A stretch of 64,000 bases of DNA from a virus. The DNA lies in IMG/VR virus record IMGVR_UViG_3300048924_000586, positions 1 to 64,000 of that record; one strand, 5' to 3'. This document shows positions 1 to 64,000 of this stretch, piece by piece (within the stretch, counting starts at the first letter, position 1; each line of letters begins with the position of its first letter). The notes under the pieces are model-generated. The model saw only the letters and a list, made by a program, of their open reading frames with translations, had not been told where the DNA came from and ran no database searches. A program made the translations under genes and the position numbers.

Positions 1-180
1 TCACTTTCCAAGCATTTTTTTAATACGATCGGTGGCGCTGCTGGCTGTTTTTAGCTTCATGTACTCGGCCTCCGCCCTGTCGAGCAAAGGTTGCGCCGTT
101 GGGCCGATCTTATCAACAATGGCGGCGCACTGGAGAAGAAGCTGCTCGGCTGATTCGAGATTCCATTCTGGGAGCTTCAT
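1..180 (-). CDS. small hypothetical protein (59 aa)
   Basis: The ATG at 180 overlaps the TGA of the gene upstream (ATGA), the coupling used through this leftward operon. The product starts MKLPEWNLES, has a Leu/Ala-rich helical middle and ends basic (RIKKMLGK). I recognise no domain. The stop codon is the first three bases of the window, so the gene is complete. It is the last visible member of the leftward operon that begins near 3040. Confidence 0.6.
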   Translation of the reverse strand: MKLPEWNLESAEQLLLQCAAIVDKIGPTAQPLLDRAEAEYMKLKTASSATDRIKKMLGK

Positions 181-434
181 GCTGCCGCCGCCTTTCTCGC
201 ATCCATCTGCTCGCGCGTCTCAAACATATCGTGCCCAGCATTCGGAAAGTCTTGAGCCCAATATCTCCGGCCGACGGCATCGTAGATCTGGTTGCGGCAC
301 GAGTGGCAATACCAACTGAACGATCCATGGTTATACCAGAGCGCTGGCGAGGCCTGGCATCGGGCGCGATTGCAAGACCCGCCCTCGTGTCCTTTGTCTG
401 GCTTGTTTGGTCCGTCGTAATCACCGTAGGCCAT
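177..434 (-). CDS. small Cys/His-containing hypothetical protein (85 aa)
   Basis: The product starts MAYGDYDGPNKPDKGHEGG and holds two cysteine pairs (CNRARC near residue 22 and CHSC near residue 43) plus aromatic-rich stretches, which suggests a small zinc-binding fold. The ATG at 434 overlaps the TGA of the upstream gene, with a GGGAG ribosome-binding site 8 nt before it; a GTG three bases upstream is a possible alternative start. The function is unknown. The chain of ATGA overlaps on both sides supports it as real. Confidence 0.7.
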   Translation of the reverse strand: MAYGDYDGPNKPDKGHEGGSCNRARCQASPALWYNHGSFSWYCHSCRNQIYDAVGRRYWAQDFPNAGHDMFETREQMDARKAAAA

Positions 435-817
435 CACCCCATCTCCCTCGTTTGCGGGGCGGGGTCAGTCTTGACCTGATACAGGCCGCGCTCTGCCCAG
501 TGGAAAACAGCCCCACGGTCGAAGGCGTCACACCGGCAGTTCATCGCCTTGTCCAGTGCTGCTTGCGCTTGCTGCTGCGCCTCCGAAAGCTCTGTAGGCA
601 CCGTCGCCGTGGCGGTTAAGGGGCGGCGAAACTTTCCATCAAAATCGATATCTTTTTGGCAATCCGCCTCACTCGATCGCCAGCCGCCGTGCTCGACTGG
701 CCACCAGACCGGAAGCAAGTAAAGCAGGTGAACCTTCCTCTCGGCGATACACATGCGGCGTCGGCCGTCTTTCCATGGTCCTGTCACCTTGGCCCAACGG
801 ATGCGATATTCATCCAT
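434..817 (-). CDS. hypothetical protein (127 aa)
   Basis: It starts MDEYRIRWAKVTGPWKDGRR behind a strong GGAGGG site about 8 nt upstream, preceded by the CACCACG leader seen at many starts in this window. A helical Gln/Ala-rich segment (SEAQQQAQAALDKAMN) lies in the second half, followed by CRCDAF. No known domain is recognised. It overlaps the 3' end of the upstream gene by 8 nt and the next gene by one base. Confidence 0.65.
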   Translation of the reverse strand: MDEYRIRWAKVTGPWKDGRRRMCIAERKVHLLYLLPVWWPVEHGGWRSSEADCQKDIDFDGKFRRPLTATATVPTELSEAQQQAQAALDKAMNCRCDAFDRGAVFHWAERGLYQVKTDPAPQTREMG

Positions 818-1247
818 TGTCCTGGCCCTCCGTGGTGGCGAAGAGGGTGTCGAGAACCGCTTGCAGACCTGCTTTGGTCGCGACCGCGCCTATGGCATCT
901 GAGGGGATTTCAACCTCGTCGTTCAACCAAGGATCAAAGACGGCACGGACTGCCGATCTGTAAATCGTAACCATTTCGTCGGTCACCGTCATATTCGTCT
1001 GCGGTGCGGGGTTTTTCCGTTCAGCTAGCCAATCCTCGATCTGCGCGAAATAGACATCGTGCGTTTGCTCCGGGCGTATCTTGTAGCTGTAGATCGCCCC
1101 TCCAGATGGCGAACCGCTGCAACCCGTCGATAGCTTCTCGCGATCGATCTGGTCGGCCATTACGCGAAGTTCATCGGCGAGGCGCTCGGCGGTGTCTGCG
1201 CCAAATTTGGCGATTAGGACGTGAGATCGTTCTGGTGCTTCACGCAT
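810..1247 (-). CDS. hypothetical protein (145 aa)
   Basis: I chose the ATG at 1247 (MREAPERSHVLIAKFGADTA) over an upstream in-frame start because a CACCACGGAGGG leader lies just before it. The sequence has an amphipathic first helix (TAERLADELRVMADQIDRE) and a C-terminal half with TVTDEMVTIYRSAV and DAIGAVATKAGLQAVLDTL, a pattern common in small rhizobial phage proteins. The last residues (TTEGQDNG) are encoded by the leader of the next gene. The function is unknown. Confidence 0.65.
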   Translation of the reverse strand: MREAPERSHVLIAKFGADTAERLADELRVMADQIDREKLSTGCSGSPSGGAIYSYKIRPEQTHDVYFAQIEDWLAERKNPAPQTNMTVTDEMVTIYRSAVRAVFDPWLNDEVEIPSDAIGAVATKAGLQAVLDTLFATTEGQDNG

Positions 1248-1335
1248 TGGTCTGGCCCTCCGTGGTGACGCACTTGAAGGATGTATTGCTGCTACCCATT
1301 TGCGTTCCGAGAGTAACAATAGAGGCGCTAATCCG

Positions 1336-1623
1336 GTGACGATTAAGCAGTTCAACTCTGTGCGGCCGATGGCTAACAATAAAACCGCGTACTTCTTCGC
1401 GCAGAAGCTTGAGGATATCCCTCTGTCGCACCGCCAAGATTATGGCCTGGTAGTCGAAAGCCTTCTTGAGAACTGGGGCAATCTTGAAAGGATAAAAGCG
1501 GAAGTTCTGGCGTCGCAAAATGGTTTTACGTGGGGAGTTGAGAAACCTAGAATTGCCGGCAATGAAAGGCGTATCGTGAGCAGCCGTGGAGAATATTTGC
1601 GTCCGATGAAACCTCATGATTAA
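1336..1623 (+). CDS. hypothetical protein (95 aa), strand uncertain
   Basis: A rightward frame with GTG start and AGAGG 10 nt upstream gives a balanced protein (core AYFFAQKLEDIPLSHRQDYG, then LLENWGNLERIKAEVLASQN). An ATG at 1369 is an alternative start. The same DNA is also open leftward from 1617 behind a good GGGAGG site, but that product is rich in His, Arg and Phe and looks like a mirror reading. If real, this gene and the one at 1752 form a rightward insert within the leftward operon. Confidence 0.45.
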   Translation: MTIKQFNSVRPMANNKTAYFFAQKLEDIPLSHRQDYGLVVESLLENWGNLERIKAEVLASQNGFTWGVEKPRIAGNERRIVSSRGEYLRPMKPHD

Positions 1624-2207
1624 ACCTCCCGCATAATCGTCTGTGGCGGTGCCGCCATTGCAATTTCTGATTGGCGCTCCACTTCACTTGTATCGCCGAT
1701 TTCTCGGCGGCTGAGAGATGATTGCGCTCTCGCGATTTCGCGGAGGTCGTTATGCATATCAATCTTTCTATGCTGGCGGATGAGCGTAGAGCCCAAATCT
1801 TTGAAGAAGGGCGTCAGGCAGCCATCGCTAATCTTAGGGCCTTTGATTGCCCCTACGTCACTGATGTGTTCCCGGAGAGGTTTCGAATTTGGTGTGAAGG
1901 TTTTGAATCCGTCGATAGAACCAAGCACTGATGCATTCTGCGGCGCTGGGCTCTGGAGGGAAATATTAACCGAATCGCCACAGGGTTGTAGTTGCGGGGC
2001 GCTGTTGTACGGCGTAGCGCCCCTAACAAGCTTCGGCTCGTCAGATGGAACCATTACATCGCTATTTGCTTGTAGAGCGGGCTCACCCCTGTTCGAGCCT
2101 AGAGGCTGGTCGCTGCCCCCGCGATCAGCCTTTGATACGGCCACATGGTTCTCGGGCGGTGGGGCAGGAGCGGCCGAAGCCGCCCCCTCATTGTTTCTGC
2201 CGCTCAT
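1620..2207 (-). CDS. alternative leftward hypothetical protein (195 aa)
   Basis: This open frame starts on an ATG at 2205-2207 that shares a base with the TGA of the gene upstream, exactly as expected for this coupled operon. The N-terminal half is rich in Ala, Pro and Ser. The C-terminal half is charged (KIDMHNDLREIARAQSSLSR). It conflicts with the Rmf-like frame on the other strand. No domain is recognised. The start coupling favours this reading and the CPY/WxxGF motif favours the other, so both are listed at reduced confidence. Confidence 0.45.
   Translation of the reverse strand: MSGRNNEGAASAAPAPPPENHVAVSKADRGGSDQPLGSNRGEPALQANSDVMVPSDEPKLVRGATPYNSAPQLQPCGDSVNISLQSPAPQNASVLGSIDGFKTFTPNSKPLREHISDVGAIKGPKISDGCLTPFFKDLGSTLIRQHRKIDMHNDLREIARAQSSLSRREIGDTSEVERQSEIAMAAPPQTIMREV
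1752..1931 (+). CDS. Rmf/CrpP-like small protein (59 aa), strand uncertain
   Basis: The product reads MHINLSMLADERRAQIFEEG, then RQAAIANLRAFDCPYVTD, and ends with RFRIWCEGFESVDRTKH. A GR-x-A helix followed by CPY and a W-x-x-GF motif fits the ribosome modulation factor/CrpP family of short proteins. GGAGG lies 5 nt before the ATG. It is wholly antisense to the open frame at 1620-2207, so only one of the two is likely to be the main gene. The family match is by motif only. Confidence 0.45.
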   Translation: MHINLSMLADERRAQIFEEGRQAAIANLRAFDCPYVTDVFPERFRIWCEGFESVDRTKH

Positions 2208-2476
2208 CACGCAGCACGCCGGCGCTGCTGGCCGTTATCGTTGGCCGCGCGCGGGGCAACGGTGCCGCTAGCGACGCGGAGCGCGCTGGCAATCACACGG
2301 TGGCGGCTGCCACGGCGACGCGGAGCCTCATGCCACTTGGCGACCTGGGCGAGGACGGCCGGTGTACTGGTGTCTGGCGAAAGGTTGGCGATGACCTGCA
2401 GGGTGTCTTCCTGCGTGGTCGGGGTGAAGTCGTTGTGGAACTGCTGGGCGAGCTTCTTCGCTTCATGCTGTCTCAT
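2207..2476 (-). CDS. hypothetical protein with C-terminal AANDN motif (89 aa)
   Basis: I placed the start at MRQHEAKKLAQQFHNDF because an AAGGAGA site and an uninterrupted CACCAC-repeat leader lie directly before it; a longer reading would translate the leader. The middle (TPAVLAQVAKWHEAPRRRGS) may contain a helix-turn-helix, but this is uncertain. The tail reads AANDNGQQRRRAA, which resembles an alphaproteobacterial tmRNA tag start and ends in Ala-Ala. It is coupled to the frame at 1620-2207 by a TGATG junction. Confidence 0.7.
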   Translation of the reverse strand: MRQHEAKKLAQQFHNDFTPTTQEDTLQVIANLSPDTSTPAVLAQVAKWHEAPRRRGSRHRVIASALRVASGTVAPRAANDNGQQRRRAA

Positions 2477-2508
2477 GATGGTCTCCTTTGTGGTGGTGGT
2501 GGTGGTGG

Positions 2509-2676
2509 TTAGTTTTGCGCGAGTTCCATCGCACGGTCCCATTCAGCTAGCTGGAAGCCGATCGCGAACGCGAGGGCGACCACGACGAGGGCGAAAGTGA
2601 TCGCCTGTGAGATGTCGCGGTGGGTGTCGAGCTGGATCTTCTGAATGGGGGTAATGTGGATATGACCGCGCTTCAT
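2509..2676 (-). CDS. small single-pass membrane protein (55 aa)
   Basis: The short gene starts MKRGHIHITPIQKIQLDTHR, followed by one hydrophobic segment (AITFALVVVALAFAIGFQLA) and a short acidic tail. GGAGGG lies 7 nt before the ATG, and the ATG overlaps the TGA of the upstream gene (ATGA). It is predicted to sit in the inner membrane with a basic N-terminus. The function is unknown. Confidence 0.65.
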   Translation of the reverse strand: MKRGHIHITPIQKIQLDTHRDISQAITFALVVVALAFAIGFQLAEWDRAMELAQN

Positions 2677-2852
2677 GCTGCGGCCCTCCAGTGGGTGGGC
2701 TCGTAGTAGACATACGTCGAGCCGTCTGGAACGAACCAGAGATTACCGTTGCGCTTGAGCTTCTGCTCGTTGCGGGCGCCGGCCGCGTCGTCGATCTTCG
2801 TGTCGACGACGAGTCCTACGGGTGGAAGTCCTTCGGTGAGTTTCTTCCACAT
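2673..2852 (-). CDS. small hypothetical protein (59 aa)
   Basis: The product starts MWKKLTEGLPPVGLVVDTKI and contains NLWFVPDGSTYVYYEPTHWR near the end. This short beta-rich layout recalls DUF551-like phage proteins, but I cannot confirm the family. The start shares a base with the TGA of the upstream gene (TGATG), and the stop overlaps the next ATG. It is a member of the leftward operon controlled from 3091-3119. Confidence 0.6.
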   Translation of the reverse strand: MWKKLTEGLPPVGLVVDTKIDDAAGARNEQKLKRNGNLWFVPDGSTYVYYEPTHWRAAA

Positions 2853-3040
2853 CAGGGGGCTTCCCGCTTGTTCACGCGGGCATCGCCACGGCGCTTGCCG
2901 GACGGACGACCATGGCGCTTCGCCCTATGGTCAGGCCGGGCCATTGGCTCGGCGGAATATGCTGCATTACGGGATGGGTAGTAGTCGCCTGCCTCGTCAC
3001 AGATCTCGACGAGGCAGGTTCTTCTTCTCTGAGCCGACAT
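2852..3040 (-). CDS. first gene of leftward operon, basic hypothetical protein (62 aa)
   Basis: It starts MSAQRRRTCLVEICDEAGDY and ends with a very basic tail (HGRPSGKRRGDARVNKREAP), so it may bind nucleic acid. The leader has the ACCACCAGAGGAGAC form common to this phage, with a short CCGC/GCGG hairpin around an ACTACCAAC loop just upstream (3066-3082). The promoter with its embedded operator lies at 3091-3119. The function is unknown. Confidence 0.65.
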   Translation of the reverse strand: MSAQRRRTCLVEICDEAGDYYPSRNAAYSAEPMARPDHRAKRHGRPSGKRRGDARVNKREAP

Positions 3041-3090
3041 GGGCAGTCTCCTCTGGTGGTGTACCCCGCGTTGGTAGTGCGGTGAGGAGA

Positions 3091-3119
3091 TGTATAGTGT
3101 GCGAATCGCACCCTGTCAA
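3091..3119 (-). promoter_or_regulatory. leftward promoter with repressor-1 operator in its spacer
   Basis: Read leftward, a perfect -35 TTGACA (3119-3114) is followed by a 17-nt spacer and -10 TATACA (3096-3091). The spacer is itself a palindrome, GTGCGATTCGCAC flanked by GG and AC. A repressor bound there would block RNA polymerase. The promoter lies between the end of repressor 1 and the leftward operon it should drive. Confidence 0.8.
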
Positions 3120-3126
3120 TTCATTA

Positions 3127-3142
3127 GTGTGCGAAACGCACC
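3127..3142. promoter_or_regulatory. second repressor-1 operator
   Basis: GTGTGCGAAACGCACC is nearly identical to the operator within the leftward promoter 13 bases away (GTGTGCGAATCGCACC). It sits directly upstream of the -35 element and directly after the repressor stop codon. Paired sites at this spacing suggest cooperative binding. Confidence 0.75.
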
Positions 3143-3844
3143 TTAAATGAGCGGGCTGTATCGGCCAACAACGATTCCTACGATTCGCACCTCCGAGCCG
3201 GCATCGCTATGGCGCTTTTCCAGCTCGACCTGAGTTTCGAGTTCGAGGCTATCGGTCATGAGCTTACCGCCTTCGGAGTAAACCTTGATAGTGTGCTCAC
3301 GAAGGCCGGCGTGGACCCGCTCGACATCAACGAGTAGGCCAGGCCGCAGCGCGATCGGCGCCATGTCAAAGTGTAGGATGATTGCGAATTCCCCATCGGG
3401 AATGCGACGACTGACGCTATTCCCGACAACCCTCCGAGCATATTGTATCGAGGGCGGGTAATTCGGCTGTGCTGGCACCATCGTGGTGTCATCTAGCGGT
3501 ACATCATCGCCTTCGCGCCAGAGTCCGCCTGCAGCTTCTCCATAAATAGGAAGGTTTCCGGGCACGGGAATGGCTTCATTGTCTTCTTCTTGTAAGCCAA
3601 TAGATCGCATCTGCGGCTCAAACACATCCATGGCTAGAAGCCATTCCAGCTTTACCTTGAACGCGAGAGCATACTGGACGGCTGAGAACTCGTCGAAGGC
3701 ACGAGATCCAGTTTCATGAGGCTTATAAGTGTTTTCGTTCCAGCCGAAGTGACGGACCGCCTCGGGCAGGCTCTTAAAGCCTGCCTCCGTTCGTGCCTCA
3801 CGCAAGCGGAGCGCCCTGATTTCTTTTAATTTTTCTTTATCCAC
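3143..3844 (-). CDS. repressor 1: HTH plus S24/LexA-like domain (233 aa)
   Basis: This is a phage repressor of the LexA/CI type. The GTG start at 3844 (VDKEKLKEIRALRLREARTE) is chosen because a GGAG site lies about 8 nt upstream and longer readings would run through the operator region. Residues 8-60 form a helix-turn-helix (SLPEAVRHFGWNENTYKPHE). The C-terminal half matches S24 peptidases: VVGNSVSRRIPDGEF carries the likely catalytic Ser and LREHTIKVYSEGG the likely Lys, so RecA-stimulated self-cleavage is plausible. Operators lie on both sides of the gene, which suggests autoregulation. It is probably one of two immunity repressors in this element. Confidence 0.85.
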   Translation of the reverse strand: MDKEKLKEIRALRLREARTEAGFKSLPEAVRHFGWNENTYKPHETGSRAFDEFSAVQYALAFKVKLEWLLAMDVFEPQMRSIGLQEEDNEAIPVPGNLPIYGEAAGGLWREGDDVPLDDTTMVPAQPNYPPSIQYARRVVGNSVSRRIPDGEFAIILHFDMAPIALRPGLLVDVERVHAGLREHTIKVYSEGGKLMTDSLELETQVELEKRHSDAGSEVRIVGIVVGRYSPLI

Positions 3845-3860
3845 GGCGTTTCTCCAAGAA

Positions 3861-3876
3861 GTGTGCGCTGCGTACC
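3861..3876. promoter_or_regulatory. degenerate repressor-1 operator near repressor start
   Basis: GTGTGCGCTGCGTACC matches the operator pattern in its left half and has changes in the right half. It lies 17 bases upstream of the repressor GTG, a good position for autoregulation by a weaker site. Confidence 0.55.
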
Positions 3877-3908
3877 ATAAAAAAATGACGCGCGCCGCAA
3901 CTTTTTTA

Positions 3909-3937
3909 TTGACGATCGTGTGCGATACGCATACGGT
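3909..3937 (+). promoter_or_regulatory. rightward early promoter with repressor-1 operator
   Basis: TTGACG (3909-3914), a 17-nt spacer and TACGGT (3932-3937) form a rightward promoter. The operator GTGTGCGATACGCATAC (3918-3934) fills the spacer, mirroring the leftward promoter at 3091. It should drive the early rightward genes at 4305-6618 when repressor 1 is absent. Confidence 0.65.
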
Positions 3938-4304
3938 CTGTCTTGTCACCAGATGGCGGGGGCCTGACGGAGACGCAACAACATGGCGGAACGTACACAA
4001 TCCTGCACAAGAAGAAGAGCAAAGCTCCACGGTACTGACAGATGCGGCCTAGCGCGCGAGCGAGGGCCGCCAAGAAGAAGCCAACCGGGCAGCCCGACCC
4101 AAGCGGGACAAGACCCTGAGACGCGGCCAAATCATTTCAGGAGGTTCATTTGATACAGGAATATAGCGGCAGAAGAAAAGTTGAAAAACAGGGGGGTCGG
4201 AGAAGATTCCTCGAATACCACAAGCCGCCATGAGGGCGGCTCTTTCTCGAACGCCGTGCGCGGCGCTGGAGAAAGAGGAATAGGGAAGGGCGGCCAAAAG
4301 TCGA
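3938..4304. other. early leader region with unresolved tiny frames
   Basis: I see no convincing gene here. Candidate frames are a 56-aa Arg/Pro-rich one from ATG 3983, a 25-aa frame from ATG 4042, and a 27-aa frame from TTG 4150 behind a very good AGGAGG site (product starts MIQEYSGRRKVEKQ). The last has the best start signal. The stretch is transcribed if the promoter at 3909 is used. Confidence 0.35.
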
Positions 4305-4550
4305 ATGCACACCGTGTGTATGTCGCCGCTCTTCCCTGACTTGATTGCTTGTTGCGGCCAAGCTGCTTTCGAAATCCATAAACTAGACGCTGCGACAAGC
4401 AAAACCTTTTGGCGGGCGGCCAGAAATACACCTAAACCCATGAACTCGGCGCCGCTCGCCGACACCAATAGCCTGCCTGCCATACAGCAAACGAAAACCA
4501 CCATCTGCTCGCAGGCAGGCTCACCACACCACCACGAGGAGACGACATGA
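4305..4550 (+). CDS. possible small hypothetical protein (81 aa)
   Basis: The frame starts MHTVCMSPLFPDLIACCGQA and ends four bases into the next gene (ATGA overlap). The last residues (SPHHHEETT) are encoded by the leader of the following gene, so translation here would run through that leader and its hairpin. There is no clear ribosome-binding site, and the four early cysteines give no recognisable motif. It may be a coupled leader frame rather than a functional protein. Confidence 0.35.
   Translation: MHTVCMSPLFPDLIACCGQAAFEIHKLDAATSKTFWRAARNTPKPMNSAPLADTNSLPAIQQTKTTICSQAGSPHHHEETT
4471..4546 (+). promoter_or_regulatory. start-associated leader: hairpin plus CACCAC/GAGGAGA
   Basis: A perfect 10-bp stem (GCCTGCCTGC at 4471-4480 with GCAGGCAGGC at 4511-4520) encloses a 30-nt loop containing AAAACCACCATC. 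TCACCACACCACCACGAGGA then leads into the ATG at 4547. It is one copy of the leader module repeated across the window. Confidence 0.6.
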
Positions 4551-5140
4551 CCAACACCGCGAGAAGATCGACCGGCGCCCGAAATGAAAGCGTCCAACTT
4601 GCTGCCCAGCGTCTCTATGATGATGCGGGCCGCGTTACAAAGGCCGCCGTCGACGCGTTGATCCTTGAGATCCGCAAGCGGCCATTCCTTCACGAAGATG
4701 CCTACCGGATCGCAGCCGAGACGCTCATCGCCGGCCTGCATCACCAAGACAACGCCAAGGTGAAGCGTGGAGTCGATATCGGATCGGTGACGCTTCCGAT
4801 CGTCGCCAATGATGCGCCGAGCACGTTTGTGCCTCAGAGCGCCGCATCAGTGAGTGCGAGCAATCAGCGCCTCCAGCGTTTCGCTGTCACGCTCACCGGC
4901 CTATACCTCTTCAAAATCAAGGACGGCAATGGTGGCGAGGTTCACCTCGGCCAGGCTACGCCGGATCAGGTCCGCATCACCGCCGATCACTACCGAGCGC
5001 AGGGAGCGACGATGGTTCGCACCGCTCGATGGCTCGACCGCATCATCGCCGGATCCAAGGAAAATCAGCCTATCCATGTATCCCTCCGCCTCGCCGAGAT
5101 CGAGCGGATGAAGGAAATGGCTTTTAGTTCCGAGGTTTAG
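4547..5140 (+). CDS. hypothetical early protein (197 aa)
   Basis: It starts MTNTARRSTGARNESVQLAA with GAGGAGA 5 nt before the ATG. The N-terminal third is basic and helical. The middle contains VANDAPSTFVPQ, a near match to the ANDN motif, and the C-terminal half (QRFAVTLTGLYLFKIKDGNG, then RTARWLDRIIAGSKENQPI) looks globular. No domain is recognised. It is the first well-supported gene after the repressor-1 rightward promoter, so it could be an early regulator. Confidence 0.75.
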   Translation: MTNTARRSTGARNESVQLAAQRLYDDAGRVTKAAVDALILEIRKRPFLHEDAYRIAAETLIAGLHHQDNAKVKRGVDIGSVTLPIVANDAPSTFVPQSAASVSASNQRLQRFAVTLTGLYLFKIKDGNGGEVHLGQATPDQVRITADHYRAQGATMVRTARWLDRIIAGSKENQPIHVSLRLAEIERMKEMAFSSEV

Positions 5141-5338
5141 GCCTCGGTGGGCGGCCGGTCAGGTGTTGCAACCCATAGGGCAGGCGCCGCCCAATTCTTT
5201 GCAGATCGGCCAGATGAAGGTCGGAACCCGCGTAGTTCGCGCCGGTCTGCTACTCCTTTGCTTGTTGGTGCCAACCTCCGCTCGCTACCCAAAGACGGCG
5301 CGCGCCAACAAGCGAACCATTTCACGGGAGATATGAAA

Positions 5339-5542
5339 ATGTCCGATTACAATAAGCCACGCCTTATCAGTATGAATGACGCCTGCCGCCTGACCTCAAT
5401 GAGTCGGACGATGATCAATCGTTATCGTGCTGAAGGCCGGTTCCCGGTTCATGTCGAACTTGGCGAACGACGTGTCGCCTTTGTTCGCGAGGAAGTCGAA
5501 GCGTGGATCGAGGAAAAGATCACGGCTCGCAAGGTGAAATAA
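5339..5542 (+). CDS. AlpA-like DNA-binding protein (67 aa)
   Basis: This is a small winged helix-turn-helix regulator of the AlpA/excisionase type. MNDACRLTSMSRTMINRYRA forms the HTH and EGRFPVHVELGERRVAF the wing; the C-terminal helix is EEVEAWIEEKI. I chose ATG 5339 over ATG 5333 because GGGAG sits 8 nt upstream of it and only 2 nt upstream of the other. In prophages such proteins act in excision or early gene activation. It is placed after repressor 1 in the early rightward cluster. Confidence 0.8.
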   Translation: MSDYNKPRLISMNDACRLTSMSRTMINRYRAEGRFPVHVELGERRVAFVREEVEAWIEEKITARKVK

Positions 5543-5547
5543 GCATC

Positions 5548-5685
5548 TGCGGCGGCCAATGAGTAGACGAAAACCAACCTTCGTTCGCCGCCGCACACCA
5601 ACACCGCCGGGCCAACGCCTCCTCGTAACCCATTCAGAGGTCGCCCGGCGGTCACCACACCACGAAACCCAGAGGAGATCACCAC
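5548..5685 (+). promoter_or_regulatory. two-hairpin leader before the IS110-like gene
   Basis: Two perfect stems follow each other: TGCGGCGGC (5548-5556) with GCCGCCGCA (5587-5595), and ACCGCCGGGC (5603-5612) with GCCCGGCGGT (5643-5652). Both loops hold ACCAAC or CCAACG. CACCACACCACG and CAGAGGAGATCACCAC follow before the ATG at 5686. This is the most structured copy of the leader module. Confidence 0.6.
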
Positions 5686-6618
5686 ATGAACATGCTCGTT
5701 TCGCCAGCAGCAATTTGCGCGGCAATTCAAATTCCTGAAGTGGCCACAACAGCGATGCAATCCTTAGCGCTATCGCCGCGTCAGGAACCCTTCACCACCA
5801 ATATCAGCCACTACGAAGCGATCGATAAGATCGTCGAGTTCTATCGCCTCCGGCAAGATATGATCCGCGCGAGAACGAAACTCATTCTGCAGGCTCAAGC
5901 CTCCCTTCGGCGGTTGTTCAATGGCGACAAGGAATTGGCGGCGAAGAGCTTTGCGGAAGCAGCAAAGGAGACCGACCATTACCTCCGTCCGATGCTCTCG
6001 CCATATTTGACCGCCCTCGACGTTTTCGACAGGCAGCAGTCAGATTACGAAAAGCAGTTGGTGAAGGCTGTCAAGGTGCTGCCGATCTATACGTGGGCAA
6101 AGGAATTGAAGGGTCTCGGCGATCTTTCACTGGCCTGTATCATCGGCGAGGCTAGTGGTTACGGTAAAGAGAGCGGCGATTTTTATTCGGTTGGCGATTT
6201 CAAATCTGTATCAGCGCTCTGGAAGCGCATGGGTCTTGCGGTGATGAACGGCCACCGCCAGGGCGCGCCCGGCAAGGGCGCGACCGCAGAAGACTGGATC
6301 GTCGAGGGCTACAGCAAGACGCGGCGCTCGGTCATGTGGAACGTCGGTAACTCCCTGATCCTGTCCATGGGCAAATTCCGGCCGATGTACGGCGAGGATA
6401 TCCGCGCTAACCCTGCGTACACTGAACTGCAGTGCGTGTTCGCCGAACGGGCTCGATACGAAGCCGAGCGCCTGCCTCACAAGTGCGGCACACCTATCAA
6501 GGAAAGCGCGACCGGCAAGGACAGCTATACGCTCCACGCAGCGAACCGCGCAAAGCGGTACACCGAGAAGCGCCTGCTACGTATGCTGTTCGCTGAGTGG
6601 CGCCGGTGCATGGGCTAG
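5686..6618 (+). CDS. IS110/IS116-family C-terminal (Transposase_20-like) domain protein (310 aa)
   Basis: Residues 50-100 are a helical, coiled-coil-like region. Residues about 140-310 resemble the C-terminal helix-hairpin-helix domain of IS110-family transposases: ELKGLGDLSLACIIGEASG, then FKSVSALWKRMGLAVMNGHR, then RRSVMWNVGNSLIL and a final ANRAKRYTEKRLLRMLFAEW. The N-terminal DEDD/RuvC-like catalytic domain of active IS110 enzymes is not visible, so it is either a domesticated DNA-binding derivative or only structurally similar. The start has CAGAGGAGA upstream. It ends tail to tail with the leftward gene, overlapping 4 nt. Confidence 0.6.
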   Translation: MNMLVSPAAICAAIQIPEVATTAMQSLALSPRQEPFTTNISHYEAIDKIVEFYRLRQDMIRARTKLILQAQASLRRLFNGDKELAAKSFAEAAKETDHYLRPMLSPYLTALDVFDRQQSDYEKQLVKAVKVLPIYTWAKELKGLGDLSLACIIGEASGYGKESGDFYSVGDFKSVSALWKRMGLAVMNGHRQGAPGKGATAEDWIVEGYSKTRRSVMWNVGNSLILSMGKFRPMYGEDIRANPAYTELQCVFAERARYEAERLPHKCGTPIKESATGKDSYTLHAANRAKRYTEKRLLRMLFAEWRRCMG

Positions 6619-7400
6619 AGGGCAAGCTGCAGCCAGTAATAGTAGCCGTCGCTGCGCTCTTCGATTGTGAAGGTTGCTGGGAAGGCTGCGCCATTATTTG
6701 TAATAATGTCTGCGCGGCAGTTCGTCTTGCCGCCAGCCTTGCCCGTCTCTGAGATGTTCTTCACCTCTAACGCAGGCAGTTTAGCGAAGTTGACTGGAAG
6801 GTCGGGAAAAATCTCCTTCACCTTCTCAATCGAGGTGCTCGACGAGCAGCCTGGAGCGCCCAACCCGAGGTAGGGCATCGTGAAGCCGTTCTGCACGAAA
6901 TAGGGAAGGAAGAGAGCCGCGAGCCAAACGACCAACGGTAGCTGGTTCTTCTGCAGACGACGGTTTCGGCCAAAAAGATATACCGGAACTAGGAAGCCAG
7001 TCCACACGCCAGAAAGCCGCCACGTGCGGCCGCTGGATCGGATCGAGTTTTCATCCTTACGGATCAGGAAGCAATTGATGCCCAAGTAGGCGAGTGCAAT
7101 CAAACCCCAGTGAGGATTGAGACCTTCCAAAAATGCAACTTCACCAAGGAATCCAAGAAGCGGAACCAGGGCCAGCACCCAAAGCCAAAACTCGTTGATC
7201 TGTGCGACGGGCAACGGAGGCGGGGTGTCCGATCCATACAGGTCGGACACTTCGGAAAATTTTCGCCAGTCGGCTCCAAACGAGCCATTCCAAACGAGCG
7301 TGTCGGGGGAAATCTTCCCCCGCTGAAACATGAATTTCAATTCGTCGGTGGTGACGGGTCCAATTTTCCCGCCGTTGTCGCTGTAATGCCAGTCCGTCAT
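6615..7400 (-). CDS. GYF_2-domain membrane protein, probable moron (261 aa)
   Basis: Residues 1-58 match the GYF_2 (DUF4339) pattern: WHYSDNGGKIGPVTTDEL, then RGKISPDTLVWNGSFGADW. Several hydrophobic segments follow (FWLWVLALVPLLGFLGEVAF, WGLIALAYLGINCFL, LPLVVWLAALFLPYFV), then a C-terminal extracytoplasmic-looking region with two Cys. Such proteins are bacterial membrane proteins of unknown role. It is transcribed against the early genes and lies between the two immunity regions, as expected for a lysogenic-conversion gene with its own promoter. Confidence 0.7.
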   Translation of the reverse strand: MTDWHYSDNGGKIGPVTTDELKFMFQRGKISPDTLVWNGSFGADWRKFSEVSDLYGSDTPPPLPVAQINEFWLWVLALVPLLGFLGEVAFLEGLNPHWGLIALAYLGINCFLIRKDENSIRSSGRTWRLSGVWTGFLVPVYLFGRNRRLQKNQLPLVVWLAALFLPYFVQNGFTMPYLGLGAPGCSSSTSIEKVKEIFPDLPVNFAKLPALEVKNISETGKAGGKTNCRADIITNNGAAFPATFTIEERSDGYYYWLQLAL

Positions 7401-7644
7401 CAGTCACCCCTAAAGCCCATGAGGAGCATAGCACGGCTGATGTAATCTGGAAGTTGCAGCAGTGACACGCTGACAGAAAAGAATGCTTGCAGACGGCAAG
7501 TCGACCCTGAGGCCGACACCACTCGCTTAGCGACTTGCGTCTGAAGATCGTACTAGACCGAGGAGGAGACCTGCTTCGTGGGCGTGGTTTTACTCAAGGT
7601 CGTTCCATATCGACACCACATCGACAGAAGGCTTTGAGCATATT

Positions 7645-7660
7645 TTGGCAAATTTGTCAA
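7645..7660. promoter_or_regulatory. repressor-2 operator downstream of its gene
   Basis: TTGGCAAATTTGTCAA is an almost perfect palindrome with the CAAATTTG core shared with the sites at 8276, 18208 and 60607. It lies 8 bases past the repressor-2 stop codon. No good -10 element is seen in either direction, so it may be an auxiliary or looping site. Confidence 0.55.
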
Positions 7661-7668
7661 CAATCACA

Positions 7669-8265
7669 TCAGACTCGCTCTGCGAGGACGATCACGTGGA
7701 CAGCCGTGAGGTCGCCGACGGTAAGAGGTTCGCCGGAATATCGGCTGAGCCGGGCCGTTTCTCCGAGCTCCTCAAGCCGACCTATCCAAGCTACGCCACC
7801 GCGACTGTGGGCAATTACGTCGTTGCCCGGCTGTGGCCAGATCGTGGGGTCGAGCCATATCTTGCAGCCAACCTTGTAGACCGGCTCCATGAGCTTTGTG
7901 TCTACGATAACGGCATAGCGGCCATCAGGGACAGCTTTGCGCGTCGAATCAAATTTGAATTTTCCGCCTTTGCGGTCGGATACCCGGCCATATGTACTGG
8001 CCTTGGCGTACGCCGTAAGGGGCGCGATCTTGCCGCCTGCCACAGCATCGCGCGCCTCTTCAACGAGATCTGCGAGATTGATCTCGGAGATTCCGAGGAA
8101 GGTCGCGAGGTTTGGCCGGGGCAGGCGAGGCAGGCTGCCACGCTTCCAGGTGCTGAAAGTTTGCTGCTGTTCATTGAGTTCGATCGCGGTTTCGCGGTCG
8201 GTCAAATCGCGCTCTCTTTGCTTGTCGACAAGCATCTGCGCGAAGCGGGATTTCTTCTCAGGCAT
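7669..8265 (-). CDS. repressor 2: HTH plus degenerate S24-like domain (198 aa)
   Basis: The N-terminal 55 residues form an XRE-type helix-turn-helix (TDRETAIELNEQQQTFSTWK). The C-terminal part follows the S24 layout (VPDGRYAVIVDTKLMEPVYK, then VGCKIWLDP), but the position of the catalytic Ser in the usual DSMEP motif is Leu (KLMEP). Self-cleavage therefore looks unlikely, and induction would need another route. ATG 8265 is chosen with AAGG 8 nt upstream; a GTG at 8274 is possible. It probably binds ACAAATTTGT, which lies in its own promoter region and at three further promoters. Confidence 0.8.
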   Translation of the reverse strand: MPEKKSRFAQMLVDKQRERDLTDRETAIELNEQQQTFSTWKRGSLPRLPRPNLATFLGISEINLADLVEEARDAVAGGKIAPLTAYAKASTYGRVSDRKGGKFKFDSTRKAVPDGRYAVIVDTKLMEPVYKVGCKIWLDPTIWPQPGNDVIAHSRGGVAWIGRLEELGETARLSRYSGEPLTVGDLTAVHVIVLAERV

Positions 8266-8275
8266 TCCGTTCACC

Positions 8276-8321
8276 TTGACAAATTTGTAAAATAATTATA
8301 GGGTGCAAACGTAAATTTCAA
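8276..8321. promoter_or_regulatory. divergent promoters with repressor-2 operator
   Basis: Rightward: TTGACA (8276-8281) then TAGGGT at 17-nt spacing (8299-8304) or TATAGG at 15-nt spacing. Leftward, for the repressor: TATAAT (8300-8295) with TTGAAA 15 nt upstream (8321-8316). The operator ACAAATTTGT (8279-8288) overlaps the rightward -35 and lies just downstream of the leftward -10, so one bound repressor could switch off both. Confidence 0.75.
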
Positions 8322-8372
8322 GTATCCGCAGTCAACCAACCTGCGGGGCTTCTTCACCACAAGAGGAGAGAC

Positions 8373-8681
8373 ATGACTAAAATCACCAGCGATCAGCTGG
8401 CGAAAATGCACGACCGTCGCCTGAGAGGCGAAAGCTGTGCCGATATCGCCAGATCCTTCGGTCTCAACGAGATGACCGTCTACCAGCGTCTTCGTCGCGA
8501 GTTCGGCCTCGACGTCTATAAGTTTCCTCCGCCTGTTGCTGCTAACGACAACGTGCCAGGCCGAGTTCGCAAGATGACGGCGCACAACGGCGGTTGCTCT
8601 ACGCTGAGCGGCAAGATGCCGGTGACGCTTGTTCGCATCCCGACCATTGACGGTCCGGCACCAGCGCAGGTGGCAGCATGA
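8373..8681 (+). CDS. helix-turn-helix protein, first gene of the main early operon (102 aa)
   Basis: Residues 8-45 (KMHDRRLRGESCADIARSFG, then LNEMTVYQRLRREFGLD) form a homeodomain-like HTH of the resolvase/Trp-repressor type. VAANDNVPGR follows at about residue 57. CACAAGAGGAGAGAC precedes the ATG. As the first gene after the repressor-2 promoter it holds the position of a cro-type regulator, but the fold differs from Cro and the role is inferred only from place. Confidence 0.75.
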   Translation: MTKITSDQLAKMHDRRLRGESCADIARSFGLNEMTVYQRLRREFGLDVYKFPPPVAANDNVPGRVRKMTAHNGGCSTLSGKMPVTLVRIPTIDGPAPAQVAA

Positions 8682-8965
8682 GTGGCGCCTGCGATTGCGA
8701 TGAATTCCACCTCGGCGACTGGGTCGAGTGCAAGCTGAATACCGATCTTTTCGGTATCGTCGTCGGCGACGCTGATTTCGGCCGCTACGTGAACGTTCAG
8801 TTGGCCGGCTCACTCGGAACGATGCCCTTCCATGCCGTTACCCTCCGCCACATCGAGCCAAAGACCCCACCGGCGGCGGAAGACGACGACACCAACGTCG
8901 TCCACGTGGACTTCACTAAGCCACGTTCCCTGGATGCCACCACCACCACAGAAGGAGCTGCTTGA
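8678..8965 (+). CDS. hypothetical protein with KOW-like beta segment (95 aa)
   Basis: The product starts MSGACDCDEFHLGDWVECKL; LGDWVECKLNTDLFGIVVGD resembles an SH3/KOW-like barrel, as in the next gene. The C-terminal tail is acidic then basic (DDDTNVVHVDFTKPRS). It is coupled to the upstream gene by ATGA. The last residues (TTTTEGAA) come from the leader of the next gene. The function is unknown. Confidence 0.7.
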   Translation: MSGACDCDEFHLGDWVECKLNTDLFGIVVGDADFGRYVNVQLAGSLGTMPFHAVTLRHIEPKTPPAAEDDDTNVVHVDFTKPRSLDATTTTEGAA

Positions 8966-10119
8966 TGGGGAAGTTTGAAAAAGGTCAGTACGTGAGAGTG
9001 CTGCACACCGATTATGCTGAGGTTCTCGCCGTCGGCGACACTTTCAAGGTCGGCGAGGCCTATGGTCACGGCGCTGAGCCCGAGGGCGAGAACAAAGATC
9101 TGTTTTTCCTCAACCACGAACTCGAGCAGTGGGTACCGAAAGTCGGCGAGCGGGTGACGGTCAGTGCATCTGACGTGCTGGCTCACTGGAATGCGTATTG
9201 GGCGGAGACCGCCGGCGTTCGTTTGAACAAAGACGACCTCGTCTATGTGACGCAGGTCACGCCAAACTACAGTGCCGGTAAGGCTGGAATCAAGATTGCG
9301 GTGAAGGCTGGGGGAAAGGGTCCCATCTGGACGGTCGATCGGTTCAGCCCGGCTCTCGCCACCCTTACCATCGAAGCCGGCAAATTCTATAAGACGCGCG
9401 ACGGCCGGAAGGTCGGGCCGGTGACGCACAACGGCTACGGTGTTTATGGGGCGCCCGGCTTCGGCGGCGCCAAATGGTATGCAACTGGTCGCAGCTATTC
9501 GGATGAAAAGACGCTTCCCTCTGATCTCGTCGCCGAATGGGTCGACGAGCCGAAGGCCGGCAACGACAATGTCGGTATCGGGAGCCTGATCGGCAAGACA
9601 GTCACCGTCAAGATCGATAAGTCGAAGTTCAACGTCGGCGACCGTGTGAACAAAACGGACTGGCAGAGTTACAGCCCCAAAGGCTACGTCGTGACAAAGG
9701 TTGCGTCGGACGGGCTTTGGCTCGATCCCGGCAATGGAATGGCGCCGGTTCGCTACAAACTGCCAGACGACGAATTCTGGCTGGTTCCGGCGAAGCCCGC
9801 CACCAAGCCCGCCATCGTCTGCCTCATCGAGAACGGCCAGCCCAAGCCATCCGATCGCCCGCACATCCATGCCGACGAAGCCAAGGCCGGCAAGGAAGCC
9901 GCGCGTCTCGCGGGCGTCTATAAGGGCAAGGAGTTTGGCGTCTTCGTGCTGACCTCCAGCACGTCGCAGCCCGCGCCGGTCTACAAGCACGAATGGCAGC
10001 GCCAGGCCGCCGCCGGTAACAAGATCAGTGCGATCAAGGAACTGCGGGCCGCCAATGACCTGACGCTCAAGGGCGCCAAGGATGCCGTCGAGCACTGGCT
10101 CGACTTCATCGCCGCCTAA
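8965..10119 (+). CDS. hypothetical protein with KOW-like modules and L7/L12-like C-terminus (384 aa)
   Basis: It opens with FEKGQYVRVLHTDYAEVLAV and contains further turn-rich beta segments (FNVGDRVNKTDWQSYSPKGY). A GNDN variant of the repeated motif is at about residue 196. The last 30 residues (NKISAIKELRAANDLTLKGA, then KDAVEHWLDF) closely match the pattern of the ribosomal protein L7/L12 C-terminal domain, which binds translation factors. ATG 8965 is used because GAAGGAG lies 7 nt upstream. The role is unknown; contact with the translation machinery is only a possibility. Confidence 0.7.
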   Translation: MGKFEKGQYVRVLHTDYAEVLAVGDTFKVGEAYGHGAEPEGENKDLFFLNHELEQWVPKVGERVTVSASDVLAHWNAYWAETAGVRLNKDDLVYVTQVTPNYSAGKAGIKIAVKAGGKGPIWTVDRFSPALATLTIEAGKFYKTRDGRKVGPVTHNGYGVYGAPGFGGAKWYATGRSYSDEKTLPSDLVAEWVDEPKAGNDNVGIGSLIGKTVTVKIDKSKFNVGDRVNKTDWQSYSPKGYVVTKVASDGLWLDPGNGMAPVRYKLPDDEFWLVPAKPATKPAIVCLIENGQPKPSDRPHIHADEAKAGKEAARLAGVYKGKEFGVFVLTSSTSQPAPVYKHEWQRQAAAGNKISAIKELRAANDLTLKGAKDAVEHWLDFIAA

Positions 10120-10147
10120 ACCAACCCACCACCATCACCACAACAAG

Positions 10148-10184
10148 GCCGTGCGGCTCACCACCGCACGGCGAGAGGAGACCT
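10148..10184 (+). promoter_or_regulatory. start-associated leader hairpin
   Basis: GCCGTGCGG (10148-10156) pairs perfectly with CCGCACGGC (10164-10172) around the 7-nt loop CTCACCA. GAGAGGAGACCT follows before the ATG at 10185. The loop sequence is identical in the leaders at 50231 and 60643. Confidence 0.7.
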
Positions 10185-10388
10185 ATGTCCAGACATCGCT
10201 CGACGACCAATCCCTACGCCACCAGTTTCACCCGCACGGGCAAGCTCAACATGACCAACCGCAAGCCGTACCGCACCGCGGCTCAGCAAGCAGATGCCCG
10301 CGCCAACGCCGTCAAGGTGAACGGCACTTTCGTGTCGAACGCACCGGTCAGCTACCACCGCTCGCCGAAGAAGCAGGTGGCAGCATGA
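10185..10388 (+). CDS. small basic hypothetical protein (67 aa)
   Basis: The product starts MSRHRSTTNPYATSFTRTGK and is rich in Arg, Lys and Asn throughout, with a pI likely above 10. A GAGAGGAGA site precedes the ATG. No known domain is seen; a nucleic-acid-binding role is possible from composition alone. It overlaps the next start by ATGA. Confidence 0.65.
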   Translation: MSRHRSTTNPYATSFTRTGKLNMTNRKPYRTAAQQADARANAVKVNGTFVSNAPVSYHRSPKKQVAA

Positions 10389-10627
10389 GCAACGTTTTCA
10401 ACAAGCTCGCCGCGCGCTAACACGCCAACGACACCAAGCTCGGCCTGCCTTCCACCGACCGCGCCCACTACGACCGCCGCAAGCACCTGATGTCGGTTTT
10501 GGCCGGTGGCAAAGGATGGCGCATCCTGGCAAAGGAGCCGGCTCGCCGGGCAGACGGCACTACGCGGGGTGAGCGCAAGCGTGCTCGTGCAGAGCAGGCC
10601 TTCGCCCATCTTCGGGTAGCAGCATGA
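10385..10627 (+). pseudogene. small gene interrupted by an in-frame TAA at codon 12
   Basis: From an ATG coupled to the upstream gene the frame reads MSNVFNKLAAR, then TAA at 10418-10420, then continues open for 69 codons (HANDTKLGLPSTDRAHYDRR onward, ending AEQAFAHLRVAA) to a TGA that overlaps the next ATG. The post-stop part has normal codon use and the coupling expected of a real gene. It may be a nonsense mutation, readthrough, or an 11-codon leader followed by a gene restarting at ATG 10490 (MSVLAGGKGWRILAKEPARR). Confidence 0.55.
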
Positions 10628-10803
10628 GCAAATCACCATGGGGCAGCCCGCCCATCACCGGCACGCCGCTCGACTACGTGCCGATCCATGCAGAGGTCGG
10701 CAAAGGCATCGACATCCCTGACCGGCCTTCACGCATGCTCGGCTACGCCTTCGTCATAGGAGCGCTGATCATCGGCGTCCTGCTCGGCGCGGTGGCTGTC
10801 TGA
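10624..10803 (+). CDS. small single-pass membrane protein (59 aa)
   Basis: The product starts MSKSPWGSPPITGTPLDYVP, and the C-terminal 20 residues are one hydrophobic segment (MLGYAFVIGALIIGVLLGAV). It is coupled by ATGA to the frame upstream and by TGATG to the next gene. Two tiny membrane proteins in a row within a replication operon could be holin-like or inhibitors of a host membrane complex, but nothing in the sequence decides this. Confidence 0.6.
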   Translation: MSKSPWGSPPITGTPLDYVPIHAEVGKGIDIPDRPSRMLGYAFVIGALIIGVLLGAVAV

Positions 10804-10880
10804 TGTGGTCACCGTTTAGCTGGCTGCCGACGCTCTGCGTGCTCGCCGCCTTCGTCTTGATCGGCTGGATCATGACCTAA
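10803..10880 (+). CDS. tiny membrane peptide (25 aa)
   Basis: The ATG shares a base with the preceding TGA. The whole product is MWSPFSWLPTLCVLAAF followed by VLIGWIMT, a single hydrophobic helix. It is supported by translational coupling and by ending just before a leader hairpin. The function is unknown. Confidence 0.45.
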   Translation: MWSPFSWLPTLCVLAAFVLIGWIMT

Positions 10881-10886
10881 CCCACC

Positions 10887-10936
10887 TGCGGCTGGCCACC
10901 ACCAGCCGCAACCATCCCCACCACAGAGGAGACTAC
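10887..10936 (+). promoter_or_regulatory. start-associated leader hairpin
   Basis: TGCGGCTGG (10887-10895) pairs perfectly with CCAGCCGCA (10902-10910) around the loop CCACCA. CCCCACCACAGAGGAGACTA then leads to the ATG at 10937. This is the archetypal form of the leader module. Confidence 0.7.
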
Positions 10937-11749
10937 ATGGCTATTTCATGGGATAAGCTTGAAGACACGTCCGATACCGATCCGCCGATCGTAACGCTCT
11001 ATGGCGGCGCGAAGCTCGGCAAGACCACCCTCGCATCTGAGTTTCCGGCACCCTACTACTGCCGCACCGGTGAAGGCGAGAGACAGTCGGCCGGCGCACC
11101 GATGAAGTCGTTCGGTGTGTCCGAGACCTACCAGGACGTCATCGACCAGGCCGATTACCTCCTGCAGGCGGAGCATGACCGCAGGACCTATGTACTCGAC
11201 GCGCTCGACGGTCTGGAAATCATGATCCATGCCGAGGCGTGTGCACGCAACAACTGGCCGGATATCGAGGCACCCGGCTTCGGCAAGGGTTACGCTGCTG
11301 CGCAGGCCATCTGGCACGAGTTCATCAAGAAGATGCTCGAACTCAAGAAGGCCGGCTTCTACGTCATCTTGATTTCGCACGTGAAGGCGAAAACCGTGCC
11401 GGGTGTCACAACCGACAGCTACCCGCGGTACATGCTCAATCTGCGCGATGACGCCGGCAGTGCGATTTGCGATGCGTCCGACCTTATCGGTTTTCTGCAT
11501 CAGCCGGTGTCGATCAAGAAGGAAGATCTGGGATTCAAGAAAACCGCTAATCGCGGGCAGGGCGGAGGCGACGTTTCCATTGCTGTGCAGGAGCGGCCGG
11601 GCTTCATCGCCGGCAACCGCTATCAGATCCCGAACCCGACCTTGTCATTCAAGATGGGGAAGGGTTTCGCTGCGCTGAACGCATTCTTCCCACCGCAGCC
11701 GGACATCGCCACCGAGGTGGTCGAAGAAGAGCAGGAGGAGGCGGCGTGA
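10937..11749 (+). CDS. Sak4-like RecA-fold ATPase (270 aa)
   Basis: This is a phage nucleotide-binding protein of the AAA_24/Sak4 type, RecA-related single-strand annealing recombinases that usually work with a single-strand-binding protein. Walker A is YGGAKLGKTTLASEF (residues 22-36); the Walker B candidate is RTYVLDALDGLE (residues 82-93). ILISHVKAKTVPG resembles motif III. The C-terminus is strongly acidic (EVVEEEQEEAA). The length is typical. The DUF669 gene two positions downstream supports a recombination cassette. A CACCACAGAGGAGA leader precedes the ATG. Confidence 0.85.
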   Translation: MAISWDKLEDTSDTDPPIVTLYGGAKLGKTTLASEFPAPYYCRTGEGERQSAGAPMKSFGVSETYQDVIDQADYLLQAEHDRRTYVLDALDGLEIMIHAEACARNNWPDIEAPGFGKGYAAAQAIWHEFIKKMLELKKAGFYVILISHVKAKTVPGVTTDSYPRYMLNLRDDAGSAICDASDLIGFLHQPVSIKKEDLGFKKTANRGQGGGDVSIAVQERPGFIAGNRYQIPNPTLSFKMGKGFAALNAFFPPQPDIATEVVEEEQEEAA

Positions 11750-11889
11750 TCTCCGGCGGCAATTGGTTCGCTTGGTTCCCTGTGCTCGTCAGCACCTATC
11801 GCGGCAAGCGCATCGCATGGCTCGAAACTGTGCACCGCGAACGCGTCACCAGCCCATATGGCAGTGGGCCATTCCGCTACTACGCCTGA
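11746..11889 (+). CDS. small hypothetical protein (47 aa)
   Basis: The GTG start overlaps the TGA of the Sak4-like gene. The product starts MISGGNWFAWFPVLVSTYRG (GTG read as Met) and ends with SPYGSGPFRYYA. It is aromatic-rich and basic. Nothing identifies a function; the coupling makes co-expression with the recombinase likely. Confidence 0.5.
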   Translation: MISGGNWFAWFPVLVSTYRGKRIAWLETVHRERVTSPYGSGPFRYYA

Positions 11890-11910
11890 CAACCAAGAGG
11901 AGATGCAACG

Positions 11911-12126
11911 ATGGCAATATTCAAATCGGACTCGCTCGACGGGATCCTGAACACTTTCAACAAGACGATCACGCGGCTCGACGCCTTCTCGGCAAAGCGC
12001 CAGCAGGACGCCGATGCCGCCGCAGCGCTCATCCAGCAGAAGCAGGACGAGCAGAAGGCCGCTCTCGCCGACGTCACCAAGTCGGCCGCCGTTCGCTCTA
12101 AAATCAGCGACCTGATCGCCGCCTAA
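11911..12126 (+). CDS. small coiled-coil protein (71 aa)
   Basis: The product starts MAIFKSDSLDGILNTFNKTI. From residue 25 it is one Ala/Gln/Lys-rich helix (SAKRQQDADAAAALIQQKQD) likely to form a coiled coil. An AAGAGGAGATG leader precedes it. It sits between the Sak4-like ATPase and the DUF669 protein, so it may be an accessory of that recombination set. No family is recognised. Confidence 0.65.
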   Translation: MAIFKSDSLDGILNTFNKTITRLDAFSAKRQQDADAAAALIQQKQDEQKAALADVTKSAAVRSKISDLIAA

Positions 12127-12153
12127 CACCACACCACCAGAAGGAGACTATGC

Positions 12154-12792
12154 ATGGCCAAGATTGGTTTCGAATACGAAGTCGATTTCGACAACACCGA
12201 CAAGCAGGGCGGCGGCGGACTTCTGCCGAACATGTTCGCCCGCATTTGGGCTGAATCCATCGAGCTGAAGGAGACCAATGACCAGAAGGGTCATCAGGCC
12301 GAAATCACGTTCGAGGTGCAGGAGCCGGAAGCATTCAAGGGTAAGAAGTTCTGGGCCTATTGGACGATCGTCCACGCGGACGGCTTCAACTTCGGCCAGT
12401 ACAAATACGGCAAGCCGATGTTCGACCGCCTGGCTCGCGCCGTCGAAGTCAACGTGACAGGCGACACAGACACCGACGAGTTGCTGTTCAAGCCTTTCGT
12501 CGTCGAGATCGAGGTGCAGGAAGGCGGGCTGAAGAACGACGGAAGCGGCACCAGCTACAAGGACAAGAACCAGATCGCGAAGTTCTTCTTCGAGGACGAC
12601 GCAGCGAAAGAGCCCGTTCCGGAGCTCGGCCTGATCGGTGACGGCTCGGCAAGACGCCCGCCTTTCGGCAGCAAGGCCAAGGCACCGGCCAATGACAACC
12701 GTGCTCCTGCTGCGAACGACAACCGCTCGGCGGCCAGCGGGAAGCCCGCTGCAGCTGCTGGCGGCGCCAAAAAGAACCCTTGGAGCAAGTAG
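12154..12792 (+). CDS. DUF669 protein, probable ssDNA-binding partner (212 aa)
   Basis: Residues 1-155 match the DUF669 pattern found beside phage recombinases (GFEYEVDFDNTDKQGGGGLL, then KGKKFWAYWTIVHADGFNFG and KYGKPMFDRLARAVEVN). These proteins are thought to bind single-stranded DNA. The tail is low complexity and carries two copies of the repeated motif (KAPANDNRAPAANDNRSAA), ending KKNPWSK. The in-frame ATG at 12154 is preceded by AGAAGGAGA; an out-of-frame ATG lies 4 bases before it. Confidence 0.75.
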   Translation: MAKIGFEYEVDFDNTDKQGGGGLLPNMFARIWAESIELKETNDQKGHQAEITFEVQEPEAFKGKKFWAYWTIVHADGFNFGQYKYGKPMFDRLARAVEVNVTGDTDTDELLFKPFVVEIEVQEGGLKNDGSGTSYKDKNQIAKFFFEDDAAKEPVPELGLIGDGSARRPPFGSKAKAPANDNRAPAANDNRSAASGKPAAAAGGAKKNPWSK

Positions 12793-12802
12793 CCACCACA
12801 TC

Positions 12803-12847
12803 GCGGGCCGACTCATCAGCGGCTCGCAACACCACAGAGGAGAGACG
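12803..12847 (+). promoter_or_regulatory. start-associated leader hairpin (one G-U pair)
   Basis: GCGGGCCG (12803-12810) pairs with CGGCTCGC (12820-12827), one pair being G-U, around a 9-nt loop ACTCATCAG. AACACCACAGAGGAGAGACG follows before the ATG at 12848. Confidence 0.6.
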
Positions 12848-13681
12848 ATGACCAACTACACGGCGGAAGCCGCGAAAATCAGAGAGAAGTGCGATCGTAT
12901 CGACGGCGCATTCGTGGCAGGTGGCGCAGTTACCAGCGTCTTTACCGGCAAGGATATCAACGACATTGACGTCTATTTCAAGAGCCGCGAGGCTTTCGAG
13001 TACGCGGTAGCGCAGGCGTATGACGAGGGCTGGTGGTGTGTTGCAGCCACCAAGCGAGCAGTGACGTTCAGCGATCACGGCGGGGCGCCTGTTCAATTCA
13101 TGCACTTCGACTTCTTCCCGACGGCGCAGGACATCTTTTCGGCCTTCGACTTTACCGTCGTCATGGGCGCGCTGGATTTCGACACTGGCGAGTTCGTCTT
13201 TCACGATGATTTCCTGAAGCACAACTCGCAGCGCTTCCTGCGCTTCCATCCCGGCACGCGTTTCCCGCTCGCGTCGGCCACGCGAGTCCTGAAGTACCAG
13301 ACGCGCGGCTACACCATCGGCAAGGGTGACATCCTTAAGATCGCACTCGCCAGCCGAAAGGTGAAGATCGATACGTGGGAGGAGCTGAGGGATCAGATTG
13401 GCGGCGCCTATGGCGAAAAGGTGGTTCTGGCCGGTGAACATCAAGAGTTCTCGGTGGATGCTGCGATTGAGGCTCTTTCCGTCGATGAGGACGGGAAGGA
13501 AAAGTTCATCGTGAACGACAACGAGGAGCAGCCGGGCTCGGCGCGCGGCCTCCACATGAAGATCGCCGCCCTCAACGGTAAAGATTGGGGCGATCTCGAC
13601 GAAGCCCGTTTCGATGACGACGGATATCCCGTTGGCTACGAGCCACCGGCGCGCAAATCGCCGTTCTCGTTTGCCGCCTAA
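12848..13681 (+). CDS. nucleotidyltransferase-fold protein (277 aa)
   Basis: Residues 22-42 (FVAGGAVTSVFTGKDINDID, then VYF) match the G-G-x-V ... D-x-D signature of the nucleotidyltransferase superfamily, as in poly(A) polymerase-like and MNT-type enzymes. A later HFDFFPTAQDIFSAFDFTVV could supply the third carboxylate. I placed the start at MTNYTAEAAKIREKCDRIDG, behind CACAGAGGAGAGACG. The substrate is unknown. IVNDNEEQPG is a variant of the repeated motif. It lies between the ssDNA-binding protein and the clamp. Confidence 0.65.
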   Translation: MTNYTAEAAKIREKCDRIDGAFVAGGAVTSVFTGKDINDIDVYFKSREAFEYAVAQAYDEGWWCVAATKRAVTFSDHGGAPVQFMHFDFFPTAQDIFSAFDFTVVMGALDFDTGEFVFHDDFLKHNSQRFLRFHPGTRFPLASATRVLKYQTRGYTIGKGDILKIALASRKVKIDTWEELRDQIGGAYGEKVVLAGEHQEFSVDAAIEALSVDEDGKEKFIVNDNEEQPGSARGLHMKIAALNGKDWGDLDEARFDDDGYPVGYEPPARKSPFSFAA

Positions 13682-13691
13682 CCACCACCCC

Positions 13692-13741
13692 GCCGCACGG
13701 CGCACCACCGTGCGGCAACCACCACATCAGAGGAGATCACC
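13692..13741 (+). promoter_or_regulatory. start-associated leader hairpin
   Basis: GCCGCACGG (13692-13700) pairs perfectly with CCGTGCGGC (13708-13716) around CGCACCA. AACCACCACATCAGAGGAGA follows before the ATG at 13742. The stem is nearly the arm-swapped form of the one at 10148, so pairing is kept while sequence is not. Confidence 0.7.
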
Positions 13742-14800
13742 ATGCAGCTGAAAACCAGCCGCACCGAGCTCGCGCGCGTCGTTGGCGCCGTCGGTAAGGT
13801 CATTGAAGCCAGAAACACCATTCCGATCCTGTCCAACATCCTGCTGGAAGCTGAGGGTGACCGCCTTCGCCTGACCGGCACAGATCTCGACATCCAGGCG
13901 ACGGCATCCGCGCCTTGCAAGATCACGACACCCGGCAAGGTCACTGTCAGCGCCAAGCTACTTGGCGATATCGTCCGCAAAGCCGGCGCGGATGACATCT
14001 CACTTGACCTGAAGGATGGTCGTCTGACCGTGAAATCAGGGCGTTCGCGCTTTGTCTTGGAGACCTTGCCAGCATCGGACTATCCGGATCTCGCCGTCGG
14101 TACCTATGACGCTGATTTCGAAATTGATCTTGCGGCGCTGTTCGCACCAGTGTCGTTTGCGATCTCGTCGGAGGAAACCCGCTATTATCTCAACGGGATC
14201 TTCTTCCACAGCGAAGAAGGCAAGCAAGCCGTGGCGGTAGCTACCGATGGCCATCGCCTTGCCCGCAACCGTGGTCCCGAACTGCCAGTTTTCGCTGGCA
14301 TCATCGTGCCGCGCAAGACGGTCGGTCTTCTGCCGAAGGGCTCGGCGAAGGTGTCGGTCTCGGATACCAAAATTCGCATCGAGACAGCCGACCTCCTGCT
14401 CGTGTCCAAGCTAGTCGACGGCACATTCCCCGACTACGAGCGCGTCATTCCGCGCGAAAACGACAAGACGGTCACCGTCAACCGCGATGAGATGATGAAG
14501 GCCGCCGATCGCGTCGTCACCGTATCGTCGGAGAAGGGACGCACAGTCAAGCTGAGCATCGCACCAGGCTCTATTGCGCTGGCCGCACGCTCCGATGCTG
14601 GATCGGCCGAAGATGAGGTGGCCGCCGAATACAGCGGGGAGCCATTCGATGTCGGTTTCAACAGCCAGTATGTCCGCGACATCTTCGCCGTTCTGCCGGC
14701 CGGCGACGTCAACCTTCGTCTTCGTGATGGAAGCTCGCCTGCGCTAATCACTGGCGGCCTTGAGGGCTGGGACGGCGTCTTGATGCCGATGCGGGTCTAA
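13742..14800 (+). CDS. dnaN: DNA polymerase III beta sliding clamp (352 aa)
   Basis: This is a full-length three-domain beta clamp. It has ARNTIPILSNILLEAEGDRL and RLTGTDLDIQATA in domain I, ETRYYLNGIFFHSEE and VAVATDGHRLAR in domain II, and DGTFPDYERVIPRENDKTV near the start of domain III. The last residues, VLMPMRV, match the conserved clamp terminus that lines the peptide-binding pocket. It tethers polymerase and other partners to DNA. Phage-encoded clamps of the bacterial type are uncommon. A methyltransferase later in this operon carries a clamp-binding motif. Confidence 0.95.
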   Translation: MQLKTSRTELARVVGAVGKVIEARNTIPILSNILLEAEGDRLRLTGTDLDIQATASAPCKITTPGKVTVSAKLLGDIVRKAGADDISLDLKDGRLTVKSGRSRFVLETLPASDYPDLAVGTYDADFEIDLAALFAPVSFAISSEETRYYLNGIFFHSEEGKQAVAVATDGHRLARNRGPELPVFAGIIVPRKTVGLLPKGSAKVSVSDTKIRIETADLLLVSKLVDGTFPDYERVIPRENDKTVTVNRDEMMKAADRVVTVSSEKGRTVKLSIAPGSIALAARSDAGSAEDEVAAEYSGEPFDVGFNSQYVRDIFAVLPAGDVNLRLRDGSSPALITGGLEGWDGVLMPMRV

Positions 14801-15111
14801 TGACCTCCACCGAGCAGGGAGGCGGGCTGTGGCGGCCCGCCAACGCAGCTGAAGGCCATAACTTCGAGGACAACTGGTGCGGTCACTGCTTGGAGGAGCG
14901 CGGCGAGGATTGGGAAGACGAGTTCGGCAATCATGTCGAGGGTTTTTGCCCGATCCTCTCGTATGCGCAGTCCGCCGGTCAGCCTGAGCATTGGGTGCTC
15001 CGACACGGCATGCCTTGGTGCACCGCTTTCCGCCAGGATCCAGAGCGGCCAGCGCGATGCCTTTTCACAGAGGAGATGCCATTTGGCTCCCATCCCCAAA
15101 CCCCAATCTAG
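14800..15111 (+). CDS. Cys/His-rich hypothetical protein (103 aa)
   Basis: It starts MTSTEQGGGLWRPANAAEGH and has cysteines arranged as WCGHC (residues 26-30), FCPI near 50 and WCTAF near 73, with nearby His, which suggests a zinc-binding fold. The start overlaps the TAA of the clamp gene (TAATG). Its 3' end contains the ribosome-binding site and start of the nuclease gene, giving a 29-nt overlap. The function is unknown. Confidence 0.65.
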   Translation: MTSTEQGGGLWRPANAAEGHNFEDNWCGHCLEERGEDWEDEFGNHVEGFCPILSYAQSAGQPEHWVLRHGMPWCTAFRQDPERPARCLFTEEMPFGSHPQTPI

Positions 15112-16015
15112 CACGCTACTCTCCATCCAGACCGCGCTGGAAACCGGCCACGATGACTGGGAGTCAGTCGGCGTGCCCGCCGGCGATATCGGCGTTGAAT
15201 GCGACCGGGCGATCTGGCTGGCCTTTCGCCGCGCGTCGTCGCCCGAGTTCATTGACTGGCGGAAGCGTCGCATTTTCGAGCGAGGCAATATCGAGGAAGA
15301 TCGACTGCTTGATCTGCTACGCCTGGTCGGCTGCGAGGTGTGGGGAGAGCAGGATCGCGTTCGTGCCGCCGGTGGCCATTTGCGTGGGAAGATCGACGGC
15401 CGCGTGGTCGGCATCCTCGAAGCGCCGAAAACCGAGCACATCGTCGAGTGCAAATCGTCGAAACAGGAGATCTTCAACAAGGTGAAGAAGCATGGAGTGA
15501 AGGTCGGCAAGCCGGAGCACTACGCGACCTTCCAGTTCTACATGCACGGCCTCGGCATCAGCCGTGTCTACTACATGATGTCGAACAAAAACGACGAGGA
15601 TCTGCACCTCGAGCGCGTCGAATATGACGTCGAGTTCGCGATCCGTGCCGTCGCCCGCATAGAACGCATCATCAACATGCCGGAGCCGCCCATCCGCCTC
15701 TGCAAGAAACGCGACGACTTCCGCGGCATCTTCTGCCGACAGGCTGCGGTCTGCTGGGGTGAAGAGATGCCGCGCGCACACTGCCGCTCTTGCATTCACT
15801 CCACGCCTCTGATGAACGGCAATGCGGCATGGGATTGCGCCAGATGGCAGCAGCCGTTGTCGCTTGCCGATCAGGCAGCCGGGTGTCCGGCGCATCTTTT
15901 TATCCCCTCCATGCTCGCCGGCCTTGAAATGGTGTCGGCCGATCAGGAAGCGGAGACCATCACCTACCGTCGACCAGACGGCACGACTTGGACTGACGGC
16001 GCCACCACCGCCTGA
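15083..16015 (+). CDS. PD-(D/E)XK nuclease-like protein (310 aa)
   Basis: The region LRGKIDGRVVGILEAPKTEH followed by IVECKSSKQEIFNKVKK supplies the D ... ECK pattern of the PD-(D/E)XK superfamily. KPEHYATFQFYMHGLGISRV matches the following conserved Q-x-x-x-Y segment of RecB/YqaJ-type nucleases. C-terminal cysteines (IRLCKKRDDFRGIFCRQAA, WCARCxxC-like spacing later) recall the Fe-S or zinc cluster of Cas4/AddB-like nucleases. The TTG start at 15083 is chosen because AGAGGAG lies 8 nt upstream. It probably resects DNA for the Sak4-like recombinase. Confidence 0.7.
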   Translation: MAPIPKPQSSTLLSIQTALETGHDDWESVGVPAGDIGVECDRAIWLAFRRASSPEFIDWRKRRIFERGNIEEDRLLDLLRLVGCEVWGEQDRVRAAGGHLRGKIDGRVVGILEAPKTEHIVECKSSKQEIFNKVKKHGVKVGKPEHYATFQFYMHGLGISRVYYMMSNKNDEDLHLERVEYDVEFAIRAVARIERIINMPEPPIRLCKKRDDFRGIFCRQAAVCWGEEMPRAHCRSCIHSTPLMNGNAAWDCARWQQPLSLADQAAGCPAHLFIPSMLAGLEMVSADQEAETITYRRPDGTTWTDGATTA

Positions 16016-16040
16016 ATTTACCACCACAGAGGAGACTGCC

Positions 16041-16478
16041 ATGACCGCATACCGCCCAGCGAATTTCGACGCACGCCTACTTTCCTACCGTCCTTTGCTT
16101 ATTCGGATGGCCACAAGATACGGCGAGCCAGCCGACCGTGAAGACCTGGTGCAAAGTGCTCTCGCGCGCGCCATGGAGAAATGGTTGGATTGCCGTGATG
16201 GCTTCGCCGCATGGCTGCGGGGCGTAATGCTCGCCGAGATCCAGATGTACCGCACCGCTCGGCGGCCGCGAAAGGGTGTAGCGGCGAACGACAATACGCC
16301 CGCTACGCAGGAGGACACCGTTGCTGCCGCGCAAGCCATTAGTCGCTGCCGTAATCCAGACATCATGATTCAGGTTGGAATGGGGGCGACCATGCAGGAT
16401 ATCGCCGCTTCGCGCGGCATCTCCAAGCAGGCGGTAAGCGTCAAGGTGCGTGCCGACCGAGCAAGGCTGGCCGCCTGA
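16041..16478 (+). CDS. ECF-sigma-factor-like protein (145 aa)
   Basis: Residues 10-70 match sigma-70 region 2 (LLSYRPLLIRMATRYGEPAD, then REDLVQSALARAMEKW). Residues 108-142 form a region 4-type HTH (GATMQDIAASRGISKQAVSV, then KVRADRARLAA). The linker carries GVAANDNTPATQ. It could direct host RNA polymerase to phage promoters or act as a regulator with a sigma-like fold. A CCACCACAGAGGAGA leader lies before the ATG, with a GGCG/CGCC hairpin around CCACCAC at 15998-16012. It overlaps the helicase gene by one base. Confidence 0.65.
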   Translation: MTAYRPANFDARLLSYRPLLIRMATRYGEPADREDLVQSALARAMEKWLDCRDGFAAWLRGVMLAEIQMYRTARRPRKGVAANDNTPATQEDTVAAAQAISRCRNPDIMIQVGMGATMQDIAASRGISKQAVSVKVRADRARLAA

Positions 16479-18205
16479 TGCTTGAGCTCCGATATTATCA
16501 GCGCGATTCTCTGGACGCGCTTTACAAGTATTGGGAAGAGGGCGGTGGGAATGGTCTCATCGTCCTACCGACCGGCGCGGGTAAGGCGCTCGTCATCGCA
16601 AAACTGATCGAGGAGTTGCTCGCTGACTTCCCGTCGATGCGCATCCTCAACATCACCCATGACGCCCGACTCGTTGAACAGAATTTCAAGGAGTTCATCG
16701 GGCTCGCACCGTTTGCGCCGGCTGGCATTTACTCTGCCGGCCTTAACCGTCGAGATGCCCATGCGCAGGTTCTATTCTGCGGCATTCAGTCGGTATGGAA
16801 CAAGGTTGAGCAGCTCGGCGACATCGATCTCATCATCGTCGATGAGGCGCATGGCATCTCGCGCAACGCCAACACCCAGTATGGCAAGTTTTTTAAATCG
16901 GTCCGCAAGCACAATCCAGATAGTCGGACATGCGGCACGACGGCGACCGACTATCGTATGGATTCAGGTCGCCTGACGGACGCGCTCGATGAGGACGATT
17001 CCCTTGATCCGATCACCGGCGAGACGGTGAAGTTCAAGCTGTTCGACGATGTTGTCTACGAGATCGGCATTGGCGAGCTTATCGAGCAGGGGTATCTCAC
17101 GCGACTGACCAGCCAGAAGACCACCTCGAAAATCGATCTGAAAGGCGTCGGCACACGCGGCGGCGATTATATCCCCGGCCAAGTGTCCGAGGCCGCCGAG
17201 CAGATCATTGAGGAGGCCATCGCCGAGGACATGGCGCTTTCAGAGGGCAGGCGGGCTGGGCTGTTCTTCAGCACCAGCAAGGAAAACGCGCAGCATATCG
17301 CTGACGCGATTAATCGATATGGCCGCAGGTGCGCCGTCCTGACCAGCGATAATGCCCACCAGACGAAGGAGATCTTCGAGAAATTCAAGTCCGGCTACTA
17401 TTGGGCAATCTCGTCGGTGAGCATGATCACGACCGGCACCAACTTCCCGTGGGTGGACTTCATTTCGCTGATCCTGTCGACGAAGTCGGCCGGAAAACTG
17501 GTGCAGATCCTCGGTCGCGGCACTCGCAATTTTCCCGGCAAGACAGACTGCCTGGTCGCAGACCACGGCAAGAACCTCGCCTATCACGGCCCGATCGACC
17601 AGATCCGGCCGCGCGAGCCTGGCAAGGGGTTGGGTGACCAGCCGAAGAAGCTGTGCCCGCAGGACAAGCCGGACATTCAAGGCAAGTGCGGTTGTGGCGA
17701 GCTTATCGCCATCTCGATCATGGAATGCCAGTGCTGCGGCTATATCTTCCCGCCGAATGAGGAGGAGAAGATCACGGCGAAAGCAGACCTCACGCCAGTG
17801 CTTTCAACGGAGAAGCCGTGGCACGAGGTTTCATCTCGTTCCTTCTTCCACCATCCGGGCAAGGAGGGGAAACCCGATTCCGTCAAGGTGACATACCTTG
17901 TCGGGATGAAGTCGGTGAACGAGTGGATCTGCTGCGCTCACTCCGGCTTTCCGAAGTCCAAGGCTAACCGCTGGTGGATGACCCACGGCGGGAAGACGCC
18001 ATATCCGAATGACGTCATCGAGTTCCTTGAACGTCAGCATGAGTTGATGGACACTACCGAGGTTCAGCTCGATTACGGCCGAAACCCGAAATATCCGGAT
18101 ATCGCGGCCCACCGCGTCGCGCCGGCGAATGATAATCACGAGCCTGCGGCGAACGATAACCGACGGCGACCGGCTTGGATGGATGAGGAGGATATTCCGT
18201 TCTGA
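16478..18205 (+). CDS. superfamily 2 DNA helicase with SSB-like C-terminal tail (575 aa)
   Basis: Motifs occur in order: Q-like RYYQRDSLDAL (residue 5), Walker A LPTGAGKALVIAKL (about 29-42), DEAH box IIVDEAHGIS (about 119), motif III-like GTTATDY, and motif VI QILGRGTRNF (about 345). The Walker A Thr/Ser after Lys is replaced by Ala, which is unusual for an active ATPase. A zinc-finger-like CGCGELIAISIMECQCCG follows at about 403. The tail has two ANDN motifs and ends WMDEEDIPF, a close copy of the SSB C-terminal tip. The ATG overlaps the TGA of the sigma-like gene. Confidence 0.85.
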   Translation: MLELRYYQRDSLDALYKYWEEGGGNGLIVLPTGAGKALVIAKLIEELLADFPSMRILNITHDARLVEQNFKEFIGLAPFAPAGIYSAGLNRRDAHAQVLFCGIQSVWNKVEQLGDIDLIIVDEAHGISRNANTQYGKFFKSVRKHNPDSRTCGTTATDYRMDSGRLTDALDEDDSLDPITGETVKFKLFDDVVYEIGIGELIEQGYLTRLTSQKTTSKIDLKGVGTRGGDYIPGQVSEAAEQIIEEAIAEDMALSEGRRAGLFFSTSKENAQHIADAINRYGRRCAVLTSDNAHQTKEIFEKFKSGYYWAISSVSMITTGTNFPWVDFISLILSTKSAGKLVQILGRGTRNFPGKTDCLVADHGKNLAYHGPIDQIRPREPGKGLGDQPKKLCPQDKPDIQGKCGCGELIAISIMECQCCGYIFPPNEEEKITAKADLTPVLSTEKPWHEVSSRSFFHHPGKEGKPDSVKVTYLVGMKSVNEWICCAHSGFPKSKANRWWMTHGGKTPYPNDVIEFLERQHELMDTTEVQLDYGRNPKYPDIAAHRVAPANDNHEPAANDNRRRPAWMDEEDIPF

Positions 18206-18207
18206 TC

Positions 18208-18236
18208 TTGACAAATTTGTAAATATCAACATGATG
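18208..18236 (+). promoter_or_regulatory. promoter with repressor-2 operator
   Basis: TTGACAAATTTGTAAA is identical over 16 bases to the sites at 8276 and 60607. The palindrome ACAAATTTGT spans 18211-18220. A weak -10 (ATGATG at 17-nt spacing or CATGAT at 16) follows. It begins right after the helicase stop codon and would restart transcription at 18294 under the same repressor. Confidence 0.7.
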
Positions 18237-18293
18237 CATTGCATGTAAAGCGCCTACCAAGCGCGACGACACACACCACCAGAGGAGATATCG

Positions 18294-19067
18294 ATGACTA
18301 GAAGACAGGCGGAACCAGCTTTCGACCCATTTGCCATCGCGACAGGCCATAACGGCGGTCCGCCGCTCGATGACGAGCCCGCGAACGACAACGAGCCCGC
18401 CTACGTCGCCATCTTTACCGAGATCGACGACCTCTATGGAGAGGCCAAGAACTGGGCCGACGGCGATGCCATCTCCAGTCAGGAGATGCACGACCAGATC
18501 GAGAAGCTGTATACCGGTCTGCACGAGGCGGGTAAACGCGCGGACGATCTGCGCGTCGAGGAAAAGAAGCCGCTCGACGACCAAGTGAAGGCGATCCAAG
18601 ATCGTTACAATCCCTACATCCAGCCGAAAAAGGGCAAGGTCGACCGCGCAAAGGCGTCGCTCGGCGAACTGCTGGCCCCATGGCGCAAAAAGCTTGCCGA
18701 CGACAAGGCCGCCGAAGCCGCGAAGAAAGCCGCAGAGGCAGCGGCGGCCACAAAGGCGGCCGAGGATGCGATCCGCTCGTCATCCGGCAATCTTGGTGCG
18801 CGCGAATACGCCGAGGAGCTGCTCGCCGACGCGAAGAAGCTGGAGCGCGGCGCGAAGCGTGCGGACAAAGCCGCAACCACCGGCTTGGGGTTGCGGTCGG
18901 TCTGGAACGTGAACATCGCCGACGAGACGAAGGCGCTGGACTGGGCGTTCGAGCATGCGCCAGGCGAGTTCATGGCAATGGCGCTGTCGCTGGCCGAAGA
19001 GCAGGTTCGAAAGGGTGTGCGCTCGATCGAGGGATTCTCGATCGTTGAGGACAAGGTGGCTCGTTAG
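18294..19067 (+). CDS. hypothetical coiled-coil protein with GHNGGPPL motif (257 aa)
   Basis: The N-terminus contains ATGHNGGPPLDDEPANDNEP, a GHNGGPPL motif common in rhizobial phage proteins joined to the ANDN motif. Residues 60-150 are a long Ala/Lys/Glu-rich helix (KKLADDKAAEAAKKAAEAAA) likely to be a coiled coil. The C-terminal 60 residues look globular (GLGLRSVWNVNIADETKALD). CCAGAGGAGATATCG precedes the ATG, behind a GCGC hairpin with loop CTACCAA (18250-18264). It is the first gene on the 18208 promoter. The function is unknown. Confidence 0.7.
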   Translation: MTRRQAEPAFDPFAIATGHNGGPPLDDEPANDNEPAYVAIFTEIDDLYGEAKNWADGDAISSQEMHDQIEKLYTGLHEAGKRADDLRVEEKKPLDDQVKAIQDRYNPYIQPKKGKVDRAKASLGELLAPWRKKLADDKAAEAAKKAAEAAAATKAAEDAIRSSSGNLGAREYAEELLADAKKLERGAKRADKAATTGLGLRSVWNVNIADETKALDWAFEHAPGEFMAMALSLAEEQVRKGVRSIEGFSIVEDKVAR

Positions 19068-19285
19068 GAGTCTGCCTTGAGAGCGTCGATCACCGCAACA
19101 ATCTTTGCCGCTTCTTCGATCTCGCAAACCCATACGCCGTCTTTGTACGGATCCAGACCTGGAAAACCGATCCGTTGCGCCATTTCTGTAACGAACCCGT
19201 AGCTGATCCTGTCTTCGGGGTTTCGACCTTTTGAGCGGCATATAGCTTTGGCCGCAATTTCGATCCGCCTCACATCGTTAGCCAT
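19064..19285 (-). CDS. small hypothetical protein, antisense to operon direction (73 aa)
   Basis: The product starts MANDVRRIEIAAKAICRSKG and continues DGVWVCEIEEAAKIVAVIDA, a compact alpha/beta layout common in rhizobial phages. GGAGGA lies 6 nt before the ATG. It is convergent with the upstream gene, sharing 4 nt at the stops. It is read against the early operon, so it may be expressed in the lysogen. Confidence 0.65.
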   Translation of the reverse strand: MANDVRRIEIAAKAICRSKGRNPEDRISYGFVTEMAQRIGFPGLDPYKDGVWVCEIEEAAKIVAVIDALKADS

Positions 19286-19369
19286 TGTGTCCTCCGGTTG
19301 AACGACTCTCAGGATACCACACCACCCAGCGCGCCACCAACGTGTTGGTTTCACCACAGAGGAGAGAAT

Positions 19370-19939
19370 ATGAACCCGTTACCCGAGGGACGCTACGGCG
19401 CCATCCTTGCTGACCCTCCGTGGTCATTCAGAACATATGGCAAGCAGGACGTGGCGCCCGCGCGCGGCGCACAGCCGTATTCCGTCATGTCTCTGGCCGA
19501 CATCAAAGCACTGCCCGTTGCTGACGTCGCTGCCAAGGACTGCCTTTTGTTCATGTGGACCGTTTCGCACTTGCAGGGCGCCGCCATTGAGGTTGCGGCA
19601 GCATGGGGCTTCACGCCTGTGTCGATCGCTTTCGTTTGGGACAAGGGGCGCATGGGCATGGGCTACTGGACCCGCCAAGAGGTGGAGGTTTGCCACCTGT
19701 TCAAGCGTGGAAAGCCGCGTCGTTTGTCGCGTGGGGTCCGATCCGTGATCCGCGCACCGCGCCGCGAACATAGCCGCAAGCCTGATGAGCAGTACGGCCG
19801 GATCGAGCAGCTGGTCGGCGGCCCGTATCTTGAGCTCTTCGCCCGGCAGGCGTGGGCTCGTTGGTCGGCATGGGGCAACCAGGTCGGCAAGTTCGAGGCC
19901 GACAATGATAACGACCTCCTGCAGGCGAGGGCCGCCTAA
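19370..19939 (+). CDS. MT-A70-family adenine methyltransferase (189 aa)
   Basis: YGAILADPPWSFRTYG (residues 9-24) carries the DPPW catalytic motif of the MT-A70 (Ime4/Mettl3-like) group. KDCLLFMWTVSHLQGAAIEV and the C-terminal YLELFARQAWARWSAWGNQV match the rest of the fold. Such phage enzymes methylate adenine in DNA, often to evade restriction. The in-frame ATG at 19370 is preceded by CACAGAGGAGAGAAT, behind a CCAAC/GTTGG hairpin. It ends with NDNDLLQARAA. It is the first of three methyltransferases in this operon. Confidence 0.85.
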   Translation: MNPLPEGRYGAILADPPWSFRTYGKQDVAPARGAQPYSVMSLADIKALPVADVAAKDCLLFMWTVSHLQGAAIEVAAAWGFTPVSIAFVWDKGRMGMGYWTRQEVEVCHLFKRGKPRRLSRGVRSVIRAPRREHSRKPDEQYGRIEQLVGGPYLELFARQAWARWSAWGNQVGKFEADNDNDLLQARAA

Positions 19940-20757
19940 TGGCGAAACTCACCAAAGCACAAGCGAAGGCTCACGCGCAGGCGTGTGACCTGCTGACGAA
20001 GCCGGTCCTGACAGAAGAAGACAAGGACTTCGTTCTCAAGAACTGGAACGAAGGCGCCAACCACGTCAACGGCGCGGCCGGCGCGTTCTTCACGCCATAC
20101 GATATGGCGTTCGATTTCACGATCGACGCCATTGGGCAGGGCGGTTACGGCGGCCGGATCATTGATCTTTGCGCGGGGATCGGCATGCTCTCTTATGCCT
20201 GTTGGCATCGCAGCCACCAGAAGGCGCGCATCACCTGCGTCGAGCGCAATCCAGACTACCTCTCTGTTGGGCAGAAGATCCTGCCAGAGGCGGAGTGGAT
20301 CCTTGCTGACGTGCTGGACGTGATCGACATGGACCTCGGTCGTTTTGACGTGGCCATCAGCAATCCGCCGTTCGGCGCGATCAAGCGGGAGAAGAACGCT
20401 CCGCGGTATTCGGGCAAGGACTTCGAGTTCCACGTTATCGATATCGCGGCGCATCTCGCGCGCGAAGGCGCGTTCATCGTCCCGCAGATGTCGGCCGGTT
20501 TCAACTTCAGTGGCGGCGGCCACTACCGGCGGCAAAAGGACGGCAAAGCAGTCAAATTTCAGGAGTTGACCGGCCTTCACTTCGAGGCAGGCTGCGGCAT
20601 CGACACCAACTTCTACATCAACGATTGGAAAGGCGTGTCGCCCATGTGCGAGATCGTGTGCGTGGACTTCGGGCCGGAGAATCAGGCTGTTGAAGCTGTG
20701 GTCCCGGCCAATGACAATGTGCCTGCTCAGGCGGACTTGTTCGGGGCTGCGGCATGA
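19939..20757 (+). CDS. N6-adenine DNA methyltransferase with C-terminal clamp-binding motif (272 aa)
   Basis: Class I SAM-dependent methyltransferase: motif I is RIIDLCAGIGMLSYACWH (about residue 74), and the catalytic motif IV is ISNPPFGAI (about 139). FFTPYDMAFDF near residue 50 resembles the substrate loop of M.TaqI-like enzymes. The tail reads VVPANDNVPAQADLFGAAA. QADLF (residues 264-268) fits the QL(S/D)LF beta-clamp-binding consensus and is close to QADMF of DNA polymerase III alpha. With a clamp gene in the same operon, replication-coupled methylation is likely. The start overlaps the upstream stop (TAATG). Confidence 0.85.
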   Translation: MAKLTKAQAKAHAQACDLLTKPVLTEEDKDFVLKNWNEGANHVNGAAGAFFTPYDMAFDFTIDAIGQGGYGGRIIDLCAGIGMLSYACWHRSHQKARITCVERNPDYLSVGQKILPEAEWILADVLDVIDMDLGRFDVAISNPPFGAIKREKNAPRYSGKDFEFHVIDIAAHLAREGAFIVPQMSAGFNFSGGGHYRRQKDGKAVKFQELTGLHFEAGCGIDTNFYINDWKGVSPMCEIVCVDFGPENQAVEAVVPANDNVPAQADLFGAAA

Positions 20758-20984
20758 GCCCGGCCGAGATGGAAGCCGCTTGCAAGGACAGCCTTGCTGG
20801 CGCCGTTGAGTTTGGCCTGCCTGAGAACAAGGCTTGCGTGAACCTCGTCACGCCCAAAGGCTGGAAGCCATCGCCGGGTTTCCCGCGGGGCTACTTGCTG
20901 CAGGTGAAGGAAAACGGCGACCGACTGTGCAGTTACCCGTCACTGCGCCTGCTGACGTGGATCAGAAAGGCGGTGGCAGCATGA
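20754..20984 (+). CDS. small hypothetical protein (76 aa)
   Basis: The product starts MSPAEMEAACKDSLAGAVEF and contains KGWKPSPGFPRGYLLQVKEN, a short beta-rich stretch. It is coupled at both ends by ATGA overlaps. It resembles other small phage proteins found between methyltransferase genes, but no domain is recognised. Confidence 0.65.
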   Translation: MSPAEMEAACKDSLAGAVEFGLPENKACVNLVTPKGWKPSPGFPRGYLLQVKENGDRLCSYPSLRLLTWIRKAVAA

Positions 20985-21181
20985 TCGGTCTTGAGATTGT
21001 TGGGGCGACGGCATTGTATGTCGCTGCAGTCGTCGCGGCTGCATATGTTTCCGCTGGCATTGCCGCATTCATCAACCGCAATGCGGGTCTCGAAGGTTTG
21101 GTGCCGGTCATCATCTCCTTCTTCGCAGTCATTTTCGTGGGCGCGGTCGCGGGCCTTGTTCTCTTGGGGACGGCGCTATGA
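20981..21181 (+). CDS. small two-pass membrane protein (66 aa)
   Basis: Two hydrophobic segments (LYVAAVVAAAYVSAGIAAFI and LVPVIISFFAVIFVGAVAGL) are joined by a short NRNAGLEG turn. It begins MIGLEIVGATA on an ATG overlapping the upstream TGA. It may be holin-like or a membrane inhibitor; the lysis cassette is elsewhere, so a lysis role is doubtful. Confidence 0.6.
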   Translation: MIGLEIVGATALYVAAVVAAAYVSAGIAAFINRNAGLEGLVPVIISFFAVIFVGAVAGLVLLGTAL

Positions 21182-21558
21182 CCAAAATCCCCGGAAAACC
21201 CGTCCTGCCCATCACGCCCACCTGCGACGAGATCGGCGCCCCCACCACATGCAGGGCTTGCGGCCGCATCGCCATGGGTATCGGCGTCGGCTTCAAGACC
21301 AAATCGGACAAGGATCCCGGCTACCTCTGCAAGGGGTGCATCACCGCCGTCTCCGACCTGTCGAAGATGGACCGGCTCAGCTTGTTCGAATTGCGGGCCT
21401 TGGATGCTGGCGTTGAGGCAGTCGGCGAATACATCGGAGAGCACGGCGTGACCGAGCTTCTCCACTTCGACGAGCTGATGCAGCGCATGATGGTCAAGGC
21501 CGCATGGGAAGGCTGCATTCGCGGGGTGAGGGCGGCTTTGAAGGAGGCACCGTTTTGA
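21178..21558 (+). CDS. hypothetical protein with CxxC pairs (126 aa)
   Basis: The first half has TTCRACGRIAMGIGVGFKTK and GYLCKGCITAV, two CxxC pairs that could bind zinc. The second half is helical (LSLFELRALDAGVEAVGEYI, then WEGCIRGVRAALKEAPF) and recalls phage DUF6511-type proteins, but I am not sure of the family. It is coupled by ATGA upstream and shares a base with the deaminase start downstream. Confidence 0.65.
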   Translation: MTKIPGKPVLPITPTCDEIGAPTTCRACGRIAMGIGVGFKTKSDKDPGYLCKGCITAVSDLSKMDRLSLFELRALDAGVEAVGEYIGEHGVTELLHFDELMQRMMVKAAWEGCIRGVRAALKEAPF

Positions 21559-22019
21559 TGGAGGCGATGATGGATTACGACAAGCAATACATGGCCGCAG
21601 CGGAACTTACGGCTGCCAATAGCAAGGACCGCTCCACAAAGACGGGATGCGTTATTGTCTCGCCAGATCACATCATCCGCGCCGTTGGATACAACTCTTT
21701 TCCGGCTGGCGTCCATGATCTCGATGATAGGCACGAGAGGCCGGAGAAATACTTCTGGACCGAGCACGCGGAGCGTAACGCGATCTACGACGCTGCCAAA
21801 AGGGGCGTCTCGTTGGATGGCTGTACCGCCTACATCAACTGGTATCCATGCATGGATTGCGGTCGAGCATTGGTGCAATCCGGCGTGACCGCCATCGTAT
21901 GCCGCGAAGTGAACATGGACCACGAAAAATACGCGGCTGATTTTCGACGAGCAGCCACCTTATTCGCCGAGGCTGGCATCGAGGTTCGCTTCGTTGTGGG
22001 TGAGGCCGACGCCGCCTAG
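21558..22019 (+). CDS. dCMP deaminase (153 aa)
   Basis: A zinc-dependent cytidine/deoxycytidylate deaminase: TEHAERNAIYDAAKRG supplies the HAE motif (about residue 71) and WYPCMDCGRALVQSGV the PCxxC motif (about 97). It converts dCMP to dUMP for thymidylate synthesis and is common in phages with their own replication genes. The start MEAMMDYDKQYMAAAELTAA is used with GGAGG 10 nt upstream. The length is normal for the family. Confidence 0.85.
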   Translation: MEAMMDYDKQYMAAAELTAANSKDRSTKTGCVIVSPDHIIRAVGYNSFPAGVHDLDDRHERPEKYFWTEHAERNAIYDAAKRGVSLDGCTAYINWYPCMDCGRALVQSGVTAIVCREVNMDHEKYAADFRRAATLFAEAGIEVRFVVGEADAA

Positions 22020-22090
22020 CCAACCACCATTCTAACCGACGACGCCACCAACGTCTCGGCGACACCACACCACATCCAGAGGAGACTACC

Positions 22091-23722
22091 ATGACGATTC
22101 ATTTCGCGCCGGATCCCGCACGCCCGCTCATCATCGACAGCTTCGCCGGCGGCGGCGGCGCATCCACCGGCATCGAGCTTGCCCTCGGCCGCTCGCCGGA
22201 CATCGCCGTCAACCACAATCCGGCGGCGCTGGCGCTGCATGCGGCCAACCATCCCGAAACGCTCCACCTGTCGGAGAACGTATACAAGGTGGATCCGCTT
22301 GATTACCTGCGCCGCAGACACGTCGGCCTCGCCTGGTTCTCGCCAGACTGCAAGCACTTCTCGAAGGCAAAGGGCGGTAAGCCGGTCGAGCGCAACATCC
22401 GCGACCTCTGCTGGATCATTCCCGGCTGGATCGAGCGCATCCAGAAGAGCGGCGGGAAGGTCGACGTCGTCATCATGGAGAACGTCGAGGAGTTCAAGGA
22501 TTACGGCCCGCTGATGCAGACCGAGCGTGGCCTGATGCCAGATCCAGAGCGCAAGGGCGAGACCTTCAAGGACTGGTGCAAGAAGCTGCGCAAACTCGGT
22601 GGCAAGATCGAGTTCCGCGAGCTGCGTGCCTGCGACTATGGTGCGCCGACGATCCGTAAGCGCCTATTCGTCATCGTCCGGTTCGATGGTAAGCCGATCG
22701 TGTGGCCGCAGCCCACGCATGCCAAGCCGACCGATGTGGATGTCATCGCTGGCCGCAAGCTGGCATGGCGCACGGCGGCCGAGTGCATTGACTGGAGCCT
22801 GCCTTGCCCGTCAATCTTTGACACCTCGGAGCAAGTGATGGCTCGCCATGGTCTTCGAGCTGTTCGTCCGCTGGCCGACGCCACCATGTCGCGTGTTGCA
22901 CGCGGGATGAAGCGTTATGTGCTGGATGCGGAGCGGCCGTTTTTGGTGAACCTGACGCACGGCGGCCGAGTCGAAGACATAGCCGAGCCTGCACGCACGA
23001 TTACGGGTGCCCATCGTGGGGAGAAAGCACTGGTTTCTCCGCATCTTTCGGCTTTTTATGGTGTGGGCAAGGGCGGCAATGATCGCGCAGCGTCTGCGGA
23101 CGAGCCCATGTCGACAGTCACCGCCACCGGTGCGCAGCAGGGCGTTGTCTCGGCGTTCGTCTCCCGCCAGTTCGGCGCTTCGGTTGGCCACGGCATTGAA
23201 GAGCCATCGGCGACGGTAACCGCAGGCGTCAACAAGTCGGCTCTCGTCGCACCTTACCTGCAGGCTTATTACGGCACCGGTGACGGTGGCGAGGAGAACC
23301 AGCCAGCACGAACCATCACGACGAAGGACCGGCACGGCCATGTCGAGGCCAGCCTCAGTGTGCCGCCATTCACAGCCGATCAGGAGGCTCGCGCTCGCGA
23401 AGTTGCGGACTTCATGCGCGAGCATGGCTTCTGGGACGATCGTGAATTTGTCACGCTAACCGTTGGCGCCGACACTTTTGTCATCGTCGACATTGGCATG
23501 CGCATGCTCACGCCCCGCGAGCTATACAACGCGCAGGGTTTCCCGTCCGATTACCGGATCGACGAGGATGCCGACGGCAATGCGTTCCCGAAGTCGGTTC
23601 AGGTCAGCTGCGTCGGCAACTCGGTGTCTCCACCGGTGGCGCGTGCGCTGGTCGCGGCCAACTGCGGACACTTGGCTGCGGCGAATGACAATGTCAGCGC
23701 TGTGTCTCTTCGCGCCGCTTGA
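22091..23722 (+). CDS. C5-cytosine DNA methyltransferase (543 aa)
   Basis: Conserved motifs are in order: I, IIDSFAGGGGASTGIE (residues 13-28); IV, WFSPDCKHFSKAKGG (about 82-96), with PDC in place of the usual PPC; VI, VIMENVEEF (about 127); VIII, TIRKRLFVIVRFDG (about 190); X, VSCVGNSVSPPVARAL (about 506). The target-recognition region contains repeated ARTIT/STVTA segments typical of phage enzymes. It probably protects phage DNA from restriction. The tail carries AAANDNVSAVSLRAA. The leader has a GACG/CGTC hairpin with loop CCACCAA (22031-22045) and CAGAGGAGACTACC. Confidence 0.9.
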   Translation: MTIHFAPDPARPLIIDSFAGGGGASTGIELALGRSPDIAVNHNPAALALHAANHPETLHLSENVYKVDPLDYLRRRHVGLAWFSPDCKHFSKAKGGKPVERNIRDLCWIIPGWIERIQKSGGKVDVVIMENVEEFKDYGPLMQTERGLMPDPERKGETFKDWCKKLRKLGGKIEFRELRACDYGAPTIRKRLFVIVRFDGKPIVWPQPTHAKPTDVDVIAGRKLAWRTAAECIDWSLPCPSIFDTSEQVMARHGLRAVRPLADATMSRVARGMKRYVLDAERPFLVNLTHGGRVEDIAEPARTITGAHRGEKALVSPHLSAFYGVGKGGNDRAASADEPMSTVTATGAQQGVVSAFVSRQFGASVGHGIEEPSATVTAGVNKSALVAPYLQAYYGTGDGGEENQPARTITTKDRHGHVEASLSVPPFTADQEARAREVADFMREHGFWDDREFVTLTVGADTFVIVDIGMRMLTPRELYNAQGFPSDYRIDEDADGNAFPKSVQVSCVGNSVSPPVARALVAANCGHLAAANDNVSAVSLRAA

Positions 23723-23882
23723 TATCCAGATAGTTGAGCAGGTCGACCAGATCGTCGGCCTGCTCCATGTCCAGACCGTCTTGGAGAACGCCTTTAACCT
23801 TCGCCGGTAGGCCGGTGAAGATGTCGAAGACCGTCCACGAACCATCATTCTCTTTGCGCATGTCATAGCGGTTCTTATGCAT
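23694..23882 (-). CDS. small hypothetical protein (62 aa)
   Basis: The product starts MHKNRYDMRKENDGSWTVFD, then IFTGLPAKVKGVLQDGLDME; the DGSWTVFDIFTG core recurs in small rhizobial proteins. GGAGGT lies 6 nt before the ATG. It is read leftward against the early operon and overlaps the end of the cytosine methyltransferase by 29 nt. The function is unknown. Confidence 0.7.
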   Translation of the reverse strand: MHKNRYDMRKENDGSWTVFDIFTGLPAKVKGVLQDGLDMEQADDLVDLLNYLDIKRREETQR

Positions 23883-23903
23883 GCCGGTACCTCCGGAGGG
23901 TTT

Positions 23904-26234
23904 ATGCCTGATCTTACCACGCAGCCAACCACCCCAAAAGACCTCGCCCTCTCATACGTCTATCGCGGTGTCCCGGTGTTTCCGTGCCGGGCCGCCGACG
24001 AGGTGACGGACCAGTTCGACCCCGATACCGGCGAGATCATCGTCTACAAGGCGAAGACCCCGCTGCGCTCCAACGGCTTCAAAGGCGCGACCGTAAACGG
24101 CGGTCTCGTCGGCCGTATGTGGGACAATTACCCGTCTGCCATGGTCGGCATCCCCACCGGTGAGCAGCTCGGCGCATGGGTGCTCGACGTTGACGTTCAC
24201 AAAGACGAAAATGGTAACGTCATCAATGGTTACGAGACGCTCGCTCGACTCGAAGATAAGCACGGCACATTGCCGGAAACCGCCCGTGCCAAGACGGCAG
24301 GCGGCGGCACCCACTATTATTTCAAGCACGTCCCGAGCGTCCGAAACCGCGGTGGTCTCGGCGCCGGTCTCGACGTGCGTGGATCCGGTGGCTACGTCAT
24401 CGCCCCCGGCAGCGTGACCGGCGACGGTCGAGAATATCTATGGGTGGACTTCGACGGCGAGGGCATGCCGGACATCGGCGATGCCCCAGAATGGCTGCTC
24501 GATCTGGTCACGCCCCCGCCAGCCACGTCCGGCCCGGTGGACTATAGCTATGAGCCCGGCACGAACGACGCCTATATCGATCAGGCAATCCGGTTGGAGC
24601 TTGAGGAGACGGCGGCTGTCCCGATGGGCGGTGGCCGCAACAATCGTCTCAATCAGGCATCCTATGCACTTGGCACATTCGTCGGCGCTGGCGCTTTGCG
24701 GGAGAGCGAGGCGCGAGACTTATTGCAGGGCGTGGCGCGTGCGTGGGCTCGCGACTGGACGCAGTGCTGCAAGACGATCGATAATGGCTTGAAGGCTGGC
24801 ATGGCGAACCCGCGCGTCATTCCCGAACGGACGATGGCCGACACGACGCCATCGATCGACGCCGAGCGCATGGTCGCGAACACGCTGGCCAAACGAGAGC
24901 ATCCCACCCCCGAACCCGTCGTGGAAGATGACGAGCTGCCCGAGTACAAACTTGAGGCGGTGCGAGAGCTTGAGGATCTGACCTATCCAGGTGGACTGGT
25001 GGAGGATCTCATCGACTGGATCGTATCGTCAGCCGAGCAGCCCAGCCGGCCTTTGGCTCTCGCTGCCGTGTTGCCGTTCGTCGCCTCGCTTTGCGGACCG
25101 CGGTACTCGACGACGAGCCGAGACACGCGCCCGAACATCTATTCCGTAGCCCTCGCTGAATCGGGTTTCGGTAAGGATCACGCGCGCTCGCAGATCAAAC
25201 GGCTGCTGATGTCTGATCACGGCGTATTCGAGAAGTTCAGCGGCCCGGCCCGTATCATGTCGGCATCAGCGCTGCGCGAGGTCCTCGAAGCCAACCAGTC
25301 CGTCAATTGTCAGATCGACGAGTTCGGCGGCTTCATTCGCGATATCACTGACCGAAAGGCTGGCAGCCACCAGCGCGCGATCTCCACAGACTTACGCGAC
25401 TACTATTCCGCCAGCTCAACCTTCTTCGAGGGAGCAGCCTATCGCGGCACGCCCCCGAAGCGGATCTACAACCCAATCTTGTGCGTCCACGGCACATCGA
25501 CGCCTGAGCAGTTCTGGTCGGCCTTGTCATCGGCCAGCGCCGAGGATGGCCTGCTGCCGCGTCTGATCCTGTTTCATATCACCGGATCAAAGCCGGCAGT
25601 GGTGAAGCCCACCAAGACCGTCCGCGACGTGCCGTACCTCCTCATGGAGCGCATGGCGACCGTGGCCGGTATCGATGTGGCCAAGAAGCGCGGAAACCTC
25701 GGCAAGGTCGGTTACTCGTCCGACACGGCGCCGTCGGGTGAGGTCAAGCCGCATGTCATCCCATGGACGCCGGATGCGGAAGGCTTGCTGCGGGCGGTCA
25801 AGGAGACGATCGAGGAAAAGGAGAGGGCGGTCGCGGCTGATGCGCAGCCATTTGTTCGCCGCATCGTCGAGAACGCCATCAAGCTGGCCATCGTCGTCGC
25901 TGTCGGCCGTGACCCGGTCGAGCCGGTAATCAACGAGGAGGTCTTTGAATGGGCGGCTGCCGTGGCGTGGACCTGCGCTGCTGCGATGCTCTCGGAGGTC
26001 GGTGAGCGCCTGGCGGACAACCAGCGTGAGGCGAACTACAAAAAGATCGCCGGGCTGATCAAGAAGGCCAAGGGCGGCATCACCGAAGGCAAGCTGGCAG
26101 ATCGATGCAAAGCTATTGATGGTTGGCAACGCAAGGAGATCCTTGAGGACCTTCAGAAGACTGGTCAGGTCGAGTTTGCCGCCAATGACAATAAGCCAGG
26201 CAGGCCGTCTCGGCGATTGATATGGGTTGGGTAA
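23904..26234 (+). CDS. primase-polymerase with DUF3987-like helicase region (776 aa)
   Basis: The N-terminal 200 residues match the bifunctional primase/polymerase (PrimPol) domain: GVPVFPCRAAD at the start, AWVLDVDVHKDENG (catalytic Asp pair about residue 93), KTAGGGTHYYFKHV and GYVIAPGSVTGDGRE. Residues 350-700 resemble DUF3987, with a P-loop-like SGFGKDHARSQIKRLL (about 421) and DEFGGFIRDITDRKAG. It should prime and unwind at the phage origin. FAANDNKPGRPS is near the C-terminus. The start at 23904 has GGAGGG 3-4 nt upstream. A terminator and a candidate origin follow. Confidence 0.85.
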   Translation: MPDLTTQPTTPKDLALSYVYRGVPVFPCRAADEVTDQFDPDTGEIIVYKAKTPLRSNGFKGATVNGGLVGRMWDNYPSAMVGIPTGEQLGAWVLDVDVHKDENGNVINGYETLARLEDKHGTLPETARAKTAGGGTHYYFKHVPSVRNRGGLGAGLDVRGSGGYVIAPGSVTGDGREYLWVDFDGEGMPDIGDAPEWLLDLVTPPPATSGPVDYSYEPGTNDAYIDQAIRLELEETAAVPMGGGRNNRLNQASYALGTFVGAGALRESEARDLLQGVARAWARDWTQCCKTIDNGLKAGMANPRVIPERTMADTTPSIDAERMVANTLAKREHPTPEPVVEDDELPEYKLEAVRELEDLTYPGGLVEDLIDWIVSSAEQPSRPLALAAVLPFVASLCGPRYSTTSRDTRPNIYSVALAESGFGKDHARSQIKRLLMSDHGVFEKFSGPARIMSASALREVLEANQSVNCQIDEFGGFIRDITDRKAGSHQRAISTDLRDYYSASSTFFEGAAYRGTPPKRIYNPILCVHGTSTPEQFWSALSSASAEDGLLPRLILFHITGSKPAVVKPTKTVRDVPYLLMERMATVAGIDVAKKRGNLGKVGYSSDTAPSGEVKPHVIPWTPDAEGLLRAVKETIEEKERAVAADAQPFVRRIVENAIKLAIVVAVGRDPVEPVINEEVFEWAAAVAWTCAAAMLSEVGERLADNQREANYKKIAGLIKKAKGGITEGKLADRCKAIDGWQRKEILEDLQKTGQVEFAANDNKPGRPSRRLIWVG

Positions 26235-26270
26235 ATTTACTGAGTAAAATTAGGCAAAGGTTACCCTCAA

Positions 26271-26300
26271 AGAAAAGGCGGCATTTTTGCCGCCTTTTTT
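26271..26300. terminator. bidirectional rho-independent terminator
   Basis: AAAAGGCGGC and GCCGCCTTTTTT form a strong GC stem around ATTTTT, with a T run on the rightward side and an A run that gives a T run leftward. It separates the rightward primase gene from the leftward gene ending at 26306, so it can stop both. Confidence 0.85.
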
Positions 26301-26305
26301 GCATT

Positions 26306-26935
26306 TTAACCAGTAGCGATCGCATTCTCCGCAGCTTGTATGCCGCGCTCAATCTTCGCAGTAAGGACAAACATAAAATTGCCTAGTGCTTCGGCAAACT
26401 CGACCGACTGCTTTGCTTCCTCGTATGAAACATGAGGGTTTTCTGCATCTGCATGTCTTGGTCTATTCGAACCAAGCCTTACAGCGTGCGCCCAGTCCGC
26501 CATTCCCTGAGTTAAGATACCATCAGCTCGTGCCTTATCGATTCTGCTGTAAAGAGACCCTTCAGTATACGCTCGCTCCTTGAGCATCGCGTCAACCGCA
26601 CTGCCAGCCATAACGGCGGCTGCGTCGGGCGCGTGTAGTACATCGAATGCTTGCTGTAAAAACCGTCTTGCAACGTCTGGAATATCATTGTGCGCCAGTT
26701 TGGGCGCTGGATACACGTCTGCCGCCACTTGATTGAGATAAGCTGTGTGAGACTTTGCGGTAGTCGCGCCTCCACAAGTGCTGCAAAGGTAGCAAGCCCA
26801 AGCTTTCTGCTGCTGTCTATCCGCTCTTGGTGTCCCAACTCCATCATGAGACATCCAGACCAACTGCATCAAAGGCGCCGTTACTGCGCAGTGTGGGCAC
26901 TTCTCAACATCCAGCTGCTGCCCCATTGTGGCCAT
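26306..26935 (-). CDS. DUF4145-like protein with zinc ribbon (209 aa), accessory gene
   Basis: An N-terminal zinc-ribbon-like part (VEKCPHCAVTAPL with CYLCSTCGGATTA) is followed by a helical DUF4145-type domain (AAAVMAGSAVDAMLKERAYT, GILTQGMADWAHAVRLGSNR, then EAKQSVEFAEALGNFMFVLT). DUF4145 occurs in stand-alone phage genes and in some restriction and defence proteins. GAGGAGA lies before the ATG. It is read against the operon, is richer in A and T than its neighbours, and sits between a terminator and the candidate origin, all of which fit a recently gained moron. Confidence 0.7.
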   Translation of the reverse strand: MATMGQQLDVEKCPHCAVTAPLMQLVWMSHDGVGTPRADRQQQKAWACYLCSTCGGATTAKSHTAYLNQVAADVYPAPKLAHNDIPDVARRFLQQAFDVLHAPDAAAVMAGSAVDAMLKERAYTEGSLYSRIDKARADGILTQGMADWAHAVRLGSNRPRHADAENPHVSYEEAKQSVEFAEALGNFMFVLTAKIERGIQAAENAIATG

Positions 26936-26953
26936 TCAAATTCTCCTCATCTG

Positions 26954-27224
26954 TTTCGTCCGAAGTTTCGTCTTTTTGCCGAGTTTCGTCCATGGACGAA
27001 ATTGAGTTTCGTCCATTTCGTCCGAGTTTCATCCACCCCTAAAAAAGACGAAACTCAATCCGGAAAACTCAATGAAATCAGTACCCTGTATATACTATAT
27101 ATAGTTTCATCATTTTATCCTTATCGTTATAGTAAGTACCTAATTTTCAATCATTCTGTTGATCTGTGTAGAATATAGGGGAGGAAATGACGAAACCCGT
27201 CTCCAAGAATTCTAGCTGACGAAA
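26954..27224. repeat. candidate replication origin: TTTCGTC iterons and AT-rich tract
   Basis: TTTCGTC occurs at 26954, 26966, 26984, 27007 and 27016, with TTTCATC at 27027 and inverted copies (GACGAAA) at 26995, 27047, 27189 and 27218. Some are extended to GAGTTTCGTCC, and 26995-27013 is a palindrome. An AT-rich tract with TATATACTATATATAG follows. Iterons beside a DNA-unwinding-like tract next to the primase gene suggest the phage origin. A tiny 10-codon frame (MTKPVSKNSS at 27188) has a good GGAGG site but no other support. Confidence 0.65.
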
Positions 27225-27249
27225 CAGCCGCGCCACCTACTATGTTGGT

Positions 27250-27771
27250 ATGGCAAAAATCCCCACACAGAGAACCACGCAGACCACGCGCTACCAAGGC
27301 CGGAAGGTTCGCATCATCACCACGACATCCTCGACAGGCACGAAGGTCACCGTGACGGATGCGCCGGTCGAAGAATGGATCTTGCAGGCCGCCGCTGTCG
27401 CCGCACTCAAAAACATGCCGGAATACGCTGGCGACGCCGACAAGGTGGCTGCCAACGACAACGCAGGACGGCCGAGCTTCACTCTTGCAGCAGACATGAA
27501 CGGCGATAATCGAAGCCGACAGGCTGCCCTGAAGGCAACGGCGACGGGCATTGCGGCCGGTGATCCTGATCTCCGCATCTACCTGCCCAACGGCGTTCTC
27601 AAGCTGATCGAATACAAGAATGCCGAGGGCGTACTCACTAAGAGCCAGCGCATTCGTCACCCGCTTCTTTTCCGTCTCGGCCATCCGGTCGTTACTCTCA
27701 AGGTAGCGAGCAAGGAAGAGGCGGCGGCAAGGACGGTCGAGCTGGTTCGAAACTGGCTAGCTGTTGCTTGA
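27250..27771 (+). CDS. VRR-NUC-type nuclease (173 aa)
   Basis: The C-terminal 70 residues match the VRR-NUC branch of PD-(D/E)XK nucleases: GDPDLRIYLPNGVLKLIEYK (Asp then ExK), NAEGVLTKSQRIRHPLLFRL and GHPVVTLKV. Such phage enzymes cut branched DNA, for example Holliday junctions. The N-terminal half is basic and contains KVAANDNAGRPS. No ribosome-binding site is evident before the ATG, unlike its neighbours, so the start is less certain. It lies immediately downstream of the candidate origin. Confidence 0.75.
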   Translation: MAKIPTQRTTQTTRYQGRKVRIITTTSSTGTKVTVTDAPVEEWILQAAAVAALKNMPEYAGDADKVAANDNAGRPSFTLAADMNGDNRSRQAALKATATGIAAGDPDLRIYLPNGVLKLIEYKNAEGVLTKSQRIRHPLLFRLGHPVVTLKVASKEEAAARTVELVRNWLAVA

Positions 27772-27939
27772 CGCATCGCGCCACTCTGCGCGCTCAGCTT
27801 GGCGATTGCGCCACTGCTCGCGTTTGGCTTCACGGTCTCGGCAAACGGGCCCGTCGTCATTCCAGCCTTTGGCGAACCAAATGCCTAATCCGGCAAGGAC
27901 GACAATCACGAAGCCGCTCATGAGAAACGAAACAACCAT
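27757..27939 (-). CDS. small membrane protein (60 aa)
   Basis: The product starts MVVSFLMSGFVIVVLAGLGI and continues WFAKGWNDDGPVCRDREAKR: one N-terminal membrane helix and a charged cytoplasmic tail (EQWRNRQAERAEWRD). GGAGGG precedes the ATG. It is read leftward and overlaps the end of the VRR-NUC gene by 15 nt. Similar one-pass proteins occur in other rhizobial phages; the function is unknown. Confidence 0.65.
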   Translation of the reverse strand: MVVSFLMSGFVIVVLAGLGIWFAKGWNDDGPVCRDREAKREQWRNRQAERAEWRDASSNS

Positions 27940-28004
27940 AACACCCTCCTGAACACGTCAGCCTCTAACAACTGCTCATGATCTTGGAGGTTCCCAAGCG
28001 TCTG

Positions 28005-28139
28005 CTAACGTACCCGCTGTATTGAACCCGTCATGGTGTGGTCGACGCCGTCGAAGCGGTCAAGCGCCAGTGAGGCGCCGAACATCAGAATGGCGATAAT
28101 GGGGATTGCGAATAGGACGATAGATCCTGGTACGCGCAT
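28005..28139 (-). CDS. small membrane protein (44 aa)
   Basis: The product starts MRVPGSIVLFAIPIIAILMF and continues GASLALDRFDGVDHTMTGS: one hydrophobic helix and a short polar tail. GGAG lies about 8 nt before the ATG. It precedes the 27939 gene in the same leftward direction and forms a pair of one-pass proteins with it. The function is unknown. Confidence 0.55.
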   Translation of the reverse strand: MRVPGSIVLFAIPIIAILMFGASLALDRFDGVDHTMTGSIQRVR

Positions 28140-28249
28140 GAACCAACTCCGAACAAATGGCTGCGTCGGCGCCATCAATGCCCTGCGGCATTTAACGCAA
28201 AGTTAACAGATCGCGTTTGCGCACAGTTAACCACCACAGAGGAGACGAC

Positions 28250-29167
28250 ATGGCACGACACGGATCACTTGCTGAGCAACTCGATGCATTCCTGACATTC
28301 GCCACCGCGCCGGACCATGAGCCGGAGCCGATCCAGACGAACTGGGCCATCACGCCGGCCAATGACAACAATCCTGAAGATGTTGCCGATCTCAAGACCG
28401 AGAAGCTCTGGGACATATCGCCCTCGGTCGAGGAGGTGATGAGGCAGGTCAAGTCTGGCCCGGTTCATCGCAACGATGCTGGTCAGACGGTGCGTATTGG
28501 TCGCTTACGCTTCTCAGACGGCACGCAGACCGAGCAGGCCATGAAGGTCACCATCGACGGGAAAGTCGTCACGTTCCAAGATCGCATGCCTACAGGCGCC
28601 ATGCTCGGCACGATCGACAAGGAGAGGGCGCAGCGCGGTGGTGATGACAATCCGCAGGAACTCACAGACAGCAACGAATATTTCGCCGAGATGCTCGGAA
28701 CCCGCAAGCCGCGCTATGTCACCGCTTCGAAGAAACGTCAGCCACGACAGCAGATCAGCCACGACGAGGCAAAGCGCATTCTGGCGGACGCCTACGCCAA
28801 GGCAGGCGACGTCAACAAACTGATCACGCGCTACCCGGATGGCCTACCTTGCGGGTCGCAAAAGGTGGCGGATAGCTTTCTCGGCATGCGGAAGACGACC
28901 TGCGCAGGTGGTGGATCGATGGCGTGGCAGGATGTGGCTTCGGAAACCGAGCAGCGACGGTCATGGCATGAGGCGGTTGGCTACATGGCAGACGAGCACT
29001 TCGACATTCTGACAAGCGCCAGCAAGTCCAAGAGCCTGAAGGAAATCGGTCAGGCCCGAGGCTTCAAAGGGCAGTATGCAATCGAGGCAGGAAGGCGACT
29101 GTTGATTGCCGCCAACGATAACTTCGCAGAAGCGCTGGATTTGGCGCGTTATGCCAAATCGGCCTGA
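28250..29167 (+). CDS. hypothetical protein with tmRNA-tag-like C-terminus (305 aa)
   Basis: The N-terminus (GSLAEQLDAFLTFATAPD) is followed by TPANDNNPEDV. The middle includes a basic, helical segment (KKRQPRQQISHDEAKRILAD), and the C-terminal 60 residues look like a helix-turn-helix (SKSLKEIGQARGFKGQYAIE). The protein ends AANDNFAEALDLARYAKSA; its first eight residues equal the start of the Caulobacter tmRNA tag. The leader is ACCACCACAGAGGAGACGAC. It is the last gene of the early region and may be a DNA-binding regulator. Confidence 0.7.
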   Translation: MARHGSLAEQLDAFLTFATAPDHEPEPIQTNWAITPANDNNPEDVADLKTEKLWDISPSVEEVMRQVKSGPVHRNDAGQTVRIGRLRFSDGTQTEQAMKVTIDGKVVTFQDRMPTGAMLGTIDKERAQRGGDDNPQELTDSNEYFAEMLGTRKPRYVTASKKRQPRQQISHDEAKRILADAYAKAGDVNKLITRYPDGLPCGSQKVADSFLGMRKTTCAGGGSMAWQDVASETEQRRSWHEAVGYMADEHFDILTSASKSKSLKEIGQARGFKGQYAIEAGRRLLIAANDNFAEALDLARYAKSA

Positions 29168-29382
29168 CTTTCTGAGAAGTTGCCACCTGTATAGGTGAAG
29201 GGGTTGCCGGATAGGCGCCCCACACCTTTCCGGGCGCACCGATGTTGCGACGGAGCCTCGGCCAGCGATGAGCCGGGGCTAACTATCCTGAACCGCGACA
29301 GGACGAGCCACGACGGTGGACCCTTTCCGGTATTCGAGCATTAGCTCAATCCGTATCGCTGCGGTGATGCGGCACCTACAGC
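29168..29382. other. stretch without a supported gene
   Basis: A leftward frame at 29279-29503 exists but overlaps the better-supported gene at 29383-29571 and has no ribosome-binding site. A 20-codon piece from ATG 29338 (MLEYRKGSTVVARPVAVQDS) is its only plausible core. I looked for a tRNA cloverleaf and found none. The GC-rich segments may fold, but no terminator-like T run is seen. Confidence 0.4.
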
Positions 29383-29571
29383 CTACCCTTGATCCTCTGT
29401 CCCTTCGTCTGCACCGGGTTTCGTACCGTGGCAGAGGCGGCGGATATGTCTGGCCCGTGAAATGACAGGGCGACGCTGCGGACGCGCTTCGTTGGTAGTC
29501 CATATTCGGCCATTCACCGATAGATGCTTGCGGCTTGGACGCGGCATTCGGTTGGCCTTGCCAATCCCCAC
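29383..29571 (-). CDS. small basic hypothetical protein (62 aa)
   Basis: The GTG start is chosen because the phage leader module lies directly upstream in this orientation: a GCGGC-GGCTC hairpin (29604-29635), then CACCACACGACGGAGGAG. The product starts MGIGKANRMPRPSRKHLSVN (GTG read as Met) and ends GTKPGADEGTEDQG; the middle is Arg-rich. The function is unknown. It is read leftward, upstream of the rexAB-like pair. Confidence 0.5.
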   Translation of the reverse strand: MGIGKANRMPRPSRKHLSVNGRIWTTNEARPQRRPVISRARHIRRLCHGTKPGADEGTEDQG

Positions 29572-29745
29572 GTCGACCTCTCCTCCGTCGTGTGGTGATC
29601 CCTGCGGCTGGCTCGCTTCGGCTTGAGCCGGCCGCTTTCGGTTTCTCGGGGTGTGCACCAGATAAAGTTGTGGATTTTTACTGATTCGCTCTTATCTTGA
29701 ACGCCTTCGCATGCTGTCTGGGCTCATCAGCTTATGGTGGGGGCC

Positions 29746-30588
29746 ATGGACAAGAGTTTCACATTTCGTTTCTACAACGTTTCTCGTACCGACCCAAAAA
29801 AGCCACCGATGGTGGACCTGTTGCGACAAGTTGCACAGGAAAAAGACCGTTTAAAAAGGGAACATCAAGTAATTCAGGGCTATACTATTCGCCTTGAGGA
29901 ATTAGAAGATGACGGCGCGGACGCGGTAATTGGTGAATTTGTCCGATGCCAATCGACAAATCTACCGAGTGAGATTGACGGCTCCGCCAGGAGAGCCTTG
30001 GCTGCCAAGCAGTTGGGACATAGCATCGTTTTCCGATTGAACCACAAATTGGGCGTTATCGGCATTCAGCATGATCCTCGAATAGTGTCGCTAGGTAGGA
30101 TTCTGGAGTATCTCAGGATCTACAATGCGGGTGCCTTCTTCGACGTTGCACCTAGAATCAACAAAGATGCATGGAAAAAATTCAACGCAGGATCAGTGCG
30201 AAAGCTTTCTTTGAGAATTGCCTCTCCAGATACGATGGATGACTTAGGTGGCGATGGAAAAGCGGCATCAAGCGGACTGAAAGCGCTCGCAGACGCGTAT
30301 GACGCGCCGACGATCGGAATAGAGCTGTCGATGGGCAACCACAAAGGTTTCCTAGCCAACTCCGTCAAAGGTCTCGCTGATCTTCTCTCAAAAGCAGTGG
30401 GGCCGACTTCCCGCGTAGATAAACTTACTGCTGTTACCGTAATCAACGATGTTTCTGAGGAGGTTGACTTGATCGAGGAAAGGCAAATACTGCAAGACAC
30501 ACTGGCAATAGATGACCGTGATCCAGATAAAAATTATGAAGTGAAGAAAACATATCTAGCACGTGAAATGAAGAAGTTGATCGGATGA
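29746..30588 (+). CDS. RexA-like putative exclusion sensor (280 aa)
   Basis: A soluble 280-aa protein with no clear database-type motif that I recognise. It begins MDKSFTFRFYNVSRTDPKKP, then a heptad-like helix (DLLRQVAQEKDRLKREHQVI), then a mixed alpha/beta core (GHSIVFRLNHKLGVIGIQHD). Lambda RexA is 279 aa with a comparable order of an early xFxF strand, a central strand pair and a C-terminal charged region. The next gene overlaps it by ATGA and encodes a four-helix membrane protein like RexB. The start at 29746 has a G-rich site upstream. Codon use is more AT-rich than the flanks. Homology to RexA is inferred from architecture, not proven. Confidence 0.6.
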   Translation: MDKSFTFRFYNVSRTDPKKPPMVDLLRQVAQEKDRLKREHQVIQGYTIRLEELEDDGADAVIGEFVRCQSTNLPSEIDGSARRALAAKQLGHSIVFRLNHKLGVIGIQHDPRIVSLGRILEYLRIYNAGAFFDVAPRINKDAWKKFNAGSVRKLSLRIASPDTMDDLGGDGKAASSGLKALADAYDAPTIGIELSMGNHKGFLANSVKGLADLLSKAVGPTSRVDKLTAVTVINDVSEEVDLIEERQILQDTLAIDDRDPDKNYEVKKTYLAREMKKLIG

Positions 30589-31061
30589 CAGCGGCGATCG
30601 AGCGTTTCGGACCTGTATGTGCTGCGTCGCTCATGGTGGCTGCGCTGTACTATTTCCGTGGCGACTTAGTTCTAATGGCGTTCAACGGGCAGCTAGACCT
30701 GAAAAACGTATATGCCTCTGTGTTCGATTGGTCATCCATCCAAACGGGTTTTGTATTCGGGATTTTTGGCTTTGTAGCAGGTAAGAGCGGAGGTTTTATC
30801 GAGGCCATTCGCGATACTAAGGAAATGGCTCTCTTTCTCACATATACAAAGCGAGCTATTTACCTAGGCTTCTGCCTGACGTTCTCCAGCATAGTCATGT
30901 CGATCACGTCATTCGATGTTTCGAGCGGTGGGCCTTGGAAGTTTCATATTTTTGCTGTCTGGTCGTTTGTATCATTATGGGGATTCCTAGCGTTTCTCCG
31001 TGTTGCGTACATTTTTGGTGACATACTGCGGGTACGTGATCGAGTGCGGATCCCGGGATAA
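30585..31061 (+). CDS. RexB-like four-helix membrane protein (158 aa)
   Basis: Four predicted membrane segments: FGPVCAASLMVAALYYF (8-24), IQTGFVFGIFGFVAG (51-65), AIYLGFCLTFSSIVMSITSF (91-110) and FHIFAVWSFVSLWGFLAFLR (120-139). A charged cytoplasmic loop (KSGGFIEAIRDTKEM) joins helices 2 and 3. Lambda RexB is 144 aa with four helices and a similar charged loop; it forms an ion channel that depolarises the cell when RexA is triggered. Overlap with the upstream gene implies fixed stoichiometry. The role in phage exclusion is inferred. Confidence 0.6.
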   Translation: MTAAIERFGPVCAASLMVAALYYFRGDLVLMAFNGQLDLKNVYASVFDWSSIQTGFVFGIFGFVAGKSGGFIEAIRDTKEMALFLTYTKRAIYLGFCLTFSSIVMSITSFDVSSGGPWKFHIFAVWSFVSLWGFLAFLRVAYIFGDILRVRDRVRIPG

Positions 31062-31101
31062 TGCCTGATACTGGCGCTGCGCCACTTCCCGAGTAAACCC
31101 C

Positions 31102-31737
31102 ATGATCGTGATGACAGTCGTCGGCAGTGGCATGGCCCAGCTTGAGGAAGCGACCATCATCCTCGGCACACAGGGCCGTGCTCGACGCGCTTATTCCCGC
31201 GCGATCAACCACACTGGCGACATCGTTCGAAACGAAGCTGGCAGCGCGCTGTCTGCCCAGACGGGCCTACCCAAGCGTACGGGCAAGAAGGCTTATCGGA
31301 TATCTGGCGAGCGCGCCAAGCCAGACACGCTGACGTATGTGGTCAACGGGCAGGGTGGCGATATCGCCCTCAAATACTTCAAGGCCAGAGAGACCAAGAA
31401 GGGTGTCAGCGCTGCTCCTCACAATGCGAGGCGTGTGTTCGCATCCACCTTCATGAAGGCTGGCTGGTGGCCCAAGCGAGTTGGCAAGCCTGGTTGGAAT
31501 AAGCAGGTCTTCATCCGGTCAGGTGATGGCTATAAGTACAACATCGCCCGCAACAATCCATTCGATGCCAAGCGCGTTCGTCTCAAGACCAACTTCCGCA
31601 AGGTCAAGTCAGGCGTCTTCGTCCCGCAGGAGATGGTTCAGGGCCTTGCTGGTGAGGCGTGGAGGAAGGGCGCTCAGCGCCTACAGCCACGTGTCGAGCA
31701 CGAGGTCAGAGCAATGACCAAGGGGATCGTTAGTTGA
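31102..31737 (+). CDS. prophage minor tail protein Z-like (211 aa)
   Basis: Residues 15-110 fit the GPZ-type pattern of tail completion proteins (ARRAYSRAINHTGDIVRNEA, then GLPKRTGKKAYRI), and the C-terminal half has DGYKYNIARNNPFDAKRVRL and VRAMTKGIVS. Neither the ATG at 31102 nor the one at 31132 (MAQLEEATIILG) has a good ribosome-binding site. Its place before the terminase genes and before the late promoter is unusual for a tail completion gene. Confidence 0.55.
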   Translation: MIVMTVVGSGMAQLEEATIILGTQGRARRAYSRAINHTGDIVRNEAGSALSAQTGLPKRTGKKAYRISGERAKPDTLTYVVNGQGGDIALKYFKARETKKGVSAAPHNARRVFASTFMKAGWWPKRVGKPGWNKQVFIRSGDGYKYNIARNNPFDAKRVRLKTNFRKVKSGVFVPQEMVQGLAGEAWRKGAQRLQPRVEHEVRAMTKGIVS

Positions 31738-31788
31738 TGCACTGGATGAAAAAAGCGATGCAAAATACTGAAAACCATCATTTTATTG

Positions 31789-31817
31789 TTGACAACGCCG
31801 GTGGCGCATGCTATCAT
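31789..31817 (+). promoter_or_regulatory. strong late promoter candidate
   Basis: TTGACA (31789-31794), an exact 17-nt spacer and TATCAT (31812-31817) make the best sigma-70-type promoter in the window without an operator-like palindrome in its spacer. It is 158 nt upstream of the small terminase gene and points into the whole head-tail cluster. Confidence 0.75.
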
Positions 31818-31974
31818 GGTGAGGCCACCCCCTCGGTCGGGTCCCTCTGACCCCCTGCCGGGCCTATGCGGGCGGGAAGGCCCGGACTTGAACTAGGTAC
31901 GAAATTTTCCAGAACCGCTTTCCTACTTGTCTACCCCGGCTGTCTCCCCCGTAGGGGGAGGTTGAGCGCCAACC
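31818..31974. other. late leader with hairpins, possible cos region
   Basis: The stretch holds GGGTC-CCTCT-GACCC, CCGGGCC paired with GGCCCGG around 13 nt, and CTCCCCC-GTA-GGGGGAG. The last overlaps the ribosome-binding site of the small terminase and could limit its translation. Lambda-type terminases cut at a cos site near their own genes, so cos could lie here, but no specific nick site can be named. Confidence 0.4.
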
Positions 31975-32526
31975 ATGAAAGTGCTGACGCCGATGTCCAA
32001 GGGTAAGGAAGTCAGCCAGGCCGAACTTTCCGACATCATCGGCAAATCGCAGGTCACGCTCCGTGCGTGGGAGCGGGAAGGCATGCCGGTACTGTCGAAG
32101 GCCGGCAAGGGTAGAGCGTCGACCTACAACACGGTCGAGGTGATCGAATGGATGGAAGCGCGCCTGATATCCAAGTTTGCGGCCAGCAAGGAAGACGACA
32201 CGGATGTCGTCTCAGAGGATGAGGGCCGGCGCCGCAAGATCGTAGCCGAGGCCAAGCTGGCCGAACTGAAACTTGCTGTCGAGAGCGGGGAGCTGGTCGA
32301 GATCGAGGCCGTTGGGGTCGAGGTCGATACTGTGTTGAGCAGCGTGCGAGCGCGGCTCCTGGCAATACCCGGAACGCTGGCGCTGACGCTGACAAACGAA
32401 CCGGACCCGTCCGTCGTTCGTGATCGCGTCTTTGACGAGATTTCGGGGGCACTGAATGAGCTATCAGCCGCTGATCTCGGCAGGCCGAGCGAAGCTACAG
32501 GCGCGACTGAGGCAGTCGAGGCTTAA
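31975..32526 (+). CDS. terminase small subunit, Nu1-like (183 aa)
   Basis: The N-terminal 60 residues form a winged HTH (VSQAELSDIIGKSQVTLRAW, then REGMPVLSKAGKGRASTYNT), the DNA-binding module of lambda Nu1. A long charged helix follows (EGRRRKIVAEAKLAELKLAV) that would bind the large subunit. The last 71 nt overlap the large subunit gene. GGGGGAGG lies 13 nt before the ATG, partly inside a hairpin; ATG 31993 is an alternative start. Confidence 0.85.
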   Translation: MKVLTPMSKGKEVSQAELSDIIGKSQVTLRAWEREGMPVLSKAGKGRASTYNTVEVIEWMEARLISKFAASKEDDTDVVSEDEGRRRKIVAEAKLAELKLAVESGELVEIEAVGVEVDTVLSSVRARLLAIPGTLALTLTNEPDPSVVRDRVFDEISGALNELSAADLGRPSEATGATEAVEA

Positions 32527-34582
32527 AGGCCTTACGCCTCCGCCCAAGCTCAATCTGGTTGAATGGGCCGACACCTATCGTTTTCTGAGCCCAGAGGCGT
32601 CGTCCTCGCCGGGCCGCTGGCGCACTTCGAACGTTGAGGTAGCGCGCGGCCCGATGCTGGCTGCCACGGATCCTCGCATCCATACCGTCACCATCATGTG
32701 CTGCACGCAGCTCATGAAGACGGAGCTAATCAACAACGTCGCCGCCTTCTACATCCATCAGGATCCGGCGCCGATCATTCTGATTCAGCCGACTACCAAG
32801 CTCGGCGAAAGCTGGTCCAAGGACCGCTTCGATAAACTGCGCCGTGACACGCCGGTTATCCGCGACCGTGTCCGCGAGGCACGCTCGAAAGACAGCGGCA
32901 CCACGATCCTGCATAAGGACTTCGATGGCGGTCACCTGACCATTGTCGGTGCGAATAGCCCGGTTGATCTGGCGTCGCGTCCTATCCGCGTGGTGCTCGC
33001 CGACGAAATCGACAAATACCCGGCCAGCGCCGGCAAGGAAGGCGATCCGCTCTCACTTGCTGAGGAACGCGCTGCATCGTTCTGGAATCGCAAGTTCATT
33101 AGAGCTTGCTCGCCGACGATTGCCGGCAATTCGAAAATCGAATCCGAGTACGAGGCGTCCGATCAGCGGAAGCCGTTCCTGCCTTGCCCTCATTGTGAGG
33201 CTTTGCAGGTCTTAGAGTTCGAGCGGGTCCGGTGGGATAAATCGGCCGACGGTCAACATCTGCCGGCGACAGCGAAATATCACTGCGTGGAATGCGAGAA
33301 GCCTTGGGAGGAGACGGCACGCCAGCGAATGCTGAGAACGCCGAACTCAATTACTTGGCGCCAGACCGCGACCTTCATGTGCTGTGGTGATGAACAGTCA
33401 CCATCCAAATGGGATGCCGAGGGCCGATCTCTCTGCAAATATTGCGATAAGCGCTCAGCGTTTGACGGACATGCTGGCTTCTGGGCATCCAAGCTCTATT
33501 CGCCTTGGGGCGGTCTGGACGACGTCGCGCGAAAATGGCTTAAAGCTAGTGGTTCCAAGAGCAGCGAATTGCTCAAGACCTTCTTCAATACGCAGCTCGG
33601 CAAGACTTTTCAAATCACCGGTGATGCACCGGAGTGGCGCAAACTTTACGACCGACGAGATCAGCACAGCCTTGGGACCATTCCACGCGGCGCATGCTTC
33701 CTGACCGCAGGGATCGACATCCAGCGTGACCGCATCGAGATGCACGTCTGGGGCTGGGGTCGCGGTCTGGAGTCGTGGCTCGTCGACGTTGTCGTCTTTG
33801 AAGGCGTGACTGCCGATATCGGTCATCAGGTCTGGAAGGATCTGGCGGCGGCGCTCAAGCGGACATGGTCACATGCTGCCGGCGCCAACCTGCCAATCAT
33901 GCGGGCGGCGATCGATACAGGTGACGGTCTGACGACTTCGGTCGTTTATGAATGGTGCCGACTGCAAGGTCGAGGCCAGGTCGTGGCCATCAAAGGTGAC
34001 CGCGAAAAGCTCAACGCTGTATCGCCGGTCGACGGCCCGAAATGGATGGACGTCAAGGTCAGCGGCAAGAAGATCAAACGCGGCCTAGCCCTCTATATGG
34101 TCTCCGGTCCTTTCTTCAAGCAGGAGCTCTACCGCTACCTGCGGCTCGACAAACCCACCGATGAGGACCTGGCCGTCGGCGTCTGCTTTCCAGACGGCTA
34201 CGTCCACATTCCACAGGGAGCAACGGGCGAGTGGGTCGAGCAGCTCGTCGCTGAGCAGCTTGTTACCGAGAAAAACAAGATCACTGGTTTCGGCAAACTC
34301 CGCTGGGTCAAGACCCGCGAGCGAAACGAGGCACTCGACTGCCGAGTCTATGCACGCTCGATGGTCTGGCTTCTTGGAGCTGACCGCTGGTCAAATGCTC
34401 AATGGTACAAGCTTGAAGTGCAATGCGGCGGCTCTGCCGAGCCAACCGAAAGGCCGGCATTCACTGCAGCACCGGTACCCCAGTCGAAGCCAGAAGATCC
34501 ACCGCCACCACCACCAGCAAACGACAATCCTGCACCTCCTCCGGCACGGAAGCCGAAGAAGGCCGCATCATCATGGCTTTAG
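32456..34582 (+). CDS. terminase large subunit, lambda GpA family (708 aa)
   Basis: The ATP-driven DNA-packaging motor and cos-cutting nuclease. KLNLVEWADTYRFLSPEASS and GRWRTSNVEVARGPM are the GpA N-terminal signature. The ATPase P-loop-like CCTQLMKTELIN (about residue 82) and Walker B IRVVLADEIDKY (about 177) follow, then Cys pairs CPHC and CVEC near 242-280. The nuclease part has AGIDIQRDRIEMHVWGWG (about 418). The Pro-rich tail contains PPPANDNPAPPP. The length is typical for the family. Translation is coupled to the small subunit by overlap. Confidence 0.95.
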   Translation: MSYQPLISAGRAKLQARLRQSRLKGLTPPPKLNLVEWADTYRFLSPEASSSPGRWRTSNVEVARGPMLAATDPRIHTVTIMCCTQLMKTELINNVAAFYIHQDPAPIILIQPTTKLGESWSKDRFDKLRRDTPVIRDRVREARSKDSGTTILHKDFDGGHLTIVGANSPVDLASRPIRVVLADEIDKYPASAGKEGDPLSLAEERAASFWNRKFIRACSPTIAGNSKIESEYEASDQRKPFLPCPHCEALQVLEFERVRWDKSADGQHLPATAKYHCVECEKPWEETARQRMLRTPNSITWRQTATFMCCGDEQSPSKWDAEGRSLCKYCDKRSAFDGHAGFWASKLYSPWGGLDDVARKWLKASGSKSSELLKTFFNTQLGKTFQITGDAPEWRKLYDRRDQHSLGTIPRGACFLTAGIDIQRDRIEMHVWGWGRGLESWLVDVVVFEGVTADIGHQVWKDLAAALKRTWSHAAGANLPIMRAAIDTGDGLTTSVVYEWCRLQGRGQVVAIKGDREKLNAVSPVDGPKWMDVKVSGKKIKRGLALYMVSGPFFKQELYRYLRLDKPTDEDLAVGVCFPDGYVHIPQGATGEWVEQLVAEQLVTEKNKITGFGKLRWVKTRERNEALDCRVYARSMVWLLGADRWSNAQWYKLEVQCGGSAEPTERPAFTAAPVPQSKPEDPPPPPPANDNPAPPPARKPKKAASSWL

Positions 34583-34591
34583 GAGGCAATC

Positions 34592-34783
34592 ATGGCTGAC
34601 AATTCTGCACAGATTGCCGCCCTTCGAGACGCTATCTCGCAAGGTGCCCGTCGTGTCGTTTTTCGAGACGGCGGCACCCACCGCGAGGTGGAATATCACT
34701 CGCTGAAAGACATGCGGGATACACTGGAATGGCTAGAGGCGCAGCAGTCTCGCAAGTCGCGTGTAACGCTGGCGGCATTCTGA
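34592..34783 (+). CDS. gpW-like head-tail joining protein (63 aa)
   Basis: Matches the short lambda gpW layout: a first helix (AQIAALRDAISQGA), a two-strand turn (RRVVFRDGGTHREVEYHS) and a second helix (LKDMRDTLEWLEAQQ). gpW plugs the portal after packaging and makes the site for the connector. It is placed between terminase and portal as in lambda. Confidence 0.85.
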   Translation: MADNSAQIAALRDAISQGARRVVFRDGGTHREVEYHSLKDMRDTLEWLEAQQSRKSRVTLAAF

Positions 34784-34787
34784 GACC

Positions 34788-36305
34788 ATGGGATCAGCAA
34801 ATCTGCTTGACCGCGCCATTGCGGTGGTGGCGCCGCGCACTGCTGCGCGTCGTGTCGCTGCCCGAAGGGCGTTCGATGTCATGTCGCGAGGCTACGACGG
34901 TGCTAACCGTGACCGCCTTCGTAATAGCTGGCGCTCGCACAACACGAGCGCAGACACCGAGATCGCTGCCGCCGGCTCGCTTTTGCGAGACCGCATGCGC
35001 GATCTAGTCCGCAACAATCCTTACGCTGCGAATGCTCTCGCCGTCCTCGTTACCCACGCCGTTGGCGCCGGTATCGTACCGCGGTCGAAGGACAAGAAGG
35101 TCAACAAGCTCTTTGCTGACTGGATGAAGCAGTGCGATGCCGATGGTCATCTCGACTTTCACGGCATTATCTCGCTCGCTACCCGCGAGATGCTCGAGTC
35201 TGGCACCGGGATGGTTCGCCGTCGCAGGCGCCTTGCCGAGGATGGCTTGGCAGTTCCGCTGCAGCTTCAGGTCTTGGAAGTCGATCACCTCGACGCTACC
35301 AGGCACGGCGAGTTGGCTACCGGCCGACGCGCCTCGTACGGTATCGAGTACAATGGCATTGGCAAGACCACTGCCTACTGGCTCTTTCCGAACCATCCCG
35401 GCAGCACAGCACTTACGTCGACGACCTCGTTGTCGTCGGTGTCGGTACCCGCCGAGGATATCGTTTTTGGCTTCAAGAAGCTGCGGGCAGGGCAGTCGCA
35501 GGGCGTTCCGTGGGGGCATGCAGCCGTCACGTCGCTCTATGACCTGTCCGGATATGAACAATCCGAGCTCGTCCGCAAGCGTCTAGAATCGTGCATGGTT
35601 GGTGTTGTCACCGGCGGTGATGACGAGGGTGGAATTGGCCTGCCTATGGGCGACGACGACGTTCCGGGTGTTTATAACGCCGACGGAGAGATCGTCGAAA
35701 AGTTCGCGCCCGGCATGCTTTATCACGCTCGCGGCGGCAGGGACATTAAGTTCACACAGCCGGCGAACACGGCGAACTACGATTCCTACAAGACCTCCAT
35801 GCTTCACACAATCGCCGTCGGCTTTCATGTGCCGCACGCCTTCCTCTCTGGAAGGCTGGACAAGGTCAATTACTCGTCGAGCAAAATCGGCCTTGAGACC
35901 TACAAGAAGATCATTGATGACCTGCAGTGGCAGGTGATCATCCCGATGATCTGCCAGCCTCTTTGGGACTGGTTCTGCGAAGCTGCATTCTGGGCTGGCA
36001 AGATCAAGACGCGCAAAGTTGCCGTCGAATGGTCTCCGCCCCGATTCCCGAGCGCCGACGAGGCCAAGGATGTGGCGGCACGCGTCGCAGCGGTTCGTTC
36101 CGGTCTGCTCAATCCATTGGTCGCCATCGCTGAGACTGGCTTCACGCCGGAGGAGGTCATTGCTGGCTTCGTCGAGTGGAACGCCTTGCTGGACGATAAC
36201 AAGCTGATCTTTGATTCCGACCCGCGTCGAATGTCGCAGGCCGGCCAGACACAGCAGGACGCTGACGCCGACAAAGCTGACGCCTCCATTGAGGACACCT
36301 CATGA
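34788..36305 (+). CDS. portal protein, lambda gpB family (505 aa)
   Basis: RAFDVMSRGYDGANRDRLRN and NNPYAANALAVLVTHAVGAG match the conserved N-terminal part of lambda-type portals. VLEVDHLDATRHGELATGRR, a central SGRLDKVNYSSSKIGLETYK and an acidic C-terminus complete the pattern. It forms the dodecameric DNA gate of the head. It starts 5 nt after gpW and overlaps the protease gene by ATGA. Confidence 0.9.
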   Translation: MGSANLLDRAIAVVAPRTAARRVAARRAFDVMSRGYDGANRDRLRNSWRSHNTSADTEIAAAGSLLRDRMRDLVRNNPYAANALAVLVTHAVGAGIVPRSKDKKVNKLFADWMKQCDADGHLDFHGIISLATREMLESGTGMVRRRRRLAEDGLAVPLQLQVLEVDHLDATRHGELATGRRASYGIEYNGIGKTTAYWLFPNHPGSTALTSTTSLSSVSVPAEDIVFGFKKLRAGQSQGVPWGHAAVTSLYDLSGYEQSELVRKRLESCMVGVVTGGDDEGGIGLPMGDDDVPGVYNADGEIVEKFAPGMLYHARGGRDIKFTQPANTANYDSYKTSMLHTIAVGFHVPHAFLSGRLDKVNYSSSKIGLETYKKIIDDLQWQVIIPMICQPLWDWFCEAAFWAGKIKTRKVAVEWSPPRFPSADEAKDVAARVAAVRSGLLNPLVAIAETGFTPEEVIAGFVEWNALLDDNKLIFDSDPRRMSQAGQTQQDADADKADASIEDTS

Positions 36306-36934
36306 CAGACAAAAACGTGAGCCTGCCGAAGTTCGGCAGGAACGCCGAGGTGCGTTCTGCGTCGTTCGACGAAGCGGACAACACCATTGAAGTCATCTGG
36401 ACGACTGGCGCCGCCGTGCGCCGGTGGTCTTGGCGACATGAGCGCTACTATTCGGAAGTTCTGGAGGTTACGCCGCAGGCGATCCGACTGGAGCGGCTGA
36501 ATGCAGGCGCACCATTCCTCGATACCCACGACGATTGGTCTCTCCGGTCGGTCATCGGATCCGTCGTGCCTGGCTCGGCCAAGATCGAAGGCGGCAAGGG
36601 TTACGCCCGCGTCAAGCTTTCGCGTGCAGCTGAAGACACTGCGATCGTCGAGAAGATCAAGGACGGCATCATCCGTAACATCAGCGTCGGTTACGCAATC
36701 CACAAGGTCGTGAAAACCGACTCGGATGGCGACGGTACCGATGAAGAATGGCGCGTCGTTGACTGGGAGCCGCTGGAAATCAGCGCTGTCCCAGTACCAG
36801 CGGACGCCGGGTCTCAGATCCGCAAAGACGAGCAGAAGCTCATCCCCTGCGAGTTTGTAGGCGAACAGGCCACAGGCCGAAACGAAGCGCGCCGAATCCG
36901 AATGGCGATGCGTCACCGTCAGTCCGTGGCTTAG
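36302..36934 (+). CDS. prohead maturation protease, HK97/S78 type (210 aa)
   Basis: APFLDTHDDWSLRSVIGSVV contains the catalytic His region, and IRNISVGYAIHKVVKTD the catalytic Ser of S78 prohead proteases; VDWEPLEISAVPVPADAG is the conserved C-terminal segment. It removes the capsid delta domain during assembly. It lies directly upstream of the capsid gene, the usual order. Confidence 0.9.
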   Translation: MTDKNVSLPKFGRNAEVRSASFDEADNTIEVIWTTGAAVRRWSWRHERYYSEVLEVTPQAIRLERLNAGAPFLDTHDDWSLRSVIGSVVPGSAKIEGGKGYARVKLSRAAEDTAIVEKIKDGIIRNISVGYAIHKVVKTDSDGDGTDEEWRVVDWEPLEISAVPVPADAGSQIRKDEQKLIPCEFVGEQATGRNEARRIRMAMRHRQSVA

Positions 36935-36963
36935 GCACGGCCCTCTTTTTTTAGGAATACCAT

Positions 36964-38520
36964 ATGACACTTCGTGAGAAGCTGGCCCTGCTGGAAAAGC
37001 GCGCCGCTGACAAGCTTGCCGAAATCAAGGACGACACCGCAGCTGACGCTGCCCGCGCGATCGAAAAGGATCACGAAGGCATTCTGGCGGAAATTGCCGA
37101 AGTCCGAAAGCAGATCGCAGCCGCTGATGCCGCTGAGGATGCTGCCCGCGCTGCACCGCGTCAGGACCAGACCCCGCCGGTCGACGTCGATGCTGCTATC
37201 CGTAAGGCCCTCGACACCGAACACAAGCGCGCATCCGAAATCCGCACGCTCGCCAAAGAAGCCGGTGAGGCTGAGCTCGGCGACGAGCACATCGACAAGC
37301 GATCGAGCGTCGAGCAGTTCCGATCTGCACTTCTGGAAAAGATGATGAAGCGCGAAGCACCCGCCACCGACAACCGCAGCCCGGCCAATGTCGGCGAAGA
37401 GCATCACGAGAAGCGCGCCTCCGCCATGCGCGAGGCGCTCGCTCACCGCGCCGACCCGTCAAAGCCTCTGGGCGACGGCGGCCGCGAGTATCGTGGCTTC
37501 TCGCTGATGGATATGGCCCGCGAGGCACTGGAAACCCGCGGCGTGAAGACGCGCGGCATGTCCCGTGACGAGATCGCTGGCGCCGCTCTCGCTCAGCGTT
37601 CCGGCTATGGCTCGACATCCGACTTCCCGATTATCCTCGGCAATGTGGTCAATACTACCCTGCGCGCTGGCTATGAGGCTGCCGGCCAGACCTTCCGTCC
37701 GCTGATCCGCGAGACGACGGTCGCCGACTTCAAGGCCATCAACCGCGCCCAGCTTGGTGAAGGTCCAGCCTTCGACAAGGTGAGCGAGTCCGGCGAATTC
37801 AAGCGTGGAACCGTCGCTGAAGGCAAGGAATCCTACAAGATTGCGACCTTCGGTAAGGTCATCGCCATCACCCGCCAGGTCATCATCAATGATGATATGA
37901 ACGCGTTCAGCCGCATCCCACAGCTGATGGGTGGCGCGGCCGCGCAGCTGGAAAGCGATCTCGTGTGGGCTCAGATCCTCTCCAACCCAGCAATGGGCGA
38001 CGGCAAGCAGCTGTTCAGCGCTGATCACAAGAACGTGCTGGCCGCAGCTGCTTTCGGCGTTGCCTCGCTCGGCAAGGGTCGCGCTCAGATGGCGAAGCAG
38101 GTCGGCCTCGACGGCAAGACTGTGCTGAACATCCGTCCGCAGTTCCTGATCGTGCCCGTCGAACTCGAAACGACTGCCGAGCAGGTGCTGAAGTCCACCT
38201 TCTTCGCCGATGACGCTTCCAAGGTCGCGACGGAATCCATGCGCAAGCTGCAGATCATTGCTGAGGCTCGCCTTGACAATGGCATCAGCAACCCGGCCGC
38301 TGTGTCTTCGAAGATCGATGGGTCGACGACCGCCTGGTATCTGGCCGCATCGCCCGCACAGGTCGACACGGTCGAGCTTGCCTATCTCGAAGGCAACCGA
38401 GGCGTCTACATCGAGACCCGTCAGGGCTTCGACGTCGATGGTCTCGAAGTCAAGGCTCGCCTTGATGTTGGCGCTAAGGCCATGGATCACCGCGGCCTCG
38501 CCAAGAACGCCGGCGCCTAA
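36964..38520 (+). CDS. major capsid protein, HK97 fold, with N-terminal delta domain (518 aa)
   Basis: Residues 1-170 are highly charged and helical (KLALLEKRAADKLAEIKDDT, then ADAAEDAARAAPRQDQ), as in the scaffolding delta domain cut off by the protease. The rest is the HK97-type body (NVVNTTLRAGYEAAGQTFRP, AQLESDLVWAQILSNPAMGD, DVGAKAMDHRGLAKNAGA). The ATG follows AGGAATACCAT. A GGGCGGC/GCCGCCC hairpin lies just after the stop (38530-38548). Confidence 0.9.
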   Translation: MTLREKLALLEKRAADKLAEIKDDTAADAARAIEKDHEGILAEIAEVRKQIAAADAAEDAARAAPRQDQTPPVDVDAAIRKALDTEHKRASEIRTLAKEAGEAELGDEHIDKRSSVEQFRSALLEKMMKREAPATDNRSPANVGEEHHEKRASAMREALAHRADPSKPLGDGGREYRGFSLMDMAREALETRGVKTRGMSRDEIAGAALAQRSGYGSTSDFPIILGNVVNTTLRAGYEAAGQTFRPLIRETTVADFKAINRAQLGEGPAFDKVSESGEFKRGTVAEGKESYKIATFGKVIAITRQVIINDDMNAFSRIPQLMGGAAAQLESDLVWAQILSNPAMGDGKQLFSADHKNVLAAAAFGVASLGKGRAQMAKQVGLDGKTVLNIRPQFLIVPVELETTAEQVLKSTFFADDASKVATESMRKLQIIAEARLDNGISNPAAVSSKIDGSTTAWYLAASPAQVDTVELAYLEGNRGVYIETRQGFDVDGLEVKARLDVGAKAMDHRGLAKNAGA

Positions 38521-38568
38521 TCTTCAAAGGGCGGCCTAGTGCCGCCCGACATCCTTTCGGAGAAACAG

Positions 38569-38895
38569 ATGAAGAATTACATTCAGCCGGGCAACACTGT
38601 CACGGTAACCGCTCCCTATGACGTTGTGTCTGGCGGCGGCGTTCTGGTCGGCACTATCTTTGGTGTCGCCGCAACGACTGCAAAGGCCGGCGAATCTGTC
38701 GAGATCAAGCTCAACGGCGTCTACGAACTCGGCAAGACTTCCGCTCAGGCGTGGGCGTTCGGTGCGCTCGCGTATTGGGACGACACCAACAAGCTCGTCA
38801 CGACGACCGCATCGGGCAACACGCTCATCGGCAAGACGCTCGGCGTGGCAGCCAACCCGTCAGCCACCGGCATCGTACGACTGTCGGCAGCGTAA
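38569..38895 (+). CDS. DUF2190-like capsid decoration protein (108 aa)
   Basis: MKNYIQPGNTVTVTAPYDVV, ESVEIKLNGVYELGKTSAQA and ALAYWDDTNKLVTTTASGNT match DUF2190, small beta-rich proteins that stabilise capsids. The start at 38569 has CGGAG 6 nt upstream; an upstream in-frame start would cross the capsid-end hairpin. The order after the capsid gene fits. Confidence 0.85.
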   Translation: MKNYIQPGNTVTVTAPYDVVSGGGVLVGTIFGVAATTAKAGESVEIKLNGVYELGKTSAQAWAFGALAYWDDTNKLVTTTASGNTLIGKTLGVAANPSATGIVRLSAA

Positions 38896-39257
38896 TGGTC
38901 AACTGGCGCGCCTTGGAGGCGGGAGTGGATCGCAAAATGGCGGCCACCTTCGGCGAAGAGGTGCGTCTGGCCTTCAAGAACAGCGGAGTGGCCGACAGCG
39001 GCCGCCCCGACATTGATATCCGAGCCGTGCTTTACACGGCAGGGAACATACCGACCGCGCTCGGTCCCGGCTTCACCACGATGGTGTCCGCAGGCCAAGG
39101 CATATTGGCCATCAACCGGTCTGAATACTCAGGACCCGATATCTTCCCGAAAGACAAGGTCCGCGCCACTGAGCGCGCCGGACAGCCTTGGTGGGAAGTT
39201 GCCGATGTCACGAGCCGGCACTCGAACTTGATTGTCCTGACGCTAACGCAAAAATGA
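38895..39257 (+). CDS. probable head-tail connector, FII-like (120 aa)
   Basis: The length and place match lambda gpFII, which joins the filled head to the tail. The product starts [20 protein letters not shown], then [20 protein letters not shown] and [20 protein letters not shown]: a mostly beta protein. The start shares a base with the previous stop (TAATG). The identification rests on order and size more than on motifs. Confidence 0.6.
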
Positions 39258-39267
39258 GGAGGGCGGC

Positions 39268-40062
39268 ATGTCGCTGGTTCGTATTGCCGCTCGCATCGCA
39301 GCTGTTCAAGCTCTTAAGGGGCAGACGTCAGTGGGCGACAACGTTCTCGACAGCGAGATCGGTGCGCTCGACGTCGATGGTGACGGCAACCTTCGCAGCA
39401 CCAAGCCGAAGCCGTTCATCTCGGTATATACTGATGAAGCTCGCGCGGATGACAACCAGCTGCGGGCATGGGTCGGAAACGGCCGGACAGAATTTCTCTT
39501 TGAGGCCGGCGTCACAGCTGCGCACGCGGACACCGATACAGAGACGGGCGACAGCCTTCTCTATCCAGGCGTCCCAGACACGGATGCTGCGTTTGAATTT
39601 CATTTGGACTTGATAGCGCGCCAGATTGGCGATGCCTTGTCCGATCCAGAGAATGAATGGGCGGAGATTTTCCGCAAATTCACCAAGACGATTGTGCGCA
39701 TCGAGCGCTCGCGCACAAGCAGCGGCGCAAAGGACGGCACCCGTTTGGCGGCCCATCAGGTCAAGGTCACGGTCGAGCTGGTGTCGGATCCCCCAAAGGG
39801 CGAGCCGCTCAGTGCCAGAGGACCTATGGCATTATTCTTCGCGAAGGCTGCCGAGCTGCCGGGACTATCTGGCCGCATCTCGCTCATGCAGGCGCAACTG
39901 ATTGGAGCTCCTCTGGAATGGGAAGCGTCAATGCGCCGTTTCGGTATCGCTCACAGCGAAGCGGATTCGTTGCTCATCACGCCGGCAACAGGTGCGGACG
40001 GTGGCTTACCGATCGTTGCTGTCAACGCGCAGCCGGCACAGATCGCAGGAGGTCAGGTATGA
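39268..40062 (+). CDS. neck/tail completion protein of unknown family (264 aa)
   Basis: It starts [20 protein letters not shown]; the middle contains [20 protein letters not shown] and the C-terminal half has [20 protein letters not shown]. No family is certain. It is placed between the connector and the baseplate spike, where P2-type phages keep tail completion genes, and overlaps the next gene by ATGA. GAGGAGGGCGGC precedes the ATG. Confidence 0.6.
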
Positions 40063-40487
40063 TCCCATCGACTTTGCCGGACCAGATCTCAGACTTGTAT
40101 TTTCGGATCGCTGAAGTCGAGAGACGCGCGCGCAACCGAAAGCGTAAAGGCACAGTGGCCGAGATCGGCACAGGTGAAGACGCTGGCAAGTATCGCGCTC
40201 AGCTTTCCGACCAGAACGGCAAGCCGTTTCTAACCGGGTGGCTGAAGACGCGACAACTCGGCGCCGGCGGGGTCAAGATCGACATCATGCTTACCAAGGG
40301 TGAGCAGGTGGACATTATTTCCGAAAGTGGCGACCTGACAGACGCTCAGATAGATTTTTCGACGTATAGCGACGACAACAAGCGTGAGAACAGCGACACG
40401 CCGCTGCACATCAAGATCGGTGAGACCGTCCTTGCTGTTTCGAACGAAGGCGTCACCATCACAGCCGGCGTCGGACACCTTGCCTGA
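40059..40487 (+). CDS. baseplate spike protein, P2 gpV-like (142 aa)
   Basis: [20 protein letters not shown] followed by an OB-like segment ([20 protein letters not shown]) and the turn-rich [15 protein letters not shown] matches gpV. A beta-helix-like end ([29 protein letters not shown]) forms the membrane-piercing needle. A PAAR tip protein follows directly. AGGAGGTC precedes the ATG. Confidence 0.85.
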
Positions 40488-40744
40488 TGCCGCGCATCGC
40501 ACGGCTTGGTGACAGCGGCACGCATGGTGGCTCGATCATAAGCGCTGCGTCGAAATGGAAATGTGAAGGCGCGCTGATCGCTCGCACAGGCGACCTTTAC
40601 GCCTGTCCAATTCACGGAACAAACCCGATCGTCGGCGGCTCGTCGAAGTGGAAATGCGAAGACGCTGACATAGCCAGGCACGGTGATGCAACGGCCTGCG
40701 GTGCGACGCTCATTTCTGGCGCCTCGAAGTGGGAGTGCGACTAA
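40487..40744 (+). CDS. PAAR-domain spike tip protein (85 aa)
   Basis: Repeated units with ARLGDSGTHGGSIISAASKW, IARTGDLYACPIHGTNPIVG and IARHGDATACGATLISGASK give the PAAR signature. The Cys/His residues bind a metal at the sharpened tip of the spike. Its start shares the last base of the gpV stop, which fits joint assembly. Confidence 0.9.
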   Translation: MPRIARLGDSGTHGGSIISAASKWKCEGALIARTGDLYACPIHGTNPIVGGSSKWKCEDADIARHGDATACGATLISGASKWECD

Positions 40745-41118
40745 TGTCCGATTCAGCTGGCGTGAATGTCGGAAATGGCAACCGGCTGACAAACTGGCAG
40801 CACGTCCAGCAGTCGATCCACAAAATCCTTACGACCCGGCTCAACACGCGCGTCATGCGTCGTGACTTCGGTTCGGAACTTCCTGATCTGATCGACGCCA
40901 AGATGATTGGTCGAAATGTCCTCGCCGTCTACTCGGCTGCGGCGACAGCGATCAAACGCTGGGAGCCTCGCTACCGAGTGAGGGCAGCTCGCGTCACGAA
41001 CCTGACTGCCGGCGGACAGGTCACCCTTGAGCTGTTCGGGCTCTATTACCCGCGCGGGCATCTGAACGACTATTCGATTGTCGAGGATGCCAGCACGCGC
41101 ATAATCTTTGAGGTGTGA
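40744..41118 (+). CDS. baseplate wedge protein, P2 gpW / T4 gp25-like (124 aa)
   Basis: HVQQSIHKILTTRLNTRVMR, then DFGSELPDLIDAKMIGR, is the gp25/gpW signature, including the EIE-type motif region. It nucleates the baseplate wedge with gpJ. The ATG overlaps the previous stop (TAATG). The order V, PAAR, W, J, I follows P2. Confidence 0.9.
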   Translation: MSDSAGVNVGNGNRLTNWQHVQQSIHKILTTRLNTRVMRRDFGSELPDLIDAKMIGRNVLAVYSAAATAIKRWEPRYRVRAARVTNLTAGGQVTLELFGLYYPRGHLNDYSIVEDASTRIIFEV

Positions 41119-41120
41119 CC

Positions 41121-42008
41121 TTGGCTTTTTCCGCGATTGATCTCGCTTCCCTGCCGGCACCCACAATTGTCGAAACTCTGAATTTCGAGGCAATCCTCAG
41201 TGAGAGGAAGGCGTCATTTCAGTCACTCTGGCAGGCGGTTCGAGCATCGAATCCCGATCTCAACCTTCCTGAATATGACGTCGGCATGCTCGAAACAGAT
41301 CCGGTCGTCGTCCTTCTGGAAGAGGAAAGCTACCGCGAGATCATAATGCGCGCCCGCATCAACGCCGCGGCGCGATCGAACTTTCTAGCCTTCGCAACCG
41401 GCGCAGAACTCGAGCATCTTGCGGCTTTCTACGACGTCGTTCGAATGGTTGGCGAACTTGACGATCGCCTACGTGAACGCGTCGTCCTCGCGATACAGGG
41501 CCGGAGCCCAGGTGGCACGAAGGAGCGCTACAAGTTCGTAGCTATGACGGCGTCGATCGAGGTCGAAGGCGTTGAGGTCTATCGCGCCGGCAAGTCTCCC
41601 GTCGTTCACGTCGCAATCTTCTCAACGGCGGCTGACGGGGTGGCCTCGACTGCTCTTCTGGCCACGGTCACTACGGCTTTGCAAGCGGCTGACGTTATCA
41701 TGGTCAATGATACCATCTCGGTTGAATCGGCAGTCCGCATCGTTGTCGACATCGAGGCCGACTACTTCCTTAATCCTAGCGCTCCGCTTTCGACAAACCT
41801 CACCATGGAACAGAACCTCCGCGACACGTGGGCTGCCGTTCAGGCGCTCGGTCGCGATCTTCCGACCAGCTGGTGGGTCTCGAAACTGATGATTGCCGGT
41901 GTCCAGTCGGTGATCCCGCTTGTGCCGATCGAAACTCAAGTTGCTCCGGATTACGCAGCGATCTCGCTCGGGACGGTCAAACTCAATTACAAGGGTAGGG
42001 CGTTCTAG
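41121..42008 (+). CDS. baseplate protein, P2 gpJ-like (295 aa)
   Basis: IDLASLPAPTIVETLNFEAI is the gpJ N-terminal signature. NLPEYDVGMLETDPVVVLLE and GRSPGGTKERYKFVAMTA follow. I prefer the TTG start at 41121 (MAFSAIDLASL) with GAGG 7 nt upstream; a GTG at 41115 overlapping the previous stop is the alternative. It forms the baseplate wedge with gpW and gpI. Confidence 0.85.
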   Translation: MAFSAIDLASLPAPTIVETLNFEAILSERKASFQSLWQAVRASNPDLNLPEYDVGMLETDPVVVLLEEESYREIIMRARINAAARSNFLAFATGAELEHLAAFYDVVRMVGELDDRLRERVVLAIQGRSPGGTKERYKFVAMTASIEVEGVEVYRAGKSPVVHVAIFSTAADGVASTALLATVTTALQAADVIMVNDTISVESAVRIVVDIEADYFLNPSAPLSTNLTMEQNLRDTWAAVQALGRDLPTSWWVSKLMIAGVQSVIPLVPIETQVAPDYAAISLGTVKLNYKGRAF

Positions 42009-43132
42009 TGGCAGAATCGTTGCTCCCGCCGTCGGGCACTGGTCTCTTCGAAAAGACGTTCGAAGCTTCCGCGTTCCCACGGTGGGACAGCTTCGACGTA
42101 TCCGCCGATTTCATTCGTGGCTTGAAGTACAGCGCCGAAATGCCGGCCACTTTCAAGCCGTTCATCATCTATGAATATGGGCTGGATGTGCTCCGGCCAT
42201 TCGTTCCAAACCTCGACGACCTGGTCGACGAGGCGGTCCGCTGGCAGAGGCTCCGGGGCACAACCCGGTCCATAGAGGTCGCTTTGGGATGGATCGGCTA
42301 TAGCGCCACCATCGTACAGCAGTCGCCAACGCGGAATTGGTGGAACAGCTTCCAGCTCTATTTCACAGACCTTCCGCGATACGATTTTCCCGACCTGGTG
42401 CAGATCGAGGGTGTCGTTGATCTCTCCGTGCCCGTGCGATCGATGTTTCGACGCGGTGTTCACGGTTACGACGTCACCGCACTGGTGGAAGACAACGGCC
42501 GCCTTGATGGTTCGTTGCTGGATTTTGAGAGCGGTACGACCTACGCTGACGGCGACACCCTGTGGTCTTTCGGTCGTCTGACGGAAATCGAGCACGTCCT
42601 TGAGGAGGATGAAGGTGTAGCAATAGGCAACTGGCTTGCCGAGACTGGCGACGGCGGCATTCCGTGGGTCTCGATGACCTATCCATGGGTAAGCGCGCAA
42701 TTCCAATGGGCACTCAATCCCGAGGCTCAGCGCCGCGTCCTGTTGGCATCGTTCTTCAGGGAATTTCCTTCGGTCTACATGGAATTCATCGGAGACGATG
42801 ACGTCACCATTGGCTACCGAAAGTGCAAGGTCGCGCAGGTGCGAGCTACCGCCGGCGGCGACTACACGTATGGTGGGGTCCGTTACGCGCCGATGACATC
42901 GGGCGACGCCGTCTACATCGAGGCTCGAACAGGCTTCAACGACGTCGATGCATGGAGAGCGACAAAGGTTCGCCTGGTATCCAGAGCGGTTCTTGCGCCC
43001 GGTATCCCAGCCGGTCGGCTGTGGCTTCATCCCGGCGACATCGTGTCCGGCCCGACATTCTCCGAAACACCATTCGACTTATCGATGCGCCTCACGGTGC
43101 GAGATCAGGTCAAGATACTCCTGAGGTTTTGA
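42008..43132 (+). CDS. baseplate/tail protein, P2 gpI-like with C-terminal extension (374 aa)
   Basis: The first 180 residues match gpI: ESLLPPSGTGLFEKTFEASA, RPFVPNLDDLVDEAVRWQRL and RGTTRSIEVALGWIGYSA. The remaining 190 residues are extra relative to P2 gpI (about 176 aa) and may link to the large fibre protein that follows. The GTG start overlaps the previous stop. Confidence 0.8.
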   Translation: MAESLLPPSGTGLFEKTFEASAFPRWDSFDVSADFIRGLKYSAEMPATFKPFIIYEYGLDVLRPFVPNLDDLVDEAVRWQRLRGTTRSIEVALGWIGYSATIVQQSPTRNWWNSFQLYFTDLPRYDFPDLVQIEGVVDLSVPVRSMFRRGVHGYDVTALVEDNGRLDGSLLDFESGTTYADGDTLWSFGRLTEIEHVLEEDEGVAIGNWLAETGDGGIPWVSMTYPWVSAQFQWALNPEAQRRVLLASFFREFPSVYMEFIGDDDVTIGYRKCKVAQVRATAGGDYTYGGVRYAPMTSGDAVYIEARTGFNDVDAWRATKVRLVSRAVLAPGIPAGRLWLHPGDIVSGPTFSETPFDLSMRLTVRDQVKILLRF

Positions 43133-46100
43133 TGGCTTACGAACACAAGTCCGGGCTGGCCTACACGTACGATCGTGCAGAGGGCCACCCGGAGCAGCAA
43201 GGAGTCGTCTTCGGAGGCAAGGACCGCATCATCCAAGCGGCCGAACTGAACGAAGTCCAGACCATTGCACGCAATCGTCAGACCCGACTGAGCCGCCTTG
43301 TGGCTTCTGACGGCGACCGCGTTGATCGTGCAGATGCCATCGTCGATATCGAGGCGAAGACCGTTCGGCTGACTGCCGGCATGATATACGTTCAGGGCGA
43401 CGTCATGGCGGTGGCGGAGGCGCTCCTCGTGGATGTTCCGATGACTGGTCGTATCCAGCTCGGCGTCCGGCTTGGCACGACCTACATCACGGCCGAGACC
43501 AACCCGGAATTGATGGGTCTGGTGCCTGGTTCGCTCGCTGAGCTTGAACCTGGCGCGGCACGCGAGGTAGCAACAATCACATGGGCGCGCGGCGACGTTG
43601 ACGCGCCTGGCGATTTCTACGCCGTCTACACAATGCAGGACGGCACCATCCTCGATCAGACGTCTCCTTCGATCTTGGAGCCCGCCATGCAGGCGCTGGC
43701 GATCTACGACAGGCCCAACGGCAACTACATCGTCTCCGGTTGCCGCGTGACTGCCGTAGGTCTCAACGCAGGCGCTCGCGTTTTCTCGATCGAGCAAGGC
43801 GAGTTCAACGTCTACGGCTTCAAGCGGACCCGCTTTGCGTCGCTCCGATTCGAACAAGAGGAAGATTGGGACGAAGGCGCAGTTGTCGGTGAGACACACA
43901 CCTATGCTGACACAGCCGGTTCCTACACCTTCGCGGTCGCTGAGTCGCCGATCGGCGTCATCAACAGCATCCTGCTGACCAGGCAGAAGACAGTCACAAT
44001 CACCAGAGGCAGTATTGCCAACGGCGCGGATGCCCTGCCTGACACGTCGGTCATCTCGGTTTCGTCTGTTGTTCAGGGCGGCACGACCTTCGCTAGCCCG
44101 GCCTCATATAATCTGGTCAACAACACGATTGACTGGGCTCCCGGCGGAGCAGAGCCGGCAACCGGCTCTTCTTACAACGTGACATATCGCTATCGTGCTT
44201 CAGTTACGGCTACGAGCTTCACGGACACGACCATAACGGTTTCCGGCGGCGTCACGGGCGGCGATGTCATCGTCAGCTATACGCGCAAGCTGCCTCGAAT
44301 CGATCGCATCGGCCTGCTTCAGGACGGCTCTCCGGTCTACCTTATGGGGCAGTCGGCGCGAAGCAATCCGCAGGCACCGGGCGTTCCTGAGACGGTCTTG
44401 AACCTCTGCACGGTCTCAAACGACTGGATGACCGCGCCGACCATCGTGAATGATGGCACGCGCTCGCTCACCATTCAGGAGCAGTGGAAGTACAACAACC
44501 GTCTGTTCGACCTCGAATACCTTATCATGAGGGAGCGAGGCCGGCATGCAATCGACAGCAAGGAGCCAGTCGCAAAGAAGGGCGTCTTTGTCGATCCTCT
44601 TCTGGATGACACCTACCGTGACCTCGGGTCGGCAGGCACGCAGTCCGGCGCCATTGGCAACGGCTTCATGCAGTTGGCGATTCGGCCAACGTTCTTCTAC
44701 GGGAATATCACATACCCGATCACGCTCGACTACGTCGAGGAGGTCATCGTCACGCAGGATCTCAAGACGTTCTGCGAGAAGATTAATCCTTACGCCAACT
44801 TCAACCCGCTACCCGGCGCCCTGCGTATTAACCCGTCCGTTGATTTTTGGACCGTCTCGCAAACCTCTTGGCTGTCCGAGCAGACCTTGGAGTTCAACCA
44901 AGGCGTCCGGACAGATGGCGGCCCTTTGCAGACGACCTCGTCTGAAAATCAGGTTGTGGACCAACGGACTGAACAGGCTGCGTTCCTGAGGCAGATCCCG
45001 GTCACCTTCACCATCTCCGGCTTTGGAATTGGCGAAGTCCTGAAGTCGATGACGTTCGACGGTATCAATGTGAAGCCAGCAGGCACCCAGACGGCCAATG
45101 CCAATGGGGAGATCAGCGGAACCTTCACAATCCCCGCCAACGTTCCTGCTGGGACCAAGGTCATCGCAGTCGATGGCATGGGTGGCACACAGGCGACCAA
45201 CATGTTTGTCGGGCAGGGTACCGTCCTCACTGACGTAATGCGGCGTGTCACCACGATCGAAAATTGGTCGAGGCCGGTCGTCACTCAGGTGGTGCAGCCA
45301 TCGGTATTCCCTCCTGTTCCTGGTGGCCTTGGTGCCGGCAGTGGCGGCAATGATGGCTTCGACCAAAGCGATGGCGGCGGAGCGGATCCTCAGGCCCAGT
45401 ACTTCGGCATCAATCAGGCTCGCCAGATCATCGGCGTTGATTTCCACATGTGCGCCTTCGGCGACCTGACGAAGCATATCCTTGTTGACCAGGTCACGAC
45501 GGACAACGGCTATCCGACTGCAGAAATAAGGGCGGAAGCTGTTGTCCAGGTTGGCGCCGCAGTTCCCGGTTGGCGCTCTGCTCGCTATGCCGTTCCACTG
45601 ACCACGCTTCCGACCGAGAACCATGCTTTTGTCATCAAGTCCGATGACAACCTGCACTCAGTTTCCGGGGCAAAGCTTGGCGGTTTTGATGCCGACAGGC
45701 AGGAGTTCGTCTCTAAGCATCCGTATGTGACCGGACCGCGTTTCTCGTCGGTCAATGCGAAAACGTGGACGGCTCATCAGGATGAGGCGCTGGCCTTCCG
45801 TTTGGTTGCTGCGCGCTACACGCAGACGACGAAGACGGTCAACCTCGGCACCTTCAATCTGGTAGAATGCTCTGATCTTCAGGTACGCTGTGTGGCGGAG
45901 CTTCCAAGTTCCGGCTGCTCGGTCGTGTTCGAGGTCCAGCGTTCGAACGGGACAGTCTACAAGCTGCTGCCATTCCAGGTCTTGCAGCTGACAGAGTACG
46001 TCACGGACACCGTTCAGCTGCGCGCAGTCCTGACCGGTACGGCGACACTCTCGCCGGTGCTTTACGCTCCGGTCGAGCTGATCTCGGGCCGCATCGACTC

Positions 46101-46395
46101 ATCGATGGTCTACATCACCCGTGCGTTTGACTTGGGTACGGCCGTCAGACTGACGGACTATCTCAAGGCCTACCTGCCCGGCGGCGCGAGCGTCTCGGTT
46201 TCCTACTCGATCGACGGTGGAGCGTTTACGAACCTGCCGCTGGCAAGCACGGAAGCCTTGGCGTTCCCGCTTTGGGTCGAGAATAAGTACCAGGTCGCGA
46301 GCATCACGGGGCTAAAGGTACGGCTCCGGATCACCGCAACAGGCGGCCCGTCCGCGCGCGTCATCCTTGGCGATTTTGGCGCCGGCATCTTCTAA
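43132..46395 (+). CDS. large DUF4815-like tail/baseplate fibre protein (1087 aa)
   Basis: The N-terminal part (YDRAEGHPEQQGVVFGGKDR, then IIQAAELNEVQTIARNRQTR) matches DUF4815 proteins found next to P2-type baseplates. Repeated beta-sandwich-like segments follow (PASYNLVNNTIDWAPGGAEP, then TGSSYNVTYRYRASVTATSF), with a Gly-rich hinge (LGAGSGGNDGFDQSDGGG at about residue 740). It is probably the fibre base or host-contact structure. It is the longest gene in the window. Confidence 0.75.
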   Translation: MAYEHKSGLAYTYDRAEGHPEQQGVVFGGKDRIIQAAELNEVQTIARNRQTRLSRLVASDGDRVDRADAIVDIEAKTVRLTAGMIYVQGDVMAVAEALLVDVPMTGRIQLGVRLGTTYITAETNPELMGLVPGSLAELEPGAAREVATITWARGDVDAPGDFYAVYTMQDGTILDQTSPSILEPAMQALAIYDRPNGNYIVSGCRVTAVGLNAGARVFSIEQGEFNVYGFKRTRFASLRFEQEEDWDEGAVVGETHTYADTAGSYTFAVAESPIGVINSILLTRQKTVTITRGSIANGADALPDTSVISVSSVVQGGTTFASPASYNLVNNTIDWAPGGAEPATGSSYNVTYRYRASVTATSFTDTTITVSGGVTGGDVIVSYTRKLPRIDRIGLLQDGSPVYLMGQSARSNPQAPGVPETVLNLCTVSNDWMTAPTIVNDGTRSLTIQEQWKYNNRLFDLEYLIMRERGRHAIDSKEPVAKKGVFVDPLLDDTYRDLGSAGTQSGAIGNGFMQLAIRPTFFYGNITYPITLDYVEEVIVTQDLKTFCEKINPYANFNPLPGALRINPSVDFWTVSQTSWLSEQTLEFNQGVRTDGGPLQTTSSENQVVDQRTEQAAFLRQIPVTFTISGFGIGEVLKSMTFDGINVKPAGTQTANANGEISGTFTIPANVPAGTKVIAVDGMGGTQATNMFVGQGTVLTDVMRRVTTIENWSRPVVTQVVQPSVFPPVPGGLGAGSGGNDGFDQSDGGGADPQAQYFGINQARQIIGVDFHMCAFGDLTKHILVDQVTTDNGYPTAEIRAEAVVQVGAAVPGWRSARYAVPLTTLPTENHAFVIKSDDNLHSVSGAKLGGFDADRQEFVSKHPYVTGPRFSSVNAKTWTAHQDEALAFRLVAARYTQTTKTVNLGTFNLVECSDLQVRCVAELPSSGCSVVFEVQRSNGTVYKLLPFQVLQLTEYVTDTVQLRAVLTGTATLSPVLYAPVELISGRIDSSMVYITRAFDLGTAVRLTDYLKAYLPGGASVSVSYSIDGGAFTNLPLASTEALAFPLWVENKYQVASITGLKVRLRITATGGPSARVILGDFGAGIF

Positions 46396-46406
46396 GGAAA
46401 CCATGA

Positions 46407-47726
46407 ATGGCAACGACGCCGAATATCGGGCTCGATCTTCCGGTTGATACCGCGAACATCGACACCGAGATCTATCGCCTTCTTTCCAACCTGCAGCTCC
46501 TCGATACCACCATCGGGACGCTACAGGCGTTGGCGGCGGGCAAGGCACCGCTCATCCATTCCCATGAGTTGGCGGACGTCACCGGTTTGGTCGCGGCCCT
46601 CAACAACAAGATGGCCGCTACAAAGACCTTCGCCCTGTCGGACCTCACGGACACCCGCAACATTGCGGGTGCTCCAGCCGGGTACATTTTGGTTAAACAG
46701 GAAGATGGGAAAATCGAGCCGGTCTCAGCGCCATCCGTATTCGGCACGTTCCTGCTTCGCATTGATTCCGCCCAGACACTGACGGAAGCGCAAAAATCTC
46801 AAGTCATCGCCAATATATTCTCGGGATTGACTACGGCGCAGAAGAGCCAGGCGCTCGCTAACATCGGTGCAACTCCGGGGTGGAACGAGATCATCAACGG
46901 CGACTTCCGTGTCGCGCAAGGTGGTGTTGGTCCTTTCAATGCGGCTGGCTACACTTTCGACCAGTGGGCGATCAGCGGGGCGAACGTCTACCTCTCCCGC
47001 GAGGGAGGAAATCCTAGGTTTCAAGTGCGGCTGTCTCGAAGCGTTGCGGCGCTTGGGACAACGACGCTTTACCAGAAGCTCGAGGCGCATCGCGCAAATG
47101 GGTTGAAGCCCGATGGCAACAACCCGGGCGGCGTAGTGACAATCACGTTTGACTGCGCAGCGGCTGGAGCGCCCTCCGACCTTACGGTTTCTCTGATCAC
47201 GACTGACGGTGACACGAATTTTAATAATCCCGTCGTCCGAGGGACATTCACCGTTCCTGTTTCTGGCAATACGGATTTCAATGGACGCAAAGAGCTTGTC
47301 GTCGTCCTGCCGACCGGCATCGCGCAGCAGGGCGCCTATGTGTCGTTTTCGGCTGACACGTCGAACGCGGCATCTTGGGCAATCCGTGATGTTGAAATGT
47401 GCGCGGGACCGTCGGCGAAGACCTTTCGTCCGCGCAATCCAGAGGTTGAGCGGGGCCTTTGTGAGCGGTTCTTCTACAAAGGGCGCGTAAGCCACGGCAC
47501 TTACTTTGCGGCGGCAAATTCTTCTTCGCTTATAGCCCGCCCACTTCCAGCCGTCATGCGGGCAACGCCGAGTGTCAATGTGGTACAGCAAGTTGGCTCA
47601 ACAAATCTTCTGACAAATACGCTGACGGTTCTTGATGAGGGGTGCTTGCATTTCCGCATCAACAACAATGCCGTTGGTTACGGTGAGGGCGTACTGGAAT
47701 TCACCGCAAGTGCGAGGTTGGGTTGA
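46407..47726 (+). CDS. tail fibre / receptor-binding protein (439 aa)
   Basis: The N-terminal part (MATTPNIGLDLPVDTANIDT, then LADVTGLVAALNNKMAATKT) and SQALANIGATPGW are of fibre type. The C-terminal 280 residues form a beta-rich module with WNEIINGDFRVAQGGVGPFN and RPRNPEVERGLCERFFYKG, a layout seen in carbohydrate-binding tips of phage fibres. It is the likely host receptor binder. A fibre-assembly-type gene follows directly. Confidence 0.8.
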   Translation: MATTPNIGLDLPVDTANIDTEIYRLLSNLQLLDTTIGTLQALAAGKAPLIHSHELADVTGLVAALNNKMAATKTFALSDLTDTRNIAGAPAGYILVKQEDGKIEPVSAPSVFGTFLLRIDSAQTLTEAQKSQVIANIFSGLTTAQKSQALANIGATPGWNEIINGDFRVAQGGVGPFNAAGYTFDQWAISGANVYLSREGGNPRFQVRLSRSVAALGTTTLYQKLEAHRANGLKPDGNNPGGVVTITFDCAAAGAPSDLTVSLITTDGDTNFNNPVVRGTFTVPVSGNTDFNGRKELVVVLPTGIAQQGAYVSFSADTSNAASWAIRDVEMCAGPSAKTFRPRNPEVERGLCERFFYKGRVSHGTYFAAANSSSLIARPLPAVMRATPSVNVVQQVGSTNLLTNTLTVLDEGCLHFRINNNAVGYGEGVLEFTASARLG

Positions 47727-48157
47727 TGCAGGTCCTTGGATTCAATGAAGACGGCATGATCCGCGTAACGCTTGAAGGACAACCGAGCGAAACACTCGTT
47801 CCTGATGATATGCGGAATGCGGATCGTGAAAAGATTGCGGAATGGGAAGCAGAGGGAAACACGATCCCGCCGTACGTTTCACCTCCTCCGTCCGTCACGC
47901 ACTACGAAGAGGCTATTCAAGACCTTGTCGACGCATCTGCTCGTTCAAGGCAGTTTCGGGATGGTGGCATGCTCGCCACCTACGTCGCCTCGACAAACCC
48001 GCAATGGTCAGCTGAAGCCCAAGCATTTGTCGCTTGGCGTGACGGCGTTTGGGAATATGCATACGCTGAGCTGGCGAAAGTCATGGCTGGTCAGCGTGAG
48101 CAGCCGTCGATCGAAGACTTTTTGACCGAAATCGATCCGATCGAGTGGCCGATCTAG
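47726..48157 (+). CDS. probable tail fibre assembly/accessory protein (143 aa)
   Basis: It begins MQVLGFNEDGMIRVTLEGQP, and the C-terminal part (WRDGVWEYAYAELAKVMAGQ, then FLTEIDPIEWPI) recalls Tfa-type fibre chaperones with a W-rich end. The start shares a base with the fibre stop (TGATG). Identification is by position and general features. Confidence 0.55.
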   Translation: MQVLGFNEDGMIRVTLEGQPSETLVPDDMRNADREKIAEWEAEGNTIPPYVSPPPSVTHYEEAIQDLVDASARSRQFRDGGMLATYVASTNPQWSAEAQAFVAWRDGVWEYAYAELAKVMAGQREQPSIEDFLTEIDPIEWPI

Positions 48158-48221
48158 CGGCCTAGCAGCCTGCGCTCAGCTACCGCACCACCACCAAAAC
48201 ACCACATCAGAGGAGGCCGCT
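48156..48221 (+). promoter_or_regulatory. sheath leader with possible start-sequestering stem
   Basis: AGCGGCCT (48156-48163) is complementary to AGGCCGCT (48214-48221), which lies between the GAGGAG site and the TTG start of the sheath gene. The loop holds ACCACCACCAAAACACCACA. Folding would cover the start; melting or ribosomes from upstream would open it. Confidence 0.5.
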
Positions 48222-49682
48222 TTGGCTGACCTATCGTACTTCCATGGCGTTCAGGTGCTCGAAAGCCCTGACAGCCCGTCGCTTCTGCGCGTCACCAACT
48301 ACGGCATTTCGTTCGTTAACGGCACTGCACCAGGAGCCGACGCTGCCACATTCCCGCTCAACAAGCCGACGCTGGTCACGAACCTGTCGCAGGCTGCGCT
48401 CCTCGGAACGCAGGGTACGCTCTACAATGACGTGGTCACCATCTTCGGTGAGGGTGGCTCGATTGTCATCGTAAACCGCGTGGAGCATAGCGATACGCCT
48501 GCCACACTGCAGGCAAACCTGATCGGCGACGCGGGCCAGCGCACTGGCCTTTACTCCGCACTGCGCGCAAAGGCGCTGCTCGGCTACCAGCCGCGCGTCA
48601 TTGTGACCGCCGGCAATACCGGCACGTGGATCGAGGGCGGACTCCTGTCTGTTGCAGTGTCTGGCGGTGGCAGCCTGCTGACTGAGGCGCCGACGGTAAC
48701 TTTCACAGGTGGCGGCTCCGATGCCGGCAAGGTGCTGCCAACCGCGGTAGCAGTCCTCGGTACGGGCATCAACGCTGGTAAGGTCCTGTCTGTCACCGTT
48801 ACCAGTGCTGGCAAGGGCATGACACAAGCTCCCGTCGTTGCCTTCACGGGCGGTGGCACTGAGGCAGGCAAGGTTCTCCCGACCGCAACCGCCAACATCG
48901 GAGACGTCGGCAACCCGTTCGTCTCGGCGCTGGCGACTATCACGGAACAGGTTAAGGCTCGTGCCTATATTGCCGGCCCGAACACGACCAATGCCGATGC
49001 GGTGCGCTTCCGCGCCACCATCAACAGCGGTCGCATCCTGCCTATTGACCCGGCCGGTATCAAGAACGTCGACGGCGTGCCCGTCATCGTGCCGATCGCG
49101 CCGGTCTTCGCAGGCATTCGTTCCCGTGTTGTCGGGTCCGCCGAGGGCGTTTCCGGTTCGGTTTCGAACAAGGAAATTCGCACGCTGGACGGCGTGGCGC
49201 GCACGATCGCATACCCGACCGACAGCAATTACCTGAACGACAAGCAGATCGCGACGGTGATTAACGAAAACGGCCTGCGGACGTGGGGCTCCCGCCTCGC
49301 GACGTCGGATGCGCTCTGGCAGTTCGACAGTGTCCGCGCGACTGCCGACATGATCAACGAGAGCCTCGAGCAGATCTACTTCAAGTGGGTCGACAAGAAG
49401 TTCACGAAGGCCAACCTGAAGATGATGATCGAGGACGGCAACGCCGCCCTGCGCGTCTTCAAGAAGAACGACGACATCCTCGGCGGCAAGGTCTGGCTGT
49501 CCGACATCAACCAGCCAACGGTCAACGCCAACGGCCAGGTCTACCTAAATGTCGAGTTCGAGCCCGTCGGCCTGATGGAGCAGATCAAAATCACTACGCA
49601 TCGCAACATCCTCTACTACCAGATCCTTCTGGATGAGGTCCGTGGCGCGATCGACAATGGCCCGCTCACGCTGGCCGCCTAA
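48222..49682 (+). CDS. contractile tail sheath protein, P2 FI-like (486 aa)
   Basis: ADLSYFHGVQVLESPDSPSL and the C-terminal NVEFEPVGLMEQIKITTHRN flank the typical sheath fold; ARTIAYPTDSNYLNDKQIAT is the conserved middle. Residues about 142-235 are an insertion of two similar units sharing PTVTFTGGGSDAGKVLPTA and PVVAFTGGGTEAGKVLPTA, probably surface-exposed beta domains. The TTG start has CAGAGGAGG upstream. The sheath contracts to drive the tube through the envelope. Confidence 0.9.
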   Translation: MADLSYFHGVQVLESPDSPSLLRVTNYGISFVNGTAPGADAATFPLNKPTLVTNLSQAALLGTQGTLYNDVVTIFGEGGSIVIVNRVEHSDTPATLQANLIGDAGQRTGLYSALRAKALLGYQPRVIVTAGNTGTWIEGGLLSVAVSGGGSLLTEAPTVTFTGGGSDAGKVLPTAVAVLGTGINAGKVLSVTVTSAGKGMTQAPVVAFTGGGTEAGKVLPTATANIGDVGNPFVSALATITEQVKARAYIAGPNTTNADAVRFRATINSGRILPIDPAGIKNVDGVPVIVPIAPVFAGIRSRVVGSAEGVSGSVSNKEIRTLDGVARTIAYPTDSNYLNDKQIATVINENGLRTWGSRLATSDALWQFDSVRATADMINESLEQIYFKWVDKKFTKANLKMMIEDGNAALRVFKKNDDILGGKVWLSDINQPTVNANGQVYLNVEFEPVGLMEQIKITTHRNILYYQILLDEVRGAIDNGPLTLAA

Positions 49683-49695
49683 GGAGTTTCCCTAA

Positions 49696-50205
49696 ATGGC
49701 GACAAGTCTTCCGCGCTTCCTCATGCGCGACTGCATGCTGTGGGCTGACACCGTTTCCCAGCTTGGTCAGATCGGCGACATTACGCCGCCGGTCCCACAG
49801 ATCAAGGTCGAGGAAATGCGCAATGCCGGCATGATCAAGCCGCGCGAGGTTCACATGGGCTACGAGAAGCTGGAATTCAGCTTCAAAATGCCCGGCCTTG
49901 ATCCGCAGGTTCTCAAGCTGTTCGGCCTCAGGCCCGGCTCCGAATATCCGTTCATGATCACCGGCGCGCTCGTCGACGAGGATGGCACCGACCATTCCGC
50001 AGTCATGACGATCCGCGGTTTTCTCAAGCAGGCCGACCACGGTTCTTGGAAAACCGGCGATCAGGCGGAGAACGACTACACGGTCTCGGTCAACTACTAC
50101 AAGCTCGAGATCGACGGCGAGCCCGTCTACGAAATGGACGACTTCGACGTCCTCATCGGAGGCGTCAGCCAGGTCAGCGGTCAGCGCAACTCGCTGCTGC
50201 TCTAA
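49696..50205 (+). CDS. tail tube protein, P2 FII-like (169 aa)
   Basis: LPRFLMRDCMLWADTVSQLG, EMRNAGMIKPREVHMGYEKL and VSVNYYKLEIDGEPVYEMDD are the P2 FII signature. Its length is the same as in P2-type phages. It forms the inner tube on which the sheath assembles. Confidence 0.9.
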   Translation: MATSLPRFLMRDCMLWADTVSQLGQIGDITPPVPQIKVEEMRNAGMIKPREVHMGYEKLEFSFKMPGLDPQVLKLFGLRPGSEYPFMITGALVDEDGTDHSAVMTIRGFLKQADHGSWKTGDQAENDYTVSVNYYKLEIDGEPVYEMDDFDVLIGGVSQVSGQRNSLLL

Positions 50206-50230
50206 GCCACCAACCATCACCAGCATAACC

Positions 50231-50286
50231 CGAAGGGCCGCCTCACCAGCGGCCTTTCGCTTTTCTGCACCACAGAGGAGGGTCTC
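50231..50286 (+). promoter_or_regulatory. hairpin leader, partly terminator-like
   Basis: CGAAGGGCCGC (50231-50241) and GCGGCCTTTCG (50249-50259) form an 11-bp stem with one G-U pair around the loop CTCACCA, then CTTTTC, which may attenuate transcription after the tube gene. CACCACAGAGGAGGG then precedes the ATG at 50287. The loop equals those at 10148 and 60643. Confidence 0.65.
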
Positions 50287-50544
50287 ATGACCACTATCAA
50301 GCTTTCCACGCCCGTCGAGCATTCTGGCGTCACCTATTCCGAAATCTCCTTCGACGAACCGACGGTCGGCGATCTCGCCGCTGCCGATCTCGTAAAGGGC
50401 GAAACCCATCAGATGCTCGCCGTCCTTGCGAGCATGTCCGGTGTTCCGATCCCGGCACTTAAGAAGATCAAGGCCAAGGAGTTCGCCAAGTTCTCCAAAG
50501 CGATTGATCTGGGAAACGAGCCGGAGCCCACGACTGGCGAATAG
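50287..50544 (+). CDS. tail assembly chaperone, P2 gpE-like (85 aa)
   Basis: STPVEHSGVTYSEISFDEPT and VGDLAAADLVKGETHQMLAV match the gpE/Mu gp41 family. The C-terminal ALKKIKAKEFAKFSKAIDLG is followed by the slippery sequence. Together with the frameshift product it binds the tape measure during tail assembly. Confidence 0.85.
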   Translation: MTTIKLSTPVEHSGVTYSEISFDEPTVGDLAAADLVKGETHQMLAVLASMSGVPIPALKKIKAKEFAKFSKAIDLGNEPEPTTGE

Positions 50545-50669
50545 TCGCGGGCTTTGTCGCCAGCGTGCTCCACACATCGCTCGACGTGATCGAGCGATGG
50601 CCGCCTGAGAAGGCTCTGGCCTACTTCGATACGGCCACAGAAATCCATAAAGCGACGAGGGCTCTCTGA
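50287..50669 (+). CDS. E+E' -1 frameshift product (127 aa)
   Basis: At 50511-50517 the bases G GGA AAC, in the zero frame of gpE, form a canonical XXXYYYZ slippery heptamer. A -1 shift there continues through an open frame to TGA 50667-50669, giving RAGAHDWRIVAGFVASVLHT and ending EIHKATRAL. The new frame is open only from just upstream of the slip site. P2 makes gpE+E' the same way. The stop overlaps the tape measure ATG (TGATG). Confidence 0.85.
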
Positions 50670-52837
50670 TGGCCGTCCTTCAAAGTCAGCTGCGCCTGTC
50701 GCTGCTGGATCAGGTCTCTGCGCCTATCCGCAAGGTGTCGGGCGCGCTGAGTGGCTTGCAGCGTCAGACCATGGCGTTCACAAACCCGCTTCGCGGTGCC
50801 ATTGGGCAGCTTGCCGCTTTCGGCGGAGCCTATGTCGGGATCACCGAAGGCATGAAGGCCACCATTGGCTCGGCTATTACCTTCGAATCCGCATTCGCTG
50901 ACGTCCGCAAGGTCGTCGAGGCGTCGGACGAGCAGTTCGACAACATGCGCCGGACGATCCGGCAGATGTCGACCGAAATTCCGATGACCGCCAATGACAT
51001 CGCCGCGCTGTTCGCAGCTGCCGGCGAATCCGGCATTGCGACAACCGAACTCAAAGAATTCTCCGAAATGGCGGCCCGTGTGGGGATCGCCTTCGATATC
51101 GGAGCCGGGCAGGCGGGCGAGACGCTCGCGAAGCTCAAGACCCAGTTGGGCATGTCCGTTGCTGACGTCGGCTCACTTGCTGATGCGATCAACCACCTTT
51201 CGAACAACATGGCCTCCAAGGCCAGCGACATCACCGATTTCATGCTTCGCGTCTCGGCGCTTGGTAAGATGGGTGGTTTCACCGCAGAACAGATTGCCGG
51301 CATTGGTTCGGCTATGATTGCTGCGGGTGCGCCTTCTGAGGTCGCCGGCACTGCAATGCAGAACGTCGTGAAGGCACTGACCCGTGGCAACTTCGCGAAG
51401 AAGGACCAGAGAGACGCCGCCAAGGCGCTCGGTCTTGACCTGCCGCAGATTGCCAAGCAAATGCAGAAGGACGCGCCGAAGGCGCTGAAAACTGTCCTGA
51501 AGGCTATCGCCAAGGCGCCGAAGGATCAGCACATTGCGATCCTGTCGCAATTCTTCGGCGATGAAGCCAAAGCCTTTGCTCCCTTGATCGGCAACGTTGG
51601 TCTTCTGGATCAGGCGCTGGACAGCGTCGCTGACAAGGCGAAATACACCGGCTCAGCGTTCAACGAATTTGTTCAGCGATCGAGCACCGCTGCGAATGCC
51701 GCCCAGTTGCTTGGAAACAAGATTTCCAATCGGTTCTGGGAAATGGGTGACCGTATGCTGCCCACTATCAAGGAGGGCATCGCCGGCATCAGCGAGGTGA
51801 TCGACACCCTCGATTCCCGCGTCTCCATCTTCGACAAGATGGAAACGAGCATCATGGGCTTTGCTCAGGGGCTTGGCTACAACGGCGTCAAGGAAGTTAT
51901 TGCTGACCTCGGCGACCTGTTGTTCGGCAAGGTTGACGGCACTGCCGGTGACCAACTCGGCCGCTTGTTCATGCAGGCGAAGGAGTGGGGCGCCACAATC
52001 CGCGAGCTCAGTGCTGCGATCAAGGAAAACCCAATCGCTCAGTTCTTTGCTGATTTGGCACCTTACGGTTTTCAGATCATGGCTTGGGGTCTTGCTATCG
52101 GCGTTCTAGCTGGGACTGTCCGAAAGCTTGCAGCTGCGATGATGTTCCTCAGCGGAGCGTCGACGATCGTCGGAGCACTGAAGGCTGCGGGCACTGTTGC
52201 CGACGTCCTCTCTGGCGGCACCATGCCAGGCGGCAAGGGCGCGGGCAAAGCCGGTTCTGCGGGCACTTCCGTTCCCAAGCCAGACACCGGTGTCATGGCG
52301 ACGCTGGCAGCATGGGGATCATGGGTTAAGGGCGCAGTGGTCGCCGGAGCACCTGGCCTCATGTCGGAAGCAATGTCGTTCACGCCAGGCGACACTTTCG
52401 AAGATCAGGTGCGACTGCAAAAGCAGCACCGCGAAGACCTTGAACGGATCACCGGTCTGAACCGCCAAGCCATCTCCGAAGGCTTGCAGAGAAACTTCGG
52501 CCAGACCACACTGCCCGGAGTTGGCGCTCAGCAGGCGATGGACAATGCGCGGGCCTTCGGTCCAGGCGGCCGAACAACGGACCAGTTGCCCGGCAAGACG
52601 GCAGACGATCTCAGCATTGTCAGGACGACGCGCATCGACTCCTCGTCGATCGCGGCAATGATCCAGCCATCCGGCACGCAGGACGTTCGCGTCACCAACC
52701 CTCAGCCGCCGAACGTCACCGTCCACGCGCCAATCAGCATTACAGGCGTCGCGGATTCACAAGCAGCTGCAAGTTCGGCCGCATCGCAGCTGGGTGGAGC
52801 GGTCAAGTCTGCGGTGGAAAGCACCTACAGCGATTAA
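50669..52837 (+). CDS. tape measure protein, P2 gpT-like (722 aa)
   Basis: The N-terminal 330 residues are helical and match the TP901/P2 tape measure domain (TFESAFADVRKVVEASDEQF, FSEMAARVGIAFDIGAGQAG, ASDITDFMLRVSALGKMGG). Hydrophobic helices (FQIMAWGLAIGVLAGTVRKL, then AAAMMFLSGASTIVGALKAA) sit near residue 480. Its length sets the tail length. It starts on the E' stop codon. Confidence 0.9.
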   Translation: MAVLQSQLRLSLLDQVSAPIRKVSGALSGLQRQTMAFTNPLRGAIGQLAAFGGAYVGITEGMKATIGSAITFESAFADVRKVVEASDEQFDNMRRTIRQMSTEIPMTANDIAALFAAAGESGIATTELKEFSEMAARVGIAFDIGAGQAGETLAKLKTQLGMSVADVGSLADAINHLSNNMASKASDITDFMLRVSALGKMGGFTAEQIAGIGSAMIAAGAPSEVAGTAMQNVVKALTRGNFAKKDQRDAAKALGLDLPQIAKQMQKDAPKALKTVLKAIAKAPKDQHIAILSQFFGDEAKAFAPLIGNVGLLDQALDSVADKAKYTGSAFNEFVQRSSTAANAAQLLGNKISNRFWEMGDRMLPTIKEGIAGISEVIDTLDSRVSIFDKMETSIMGFAQGLGYNGVKEVIADLGDLLFGKVDGTAGDQLGRLFMQAKEWGATIRELSAAIKENPIAQFFADLAPYGFQIMAWGLAIGVLAGTVRKLAAAMMFLSGASTIVGALKAAGTVADVLSGGTMPGGKGAGKAGSAGTSVPKPDTGVMATLAAWGSWVKGAVVAGAPGLMSEAMSFTPGDTFEDQVRLQKQHREDLERITGLNRQAISEGLQRNFGQTTLPGVGAQQAMDNARAFGPGGRTTDQLPGKTADDLSIVRTTRIDSSSIAAMIQPSGTQDVRVTNPQPPNVTVHAPISITGVADSQAAASSAASQLGGAVKSAVESTYSD

Positions 52838-52849
52838 GAGGAGGTCTGC

Positions 52850-53320
52850 ATGGCAGGACCGGTAGCGATGGCCCTTGGGCCATTCGCTTTCGAGGCTATC
52901 GGCTTCGGATATGACGGCGTCTCGCGCAAAGTGCAGACACCATGGGCTGACGTACAAGTGGCGCAGTCACTGAACCAGCAACAGTGGACTGGACCGACAT
53001 CGGAAGAGATCACGATCAAGGGTGTGCTGTTTCCTGCGGAATTCGGTGGGCAGAGCTCGCTATCTGGTATCGTGTCGGCCGCAATGGGCGGCACACCACT
53101 GATGCTGGTCTCTGGTGACGCGGACGAAGGGCTGATCCACGGCACGTTCACCATCCAGTCGGTGGATGAAGATCGCTCCTCGCATAACAACCGTGGCACC
53201 GCTCGGCGCAATGCCTACACCATCTCGTTGAAACGGTATGCCGATGGAGACCCGGCCGGCTTCGACCTGTCCGGTGCCATCGGCTCGATCGTCGCCCCCA
53301 TCGTGAACCTGTTTGGATAA
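52850..53320 (+). CDS. tail protein, P2 gpU-like (156 aa)
   Basis: AMALGPFAFEAIGFGYDGVS, SLNQQQWTGPTSEEITIKGV and FTIQSVDEDRSSHNNRGTAR match gpU (Phage_P2_GpU), which closes the tail tube. AGGAGGTCTGC precedes the ATG. It is followed by X and D as in P2. Confidence 0.9.
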   Translation: MAGPVAMALGPFAFEAIGFGYDGVSRKVQTPWADVQVAQSLNQQQWTGPTSEEITIKGVLFPAEFGGQSSLSGIVSAAMGGTPLMLVSGDADEGLIHGTFTIQSVDEDRSSHNNRGTARRNAYTISLKRYADGDPAGFDLSGAIGSIVAPIVNLFG

Positions 53321-53536
53321 ATGATGAGCACGATCGTAACCACGAAACAGGGACAGACCGTCGATTTGGTCTGCCTACTTCATTACGGCCGCACGGCCGA
53401 AGTCACCGAGATGGTGCTCGCAGCCAATCCGGATATTGCTGCGGCGGGCATCATCTTGCCGTTGGGCACCAAGGTGTTGATGCCGACCGCTCCGTCTCGG
53501 CAGCAGGCGGCAAAGCTCACCAGCCTTTGGGAGTAG
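53321..53536 (+). CDS. tail protein, P2 gpX-like (71 aa)
   Basis: A short LysM-like fold: VTTKQGQTVDLVCLLHYGRT, then VLAANPDIAAAGIILPLGTK. gpX has this length and sits between U and D in P2. It starts right after the gpU stop. Confidence 0.9.
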   Translation: MMSTIVTTKQGQTVDLVCLLHYGRTAEVTEMVLAANPDIAAAGIILPLGTKVLMPTAPSRQQAAKLTSLWE

Positions 53537-53539
53537 CCC

Positions 53540-54697
53540 ATGCACCCGCGTATTGAGGTTACGGTCGACGGCACACCGGTGGCAGGCGCTTTCTATGAGC
53601 GTCTTGTTTCCATAACGGTGACGGACAAGGAAGGGGCTCAGGCCGACACTGTCGACATCGAGTTGAACGATGGGCCGCCGAACTTCCTTGCCTTGCCACG
53701 CACCGGCGCCATCATAGATGTGCGGCTCGGCTACGGGCAGATGAGAAGCCTCGGCAAGTTCACTGTCGACAAGGTCACTCCCAAGTGCCTGCCCTATAGT
53801 ATGTCGATCTCTGGTAAGTCCGCCGACCTTCGCAGCAAGAAGCTCAAGGAGAGGCAGGAGCGCCACTGGGATAAGAAAAAGGTGAAGGACATCGTTGACG
53901 AGGTCGCAAAAGAGAGCGGCCTCGAAGCCTCGGTGGATGCGGAGATCGGTGACCACGAATATGAGTGGTTCTCACAGCAGGACGAATCCAACATCCACTT
54001 TCTGCGGCGGCTGGCAGAACGGCATAATGCCCTTTTCTCAGTGAAGCAGGGTAGGGTGATCTTCTCGAAGCAAGGCTCCGGCAATTCAGCGTCCGGCCAG
54101 TTTATCGGCTCGGTCGTTGTTTCGCCTTCGAAGATCATCCAAGGCACTTGTAGTTTCGAGGCCAACGACCGCACCAAGTATTCGAAGGTCGTCGCCTACT
54201 ATCAGGACAGCGACAAGGCACAGCGCGTCGAGATCGAGGCAGATGGTGATGCAGATGGCGATAGCGTCTTCCGCATTCCAGAGCCGTTCGCCAGCGTCAA
54301 GGAGGCAGACAAAGCCGCCCAGTCGAAGGCGAAAGCCCTCAAGCGAGGCGAGGGGGCTGCATCAGTCACCGTGGTCGGTGATACGGCCATCATCGCAGGA
54401 GCTCCGCTCCTCTTTGAGGATGTGAGGCCGGGCCTCGACGGCGTCCCTTACGTCATCGACACGGCGACCCACACCTACCGGAAGACCGAAGGTTATCGCA
54501 CGGCAATCAGCGCGAAGCTGTACGATGGAAAGTCTGGCGGGAGCAAGAAGTCGGCCGCTAACGACAACGATCCGGACAGCACCTCGGAGACCAGCAAGTC
54601 GGAAGACAAGGTCGCACCAAATGCGCCCGCAGGAACGCCGGCTACCCCATCTGAATGGACGGGGCAGCGACGTTACGGTCGAACGGACGAGAACTAG
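53540..54697 (+). CDS. late control/hub protein, P2 gpD-like (385 aa)
   Basis: HPRIEVTVDGTPVAGAFYER, ARTGAIIDVRL-like and GQMRSLGKFTVDKVTPKCLP give the gpD N-terminal hub domain; EYEWFSQQDESNIHFLRRLA is the conserved core. It is the baseplate hub that carries the spike. The charged tail has KSAANDNDPDSTSETSKSED and ends SEWTGQRRYGRTDEN. It is the last gene of the tail operon, convergent with the next small gene. Confidence 0.9.
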   Translation: MHPRIEVTVDGTPVAGAFYERLVSITVTDKEGAQADTVDIELNDGPPNFLALPRTGAIIDVRLGYGQMRSLGKFTVDKVTPKCLPYSMSISGKSADLRSKKLKERQERHWDKKKVKDIVDEVAKESGLEASVDAEIGDHEYEWFSQQDESNIHFLRRLAERHNALFSVKQGRVIFSKQGSGNSASGQFIGSVVVSPSKIIQGTCSFEANDRTKYSKVVAYYQDSDKAQRVEIEADGDADGDSVFRIPEPFASVKEADKAAQSKAKALKRGEGAASVTVVGDTAIIAGAPLLFEDVRPGLDGVPYVIDTATHTYRKTEGYRTAISAKLYDGKSGGSKKSAANDNDPDSTSETSKSEDKVAPNAPAGTPATPSEWTGQRRYGRTDEN

Positions 54698-54837
54698 TTG
54701 GCGAGTTGCGGCTCGAGTTCGTCATTCGCGGGCTCGTCAAACACCGGCGTTTCCGCCAGCTCGCGGAGCGTAGCGGCTAAAGCTGCCAATTGCTGCGCGA
54801 TTTCGCTGATCGATAGCGCGGCGAGATCTTCATTCAT
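54694..54837 (-). CDS. small acidic hypothetical protein (47 aa)
   Basis: MNEDLAALSISEIAQQLAAL is followed by AATLRELAETPVFDEPANDE, a helical acidic protein. ATG 54837 is used with GGAGGA 5 nt upstream. It overlaps the gpD stop by 4 nt, tail to tail. No function is assigned. PANDELE is a near match to the ANDN motif. Confidence 0.6.
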   Translation of the reverse strand: MNEDLAALSISEIAQQLAALAATLRELAETPVFDEPANDELEPQLAN

Positions 54838-54923
54838 TGCGTCCTCCTGACTCTTTGGCAGGACGCAAAACAATCTGCCGACCGCCAAGATAGGCCGGCT
54901 CTCCCTAAAATCAAAGGGGTATC

Positions 54924-55136
54924 ATGAAACTCCTTCCAGACTGGCGCGCCGTGATCGGTCGCGCTTGGTCGTTGCGGCTTATTGAGATCGCAGCAGCCGA
55001 CGACATCATCCTGAACGTCGTGCCCTTCGTGTCTGACTGGCTGCCATGGTGGCTCACCATCGCACTGCTTGCAGCAGCTTGGGGCGCGCGCATTCTTTCC
55101 CAGCCCGAAAAGGAGCCGGCGAATGCCGATCAATAA
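54924..55136 (+). CDS. probable holin (70 aa)
   Basis: MKLLPDWRAVIGRAWSLRLI, then ADDIILNVVPFVSDWLPWWL and TIALLAAAWGARILSQPEK: one strong and one weaker membrane segment with a charged end. This type stands directly before the endolysin in many rhizobial phages. Its last codons overlap the endolysin start. GGGGTATC precedes the ATG; the ribosome-binding site is weak. Confidence 0.65.
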   Translation: MKLLPDWRAVIGRAWSLRLIEIAAADDIILNVVPFVSDWLPWWLTIALLAAAWGARILSQPEKEPANADQ

Positions 55137-55698
55137 AATCCTGCCCTCCAAGCGGGCAAAAAGCGCTATTGCCGCTGTCATGGCTGCGGTCATGGTGGGT
55201 ACCGCCTCCCTGCTGCCCAGCGGCACGCCAGCGCCTGTCACCCTCGCGGTCGACCACCTCATCAAGCCGTGGGAAGGCCTGCACACGCGTGCCTACCTTG
55301 ATATCGTGAAGGTCCCAACGATCTGCTACGGCGAGACCAAGGGCGTGAAACTAGGCCAGACAAAGACGGTGGCGCAATGCGAAAGCATGCTCATCACACG
55401 CGTCACCGACGACTATTACCAGCCGCTTACAAAGTGCATCGCAGGATTCACCAAGATGCCGGTGAGCGTGCAGGCGTCCATGATCTCCGGCGCCTACAAC
55501 TTCGGCGTCGGCGGGATGTGTAGTTCGTCTGCTGCCCGCCTTGCGAAGGCTGGCCAGTATCAAGCGGCATGCGAAGCGCAGACCGCGTGGAACAAGGCCG
55601 GCGGTCGCATCGTCAATGGTCTCGTTAAGCGCCGTGAAATGGGTGATGCGCAGCGGATCGGCGAAGCTGAGCTGTGTGTGTCTGGTCTGCCGAAATGA
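55123..55698 (+). CDS. SAR endolysin, GH24 lysozyme (191 aa)
   Basis: An N-terminal hydrophobic, weakly charged helix (AKSAIAAVMAAVMVGTASLL) without a clear cleavage site fits a signal-anchor-release segment. The GH24 catalytic triad E-x8-D-x5-T is present: Glu51 in KPWEG, Asp60 in RAYLD, Thr66 in VPTICYGET. It cuts peptidoglycan. AGGAG lies 8 nt before the ATG. Holin, endolysin and spanins follow in order. Confidence 0.95.
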   Translation: MPINKILPSKRAKSAIAAVMAAVMVGTASLLPSGTPAPVTLAVDHLIKPWEGLHTRAYLDIVKVPTICYGETKGVKLGQTKTVAQCESMLITRVTDDYYQPLTKCIAGFTKMPVSVQASMISGAYNFGVGGMCSSSAARLAKAGQYQAACEAQTAWNKAGGRIVNGLVKRREMGDAQRIGEAELCVSGLPK

Positions 55699-56093
55699 TC
55701 GGAGCGTTTGCGAAGCTGCTGGGCGTCGATGCCTGGCTTGTGAAGGCCGGTGCGGCATTGCTCGTCGGCCTATCGCTCATGGCGGGCGCGTGGTGGGTTC
55801 ACGGCAGGATCTACGACGACGGCTACCAGACGGCCTCGGCCAAGTACGAGGCGCAGATTGCTGCCGACGCGCTCCAGCGAGCCGAGGCGAGCCTGAACGA
55901 ACAACGTAGGCAGGCCATCGCCAACAATGCCGCTAAGCAGCGCGAGGCGGAAGCCATCGCCACCCTTGAGGCTCAGGAAGCCGAGAACCTCGAACTACGT
56001 AGGAGGCTGGCCAGTGAAGCTCAGCAAGATCCTGACGCTGGCCGCCCTAGCCTTGGCTCTGGCAGCGTGCAGCGTATCAACCAAGTCCGCTAG
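55695..56093 (+). CDS. Rz-like i-spanin (132 aa)
   Basis: One N-terminal membrane helix (VKAGAALLVGLSLMAGAWWV) is followed by a periplasmic coiled coil (ADALQRAEASLNEQRRQAIA, then QREAEAIATLEAQEAENLEL). This is the inner-membrane spanin layout. The Rz1-type gene begins inside its 3' end in another frame. The ATG overlaps the endolysin stop. Confidence 0.85.
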   Translation: MIGAFAKLLGVDAWLVKAGAALLVGLSLMAGAWWVHGRIYDDGYQTASAKYEAQIAADALQRAEASLNEQRRQAIANNAAKQREAEAIATLEAQEAENLELRRRLASEAQQDPDAGRPSLGSGSVQRINQVR

Positions 56094-56313
56094 TATCGTG
56101 CCACCGGTGGCGCCGGTGATCGCGCGGCCAGACAGCAGCTTACTGAAGGTCTGCGGCTTGCCCGTCGATATTGGTAAAGGCGCGCTCAGTCAGGCGCAAG
56201 TCGAGGATCTCTGGATCTCGGACCGGGCGGCACTATTGACGTGTTACCGGCGCCACACGGCGCTCCGCAATTTCATCATAGACCGCGATAACGCATTGAG
56301 AGGTAGCCAGTGA
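56014..56313 (+). CDS. Rz1-like o-spanin lipoprotein (99 aa)
   Basis: The GTG start has GGAGG 7 nt upstream. The signal peptide KLSKILTLAALALALAAC ends in a lipobox with Cys19, followed by a Pro-rich stretch (SIVPPVAPVIARPDSS). It overlaps Rz by 80 nt in another frame, the classical Rz/Rz1 arrangement. It is longer than lambda Rz1, with an extra C-terminal segment (LTCYRRHTALRNFIIDRDNA). Confidence 0.85.
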   Translation: MKLSKILTLAALALALAACSVSTKSASIVPPVAPVIARPDSSLLKVCGLPVDIGKGALSQAQVEDLWISDRAALLTCYRRHTALRNFIIDRDNALRGSQ

Positions 56314-56651
56314 CCGGCTCTGAAATCATGGCCGTAGTCGGCTTTTTTGTAATGGTGTCCGGTGCCCTTTGGGGCATCTGGTGGCGCATCGAAGGCAGGG
56401 TGAAAGAGGCCAAAGATTCGGCCGTCGGTACCGCTACTGCTGCGCAGGCACTTGCTAACCTTGCTCGCGACGAGCTGGCCGCACATCGCCTGCATGTCGC
56501 CGAGACATACATTACCAAGGCTGGCATGCGCGAAACCACCGAGCAGCTCATGGAAGCCATCAGCGGCGTCAAGAGCGCCGTCGACGGCATGACGCTTCGC
56601 ATCGACCGGGTGGTCGAAGGCCAGCCTCGTCGATCCACCACTCGTACTTAA
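56310..56651 (+). CDS. membrane-anchored coiled-coil protein (113 aa)
   Basis: An N-terminal helix (IMAVVGFFVMVSGALWGIWW) precedes a long amphipathic region (DSAVGTATAAQALANLARDE, then MRETTEQLMEAISGVKSAVD). The GTG start overlaps the o-spanin stop. It resembles small phage membrane proteins near lysis genes; a second holin or antiholin role is possible but unproven. Confidence 0.6.
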   Translation: MTGSEIMAVVGFFVMVSGALWGIWWRIEGRVKEAKDSAVGTATAAQALANLARDELAAHRLHVAETYITKAGMRETTEQLMEAISGVKSAVDGMTLRIDRVVEGQPRRSTTRT

Positions 56652-56663
56652 GGAAGCTGAAAC

Positions 56664-56981
56664 ATGGCTTTTTCAGGCGTTCACGTAGTGTGCGCATATG
56701 CCGGTTCTCTGGCATTCCAGCGCGCCCCCACACAGCCGATCATCGGCAAGGTCAATTGGTCTGAATCGGTATCGTCCGGCTCCATGACCGCCAACTCCGC
56801 TCCCGGCCTTCACGGCGCGGCCGGGCAGCCTATCTTCCGCATTCGCTCCTCTGCGGAGGTGTGGGTGTCGGTCGGACCTCAACCGGACCCGGTCGGCGGC
56901 AAGCGGTTCATCGTTCCTGCTGGTGTTGACTACGACGTTTACGTCGATGTTGGTGACCGCCTTGCTTGGACGTCCGCTTGA
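56664..56981 (+). CDS. hypothetical protein (105 aa)
   Basis: It begins MAFSGVHVVCAYAGSLAFQR and continues IFRIRSSAEVWVSVGPQPDP, KRFIVPAGVDYDVYVDVGDR: a beta-sandwich-like protein. Similar small proteins precede esterase or fibre genes in rhizobial phages, so it may be structural. GGAAGCTGAAAC precedes the ATG. Its stop shares a base with the next start. Confidence 0.6.
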   Translation: MAFSGVHVVCAYAGSLAFQRAPTQPIIGKVNWSESVSSGSMTANSAPGLHGAAGQPIFRIRSSAEVWVSVGPQPDPVGGKRFIVPAGVDYDVYVDVGDRLAWTSA

Positions 56982-58300
56982 TGAGTGGCTTGCGAGGGCT
57001 AGGCAGTGGGCCGAGAGCACTGACTGATCGCAATGTCAGGATGAGCGGCGCGGAGGCAGTGAATAAGCTGCTCCGCGCATTCCGAAAGGCGGAAGACAAC
57101 AACCCGTACCAGTTGCCGGAGATGGCGAACCCGCCGACGGTTGCTGTATCTGCGACGACAGACGCCGCTCTTGCCGCATCTGTCGCGCTTGCGACGGCTA
57201 ACGCCCTGACCGCCGCGGCATCCAAGGTGGCTTGGTATGGCGGCGTTCCTGCCGTTATCGCGAACACCTTCGTGGGCATGCCGGTGGTTAGCAACTTGCC
57301 GGCCAACGGCAATCTTGCTTCGCTTGCAAATGCCAATGTGACGGCCGACCTGTCGATGTATAATCACGCCGCCGAGATCATGACCGACGCGGACGTTGTT
57401 GAATTCTCGATCTACTGCAGAACCGACCGGAAGGTCATGTTCCAGGTCGATGGACAGTATGTCAGCAAGGCCGGCCATCTCGGCGTGACGGCGAGCAACA
57501 GCTACAACTTTTTCAAGTTGACGTTCGCGAGTAAGCGGCCGCGCCGAATTCGCATCCTGATGTCGAACATGTCAGAAGCCGCTAGTTCTCCCACCATGCT
57601 CTCGGCGATCCGATTGGCTGCGTTGTCGGCATTTTGGAAGCCAGATCAGTCCGGCGTGCTACGCCTTGGCTGCTATACTGACAGCTACGGCATGGGCGGC
57701 GGTATCCAGACCAATTGGGACACTCCCAACGCTGCATTCACCACACTCGCTGGTGAGCTGTTGGGAATGCGAGATGTGCGGCAGCTATCGCAGTTCGGCA
57801 CGGGATACGTCGCTACTGGCTCAGGTCGGTCGAAGTTACTCGCACAGATCCCCCGATCTATCTCGCAGCAGGGACCTTGGGACCTGATACTCGTCGCTCA
57901 CGGCTACAACGATGCGGCGCAAGCGCCAGCGACTATTCAGGCTGAAGCTCTTGCCGCTTTACGACTGATCCGTGAGGGTGCGCCAAACGTGCCGATCGTC
58001 GTAGTTGGGCCGTGGGGAGGCAGGACAGGGCCAAGCGCGGCAGTTGTTGGCGTCGAGAACGCTATCAGTGCTGCGGTCACTGCCTTGGCCGATCCGCTCT
58101 GCAGGTTTGCGCCAAACAGTACGGCCGCGCAGCCCTTTCTGTTTGGGACGGGCTACCAAGGCGCGACCAACGCCAGCGGCAACAGCGACATCTACATCGG
58201 CACGGACGGCACGCATTTCACACCGATCGTCGGTCACGAATACGGTGCATATCGTGTCGCGAGCGCAGTGCGAGACGCTGTTGAGGCTATGTTGAAATAA
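56981..58300 (+). CDS. SGNH/GDSL-type esterase (439 aa)
   Basis: Residues 1-215 form an N-terminal beta-rich region. The C-terminal half has SGNH blocks: RLGCYTDSYGMGGG (catalytic Ser about 233), LILVAHGYNDAAQ (Gly/Asn, about 306-309) and YIGTDGTHFTPIVGHEYGA (Asp and His, about 408-412). Such phage enzymes remove acyl groups from surface polysaccharides. The position after the lysis genes and before a terminator suggests a late product, perhaps a virion part acting on host LPS or capsule. Confidence 0.8.
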   Translation: MSGLRGLGSGPRALTDRNVRMSGAEAVNKLLRAFRKAEDNNPYQLPEMANPPTVAVSATTDAALAASVALATANALTAAASKVAWYGGVPAVIANTFVGMPVVSNLPANGNLASLANANVTADLSMYNHAAEIMTDADVVEFSIYCRTDRKVMFQVDGQYVSKAGHLGVTASNSYNFFKLTFASKRPRRIRILMSNMSEAASSPTMLSAIRLAALSAFWKPDQSGVLRLGCYTDSYGMGGGIQTNWDTPNAAFTTLAGELLGMRDVRQLSQFGTGYVATGSGRSKLLAQIPRSISQQGPWDLILVAHGYNDAAQAPATIQAEALAALRLIREGAPNVPIVVVGPWGGRTGPSAAVVGVENAISAAVTALADPLCRFAPNSTAAQPFLFGTGYQGATNASGNSDIYIGTDGTHFTPIVGHEYGAYRVASAVRDAVEAMLK

Positions 58301-58355
58301 GGGATTCCCTCGCGGAATCTCACGGTGTATGCTGCTAGCCAGCGGACCAAGTTTG

Positions 58356-58390
58356 AACGCCCTCTGCCTATCGGTGGAGGGCGTTTTTTC
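58356..58390 (+). terminator. rho-independent terminator after the late operon
   Basis: AACGCCCTC (58356-58364) pairs with GAGGGCGTT (58377-58385) around 12 nt and runs into TTTTTC. It ends rightward late transcription; in the other direction it has an A run before the stem and can also serve the leftward gene ending at 58395. Confidence 0.85.
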
Positions 58391-58394
58391 GTTT

Positions 58395-58766
58395 TTACTG
58401 CGGAAAGTCTTTCGAGGCTTTTGCTGTCGCCAGCGTCTTGCCGCTTGCATCTAGAGCCTTGACCGTAAAGCGATAAGTGTGACGCATCGGCGGGCATGGA
58501 CCCTTGTAACGAAATGCGCCGTACGGAAGGGACTGCTGGCCTTTGAAGTCGACCTTTCCGCCTCCATGATCAAAACTCATCGCGTCCGTGTCGACCATTT
58601 TGATGTCGAGTTTCGCTGTCCCGGCCGGAACGCCTGACAGAGAGATTGGAGGCGATTTAGAGTCGAAGCATTTCTTCGTCGGACCCCATTCGAAAGATGC
58701 CTGCATATCGGCAAGGGCCACGGTGGTGAGTGACAATGAAAACAATACGGTAAGGGCGATTCTCAT
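58395..58766 (-). CDS. exported PEBP/YbhB-like protein, probable moron (123 aa)
   Basis: A signal peptide (MRIALTVLFSLSLTTVALA) precedes SPPISLSGVPAGTAKLDIKM and a C-terminal GPCPPMRHTYRFTVKALD. This PP-x-x-H-x-Y end is the hallmark of the phosphatidylethanolamine-binding protein/YbhB fold. Four Cys may make two disulfides. The ribosome-binding site is weak. Read against the late genes, it is likely expressed in the lysogen and may change the host periplasm. Confidence 0.7.
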   Translation of the reverse strand: MRIALTVLFSLSLTTVALADMQASFEWGPTKKCFDSKSPPISLSGVPAGTAKLDIKMVDTDAMSFDHGGGKVDFKGQQSLPYGAFRYKGPCPPMRHTYRFTVKALDASGKTLATAKASKDFPQ

Positions 58767-58855
58767 GTGGATCTCGTATGTTGTTGGCAGCGCCACTTTA
58801 TGGAGTGCATTCCAACTCACAAGTGTGTTTTCTCGTTTCACCCAATAAAGGTGTG

Positions 58856-59065
58856 TCAAGGTAGGCCGATGCTATCCGCAAGCTCTGCTGCCTCGTTCCG
58901 CACGGTACCGCGTTTGTAAGGATAGTGGTCATAGCACCACCATTTTGGTTCATCGTGCCCATGGCGAAAGCCCCAGCCGCCCCACTTGCCGCAGCCTTCC
59001 ACGATGCAGAAGTGAATATACGGTCCGGCCCCGTCCAATTGGGCTGTACGGCTTTCGTCGCTCAT
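58856..59065 (-). CDS. small zinc-finger-like protein (69 aa)
   Basis: FCIVEGCGKWGGWGFRHGHD and KWWCYDHYPYKRG supply Cys and His spaced for a metal site. ATG 59065 overlaps the TGA of the upstream gene (ATGA). The function is unknown. Together with the next gene and imuA it forms a leftward operon behind the LexA box. Confidence 0.65.
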   Translation of the reverse strand: MSDESRTAQLDGAGPYIHFCIVEGCGKWGGWGFRHGHDEPKWWCYDHYPYKRGTVRNEAAELADSIGLP

Positions 59066-59316
59066 TTTCCTGACTCGATGAGAATGTTGGCTTTCAATAG
59101 ACAAGGGAACCGAGCTTCGCATTGATCGGTTCCGCGGCGGTCGCAGCCGATGGCCATTATGCGGCGAAGTTCGACGAATTCTGTTTCGGCACCGAGCTTT
59201 CTAACCAGTTGTTTGTGGTCATAGACGCCGTGGCGGTCGCACCGGTGGCAGACCATTTCAATCTTGTCGCCGCGGAAGTCCCGCAGTTTGGGAAGGCTCA
59301 AAGTGCTGCCCTCCAT
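59062..59316 (-). CDS. small zinc-ribbon-like protein (84 aa)
   Basis: EMVCHRCDRHGVYDHKQLVR and AIGCDRRGTDQCEARFPCLL carry two Cys pairs typical of a zinc ribbon. Proteins of this form sit next to imuA-like genes in rhizobial phages. It overlaps the imuA stop by 19 nt and the next gene by 4 nt. Confidence 0.7.
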   Translation of the reverse strand: MEGSTLSLPKLRDFRGDKIEMVCHRCDRHGVYDHKQLVRKLGAETEFVELRRIMAIGCDRRGTDQCEARFPCLLKANILIESGK

Positions 59317-60029
59317 GGGTCTTCTCGTTCTTCGATAGATGTCATGTGGCCTGTTGCGTTGGACGCGTTTACCTCAACGTCAAAACTCTCAGCTGCGCGA
59401 ACACGCATGAGCTCAAGAAACCAGCGGGGCCGACCAATGCCGGGAACGGGTAGGGGTTCAGAAGGAAGGGGTGACACCCGCCATCTCGTCATCGAGGCGG
59501 TCGGGCTTCCGAAGTCTGTGGCTTCTTGCTGGCGTCGCCACCGACGAATGATAAGCCCGGTTGCTCCAGACTGCTCTGCGGCGAGTTGGAAGCGTCGGCT
59601 GGCTACCATCGGCAGGCGCACGAGTTCGGCGACAACAACTGCCACGCCGCGATACCGCAGGCCTTCCTCGGCGCATTCAATCACGCCTTCTTCATCTTTG
59701 GATTCGACGAAAATCACGCGGTCCATGCTGAGGCCGACCTGCACCAAGGATGGCGCGAAAAGATCGGTGCGAGTTAGACACCATATCACCGGGCCGGGTA
59801 TCCGCGCTGCTATCCCTGCCGTAAACAGCGCCGACACTGCCCCGGACACTACATCGGTTCCGCCGCCCGCAATCTCGTGCGTTGCTCCGAGCGCCAATCC
59901 GCCGCCAGGCAACCGGCTATCAATTTCGGGCACTCCGAAAGGGACCATTTGGCGCTGACGCACAGCTCCGCCGGCGATCTGGTCGATGCGCTCCTGTAGA
60001 TCTGCGATGACGGTGCGATTAATTCTCAT
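59298..60029 (-). CDS. imuA: ImuA-like RecA-fold protein (243 aa)
   Basis: VPFGVPEIDSRLPGGGLALG and ATHEIAGGGTDVVSG match the degenerate RecA-like N-terminal part of ImuA (also called SulA2-like). VIWCLTRTDLFAPSLVQVGL and TDFGSPTASMTRWRV follow. In bacteria imuA works with imuB and dnaE2 in SOS mutagenesis; neither partner gene is seen here. It is preceded by a GTTC-N7-GTTC LexA box, so the host SOS response should induce it. Confidence 0.8.
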   Translation of the reverse strand: MRINRTVIADLQERIDQIAGGAVRQRQMVPFGVPEIDSRLPGGGLALGATHEIAGGGTDVVSGAVSALFTAGIAARIPGPVIWCLTRTDLFAPSLVQVGLSMDRVIFVESKDEEGVIECAEEGLRYRGVAVVVAELVRLPMVASRRFQLAAEQSGATGLIIRRWRRQQEATDFGSPTASMTRWRVSPLPSEPLPVPGIGRPRWFLELMRVRAAESFDVEVNASNATGHMTSIEEREDPWRAAL

Positions 60030-60048
60030 GATCTCACAATAGGTTTTT

Positions 60049-60063
60049 GTTCCTATTATGTTC
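60049..60063. promoter_or_regulatory. LexA box (alphaproteobacterial type)
   Basis: GTTCCTATTATGTTC fits GTTC-N7-GTTC exactly, the LexA site of Rhizobiales and relatives. It lies 20 nt upstream of the imuA start. It implies SOS control by host LexA. Confidence 0.85.
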
Positions 60064-60332
60064 TCATTGATAGTAGAGTCAACGGCCTGTGAGCGGTGAC
60101 CGCGTAGCCAACTGAAACTGCTAATTTATATATTCAGTTGGGGTTGTGGACAGACGGTGGATAATCCAATCCGGGTTGTCGATATGTTCAGCAGTAGACC
60201 AAGAGTGTTCTAAACGCACAAAGCCCCGCGCATGTCGGTACGCGGGGCAATGGCGCTGCCAGCTGACGCATCGTCAAGATCAACCGGCGCAACTTCAAAA
60301 CCATGATCGTCCCCATACGTTCCGAGATTATT
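60064..60332. other. intergenic region with one hairpin
   Basis: Rightward frames here have poor composition and no start signals. GCCCCGCG (60223-60230) pairs with CGCGGGGC (60241-60248) around 10 nt; it could end leftward transcription from 60333-60581, though the T run is weak. Nothing else is seen. Confidence 0.5.
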
Positions 60333-60581
60333 TTACTTTTGCTTCAGGCGATTCACCGTCTCTAGGATTTGCCTGAGTTCCTCGTCTGCGCCCATGCCGA
60401 GTGCCAAATTTTCTGCGACCTCGACAACAGCTGCTAGGGTTTCGGCCTCTGTCCAGCCGGCTTTCATCGCGTCGGCAATAAGCTCCTGCAACTGGCCTTC
60501 GATCGCCTCCTGACATTCGATGAAGCGGTCGGAAGAATTCGCGCGGGGTTTATCCGTGCCGCCTAACGAACTCAACCGCAA
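60333..60581 (-). CDS. small acidic helical hypothetical protein (82 aa)
   Basis: ANSSDRFIECQEAIEGQLQE, then LIADAMKAGWTEAETLAAVV and EVAENLALGMG form a conserved-looking helical protein of a type common in rhizobia. I use the TTG start at 60581 with GAGGGG 6 nt upstream, because longer readings run through the 60607 operator. It is read leftward; its promoter would be divergent from the protease promoter and may share its operator. Confidence 0.65.
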   Translation of the reverse strand: MRLSSLGGTDKPRANSSDRFIECQEAIEGQLQELIADAMKAGWTEAETLAAVVEVAENLALGMGADEELRQILETVNRLKQK

Positions 60582-60606
60582 GCAGTTCCCCTCAGCATCA
60601 CAAATC

Positions 60607-60635
60607 TTGACAAATTTGTAAATATATTGTAGTGG
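60607..60635 (+). promoter_or_regulatory. promoter with repressor-2 operator
   Basis: TTGACA (60607-60612), a 17-nt spacer and TAGTGG (60630-60635); the first 16 bases are identical to the sites at 8276 and 18208. The palindrome ACAAATTTGT spans 60610-60619. It drives the protease operon and may also govern the leftward gene at 60581. Confidence 0.75.
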
Positions 60636-60642
60636 TAGTTCA

Positions 60643-60683
60643 TTGGCCTCACCAGCCAAATTCACCACACAGAGGAGGCCGTC
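60643..60683 (+). promoter_or_regulatory. start-associated leader hairpin
   Basis: TTGGC (60643-60647) pairs with GCCAA (60655-60659) around CTCACCA. ATTCACCACACAGAGGAGG follows before the ATG at 60684. The loop is identical to those at 10148 and 50231. Confidence 0.65.
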
Positions 60684-61340
60684 ATGACCAGGTTCAGACG
60701 CATTGCGTTCGCATCCGTCGCTGTCGCACTCAGCAGCGTCGCCTACTTCGCCGCCCCTACAGTTGCGGCCTATACCGAAAAGTTCACCGCCGCGCCGGTT
60801 ACAGCCGCCGCGACGGTCAAAGTCGTTACAAAAACCGGCCACGGCTCGGGTGTGCACATCGGCACAGGATTTGTTCTGACTGCTGCGCACGTCGCCCGCG
60901 ACGTGAAGTCGGTGCAATTGGTGACTAAGGATGGTCAGTCACGCCAAGCCGACGTCCTGTGGATCAACAATGAATACGACATCGCGCTGCTGCGCACGTC
61001 GCCCGCGACGTTGCCTGCCGCTCACCTGGACTGCGGTCGTATGGATGTCGGGGCGGTCATCGAGGCAATGGGCAATCCTCTGGTCGTCGACTTTGTCTCA
61101 GCCTACGGCAAGATCGCCGGCGACACTCGGACGCAAGGTCCTTGGAAGTCGGTCTATGTCACCGACATAACGACTGTGAAGGGCATGAGCGGTGGCCCGG
61201 TATTCTCGTCGTCTGGCGATGTCGTCGGCATCACCGTAGGCCTGCTGTCTGACGCTACCGGGCTGATCCCGATCGGCGTGCGATTTGGTTTCGTCGTTCC
61301 GTCGTCAGATGTCTGCGCGCTTTTGGGGCGGGTGTCTTGA
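60684..61340 (+). CDS. exported trypsin-like serine protease (218 aa)
   Basis: A signal peptide (MTRFRRIAFASVAVALSSVA) leads to an S1/HtrA-type protease: His69 in GFVLTAAHVA, Asp99 in NNEYDIALLRT and Ser near 167 in VKGMSGGPVFSS. There is no PDZ domain. It should act in the periplasm or outside. It is the first gene of an operon on a repressor-2 promoter, so it is expected in the lytic phase; the substrate is unknown. Confidence 0.85.
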   Translation: MTRFRRIAFASVAVALSSVAYFAAPTVAAYTEKFTAAPVTAAATVKVVTKTGHGSGVHIGTGFVLTAAHVARDVKSVQLVTKDGQSRQADVLWINNEYDIALLRTSPATLPAAHLDCGRMDVGAVIEAMGNPLVVDFVSAYGKIAGDTRTQGPWKSVYVTDITTVKGMSGGPVFSSSGDVVGITVGLLSDATGLIPIGVRFGFVVPSSDVCALLGRVS

Positions 61341-61540
61341 TGCGCGAGTACAGGATAGTTCGCGACGGCTACGCCGGTTACGAGGTGCAGGTGCGCACAA
61401 AGTGGTGGCCCTTCTGGCGTCAACCGCTAACCAACACCCACTCGACGATTGAGGCCGCCGAGAGATGGGCGCGAAATCACGCATCGAGCAAGACGGCCGG
61501 TGTTGCACGATTTCAGCCGAAGTACCTCGGCAGGCTCTAA
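61340..61540 (+). CDS. small hypothetical protein (66 aa)
   Basis: MREYRIVRDGYAGYEVQVRT, then KWWPFWRQPLTNTHSTIEAA: a short beta-hairpin and helix protein found in many phages, sometimes next to protease or nuclease genes. It shares a base with the protease stop (TGATG). The function is unknown. Confidence 0.65.
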   Translation: MREYRIVRDGYAGYEVQVRTKWWPFWRQPLTNTHSTIEAAERWARNHASSKTAGVARFQPKYLGRL

Positions 61541-61562
61541 CCACCACATAGAGGAGACTTCC

Positions 61563-61850
61563 ATGTCCGACCCAATCGTCGTCGATATCGGCGCCGCAAT
61601 GCAGACGCTCGAGGCCAATCCGGATCTCGCAGAGAAGATGGCAGGCCTTATGGGTCTAAAGGAGCGATATTACCTGTCGCCGGACAACGACGGCCACTGG
61701 TTTGTCGTCCCGATCACGAAGGCTTCCGAGTGGGGCGAGTGGAAGCGAATTCCCGCTGACGACGAGCGCGCGTGGACGCCTCCGGATTTCGCAAAGCAGG
61801 TGGGCGGATCGCCTTGCCTCGTCACCTTCACCAACCCGGAGATTTCATGA
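61563..61850 (+). CDS. hypothetical protein (95 aa)
   Basis: MSDPIVVDIGAAMQTLEANP, KMAGLMGLKERYYLSPDNDG and HWFVVPITKASEWGEWKRIP, then a VTFTNPEIS end. CACATAGAGGAGACTTCC precedes the ATG. The middle resembles small phage proteins with a W-x-V-P motif. No function is known. The stop overlaps the next start. Confidence 0.65.
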   Translation: MSDPIVVDIGAAMQTLEANPDLAEKMAGLMGLKERYYLSPDNDGHWFVVPITKASEWGEWKRIPADDERAWTPPDFAKQVGGSPCLVTFTNPEIS

Positions 61851-63103
61851 AAACCAGCCCAGAAGAACTGCAGCGCAGAGCGGACGCCTATCGCGAGCAC
61901 GGAACGCTCGTAAAGGCGGCCGCCGCGCTCGGCATCAAGAAGTCGGCACTGCACGACAGCATCAAGCGAGCCGCCGAGGTTGGTCTGCTCGGCACAAAGC
62001 CGGTGTTGCCAGGCTTCGCCATAAAGTCTATTGCGAGCAAGGACGGCGACGCATGGATCAAGCAGACGAAAGCTCCGGGTGAGGTGTTCGAGCTCCCCGT
62101 AGGCCAGGTTGTCAAAGGCGTGTCGGCTCTCGTTGATGGGCAGGGCAGGGAAGTCGCCAAGTGGATTAAGACGGCCGCAGACGCAGAAAACCAGCTTGCC
62201 GCAATGCGCGCCGCAGTCGAGGCCTTCAAGGAAGACATTCCTCGGGCTGAGCCGGTGGCGGCTCCGATCTATTTCGAGGACGATCTTCTCTGCCAATACA
62301 CCATCACCGATGCCCACCTCGGCGCTCTTGCTTGGAATGAGGAGACTGGATCGGGAGATTACGACCTGTCGATCGGAGAGAAGCTCGTGATGGACTGGTT
62401 CGCGTCGGCTATCTCAGTAGCGCCGGCTGCTCGTCGTGCCGTGTTCGCGCAGCTCGGCGATTTCCTCCACTACGATTCGTTCAAGAGCGTCACGCCAGAG
62501 CACGGTCACCTTCTGGACGGCGACACCCGCTATCCGAAAATGGTCCGTGCCGCGATCCGGATAGTCCGACGCGTCATCGGTCTGCTGCTACTCAAGCACG
62601 AGCGCGTCGACATCATTATGGCCGATGCGAACCACGACCCCTCAAGTGAGGTCTGGCTGCGCGAGATGCTGGCTGCGTTCTATGAGGACGAGCCTCGCAT
62701 CACCGTCGACACGAGCCCCGGCACCTACTCCATGATCGAGCATGGCGCCGTCACGCTCTTCTATCATCACGGTCATCGCCGTGGCGTCGGCAACGTCGAC
62801 TCGGTCTTCGTCGGGAAATTCCGAGAGGCATACGGCAGGACACGGTTCAGCTATGCGCACGTCGGCCATAAGCACTCTGACGAACTCAAGACCACCAACC
62901 TCATGAAGGTCGAGCAGCACGAGACGCTCGCCGCGCCAGATGCCTACGCGGCGAATGGTGGCTGGCTTTCGGGTCGATCGGCAAAAGTCATCTTCTACCA
63001 CAAGCAGGCTGGCGAGGTCGGTCGTAGCGTCATGACGCCGGAAATGGTTGCGGGCAAGTATGCAGCTGCCAACGACAACGTGCCTGCGAAGGCGGCGGCG
63101 TGA
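61847..63103 (+). CDS. HTH plus calcineurin-like phosphoesterase (418 aa)
   Basis: The first 50 residues form an HTH (EHGTLVKAAAALGIKKSALH, then DSIKRAAEVG). The rest has metallophosphoesterase motifs: ITDAHLGAL, AQLGDFLHYDSFK, ADANHDPSSEVWL, FYHHGHRRG and VGHKHSDELK, the metal-binding D, D, N, H, H set. It may be a DNA-binding phosphodiesterase or nuclease. AAANDNVPAKAAA ends the protein. Confidence 0.8.
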   Translation: MKTSPEELQRRADAYREHGTLVKAAAALGIKKSALHDSIKRAAEVGLLGTKPVLPGFAIKSIASKDGDAWIKQTKAPGEVFELPVGQVVKGVSALVDGQGREVAKWIKTAADAENQLAAMRAAVEAFKEDIPRAEPVAAPIYFEDDLLCQYTITDAHLGALAWNEETGSGDYDLSIGEKLVMDWFASAISVAPAARRAVFAQLGDFLHYDSFKSVTPEHGHLLDGDTRYPKMVRAAIRIVRRVIGLLLLKHERVDIIMADANHDPSSEVWLREMLAAFYEDEPRITVDTSPGTYSMIEHGAVTLFYHHGHRRGVGNVDSVFVGKFREAYGRTRFSYAHVGHKHSDELKTTNLMKVEQHETLAAPDAYAANGGWLSGRSAKVIFYHKQAGEVGRSVMTPEMVAGKYAAANDNVPAKAAA

Positions 63104-63660
63104 GGAAGGTCAGCGTTTGTTCGGTCGACGGGTGTGAAAATCCCGTCGGCAGGACCGGTGGCCTAGGGTGTTGCCGAAAGCACTATCGGCGCATGAGGGC
63201 GCACGGTGATCCTCTCGCTGGTAGTACCGAAAAAGGAGCCGCCAAGACGTTCGTAGAGGAAGCGGCGCTGTCCGAGGCTGGTGAATGCGTCATCTTCCCG
63301 TTCTTCCGCAACAAGGAGGGCTACGGTCGATTGAACTTGGACAGCGGCCGATATGTTGGGGCGCATTTCTACGCGTGCGAGATCCGGAATGGATCGCGTC
63401 CATCGAGCGAGCACGAAGCAAGGCACTCGTGCGGCAATGGGCATGAGGGATGCGTGAACGGCAGCCACCTTTCTTGGGGCACTCGCAAAGAGAACGTAGC
63501 GGATGCGATCAAACACGGCACAGCGATGTTCTGGGGCGTCCCGGTGTCGTCCTACGGCGCGTTTCGATCATCTATCGGTGGACGCGTGGATACCGCCGAT
63601 GTCAAGGAATGGCTCGCCGCCAATGACAACGTGCCGACGGAGCAGAGGAGGGTGGCCTAA
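63100..63660 (+). CDS. HNH-type endonuclease-like protein (186 aa)
   Basis: An N-terminal Cys cluster (SVCSVDGCENPVGRTGGLGC, then CRKHY) is followed by the HNH region: EARHSCGNGHEGCVNGSHLS and WGTRKENVADAIKHG, the H ... CxN..HL.WGT..EN pattern of HNH_3. The GTG start overlaps the previous TGA. It ends LAANDNVPTEQRRVA. It may be a free-standing homing enzyme or a packaging-linked nuclease. Confidence 0.8.
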   Translation: MRKVSVCSVDGCENPVGRTGGLGCCRKHYRRMRAHGDPLAGSTEKGAAKTFVEEAALSEAGECVIFPFFRNKEGYGRLNLDSGRYVGAHFYACEIRNGSRPSSEHEARHSCGNGHEGCVNGSHLSWGTRKENVADAIKHGTAMFWGVPVSSYGAFRSSIGGRVDTADVKEWLAANDNVPTEQRRVA

Positions 63661-63905
63661 AGCGGATTGTCGTTGGCCGTCAGGTGAAGGAGGATTGCCG
63701 CCCTTACTTCGACGTCCGCGGCTCCGCACTGTTTTGAAATCTCTTCAATGGCCAGATCGACATTGGCGACAATTGGGTCTTTGAGGACCTGGTGCAGCAT
63801 TGGTCCGAAGGGTCCGAATGAGACTAGCTCTGAATTGCCGTGCAGCCCGGTCTGAACCAGGATCTCCGCGTACGGCCCTTTGAAACTCGACTTTACAATT
63901 TTCAT
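63657..63905 (-). CDS. small hypothetical protein (82 aa)
   Basis: MKIVKSSFKGPYAEILVQTG, then LVSFGPFGPMLHQVLKDPIV, and a helical C-terminus ending LLHLTANDNPL, another ANDN tail. It is convergent with the HNH gene (4-nt overlap). ATG 63905 is used; GTG 63914 is possible. The function is unknown. Confidence 0.6.
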   Translation of the reverse strand: MKIVKSSFKGPYAEILVQTGLHGNSELVSFGPFGPMLHQVLKDPIVANVDLAIEEISKQCGAADVEVRAAILLHLTANDNPL

Positions 63906-63922
63906 TGCCGCCACTCAGTAAA

Positions 63923-63951
63923 CCGAAAAGCGATTTTATATCGCTTTTCGG
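63923..63951. terminator. perfect 12-bp inverted repeat
   Basis: CCGAAAAGCGAT (63923-63934) and ATCGCTTTTCGG (63940-63951) enclose TTTAT. Its place upstream of the leftward gene and before the next rightward leader does not fit a simple terminator for genes in the window, so an operator for a third DNA-binding protein is equally possible. Confidence 0.4.
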
Positions 63952-63976
63952 CTGCGGGCAATACCTTGACGACGCC

Positions 63977-64000
63977 GCCGGCCACCAACCGGCAGCAACC
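63977..64000 (+). promoter_or_regulatory. start-associated leader hairpin cut by the window end
   Basis: GCCGG (63977-63981) pairs with CCGGC (63989-63993) around CCACCAA, followed by AGCAACC. The module normally continues with CACCACAGAGGAGA and a start codon, so a further rightward gene should begin shortly beyond 64000. Confidence 0.6.

What the first reader, a model, noticed from the sequence alone, without database searches (positions are those of the whole stretch)
4471..64000. A repeated start-associated leader module: ACCA-loop hairpin plus CACCACA-AGAGGAGA
About two dozen starts share an almost identical leader, a CACCAC-rich run then AGAGGAG(A), for example at 3040(-), 2476(-), 4547, 5686, 8373, 10937, 12154, 12848, 13742, 16041, 18294, 19370, 22091, 28250, 48222, 50287, 60684 and 61563. 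At least 14 also carry a short perfect or near-perfect hairpin just upstream, often with a 6-9 nt loop containing ACCA: CTCACCA at 10157, 50242 and 60648; CCACCA(A) at 10896, 22035 and 63982; CGCACCA at 13701; CTACCAA at 18254. Stem sequences differ but pairing is kept (compare 10148 and 13692), a sign of selection on RNA or DNA structure. Early and late genes share it. Mycobacteriophage cluster K SAS/ESAS elements are the closest known parallel. Function is inferred: a binding site for a phage or host RNA-binding protein, an RNA-RNA contact site, or a translation-efficiency element.
Basis: partly seen in the sequence, partly recalled or inferred. Interest (0 to 1): 0.88.

Follow-up and report, generated by a model that had tools for sequence, protein, structure and literature searches.

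The report
ACCA-loop leader tag of rhizobial phage genes
A family of viruses that infect nitrogen-fixing soil bacteria and their kin puts the same RNA signal, a small hairpin showing the letters ACCA plus further ACCA copies, just before the start of many of its non-structural genes, which looks like a shared docking site for controlling how those genes are translated.

Summary
The window is a relative of temperate Rhizobium phage 16-3, and about 20 gene starts carry (ACCA-loop hairpin)-CACCAC-AGAGGAGA-start codon. Ten have an ACCA-containing loop.

The module is conserved in about 20 related phages and prophages, including 16-3, AP-16-3, NV1.1.1, RHph_X2_25 and RHph_TM3_3_14B. It is absent from more distant relatives and nearly absent from host chromosomes. 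Stems differ but covary strongly while the loop stays NNACCAN, usually CCACCAA. A database scan that set no condition on the stem still recovered a sharp peak of 7-9 bp stems.

ACCA is the most enriched 4-mer in 193 leaders (607 found, 174 expected). It is predicted mostly unpaired and is repeated even in leaders without a hairpin. Shine-Dalgarno accessibility is not improved.

In 16-3 and X2_25 the tag marks 27 of 52 uncoupled non-structural genes, 0 of 20 uncoupled structural genes and 1 of 68 coupled ones.

Best explanation: a multivalent ACCA RNA site, read by a phage-clade-specific factor, that controls translation of a mostly non-structural gene set. The factor is not shown. A co-distributed early KOW-like protein (8678-8965) is a candidate. 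SAS/ESAS elements are an analogue, not the same family.

The parts
8325..8372 (+). leader of the first rightward early gene (8373): hairpin 8326-8346 with loop TCAACCAAC; second hairpin 8351-8367 pairs the SD, loop contains CACCA
   Evidence: SD 8362-8369
10148..10184 (+). leader of 10185: 9-bp hairpin 10148-10172, loop CTCACCA, directly next to SD 10174-10181
   Evidence: RNA fold z -3.3
10887..10936 (+). leader of the Sak4-like recombinase gene (10937): 9-bp hairpin 10887-10910, loop CCACCA; CACCAC; SD 10925-10932
   Evidence: fold z -3.7; model hit 24.6 bits
12803..12847 (+). leader of 12848: hairpin 12803-12827 with loop ACTCATCAG (no ACCA in this copy); CACCAC; SD 12836-12843
   Evidence: in relative L142 the same gene has TCACCAG in the loop
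13692..13741 (+). leader of the DNA polymerase sliding clamp gene (13742): 9-bp hairpin 13692-13716, loop CGCACCA; CACCAC; SD 13729-13736
   Evidence: hairpin kept with different stems at this gene across the clade
18250..18293 (+). leader of 18294: hairpin 18250-18264, loop CTACCAA; CACCAC; SD 18281-18288; promoter/operator 18208 upstream
19326..19369 (+). leader of the MT-A70 methyltransferase gene (19370): 8-bp hairpin 19326-19348, loop CCACCAA; CACCAC; SD 19358-19365
   Evidence: model hit 26.9 bits; fold z -2.3; family
22036..22090 (+). leader of the cytosine methyltransferase gene (22091): hairpin 22036-22059, loop CCACCAA (one bulge); repeated CACCAC; SD 22078-22085
   Evidence: methyltransferase relatives
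50231..50286 (+). leader of the tail assembly chaperone gene (50287): 11-bp hairpin 50231-50259, loop CTCACCA; second hairpin 50260-50280 pairs the SD with loop CACCA
   Evidence: fold z -3.6; PF10109
60643..60683 (+). leader of the trypsin-like protease gene (60684): hairpin 60643-60659, loop CTCACCA, mutually exclusive with a helix that sequesters the SD
   Evidence: promoter/operator at 60607
63974..64000 (+). hairpin of the leader of 64022 (gene beyond the window), loop CCACCAA
   Evidence: best model hit in the window, 33.4 bits
4506..4546 (+). leader of 4547, five ACCA copies, no compact ACCA-loop hairpin
5653..5685 (+). leader of 5686: CACCACACCACG..AGAGGAGA
8938..8964 (+). CACCACCACCACAGAAGGAG leader of 8965, lying inside the end of the upstream gene
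12114..12153 (+). leader of 12154: CACCACACCACCAGAAGGAGA
16008..16040 (+). leader of the sigma-70-like factor gene (16041)
28222..28249 (+). leader of 28250
48180..48221 (+). leader of the tail sheath gene (48222), four ACCA copies, no ACCA-loop hairpin
61530..61562 (+). leader of 61563: CTCTAACCACCACATAGAGGAGA
2477..2512 (-). leader of 2476(-): six ACCA copies then AAAGGAGA
3041..3085 (-). leader of 3040(-): ACCA copies then CACCACCAGAGGAGA
8678..8965 (+). candidate reader: small KOW-like barrel protein (phrog_28502), second gene of the early operon
   Evidence: AlphaFold2 pLDDT ~90 over the barrel; best fold hits Spt5/NusG KOW, weak E 0.013; co-distribution with the leader
8965..10119 (+). 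co-encoded protein with repeated K-KVGDRVR (KOW/SH3-like) units and an L7/L12 C-terminal-like segment
   Evidence: Pfam PF00542 sub-threshold E 1.3e-4; sequences

Best explanation
The module is a cis-acting RNA element in the translation-initiation region of a selected, mostly non-structural gene set of 16-3-like phages. Its active feature is several single-stranded ACCA copies: one is often presented in a 6-7 nt hairpin loop (NNACCAN) and one or more lie in the CACCAC stretch next to the SD. I infer that a factor specific to this phage clade, most likely an RNA-binding protein that contacts two or more ACCA sites, binds the leader and changes ribosome access, so the tagged genes are translated as a coordinated set. 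Shown here: the element, its RNA-level constraint, its clade limits and its gene selectivity. Inferred: the existence of the factor, its multivalency, and the sign of control (activation or repression). The KOW-like protein 8678-8965 and its KOW/L12-like neighbour are only candidates.
For: Stems covary: 141 distinct sites chosen by loop and linear motif only, pairing 0.61-0.71 at the inner five positions in register against 0.19-0.48 when slid, with 6 pair types per position; bimodal stem lengths. ACCA is the top enriched 4-mer, 607 against 174, 3.15 per leader against 0.90; 103 of 134 leaders without an ACCA-loop hairpin have a second ACCA against 34 in controls. ACCA sites are predicted 84% unpaired while SD accessibility equals that of shuffles. 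In loops ACCA is mostly followed by A (38/59), in the linear part by C (277/389), so the loop has its own consensus. Gene selectivity: 27/52 uncoupled non-structural, 0/20 uncoupled structural (p 1.7e-5), 1/68 coupled. Nearly absent from host chromosomes, 0-2 per ~4-7 Mb. Among named phages, the five 16-3-like ones have both leader and KOW-like homologue; AmM-1 and RR1-A lack both.
Against: No binding partner is demonstrated. About two thirds of leaders lack an ACCA-loop hairpin, so the hairpin is not strictly required. The KOW-like protein also occurs, diverged, in G011, whose leaders lack the module, and in G016, which keeps the hairpins but has a different linear motif. The tail sheath and tail chaperone genes of the window carry it, so it is not strictly an early-gene tag. 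The fold match of the candidate is weak.
Confidence: 0.5

Rival explanations
1. A factor-free translation enhancer: the C/A-rich leader and hairpins act directly on the host 30S ribosome or protein S1 as a standby/insulation element.
For: Position beside the SD; A/C-rich composition; presence at the tail sheath gene, presumably a highly expressed one.
Against: SD accessibility is no better than in shuffled leaders or other starts; the loop has a specific sequence where a bare insulator would not need one, and non-module relative G011 has TTCG there; host genes hardly use it.
Confidence: 0.22
2. mRNA stability or processing element: 5'-terminal or intercistronic hairpins protect or define transcript ends.
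For: Several hairpins lie near the predicted 5' end of transcripts from TTGACAAATTTGTA promoters; others lie between genes.
Against: Does not explain ACCA in the loop, repeated ACCA in leaders without a hairpin, or the tight link to SD and start.
Confidence: 0.12
3. RNA-RNA contact: a phage or host small RNA with UGGU sequences pairs with the ACCA sites.
For: Exposed loop plus linear sites suit kissing contacts; TGGT is depleted in leaders (0.05 per leader).
Against: TGGT-loop hairpins in 17 genomes equal the ACCA-loop ones in number (59 and 59), as expected if they are their complements; only one lies before an SD. No Rfam match in the window.
Confidence: 0.09
4. DNA-level linker: shared intergenic sequence kept as a site of recombination or binding, with cruciform arms.
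For: The phage genomes share an early half but differ elsewhere, and similar modules recur at different genes.
Against: Strand-specific relative to the gene (39 of 59 long ACCA-loop hairpins precede an SD and start, 1 of 59 TGGT-loop ones do); stems diverge with compensation, which homologous recombination would not favour.
Confidence: 0.04

Closest known systems
Start-Associated Sequences (SAS) and extended SAS of cluster K mycobacteriophages (Pope et al. 2011, PMC3203893)
   Same: Repeated, strand-specific element just upstream of many gene starts in one phage group, includes an SD-like AGGAG, about half with an inverted repeat upstream, function unknown, binding site suggested.
   Different: SAS is GGGATAGGAGCCC; ESAS has conserved 17-bp inverted repeats with a variable spacer. 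Here stems vary and covary, the loop ACCA is conserved, and extra ACCA copies are present; different hosts and genes.
T4 RegA/RegB post-transcriptional control (review PMC3014915)
   Same: One phage factor acts on translation-initiation regions of many early mRNAs; a model for how a shared leader could coordinate a gene set.
   Different: RegA sites are unstructured, AU-rich and overlap AUG; RegB cuts GGAG. No RegA/RegB homologue was identified here.
CsrA/RsmA-type multivalent hairpin-loop recognition (own knowledge)
   Same: Short motif shown in hairpin loops plus a copy near the SD, several per leader.
   Different: Motif is ACCA, not GGA in the loop; no CsrA-like protein identified.

Membership tests
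Cluster K SAS/ESAS | 13-bp GGGATAGGAGCCC next to the start | tested here: not met
   Leaders read CACCAC..AGAGGAGA
Cluster K SAS/ESAS | 17-bp inverted repeats of conserved sequence with variable 4-13 bp spacer | tested here: not met
   Stem sequence varies at every position with compensation; loop conserved
Known Rfam RNA families | Score above a curated gathering threshold | tested here: not met
   No match in the window
Intrinsic transcription terminators | G+C-rich hairpin followed by a T run | tested here: not met
   Hairpins are followed by A/C-rich sequence and an SD
T4 RegA-type translational operators | A+U-rich, unstructured site overlapping the AUG | tested here: not met
   C/A-rich, structured, upstream of SD
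RNA structure element under selection (general) | Compensatory stem changes beyond slid controls | tested here: met
   Register test on sites chosen without a stem condition; 8 of 8 pairs with double-sided changes in a stem-selected set
Protein-bound regulatory leader | Demonstrated binding factor | not testable with these tools
   Only co-distribution of a KOW-like protein

The most novel reading that the evidence does not exclude
16-3-like phages encode a dedicated translation-control system: the early KOW-like protein(s), one carrying a ribosomal L7/L12-like C-terminal segment, read multivalent ACCA leaders and bring ribosomes or translation factors to tagged phage mRNAs, a phage-wide 'translation tag' with no known counterpart.
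Probability: 0.12. Interest if true: 0.93.

Novelty: new variant of a known kind. Interest (0 to 1): 0.73.

Why it matters
The 2011 cluster K report left the function of repeated start-associated elements in phages open, and I found no later answer in the library searched. Here the element has a clear RNA structure with covariation, a defined recognition word, a gene set, clade limits, a candidate reader and a laboratory phage-host pair (16-3 and S. meliloti), so the question of what such tags do becomes directly testable.

Tried and rejected
AGAGGAGA alone is not enriched. An IMG/VR pattern scan with CACCAC..AGAGGAGA gave many apparent chance hits and only a few multi-hit phages. Gene-content comparison did not isolate one gene exclusive to module-bearing phages, since the KOW-like family also occurs, diverged, in G011 and G016. 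The covariance model from the CNACCAA loop class finds only part of the window's hairpins, because loops of 6-9 nt are mixed; its empty answer in host genomes is weak because only 150 candidates per genome were scored. An sRNA partner with TGGT loops was not seen. MAFFT misplaced mixed-loop stems, so covariation was counted on a fixed register instead. Opening of the SD by the leader was tested and not seen. In the library searched, no paper found describes the element in 16-3-like phages; the AP-16-3 genome paper has no mention of hairpin, leader or motif.

Full report
Identity. The window lies in a 69,775-bp virus record whose early half is related to temperate Rhizobium phage 16-3 and RHph_X2_25. 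Its structural block is different and includes a contractile-tail sheath gene.

Observation. Reading 90 nt upstream of the listed starts confirms the leader at all of them; a mechanical search finds 21 starts in the window plus 64022. Perfect ACCA-loop hairpins number 17 on the + strand against 3.75 in shuffles, and 6 with a nearby SD against 0.1. The SD motif alone is not enriched.

Conservation. Upstream regions of annotated genes in 16-3 and X2_25 show the same module. Using the sliding clamp as anchor, 93 related viral loci were found and the best 80 kept. The leader is present in loci with clamp identity of about 56% or more, except L139, nearly gone below that and weak in L144. At the clamp gene the hairpin is kept across the clade with different stems: CGCACCA, CTCACCA, CAACCAA, TCACCAG and CCACCA loops. 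Relative L139/G011 has a TTCG loop there and no module elsewhere. Whole-record counts agree. Phages AmM-1 and RR1-A lack the leader.

RNA-level constraint. In 193 non-redundant leaders 59 have ACCA in the loop of the best hairpin against 4.2 in dinucleotide shuffles. Scans of IMG/VR for loop + CACCAC + GAGGAG, with no stem condition, gave 207 matches whose stem length is bimodal: a decaying chance tail and 63 matches with 7 bp or more. On 141 distinct sites, pairing in register is 0.61-0.71 at the inner five positions and 0.19-0.48 when slid, with 6 pair types at each. In a selected set all eight pairs change on both sides (this set was chosen for pairing, so it is illustration only). No Rfam family matches.

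What is conserved is ACCA. It is the most enriched 4-mer in leaders, 607 against 174, with 3.15 copies per leader against 0.90. Leaders without an ACCA-loop hairpin have a second ACCA in 103 of 134 cases against 34 in controls. Loop ACCA is usually followed by A, linear ACCA by C. Predicted accessibility is high for ACCA (0.84) but SD accessibility equals that of shuffled leaders (0.46 and 0.43). This argues against a simple insulator and for recognition. Leaders directly behind TTGACAAATTTGTA promoters are often short and lack the hairpin but keep an upstream ACCA, which suggests that the hairpin serves to display ACCA in longer transcripts (inference). In the more distant G016 group the ACCA-loop hairpin is kept while the linear part is changed to ACACGAGGAG.

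Which genes. In 16-3 and X2_25 the leader marks 27 of 52 uncoupled non-structural genes, 0 of 20 uncoupled structural genes (Fisher p 1.7e-5) and 1 of 68 coupled genes. In the window the tail sheath and tail chaperone genes are exceptions. In some copies the SD itself is predicted to pair in a hairpin with CACCA in its loop (8373, 50287), and at the protease gene the ACCA hairpin competes with an SD-sequestering helix in both the window and G002. Binding could therefore switch SD access there, in either direction (inference).

Reader. Host chromosomes hold 0-2 such leaders per about 4-7 Mb, so a factor specific to the phages is the simplest explanation. The early operon behind the rightward promoter encodes an HTH protein, a small barrel protein (8678-8965) and a larger protein with repeated similar units and an L7/L12 C-terminal-like segment. 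The small protein models as a KOW-like barrel (pLDDT about 90 over residues 11-60) with weak matches to Spt5 and NusG KOW domains. Its homologues among named phages are exactly the 16-3-like ones that carry the leader. By profile it is found in all module-bearing records examined except G013 and G023, contigs in which the clamp gene lies near the end and the region appears cut off, and, diverged, in G011 and G016. This is co-distribution within one clade, not proof.

Verdict. A real, conserved, structured RNA start tag; mechanism most likely recognition of ACCA by a clade-specific factor. Compared with SAS/ESAS it is analogous in placement but differs in sequence and in what is conserved.

Noticed in passing
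window 8276-8289, 18208-18221, 60607-60620: TTGACAAATTTGTA, an ACAAATTTGT palindrome overlapping a -35 box, recurs 3-9 times in most of the related phages and drives several tagged genes; a likely operator of the repressor at 7669-8274(-).
   Followed up: partly
window 8965-10119: Early protein with repeated KOW/SH3-like units and a ribosomal L7/L12 C-terminal-like segment.
   Followed up: partly
window 5686-6618: Tagged gene matching a transposase-like phage family (phrog_4285) with no Pfam match; may be a domesticated protein.
   Followed up: no
NC_011103 42583-42643 (L009:17584-17644): The annotated start of 16-3 p081 (sliding clamp) lies inside the ACCA hairpin; the leader implies a start at 42643.
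   Followed up: partly
window 60643-60690 and G002:60743: At the protease gene the ACCA hairpin and an SD-sequestering helix are mutually exclusive in both phages, with different but complementary sequences.
   Followed up: partly
window 434-1260 (-): Two minus-strand genes share a variant leader CACCACGGAGGGCCAG before the start.
   Followed up: no
window 28000-60000: A contractile-tail structural block (sheath at 48222) is joined to an early half related to phage 16-3, whose annotated structural genes are different.
   Followed up: no
L209 15537-15559, L210 9954-9976 and 17161-17183: ACCA-loop hairpins also in prophage-like contigs of Brucella pseudintermedia and Falsochrobactrum ovis.
   Followed up: no

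What the first reader, a model, noticed from the sequence alone, without database searches (positions are those of the whole stretch)
13742..20757. Phage beta clamp and a methyltransferase with a QADLF clamp-binding tail
The N6-adenine methyltransferase ends AQADLFGAAA. QADLF fits the clamp-binding consensus QL(S/D)LF and resembles QADMF of Pol III alpha. A complete dnaN-type clamp lies 5 kb upstream in the same transcription unit. Together they suggest methylation of new DNA at the replication fork, so that phage DNA is never unmodified.
Basis: partly seen in the sequence, partly recalled or inferred. Interest (0 to 1): 0.7.

Follow-up and report, generated by a model that had tools for sequence, protein, structure and literature searches.

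The report
Phage methyltransferase tethered to the replication clamp
A phage DNA-modifying enzyme ends in a short peptide that should hook it onto the ring that travels with DNA replication, and its relatives in other phages and plasmids keep such a hook, in one phage group for a different kind of ring, which suggests these elements modify their DNA as it is copied.

Summary
A complete DnaN-type clamp (13742-14800) lies 5.1 kb upstream, on the same strand, of a 272-aa class I methyltransferase (19939-20757) ending PANDNVPAQADLFGAAA. QADLF is not chance. Among 67 diverse relatives (below 75% identity) 32 keep a Q-x-x-[LMI]-[FL] clamp motif near the C-terminus, against 0.9 in shuffled tails and 1.7% of neighbouring genes, although the linkers before it are unrelated. 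The third motif position is S or D in 66 of 87 hits, as in the consensus QL[SD]LF. The co-translated MT-A70 partner never has it (0 of 31). The clamp keeps the E. coli peptide pocket. Strongest new evidence, a natural swap: T4-like relatives use a gp45-type clamp and lack QxxLF; in Krischvirus phages the methyltransferase instead ends GTLSDLFDI, matching the clamp-binding end of that phage's own polymerase, ASLTDLFDI. I conclude that the tail is a clamp tether (about 0.9) for replication-coupled DNA methylation (about 0.6). No report of this was found in the papers searched.

The parts
13742..14800 (+). Phage-encoded DnaN-type sliding clamp (352 aa), all three domains, peptide-binding pocket conserved
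   Evidence: Pfam and NCBIfam hits above cut-off; pocket residues R152 L155 T172 G174 H175 R176 L177 P242 R246 V247 N320 Y323 V360 M362 P363 R365 (E. coli numbering) identical
16478..18205 (+). SF2 helicase of the replication/recombination module
   Evidence: phrog_16, ResIII/DEAD
19370..19939 (+). MT-A70-type methyltransferase, overlaps the start of the clamp-tailed enzyme; no clamp motif
   Evidence: PF05063; stop/start overlap at 19939; 0 of 31 homologous tails carry the motif
19939..20757 (+). Class I SAM-dependent methyltransferase (272 aa) with clamp-binding tail
   Evidence: phrog_3820 1-250, PF05175; fold of METTL5/PH1948/CamA/M.TaqI
20164..20184 (+). SAM-binding motif I DLCAGIG
   Evidence: invariant or nearly invariant in 23 homologs
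20359..20376 (+). Catalytic motif IV SNPPFG (amino-methyltransferase type)
   Evidence: S, N, first P and G invariant in 23 homologs; second P and F at least 90%
20671..20727 (+). Disordered linker (residues 245-263) with an ANDN motif
   Evidence: pLDDT below 50 over residues 247-272; linker not conserved among relatives
20728..20742 (+). Clamp-binding motif QADLF (residues 264-268)
23877..26234 (+). DNA primase/primase-polymerase-like protein of the module; no DNA polymerase of PolA, PolB or PolIII-alpha type found in the record
   Evidence: phrog_3022

Best explanation
The C-terminal QADLF peptide, on a disordered linker, is a sliding-clamp-binding motif. It docks the methyltransferase onto DnaN-type clamps left on newly replicated DNA: in this phage its own clamp and very likely also the host's. 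That concentrates the enzyme on nascent phage DNA, so methylation, probably of adenine N6, is coupled to replication; the likely benefit is that daughter molecules are modified before host restriction enzymes or regulators act on them. Shown by sequence: the motif, its conservation, the clamp and its pocket, the swap to a gp45-type tail in Krischvirus. Inferred: physical binding, DNA as substrate, timing, and protection.
For: Motif kept in 32 of 67 representatives against 0.94 in shuffles and 1.7% of neighbour ORFs; tails such as QADLF, QASLF, QPSLF, QHSLF, QLSLF, QLDLF, QMDLF, QLALL, QMSLL with unrelated linkers; third position S or D in 66 of 87; all six Leu codons used. Plasmid relatives end QLSLFDAA, QLDLFAMAA or QLALF, some after long linkers. 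Paired MT-A70: 0 of 31. Clamp pocket intact. Tail predicted disordered. Relatives in gp45-clamp phages lack QxxLF, and Krischvirus Phi1, two viral contigs and GoldenSnicker end GTLSDLFDI while Phi1 gp43 ends ASLTDLFDI; C-terminal motifs of gp43, gp55 and gp33 are interchangeable gp45-binding peptides (PMC2988020). No own DNA polymerase found, so host Pol III probably copies the phage.
Against: No binding measured. All seven distinct actinobacterial tails and the one distinct clostridial tail lack the motif although these hosts use DnaN. Pseudotevenvirus-type relatives end NLFTFTIE, unlike their gp43, and Sinorhizobium/Ochrobactrum T4-like relatives have no motif. A few close relatives lost the Q (L017 NDLF, L135/L136 DLPLF, L149 PLDLF). 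The nearest folds include RNA m6A enzymes (METTL5), so DNA as substrate is not proven.
Confidence: 0.75

Rival explanations
1. The tail binds the clamp, but mainly to block or displace host clamp clients and so bias replication toward the phage (like the toxin SocB); methylation is secondary.
For: Same kind of interaction as SocB, which blocks the clamp cleft (PMC9690074); Pol III alpha uses the similar QADMF.
Against: Catalytic motifs are nearly invariant across the family; the protein occurs on large plasmids that must not kill the host; Krischvirus relatives carry a tail matching their own replisome clamp, which would harm their own replication if it were an inhibitor.
Confidence: 0.08
2. 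The tethered enzyme marks nascent phage DNA for regulation (replication control, strand discrimination in repair, or mimicry of host CcrM GANTC methylation) rather than for protection from restriction.
For: NPPY/F/W methyltransferases of sinorhizobial phages lie in replication modules and several are GANTC-specific, which the authors read as regulatory (PMC5537653).
Against: The GANTC enzyme of phage LM21 has no detectable similarity to this family; no target known here.
Confidence: 0.25
3. The substrate is not DNA (RNA or protein), and the tail serves only to localise the enzyme near the replisome.
For: Best structural matches are METTL5 and PH1948, RNA-type enzymes; no recognisable target-recognition domain.
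Against: CamA and M.TaqI DNA enzymes also match at Z 14-15; a clamp-binding tail on a non-DNA enzyme makes little sense; PHROGs names it DNA methyltransferase.
Confidence: 0.1
4. QADLF is a chance match in a low-complexity tail.
For: Short motif; tail rich in A and P.
Against: Conservation far above shuffles and neighbours, unrelated linkers, consensus-type substitutions, synonymous codon variation.
Confidence: 0.02

Closest known systems
DNMT1 bound to PCNA (PIP-box)
   Same: A DNA methyltransferase carries a clamp-binding peptide and acts on newly replicated DNA
   Different: Unrelated enzyme (C5-cytosine) and clamp peptide; eukaryotic; here the tail is C-terminal, lies on mobile-element enzymes and is adapted to DnaN or gp45
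Bacterial beta-clamp clients with QL[SD]LF motifs (MutS, MutL, DnaE, Hda, Pol IV)
   Same: Same pentapeptide in a disordered region; same pocket on DnaN
   Different: No DNA methyltransferase is listed among bacterial clamp partners in the passages of the review read (PMC9690074)
T4 gp43/gp55/gp33 C-terminal gp45-binding motifs
   Same: Krischvirus methyltransferase ends with nearly the same peptide as gp43 of that phage
   Different: Known clients are polymerase and late-transcription factors, not a methyltransferase
Plasmid replication-associated methyltransferases M.EcoGIX and M.BceJIII
   Same: Mobile-element adenine methyltransferases acting together with replication (PMC7736820)
   Different: Act with DNA polymerase I on single strands; no clamp motif reported in the passages read
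CcrM-like GANTC methyltransferases of alphaproteobacterial phages (phiLM21 p027)
   Same: Adenine methyltransferases sited in phage replication modules
   Different: No sequence similarity detected to this family; p027 itself lacks the motif
IS transposases that bind the beta clamp
   Same: Mobile elements using the host clamp through a short motif (PMC4549789)
   Different: Transposition, not modification

Membership tests
DnaN-type sliding clamp | Three DNA_pol3_beta domains over full length | tested here: met
   PF00712, PF02767, PF02768 and TIGR00663 above cut-off
DnaN-type sliding clamp | Peptide-binding pocket residues | tested here: met
   Aligned with E. coli DnaN: most pocket residues identical, a few conservative changes
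Bacterial beta-clamp client | QL[SD]LF-type peptide in an accessible, disordered segment | tested here: met
   QADLF at residues 264-268, pLDDT below 50
Bacterial beta-clamp client | Motif under purifying selection across relatives | tested here: met
Bacterial beta-clamp client | Direct binding to the clamp | not testable with these tools
   needs peptide binding assay or co-crystal
N6-adenine DNA methyltransferase | SAM motif I and (N/D/S)PP(F/Y/W) motif IV in a class I fold | tested here: met
   DLCAGIG and SNPPFG; fold
N6-adenine DNA methyltransferase | Methylates DNA adenine | not testable with these tools
   fold matches both RNA and DNA adenine enzymes
DNMT1-like replication-coupled methyltransferase | Acts on nascent or hemimethylated DNA through the clamp | not testable with these tools
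   needs methylation-timing experiment
gp45 clamp client (Krischvirus relatives) | C-terminal peptide like that of gp43 | tested here: met
   GTLSDLFDI against ASLTDLFDI
gp45 clamp client (other T4-like relatives) | C-terminal peptide like that of gp43 | tested here: not met
   RB16 NLFTFTIE against gp43 SLNTLFGDDW; phiN3 and Ochrobactrum OC tails show no such motif

The most novel reading that the evidence does not exclude
A widespread class of phage and plasmid DNA methyltransferases is tethered to sliding clamps by convergently evolved tails matched to the clamp type (QxxLF for DnaN, TLxDLFDI for T4 gp45), making replication-coupled DNA modification a general strategy of mobile elements and a prokaryotic counterpart of DNMT1-PCNA.
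Probability: 0.65. Interest if true: 0.8.

Novelty: new variant of a known kind. Interest (0 to 1): 0.72.

Why it matters
It would explain how phages and plasmids that replicate with host machinery keep progeny DNA modified, would add DNA methyltransferases to the bacterial clamp-client list, and offers a clean natural experiment: one enzyme family with tails for two kinds of clamp. The prediction is directly testable with peptides, clamps and motif mutants in laboratory strains such as E. coli K-12 with phage Phi1 or RB49.

Tried and rejected
Chance match: rejected. Motif as part of the ANDN repeat: rejected, because ANDN occurs without the clamp motif in many proteins, and clamp motifs occur without ANDN in other hosts. 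Motif tied to a phage-encoded clamp: rejected as a general rule. Partner MT-A70 also tethered: not supported (0 of 31). Pseudotevenvirus tail NLFTFTIE as a gp45 motif: no clear match to that phage's gp43, gp55 or gp33 ends. The structure search cannot separate DNA from RNA adenine methyltransferases; type I M subunits, M.TaqI and CamA are among the matches but not best. Extension to other methyltransferase families is suggestive only: QPDMF/QGDMF in 16-3 p097-like enzymes (3 of 14 tails) and QGELF/QGEMF in GANTC-like relatives (2 of 10). Literature searches found no clamp-tethered phage or bacterial DNA methyltransferase, but most subscription papers and all bioRxiv preprints are missing from the library.

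Full report
Observation. The window is part of a 69.8-kb virus record. ORF 13742-14800 is a full DnaN-type clamp whose closest solved relative by sequence is a DNA polymerase III beta subunit, 5wce, E 1e-81. ORF 19939-20757 encodes a 272-aa SAM-dependent methyltransferase ending PANDNVPAQADLFGAAA. Its start overlaps the stop of an MT-A70 methyltransferase gene. The genes between are co-directional (clamp, Cas4-type exonuclease, sigma-like factor, helicase, exonuclease-like, MT-A70), but a 299-bp gap before the MT-A70 gene and a promoter-like site at 18208, within chance expectation, leave co-transcription unproved.

Is the motif real? In the first 42 relatives from viral contigs, almost every close relative with a complete C-terminus ends in Q-x-x-L-F: QADLF, QASLF, QPSLF, QHSLF or QLSLF, with linkers of different sequence and length. 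A wider set was thinned to 67 representatives below 75% identity: 32 have Q-x-[SDAENTGP]-[LMI]-[FL] in the last 30 residues, against a mean of 0.94 and maximum of 5 in 1000 shuffles of the same tails, and 21 of 1239 (1.7%) neighbouring ORFs. With a pattern free at the third position, S or D occupies it in 66 of 87 hits, as in the consensus QL(S/D)LF (PMC9690074). A tree built without the tails shows the motif in many lineages after unrelated linkers, with at least 17 changes of state. All six Leu codons occur at the L position in 40 related tails. Large plasmids of Pseudomonas, Paraburkholderia, Agrobacterium and Rhizobium carry relatives ending QLSLFDAA, QLDLFAMAA or QLALF, in Pseudomonas after long proline-rich linkers. 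The adjacent MT-A70 protein is a specificity control: 0 of 31 tails.

Partner. The phage clamp keeps the E. coli peptide pocket: TDGHRL, P242, R246, V247, N320, Y323 and the MPMR end are conserved, as in 12 related phage clamps with minor changes. dnaN is present in all 22 records tested of the close clade (L003-L035), but absent from 26 of 28 further records, many of which still have canonical QLDLF or QLSLF tails (some of these records may be fragments), and from the complete genome of Rhizobium phage RHph_N28_2, whose enzyme ends QLSLFGDAA. So the host clamp must be able to serve. No PolA, PolB or Pol III alpha polymerase was found in the window virus, so it probably uses host Pol III.

Natural swap of clamp type. 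Relatives occur in T4-like phages, which carry a gp45-type clamp (for Ochrobactrum phage OC, whose gp45 was not found by the profiles used, see PMC7139368). None of those examined has QxxLF. In Krischvirus Phi1 the enzyme carries a new linker and ends GTLSDLFDI; the DNA polymerase gp43 of the same phage ends ASLTDLFDI. The same end is present in two viral contigs, with some linker changes, and in phage GoldenSnicker. The C-terminal motifs of gp43, gp55 and gp33 are known, interchangeable gp45-binding epitopes on variable linkers (PMC2988020). One enzyme family thus appears to carry tails for two clamp types. Other T4-like or jumbo-phage relatives (RB16, KP15, phiN3, AS-szw, GAP32) have no such tail, so tethering is common, not universal; actinobacterial tails and the single distinct clostridial tail also lack it.

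Enzyme. AlphaFold2 gives a class I methyltransferase fold (pTM 0.76) with residues 247-272 below pLDDT 50. Nearest solved folds are METTL5 (Z 18), PH1948, CamA and M.TaqI (Z 14-15). Motif IV SNPPFG and this fold fit an N6-adenine enzyme; that the substrate is DNA is inferred mainly from the clamp tail and phage context.

Mechanism. Most likely the tail docks the enzyme on clamps left behind the fork, giving replication-coupled methylation. Protection from restriction and regulatory marking are both possible consequences; published work on alphaproteobacterial phages favours regulation for GANTC enzymes sited in replication modules (PMC5537653). Blocking host replication is less likely given the conserved catalytic motifs and the presence on plasmids.

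Novelty. No clamp-tethered DNA methyltransferase of phages or bacteria was found in the papers searched; the eukaryotic DNMT1-PCNA pair is the nearest functional analogue. I rate it a new variant of a known kind.

Noticed in passing
window 8541, 12688, 12712, 16284, 18125, 18149, 18381, 20707, 23681, 26181, 27451, 28358, 29111, 34517, 54557, 63068, 63619 (+ strand): A recurrent protein-level motif [AP]-A-N-D-N-x-P, often in the last 35 residues of unrelated proteins. In Rhizobiaceae and Brucella-type phage loci it reaches about 11.5 per 10,000 aa (one hit in all shuffled proteins), and it is absent from the sampled loci of other alphaproteobacteria, other bacteria and T4-like phages. Codons vary. 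In the 6.9-Mb Rhizobium genome holding L052, 18 of the 20 DNA-pattern sites fall in one roughly 70-kb prophage region (scrambled control 1 site). Function unknown; no paper found.
   Followed up: partly
L175:21371-22042 and L044:11204-12001: A second, unrelated methyltransferase family (phage 16-3 p097, TM3_3_14B gene 56) has QPDMF or QGDMF just after the catalytic domain, possibly another clamp-tethered methyltransferase.
   Followed up: partly
L132:9098-9772 and L062:7891-8562: Relatives of the GANTC-specific phage methyltransferases (phiLM21 p027 / 16-3 p096 family) end RQGELF or RQGEMF, a possible clamp motif.
   Followed up: no
window 13742-14800: A phage that encodes a clamp but no recognisable DNA polymerase: why it brings its own clamp for host Pol III is unexplained. 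Phages with their own clamp favour A/P/H at motif position 2, those without more often have L (confounded by phylogeny).
   Followed up: partly
window 19067-19357 (- strand): A 97-codon antisense ORF between the exonuclease-like and MT-A70 genes; no relatives in the fetched loci and no PHROG.
   Followed up: partly
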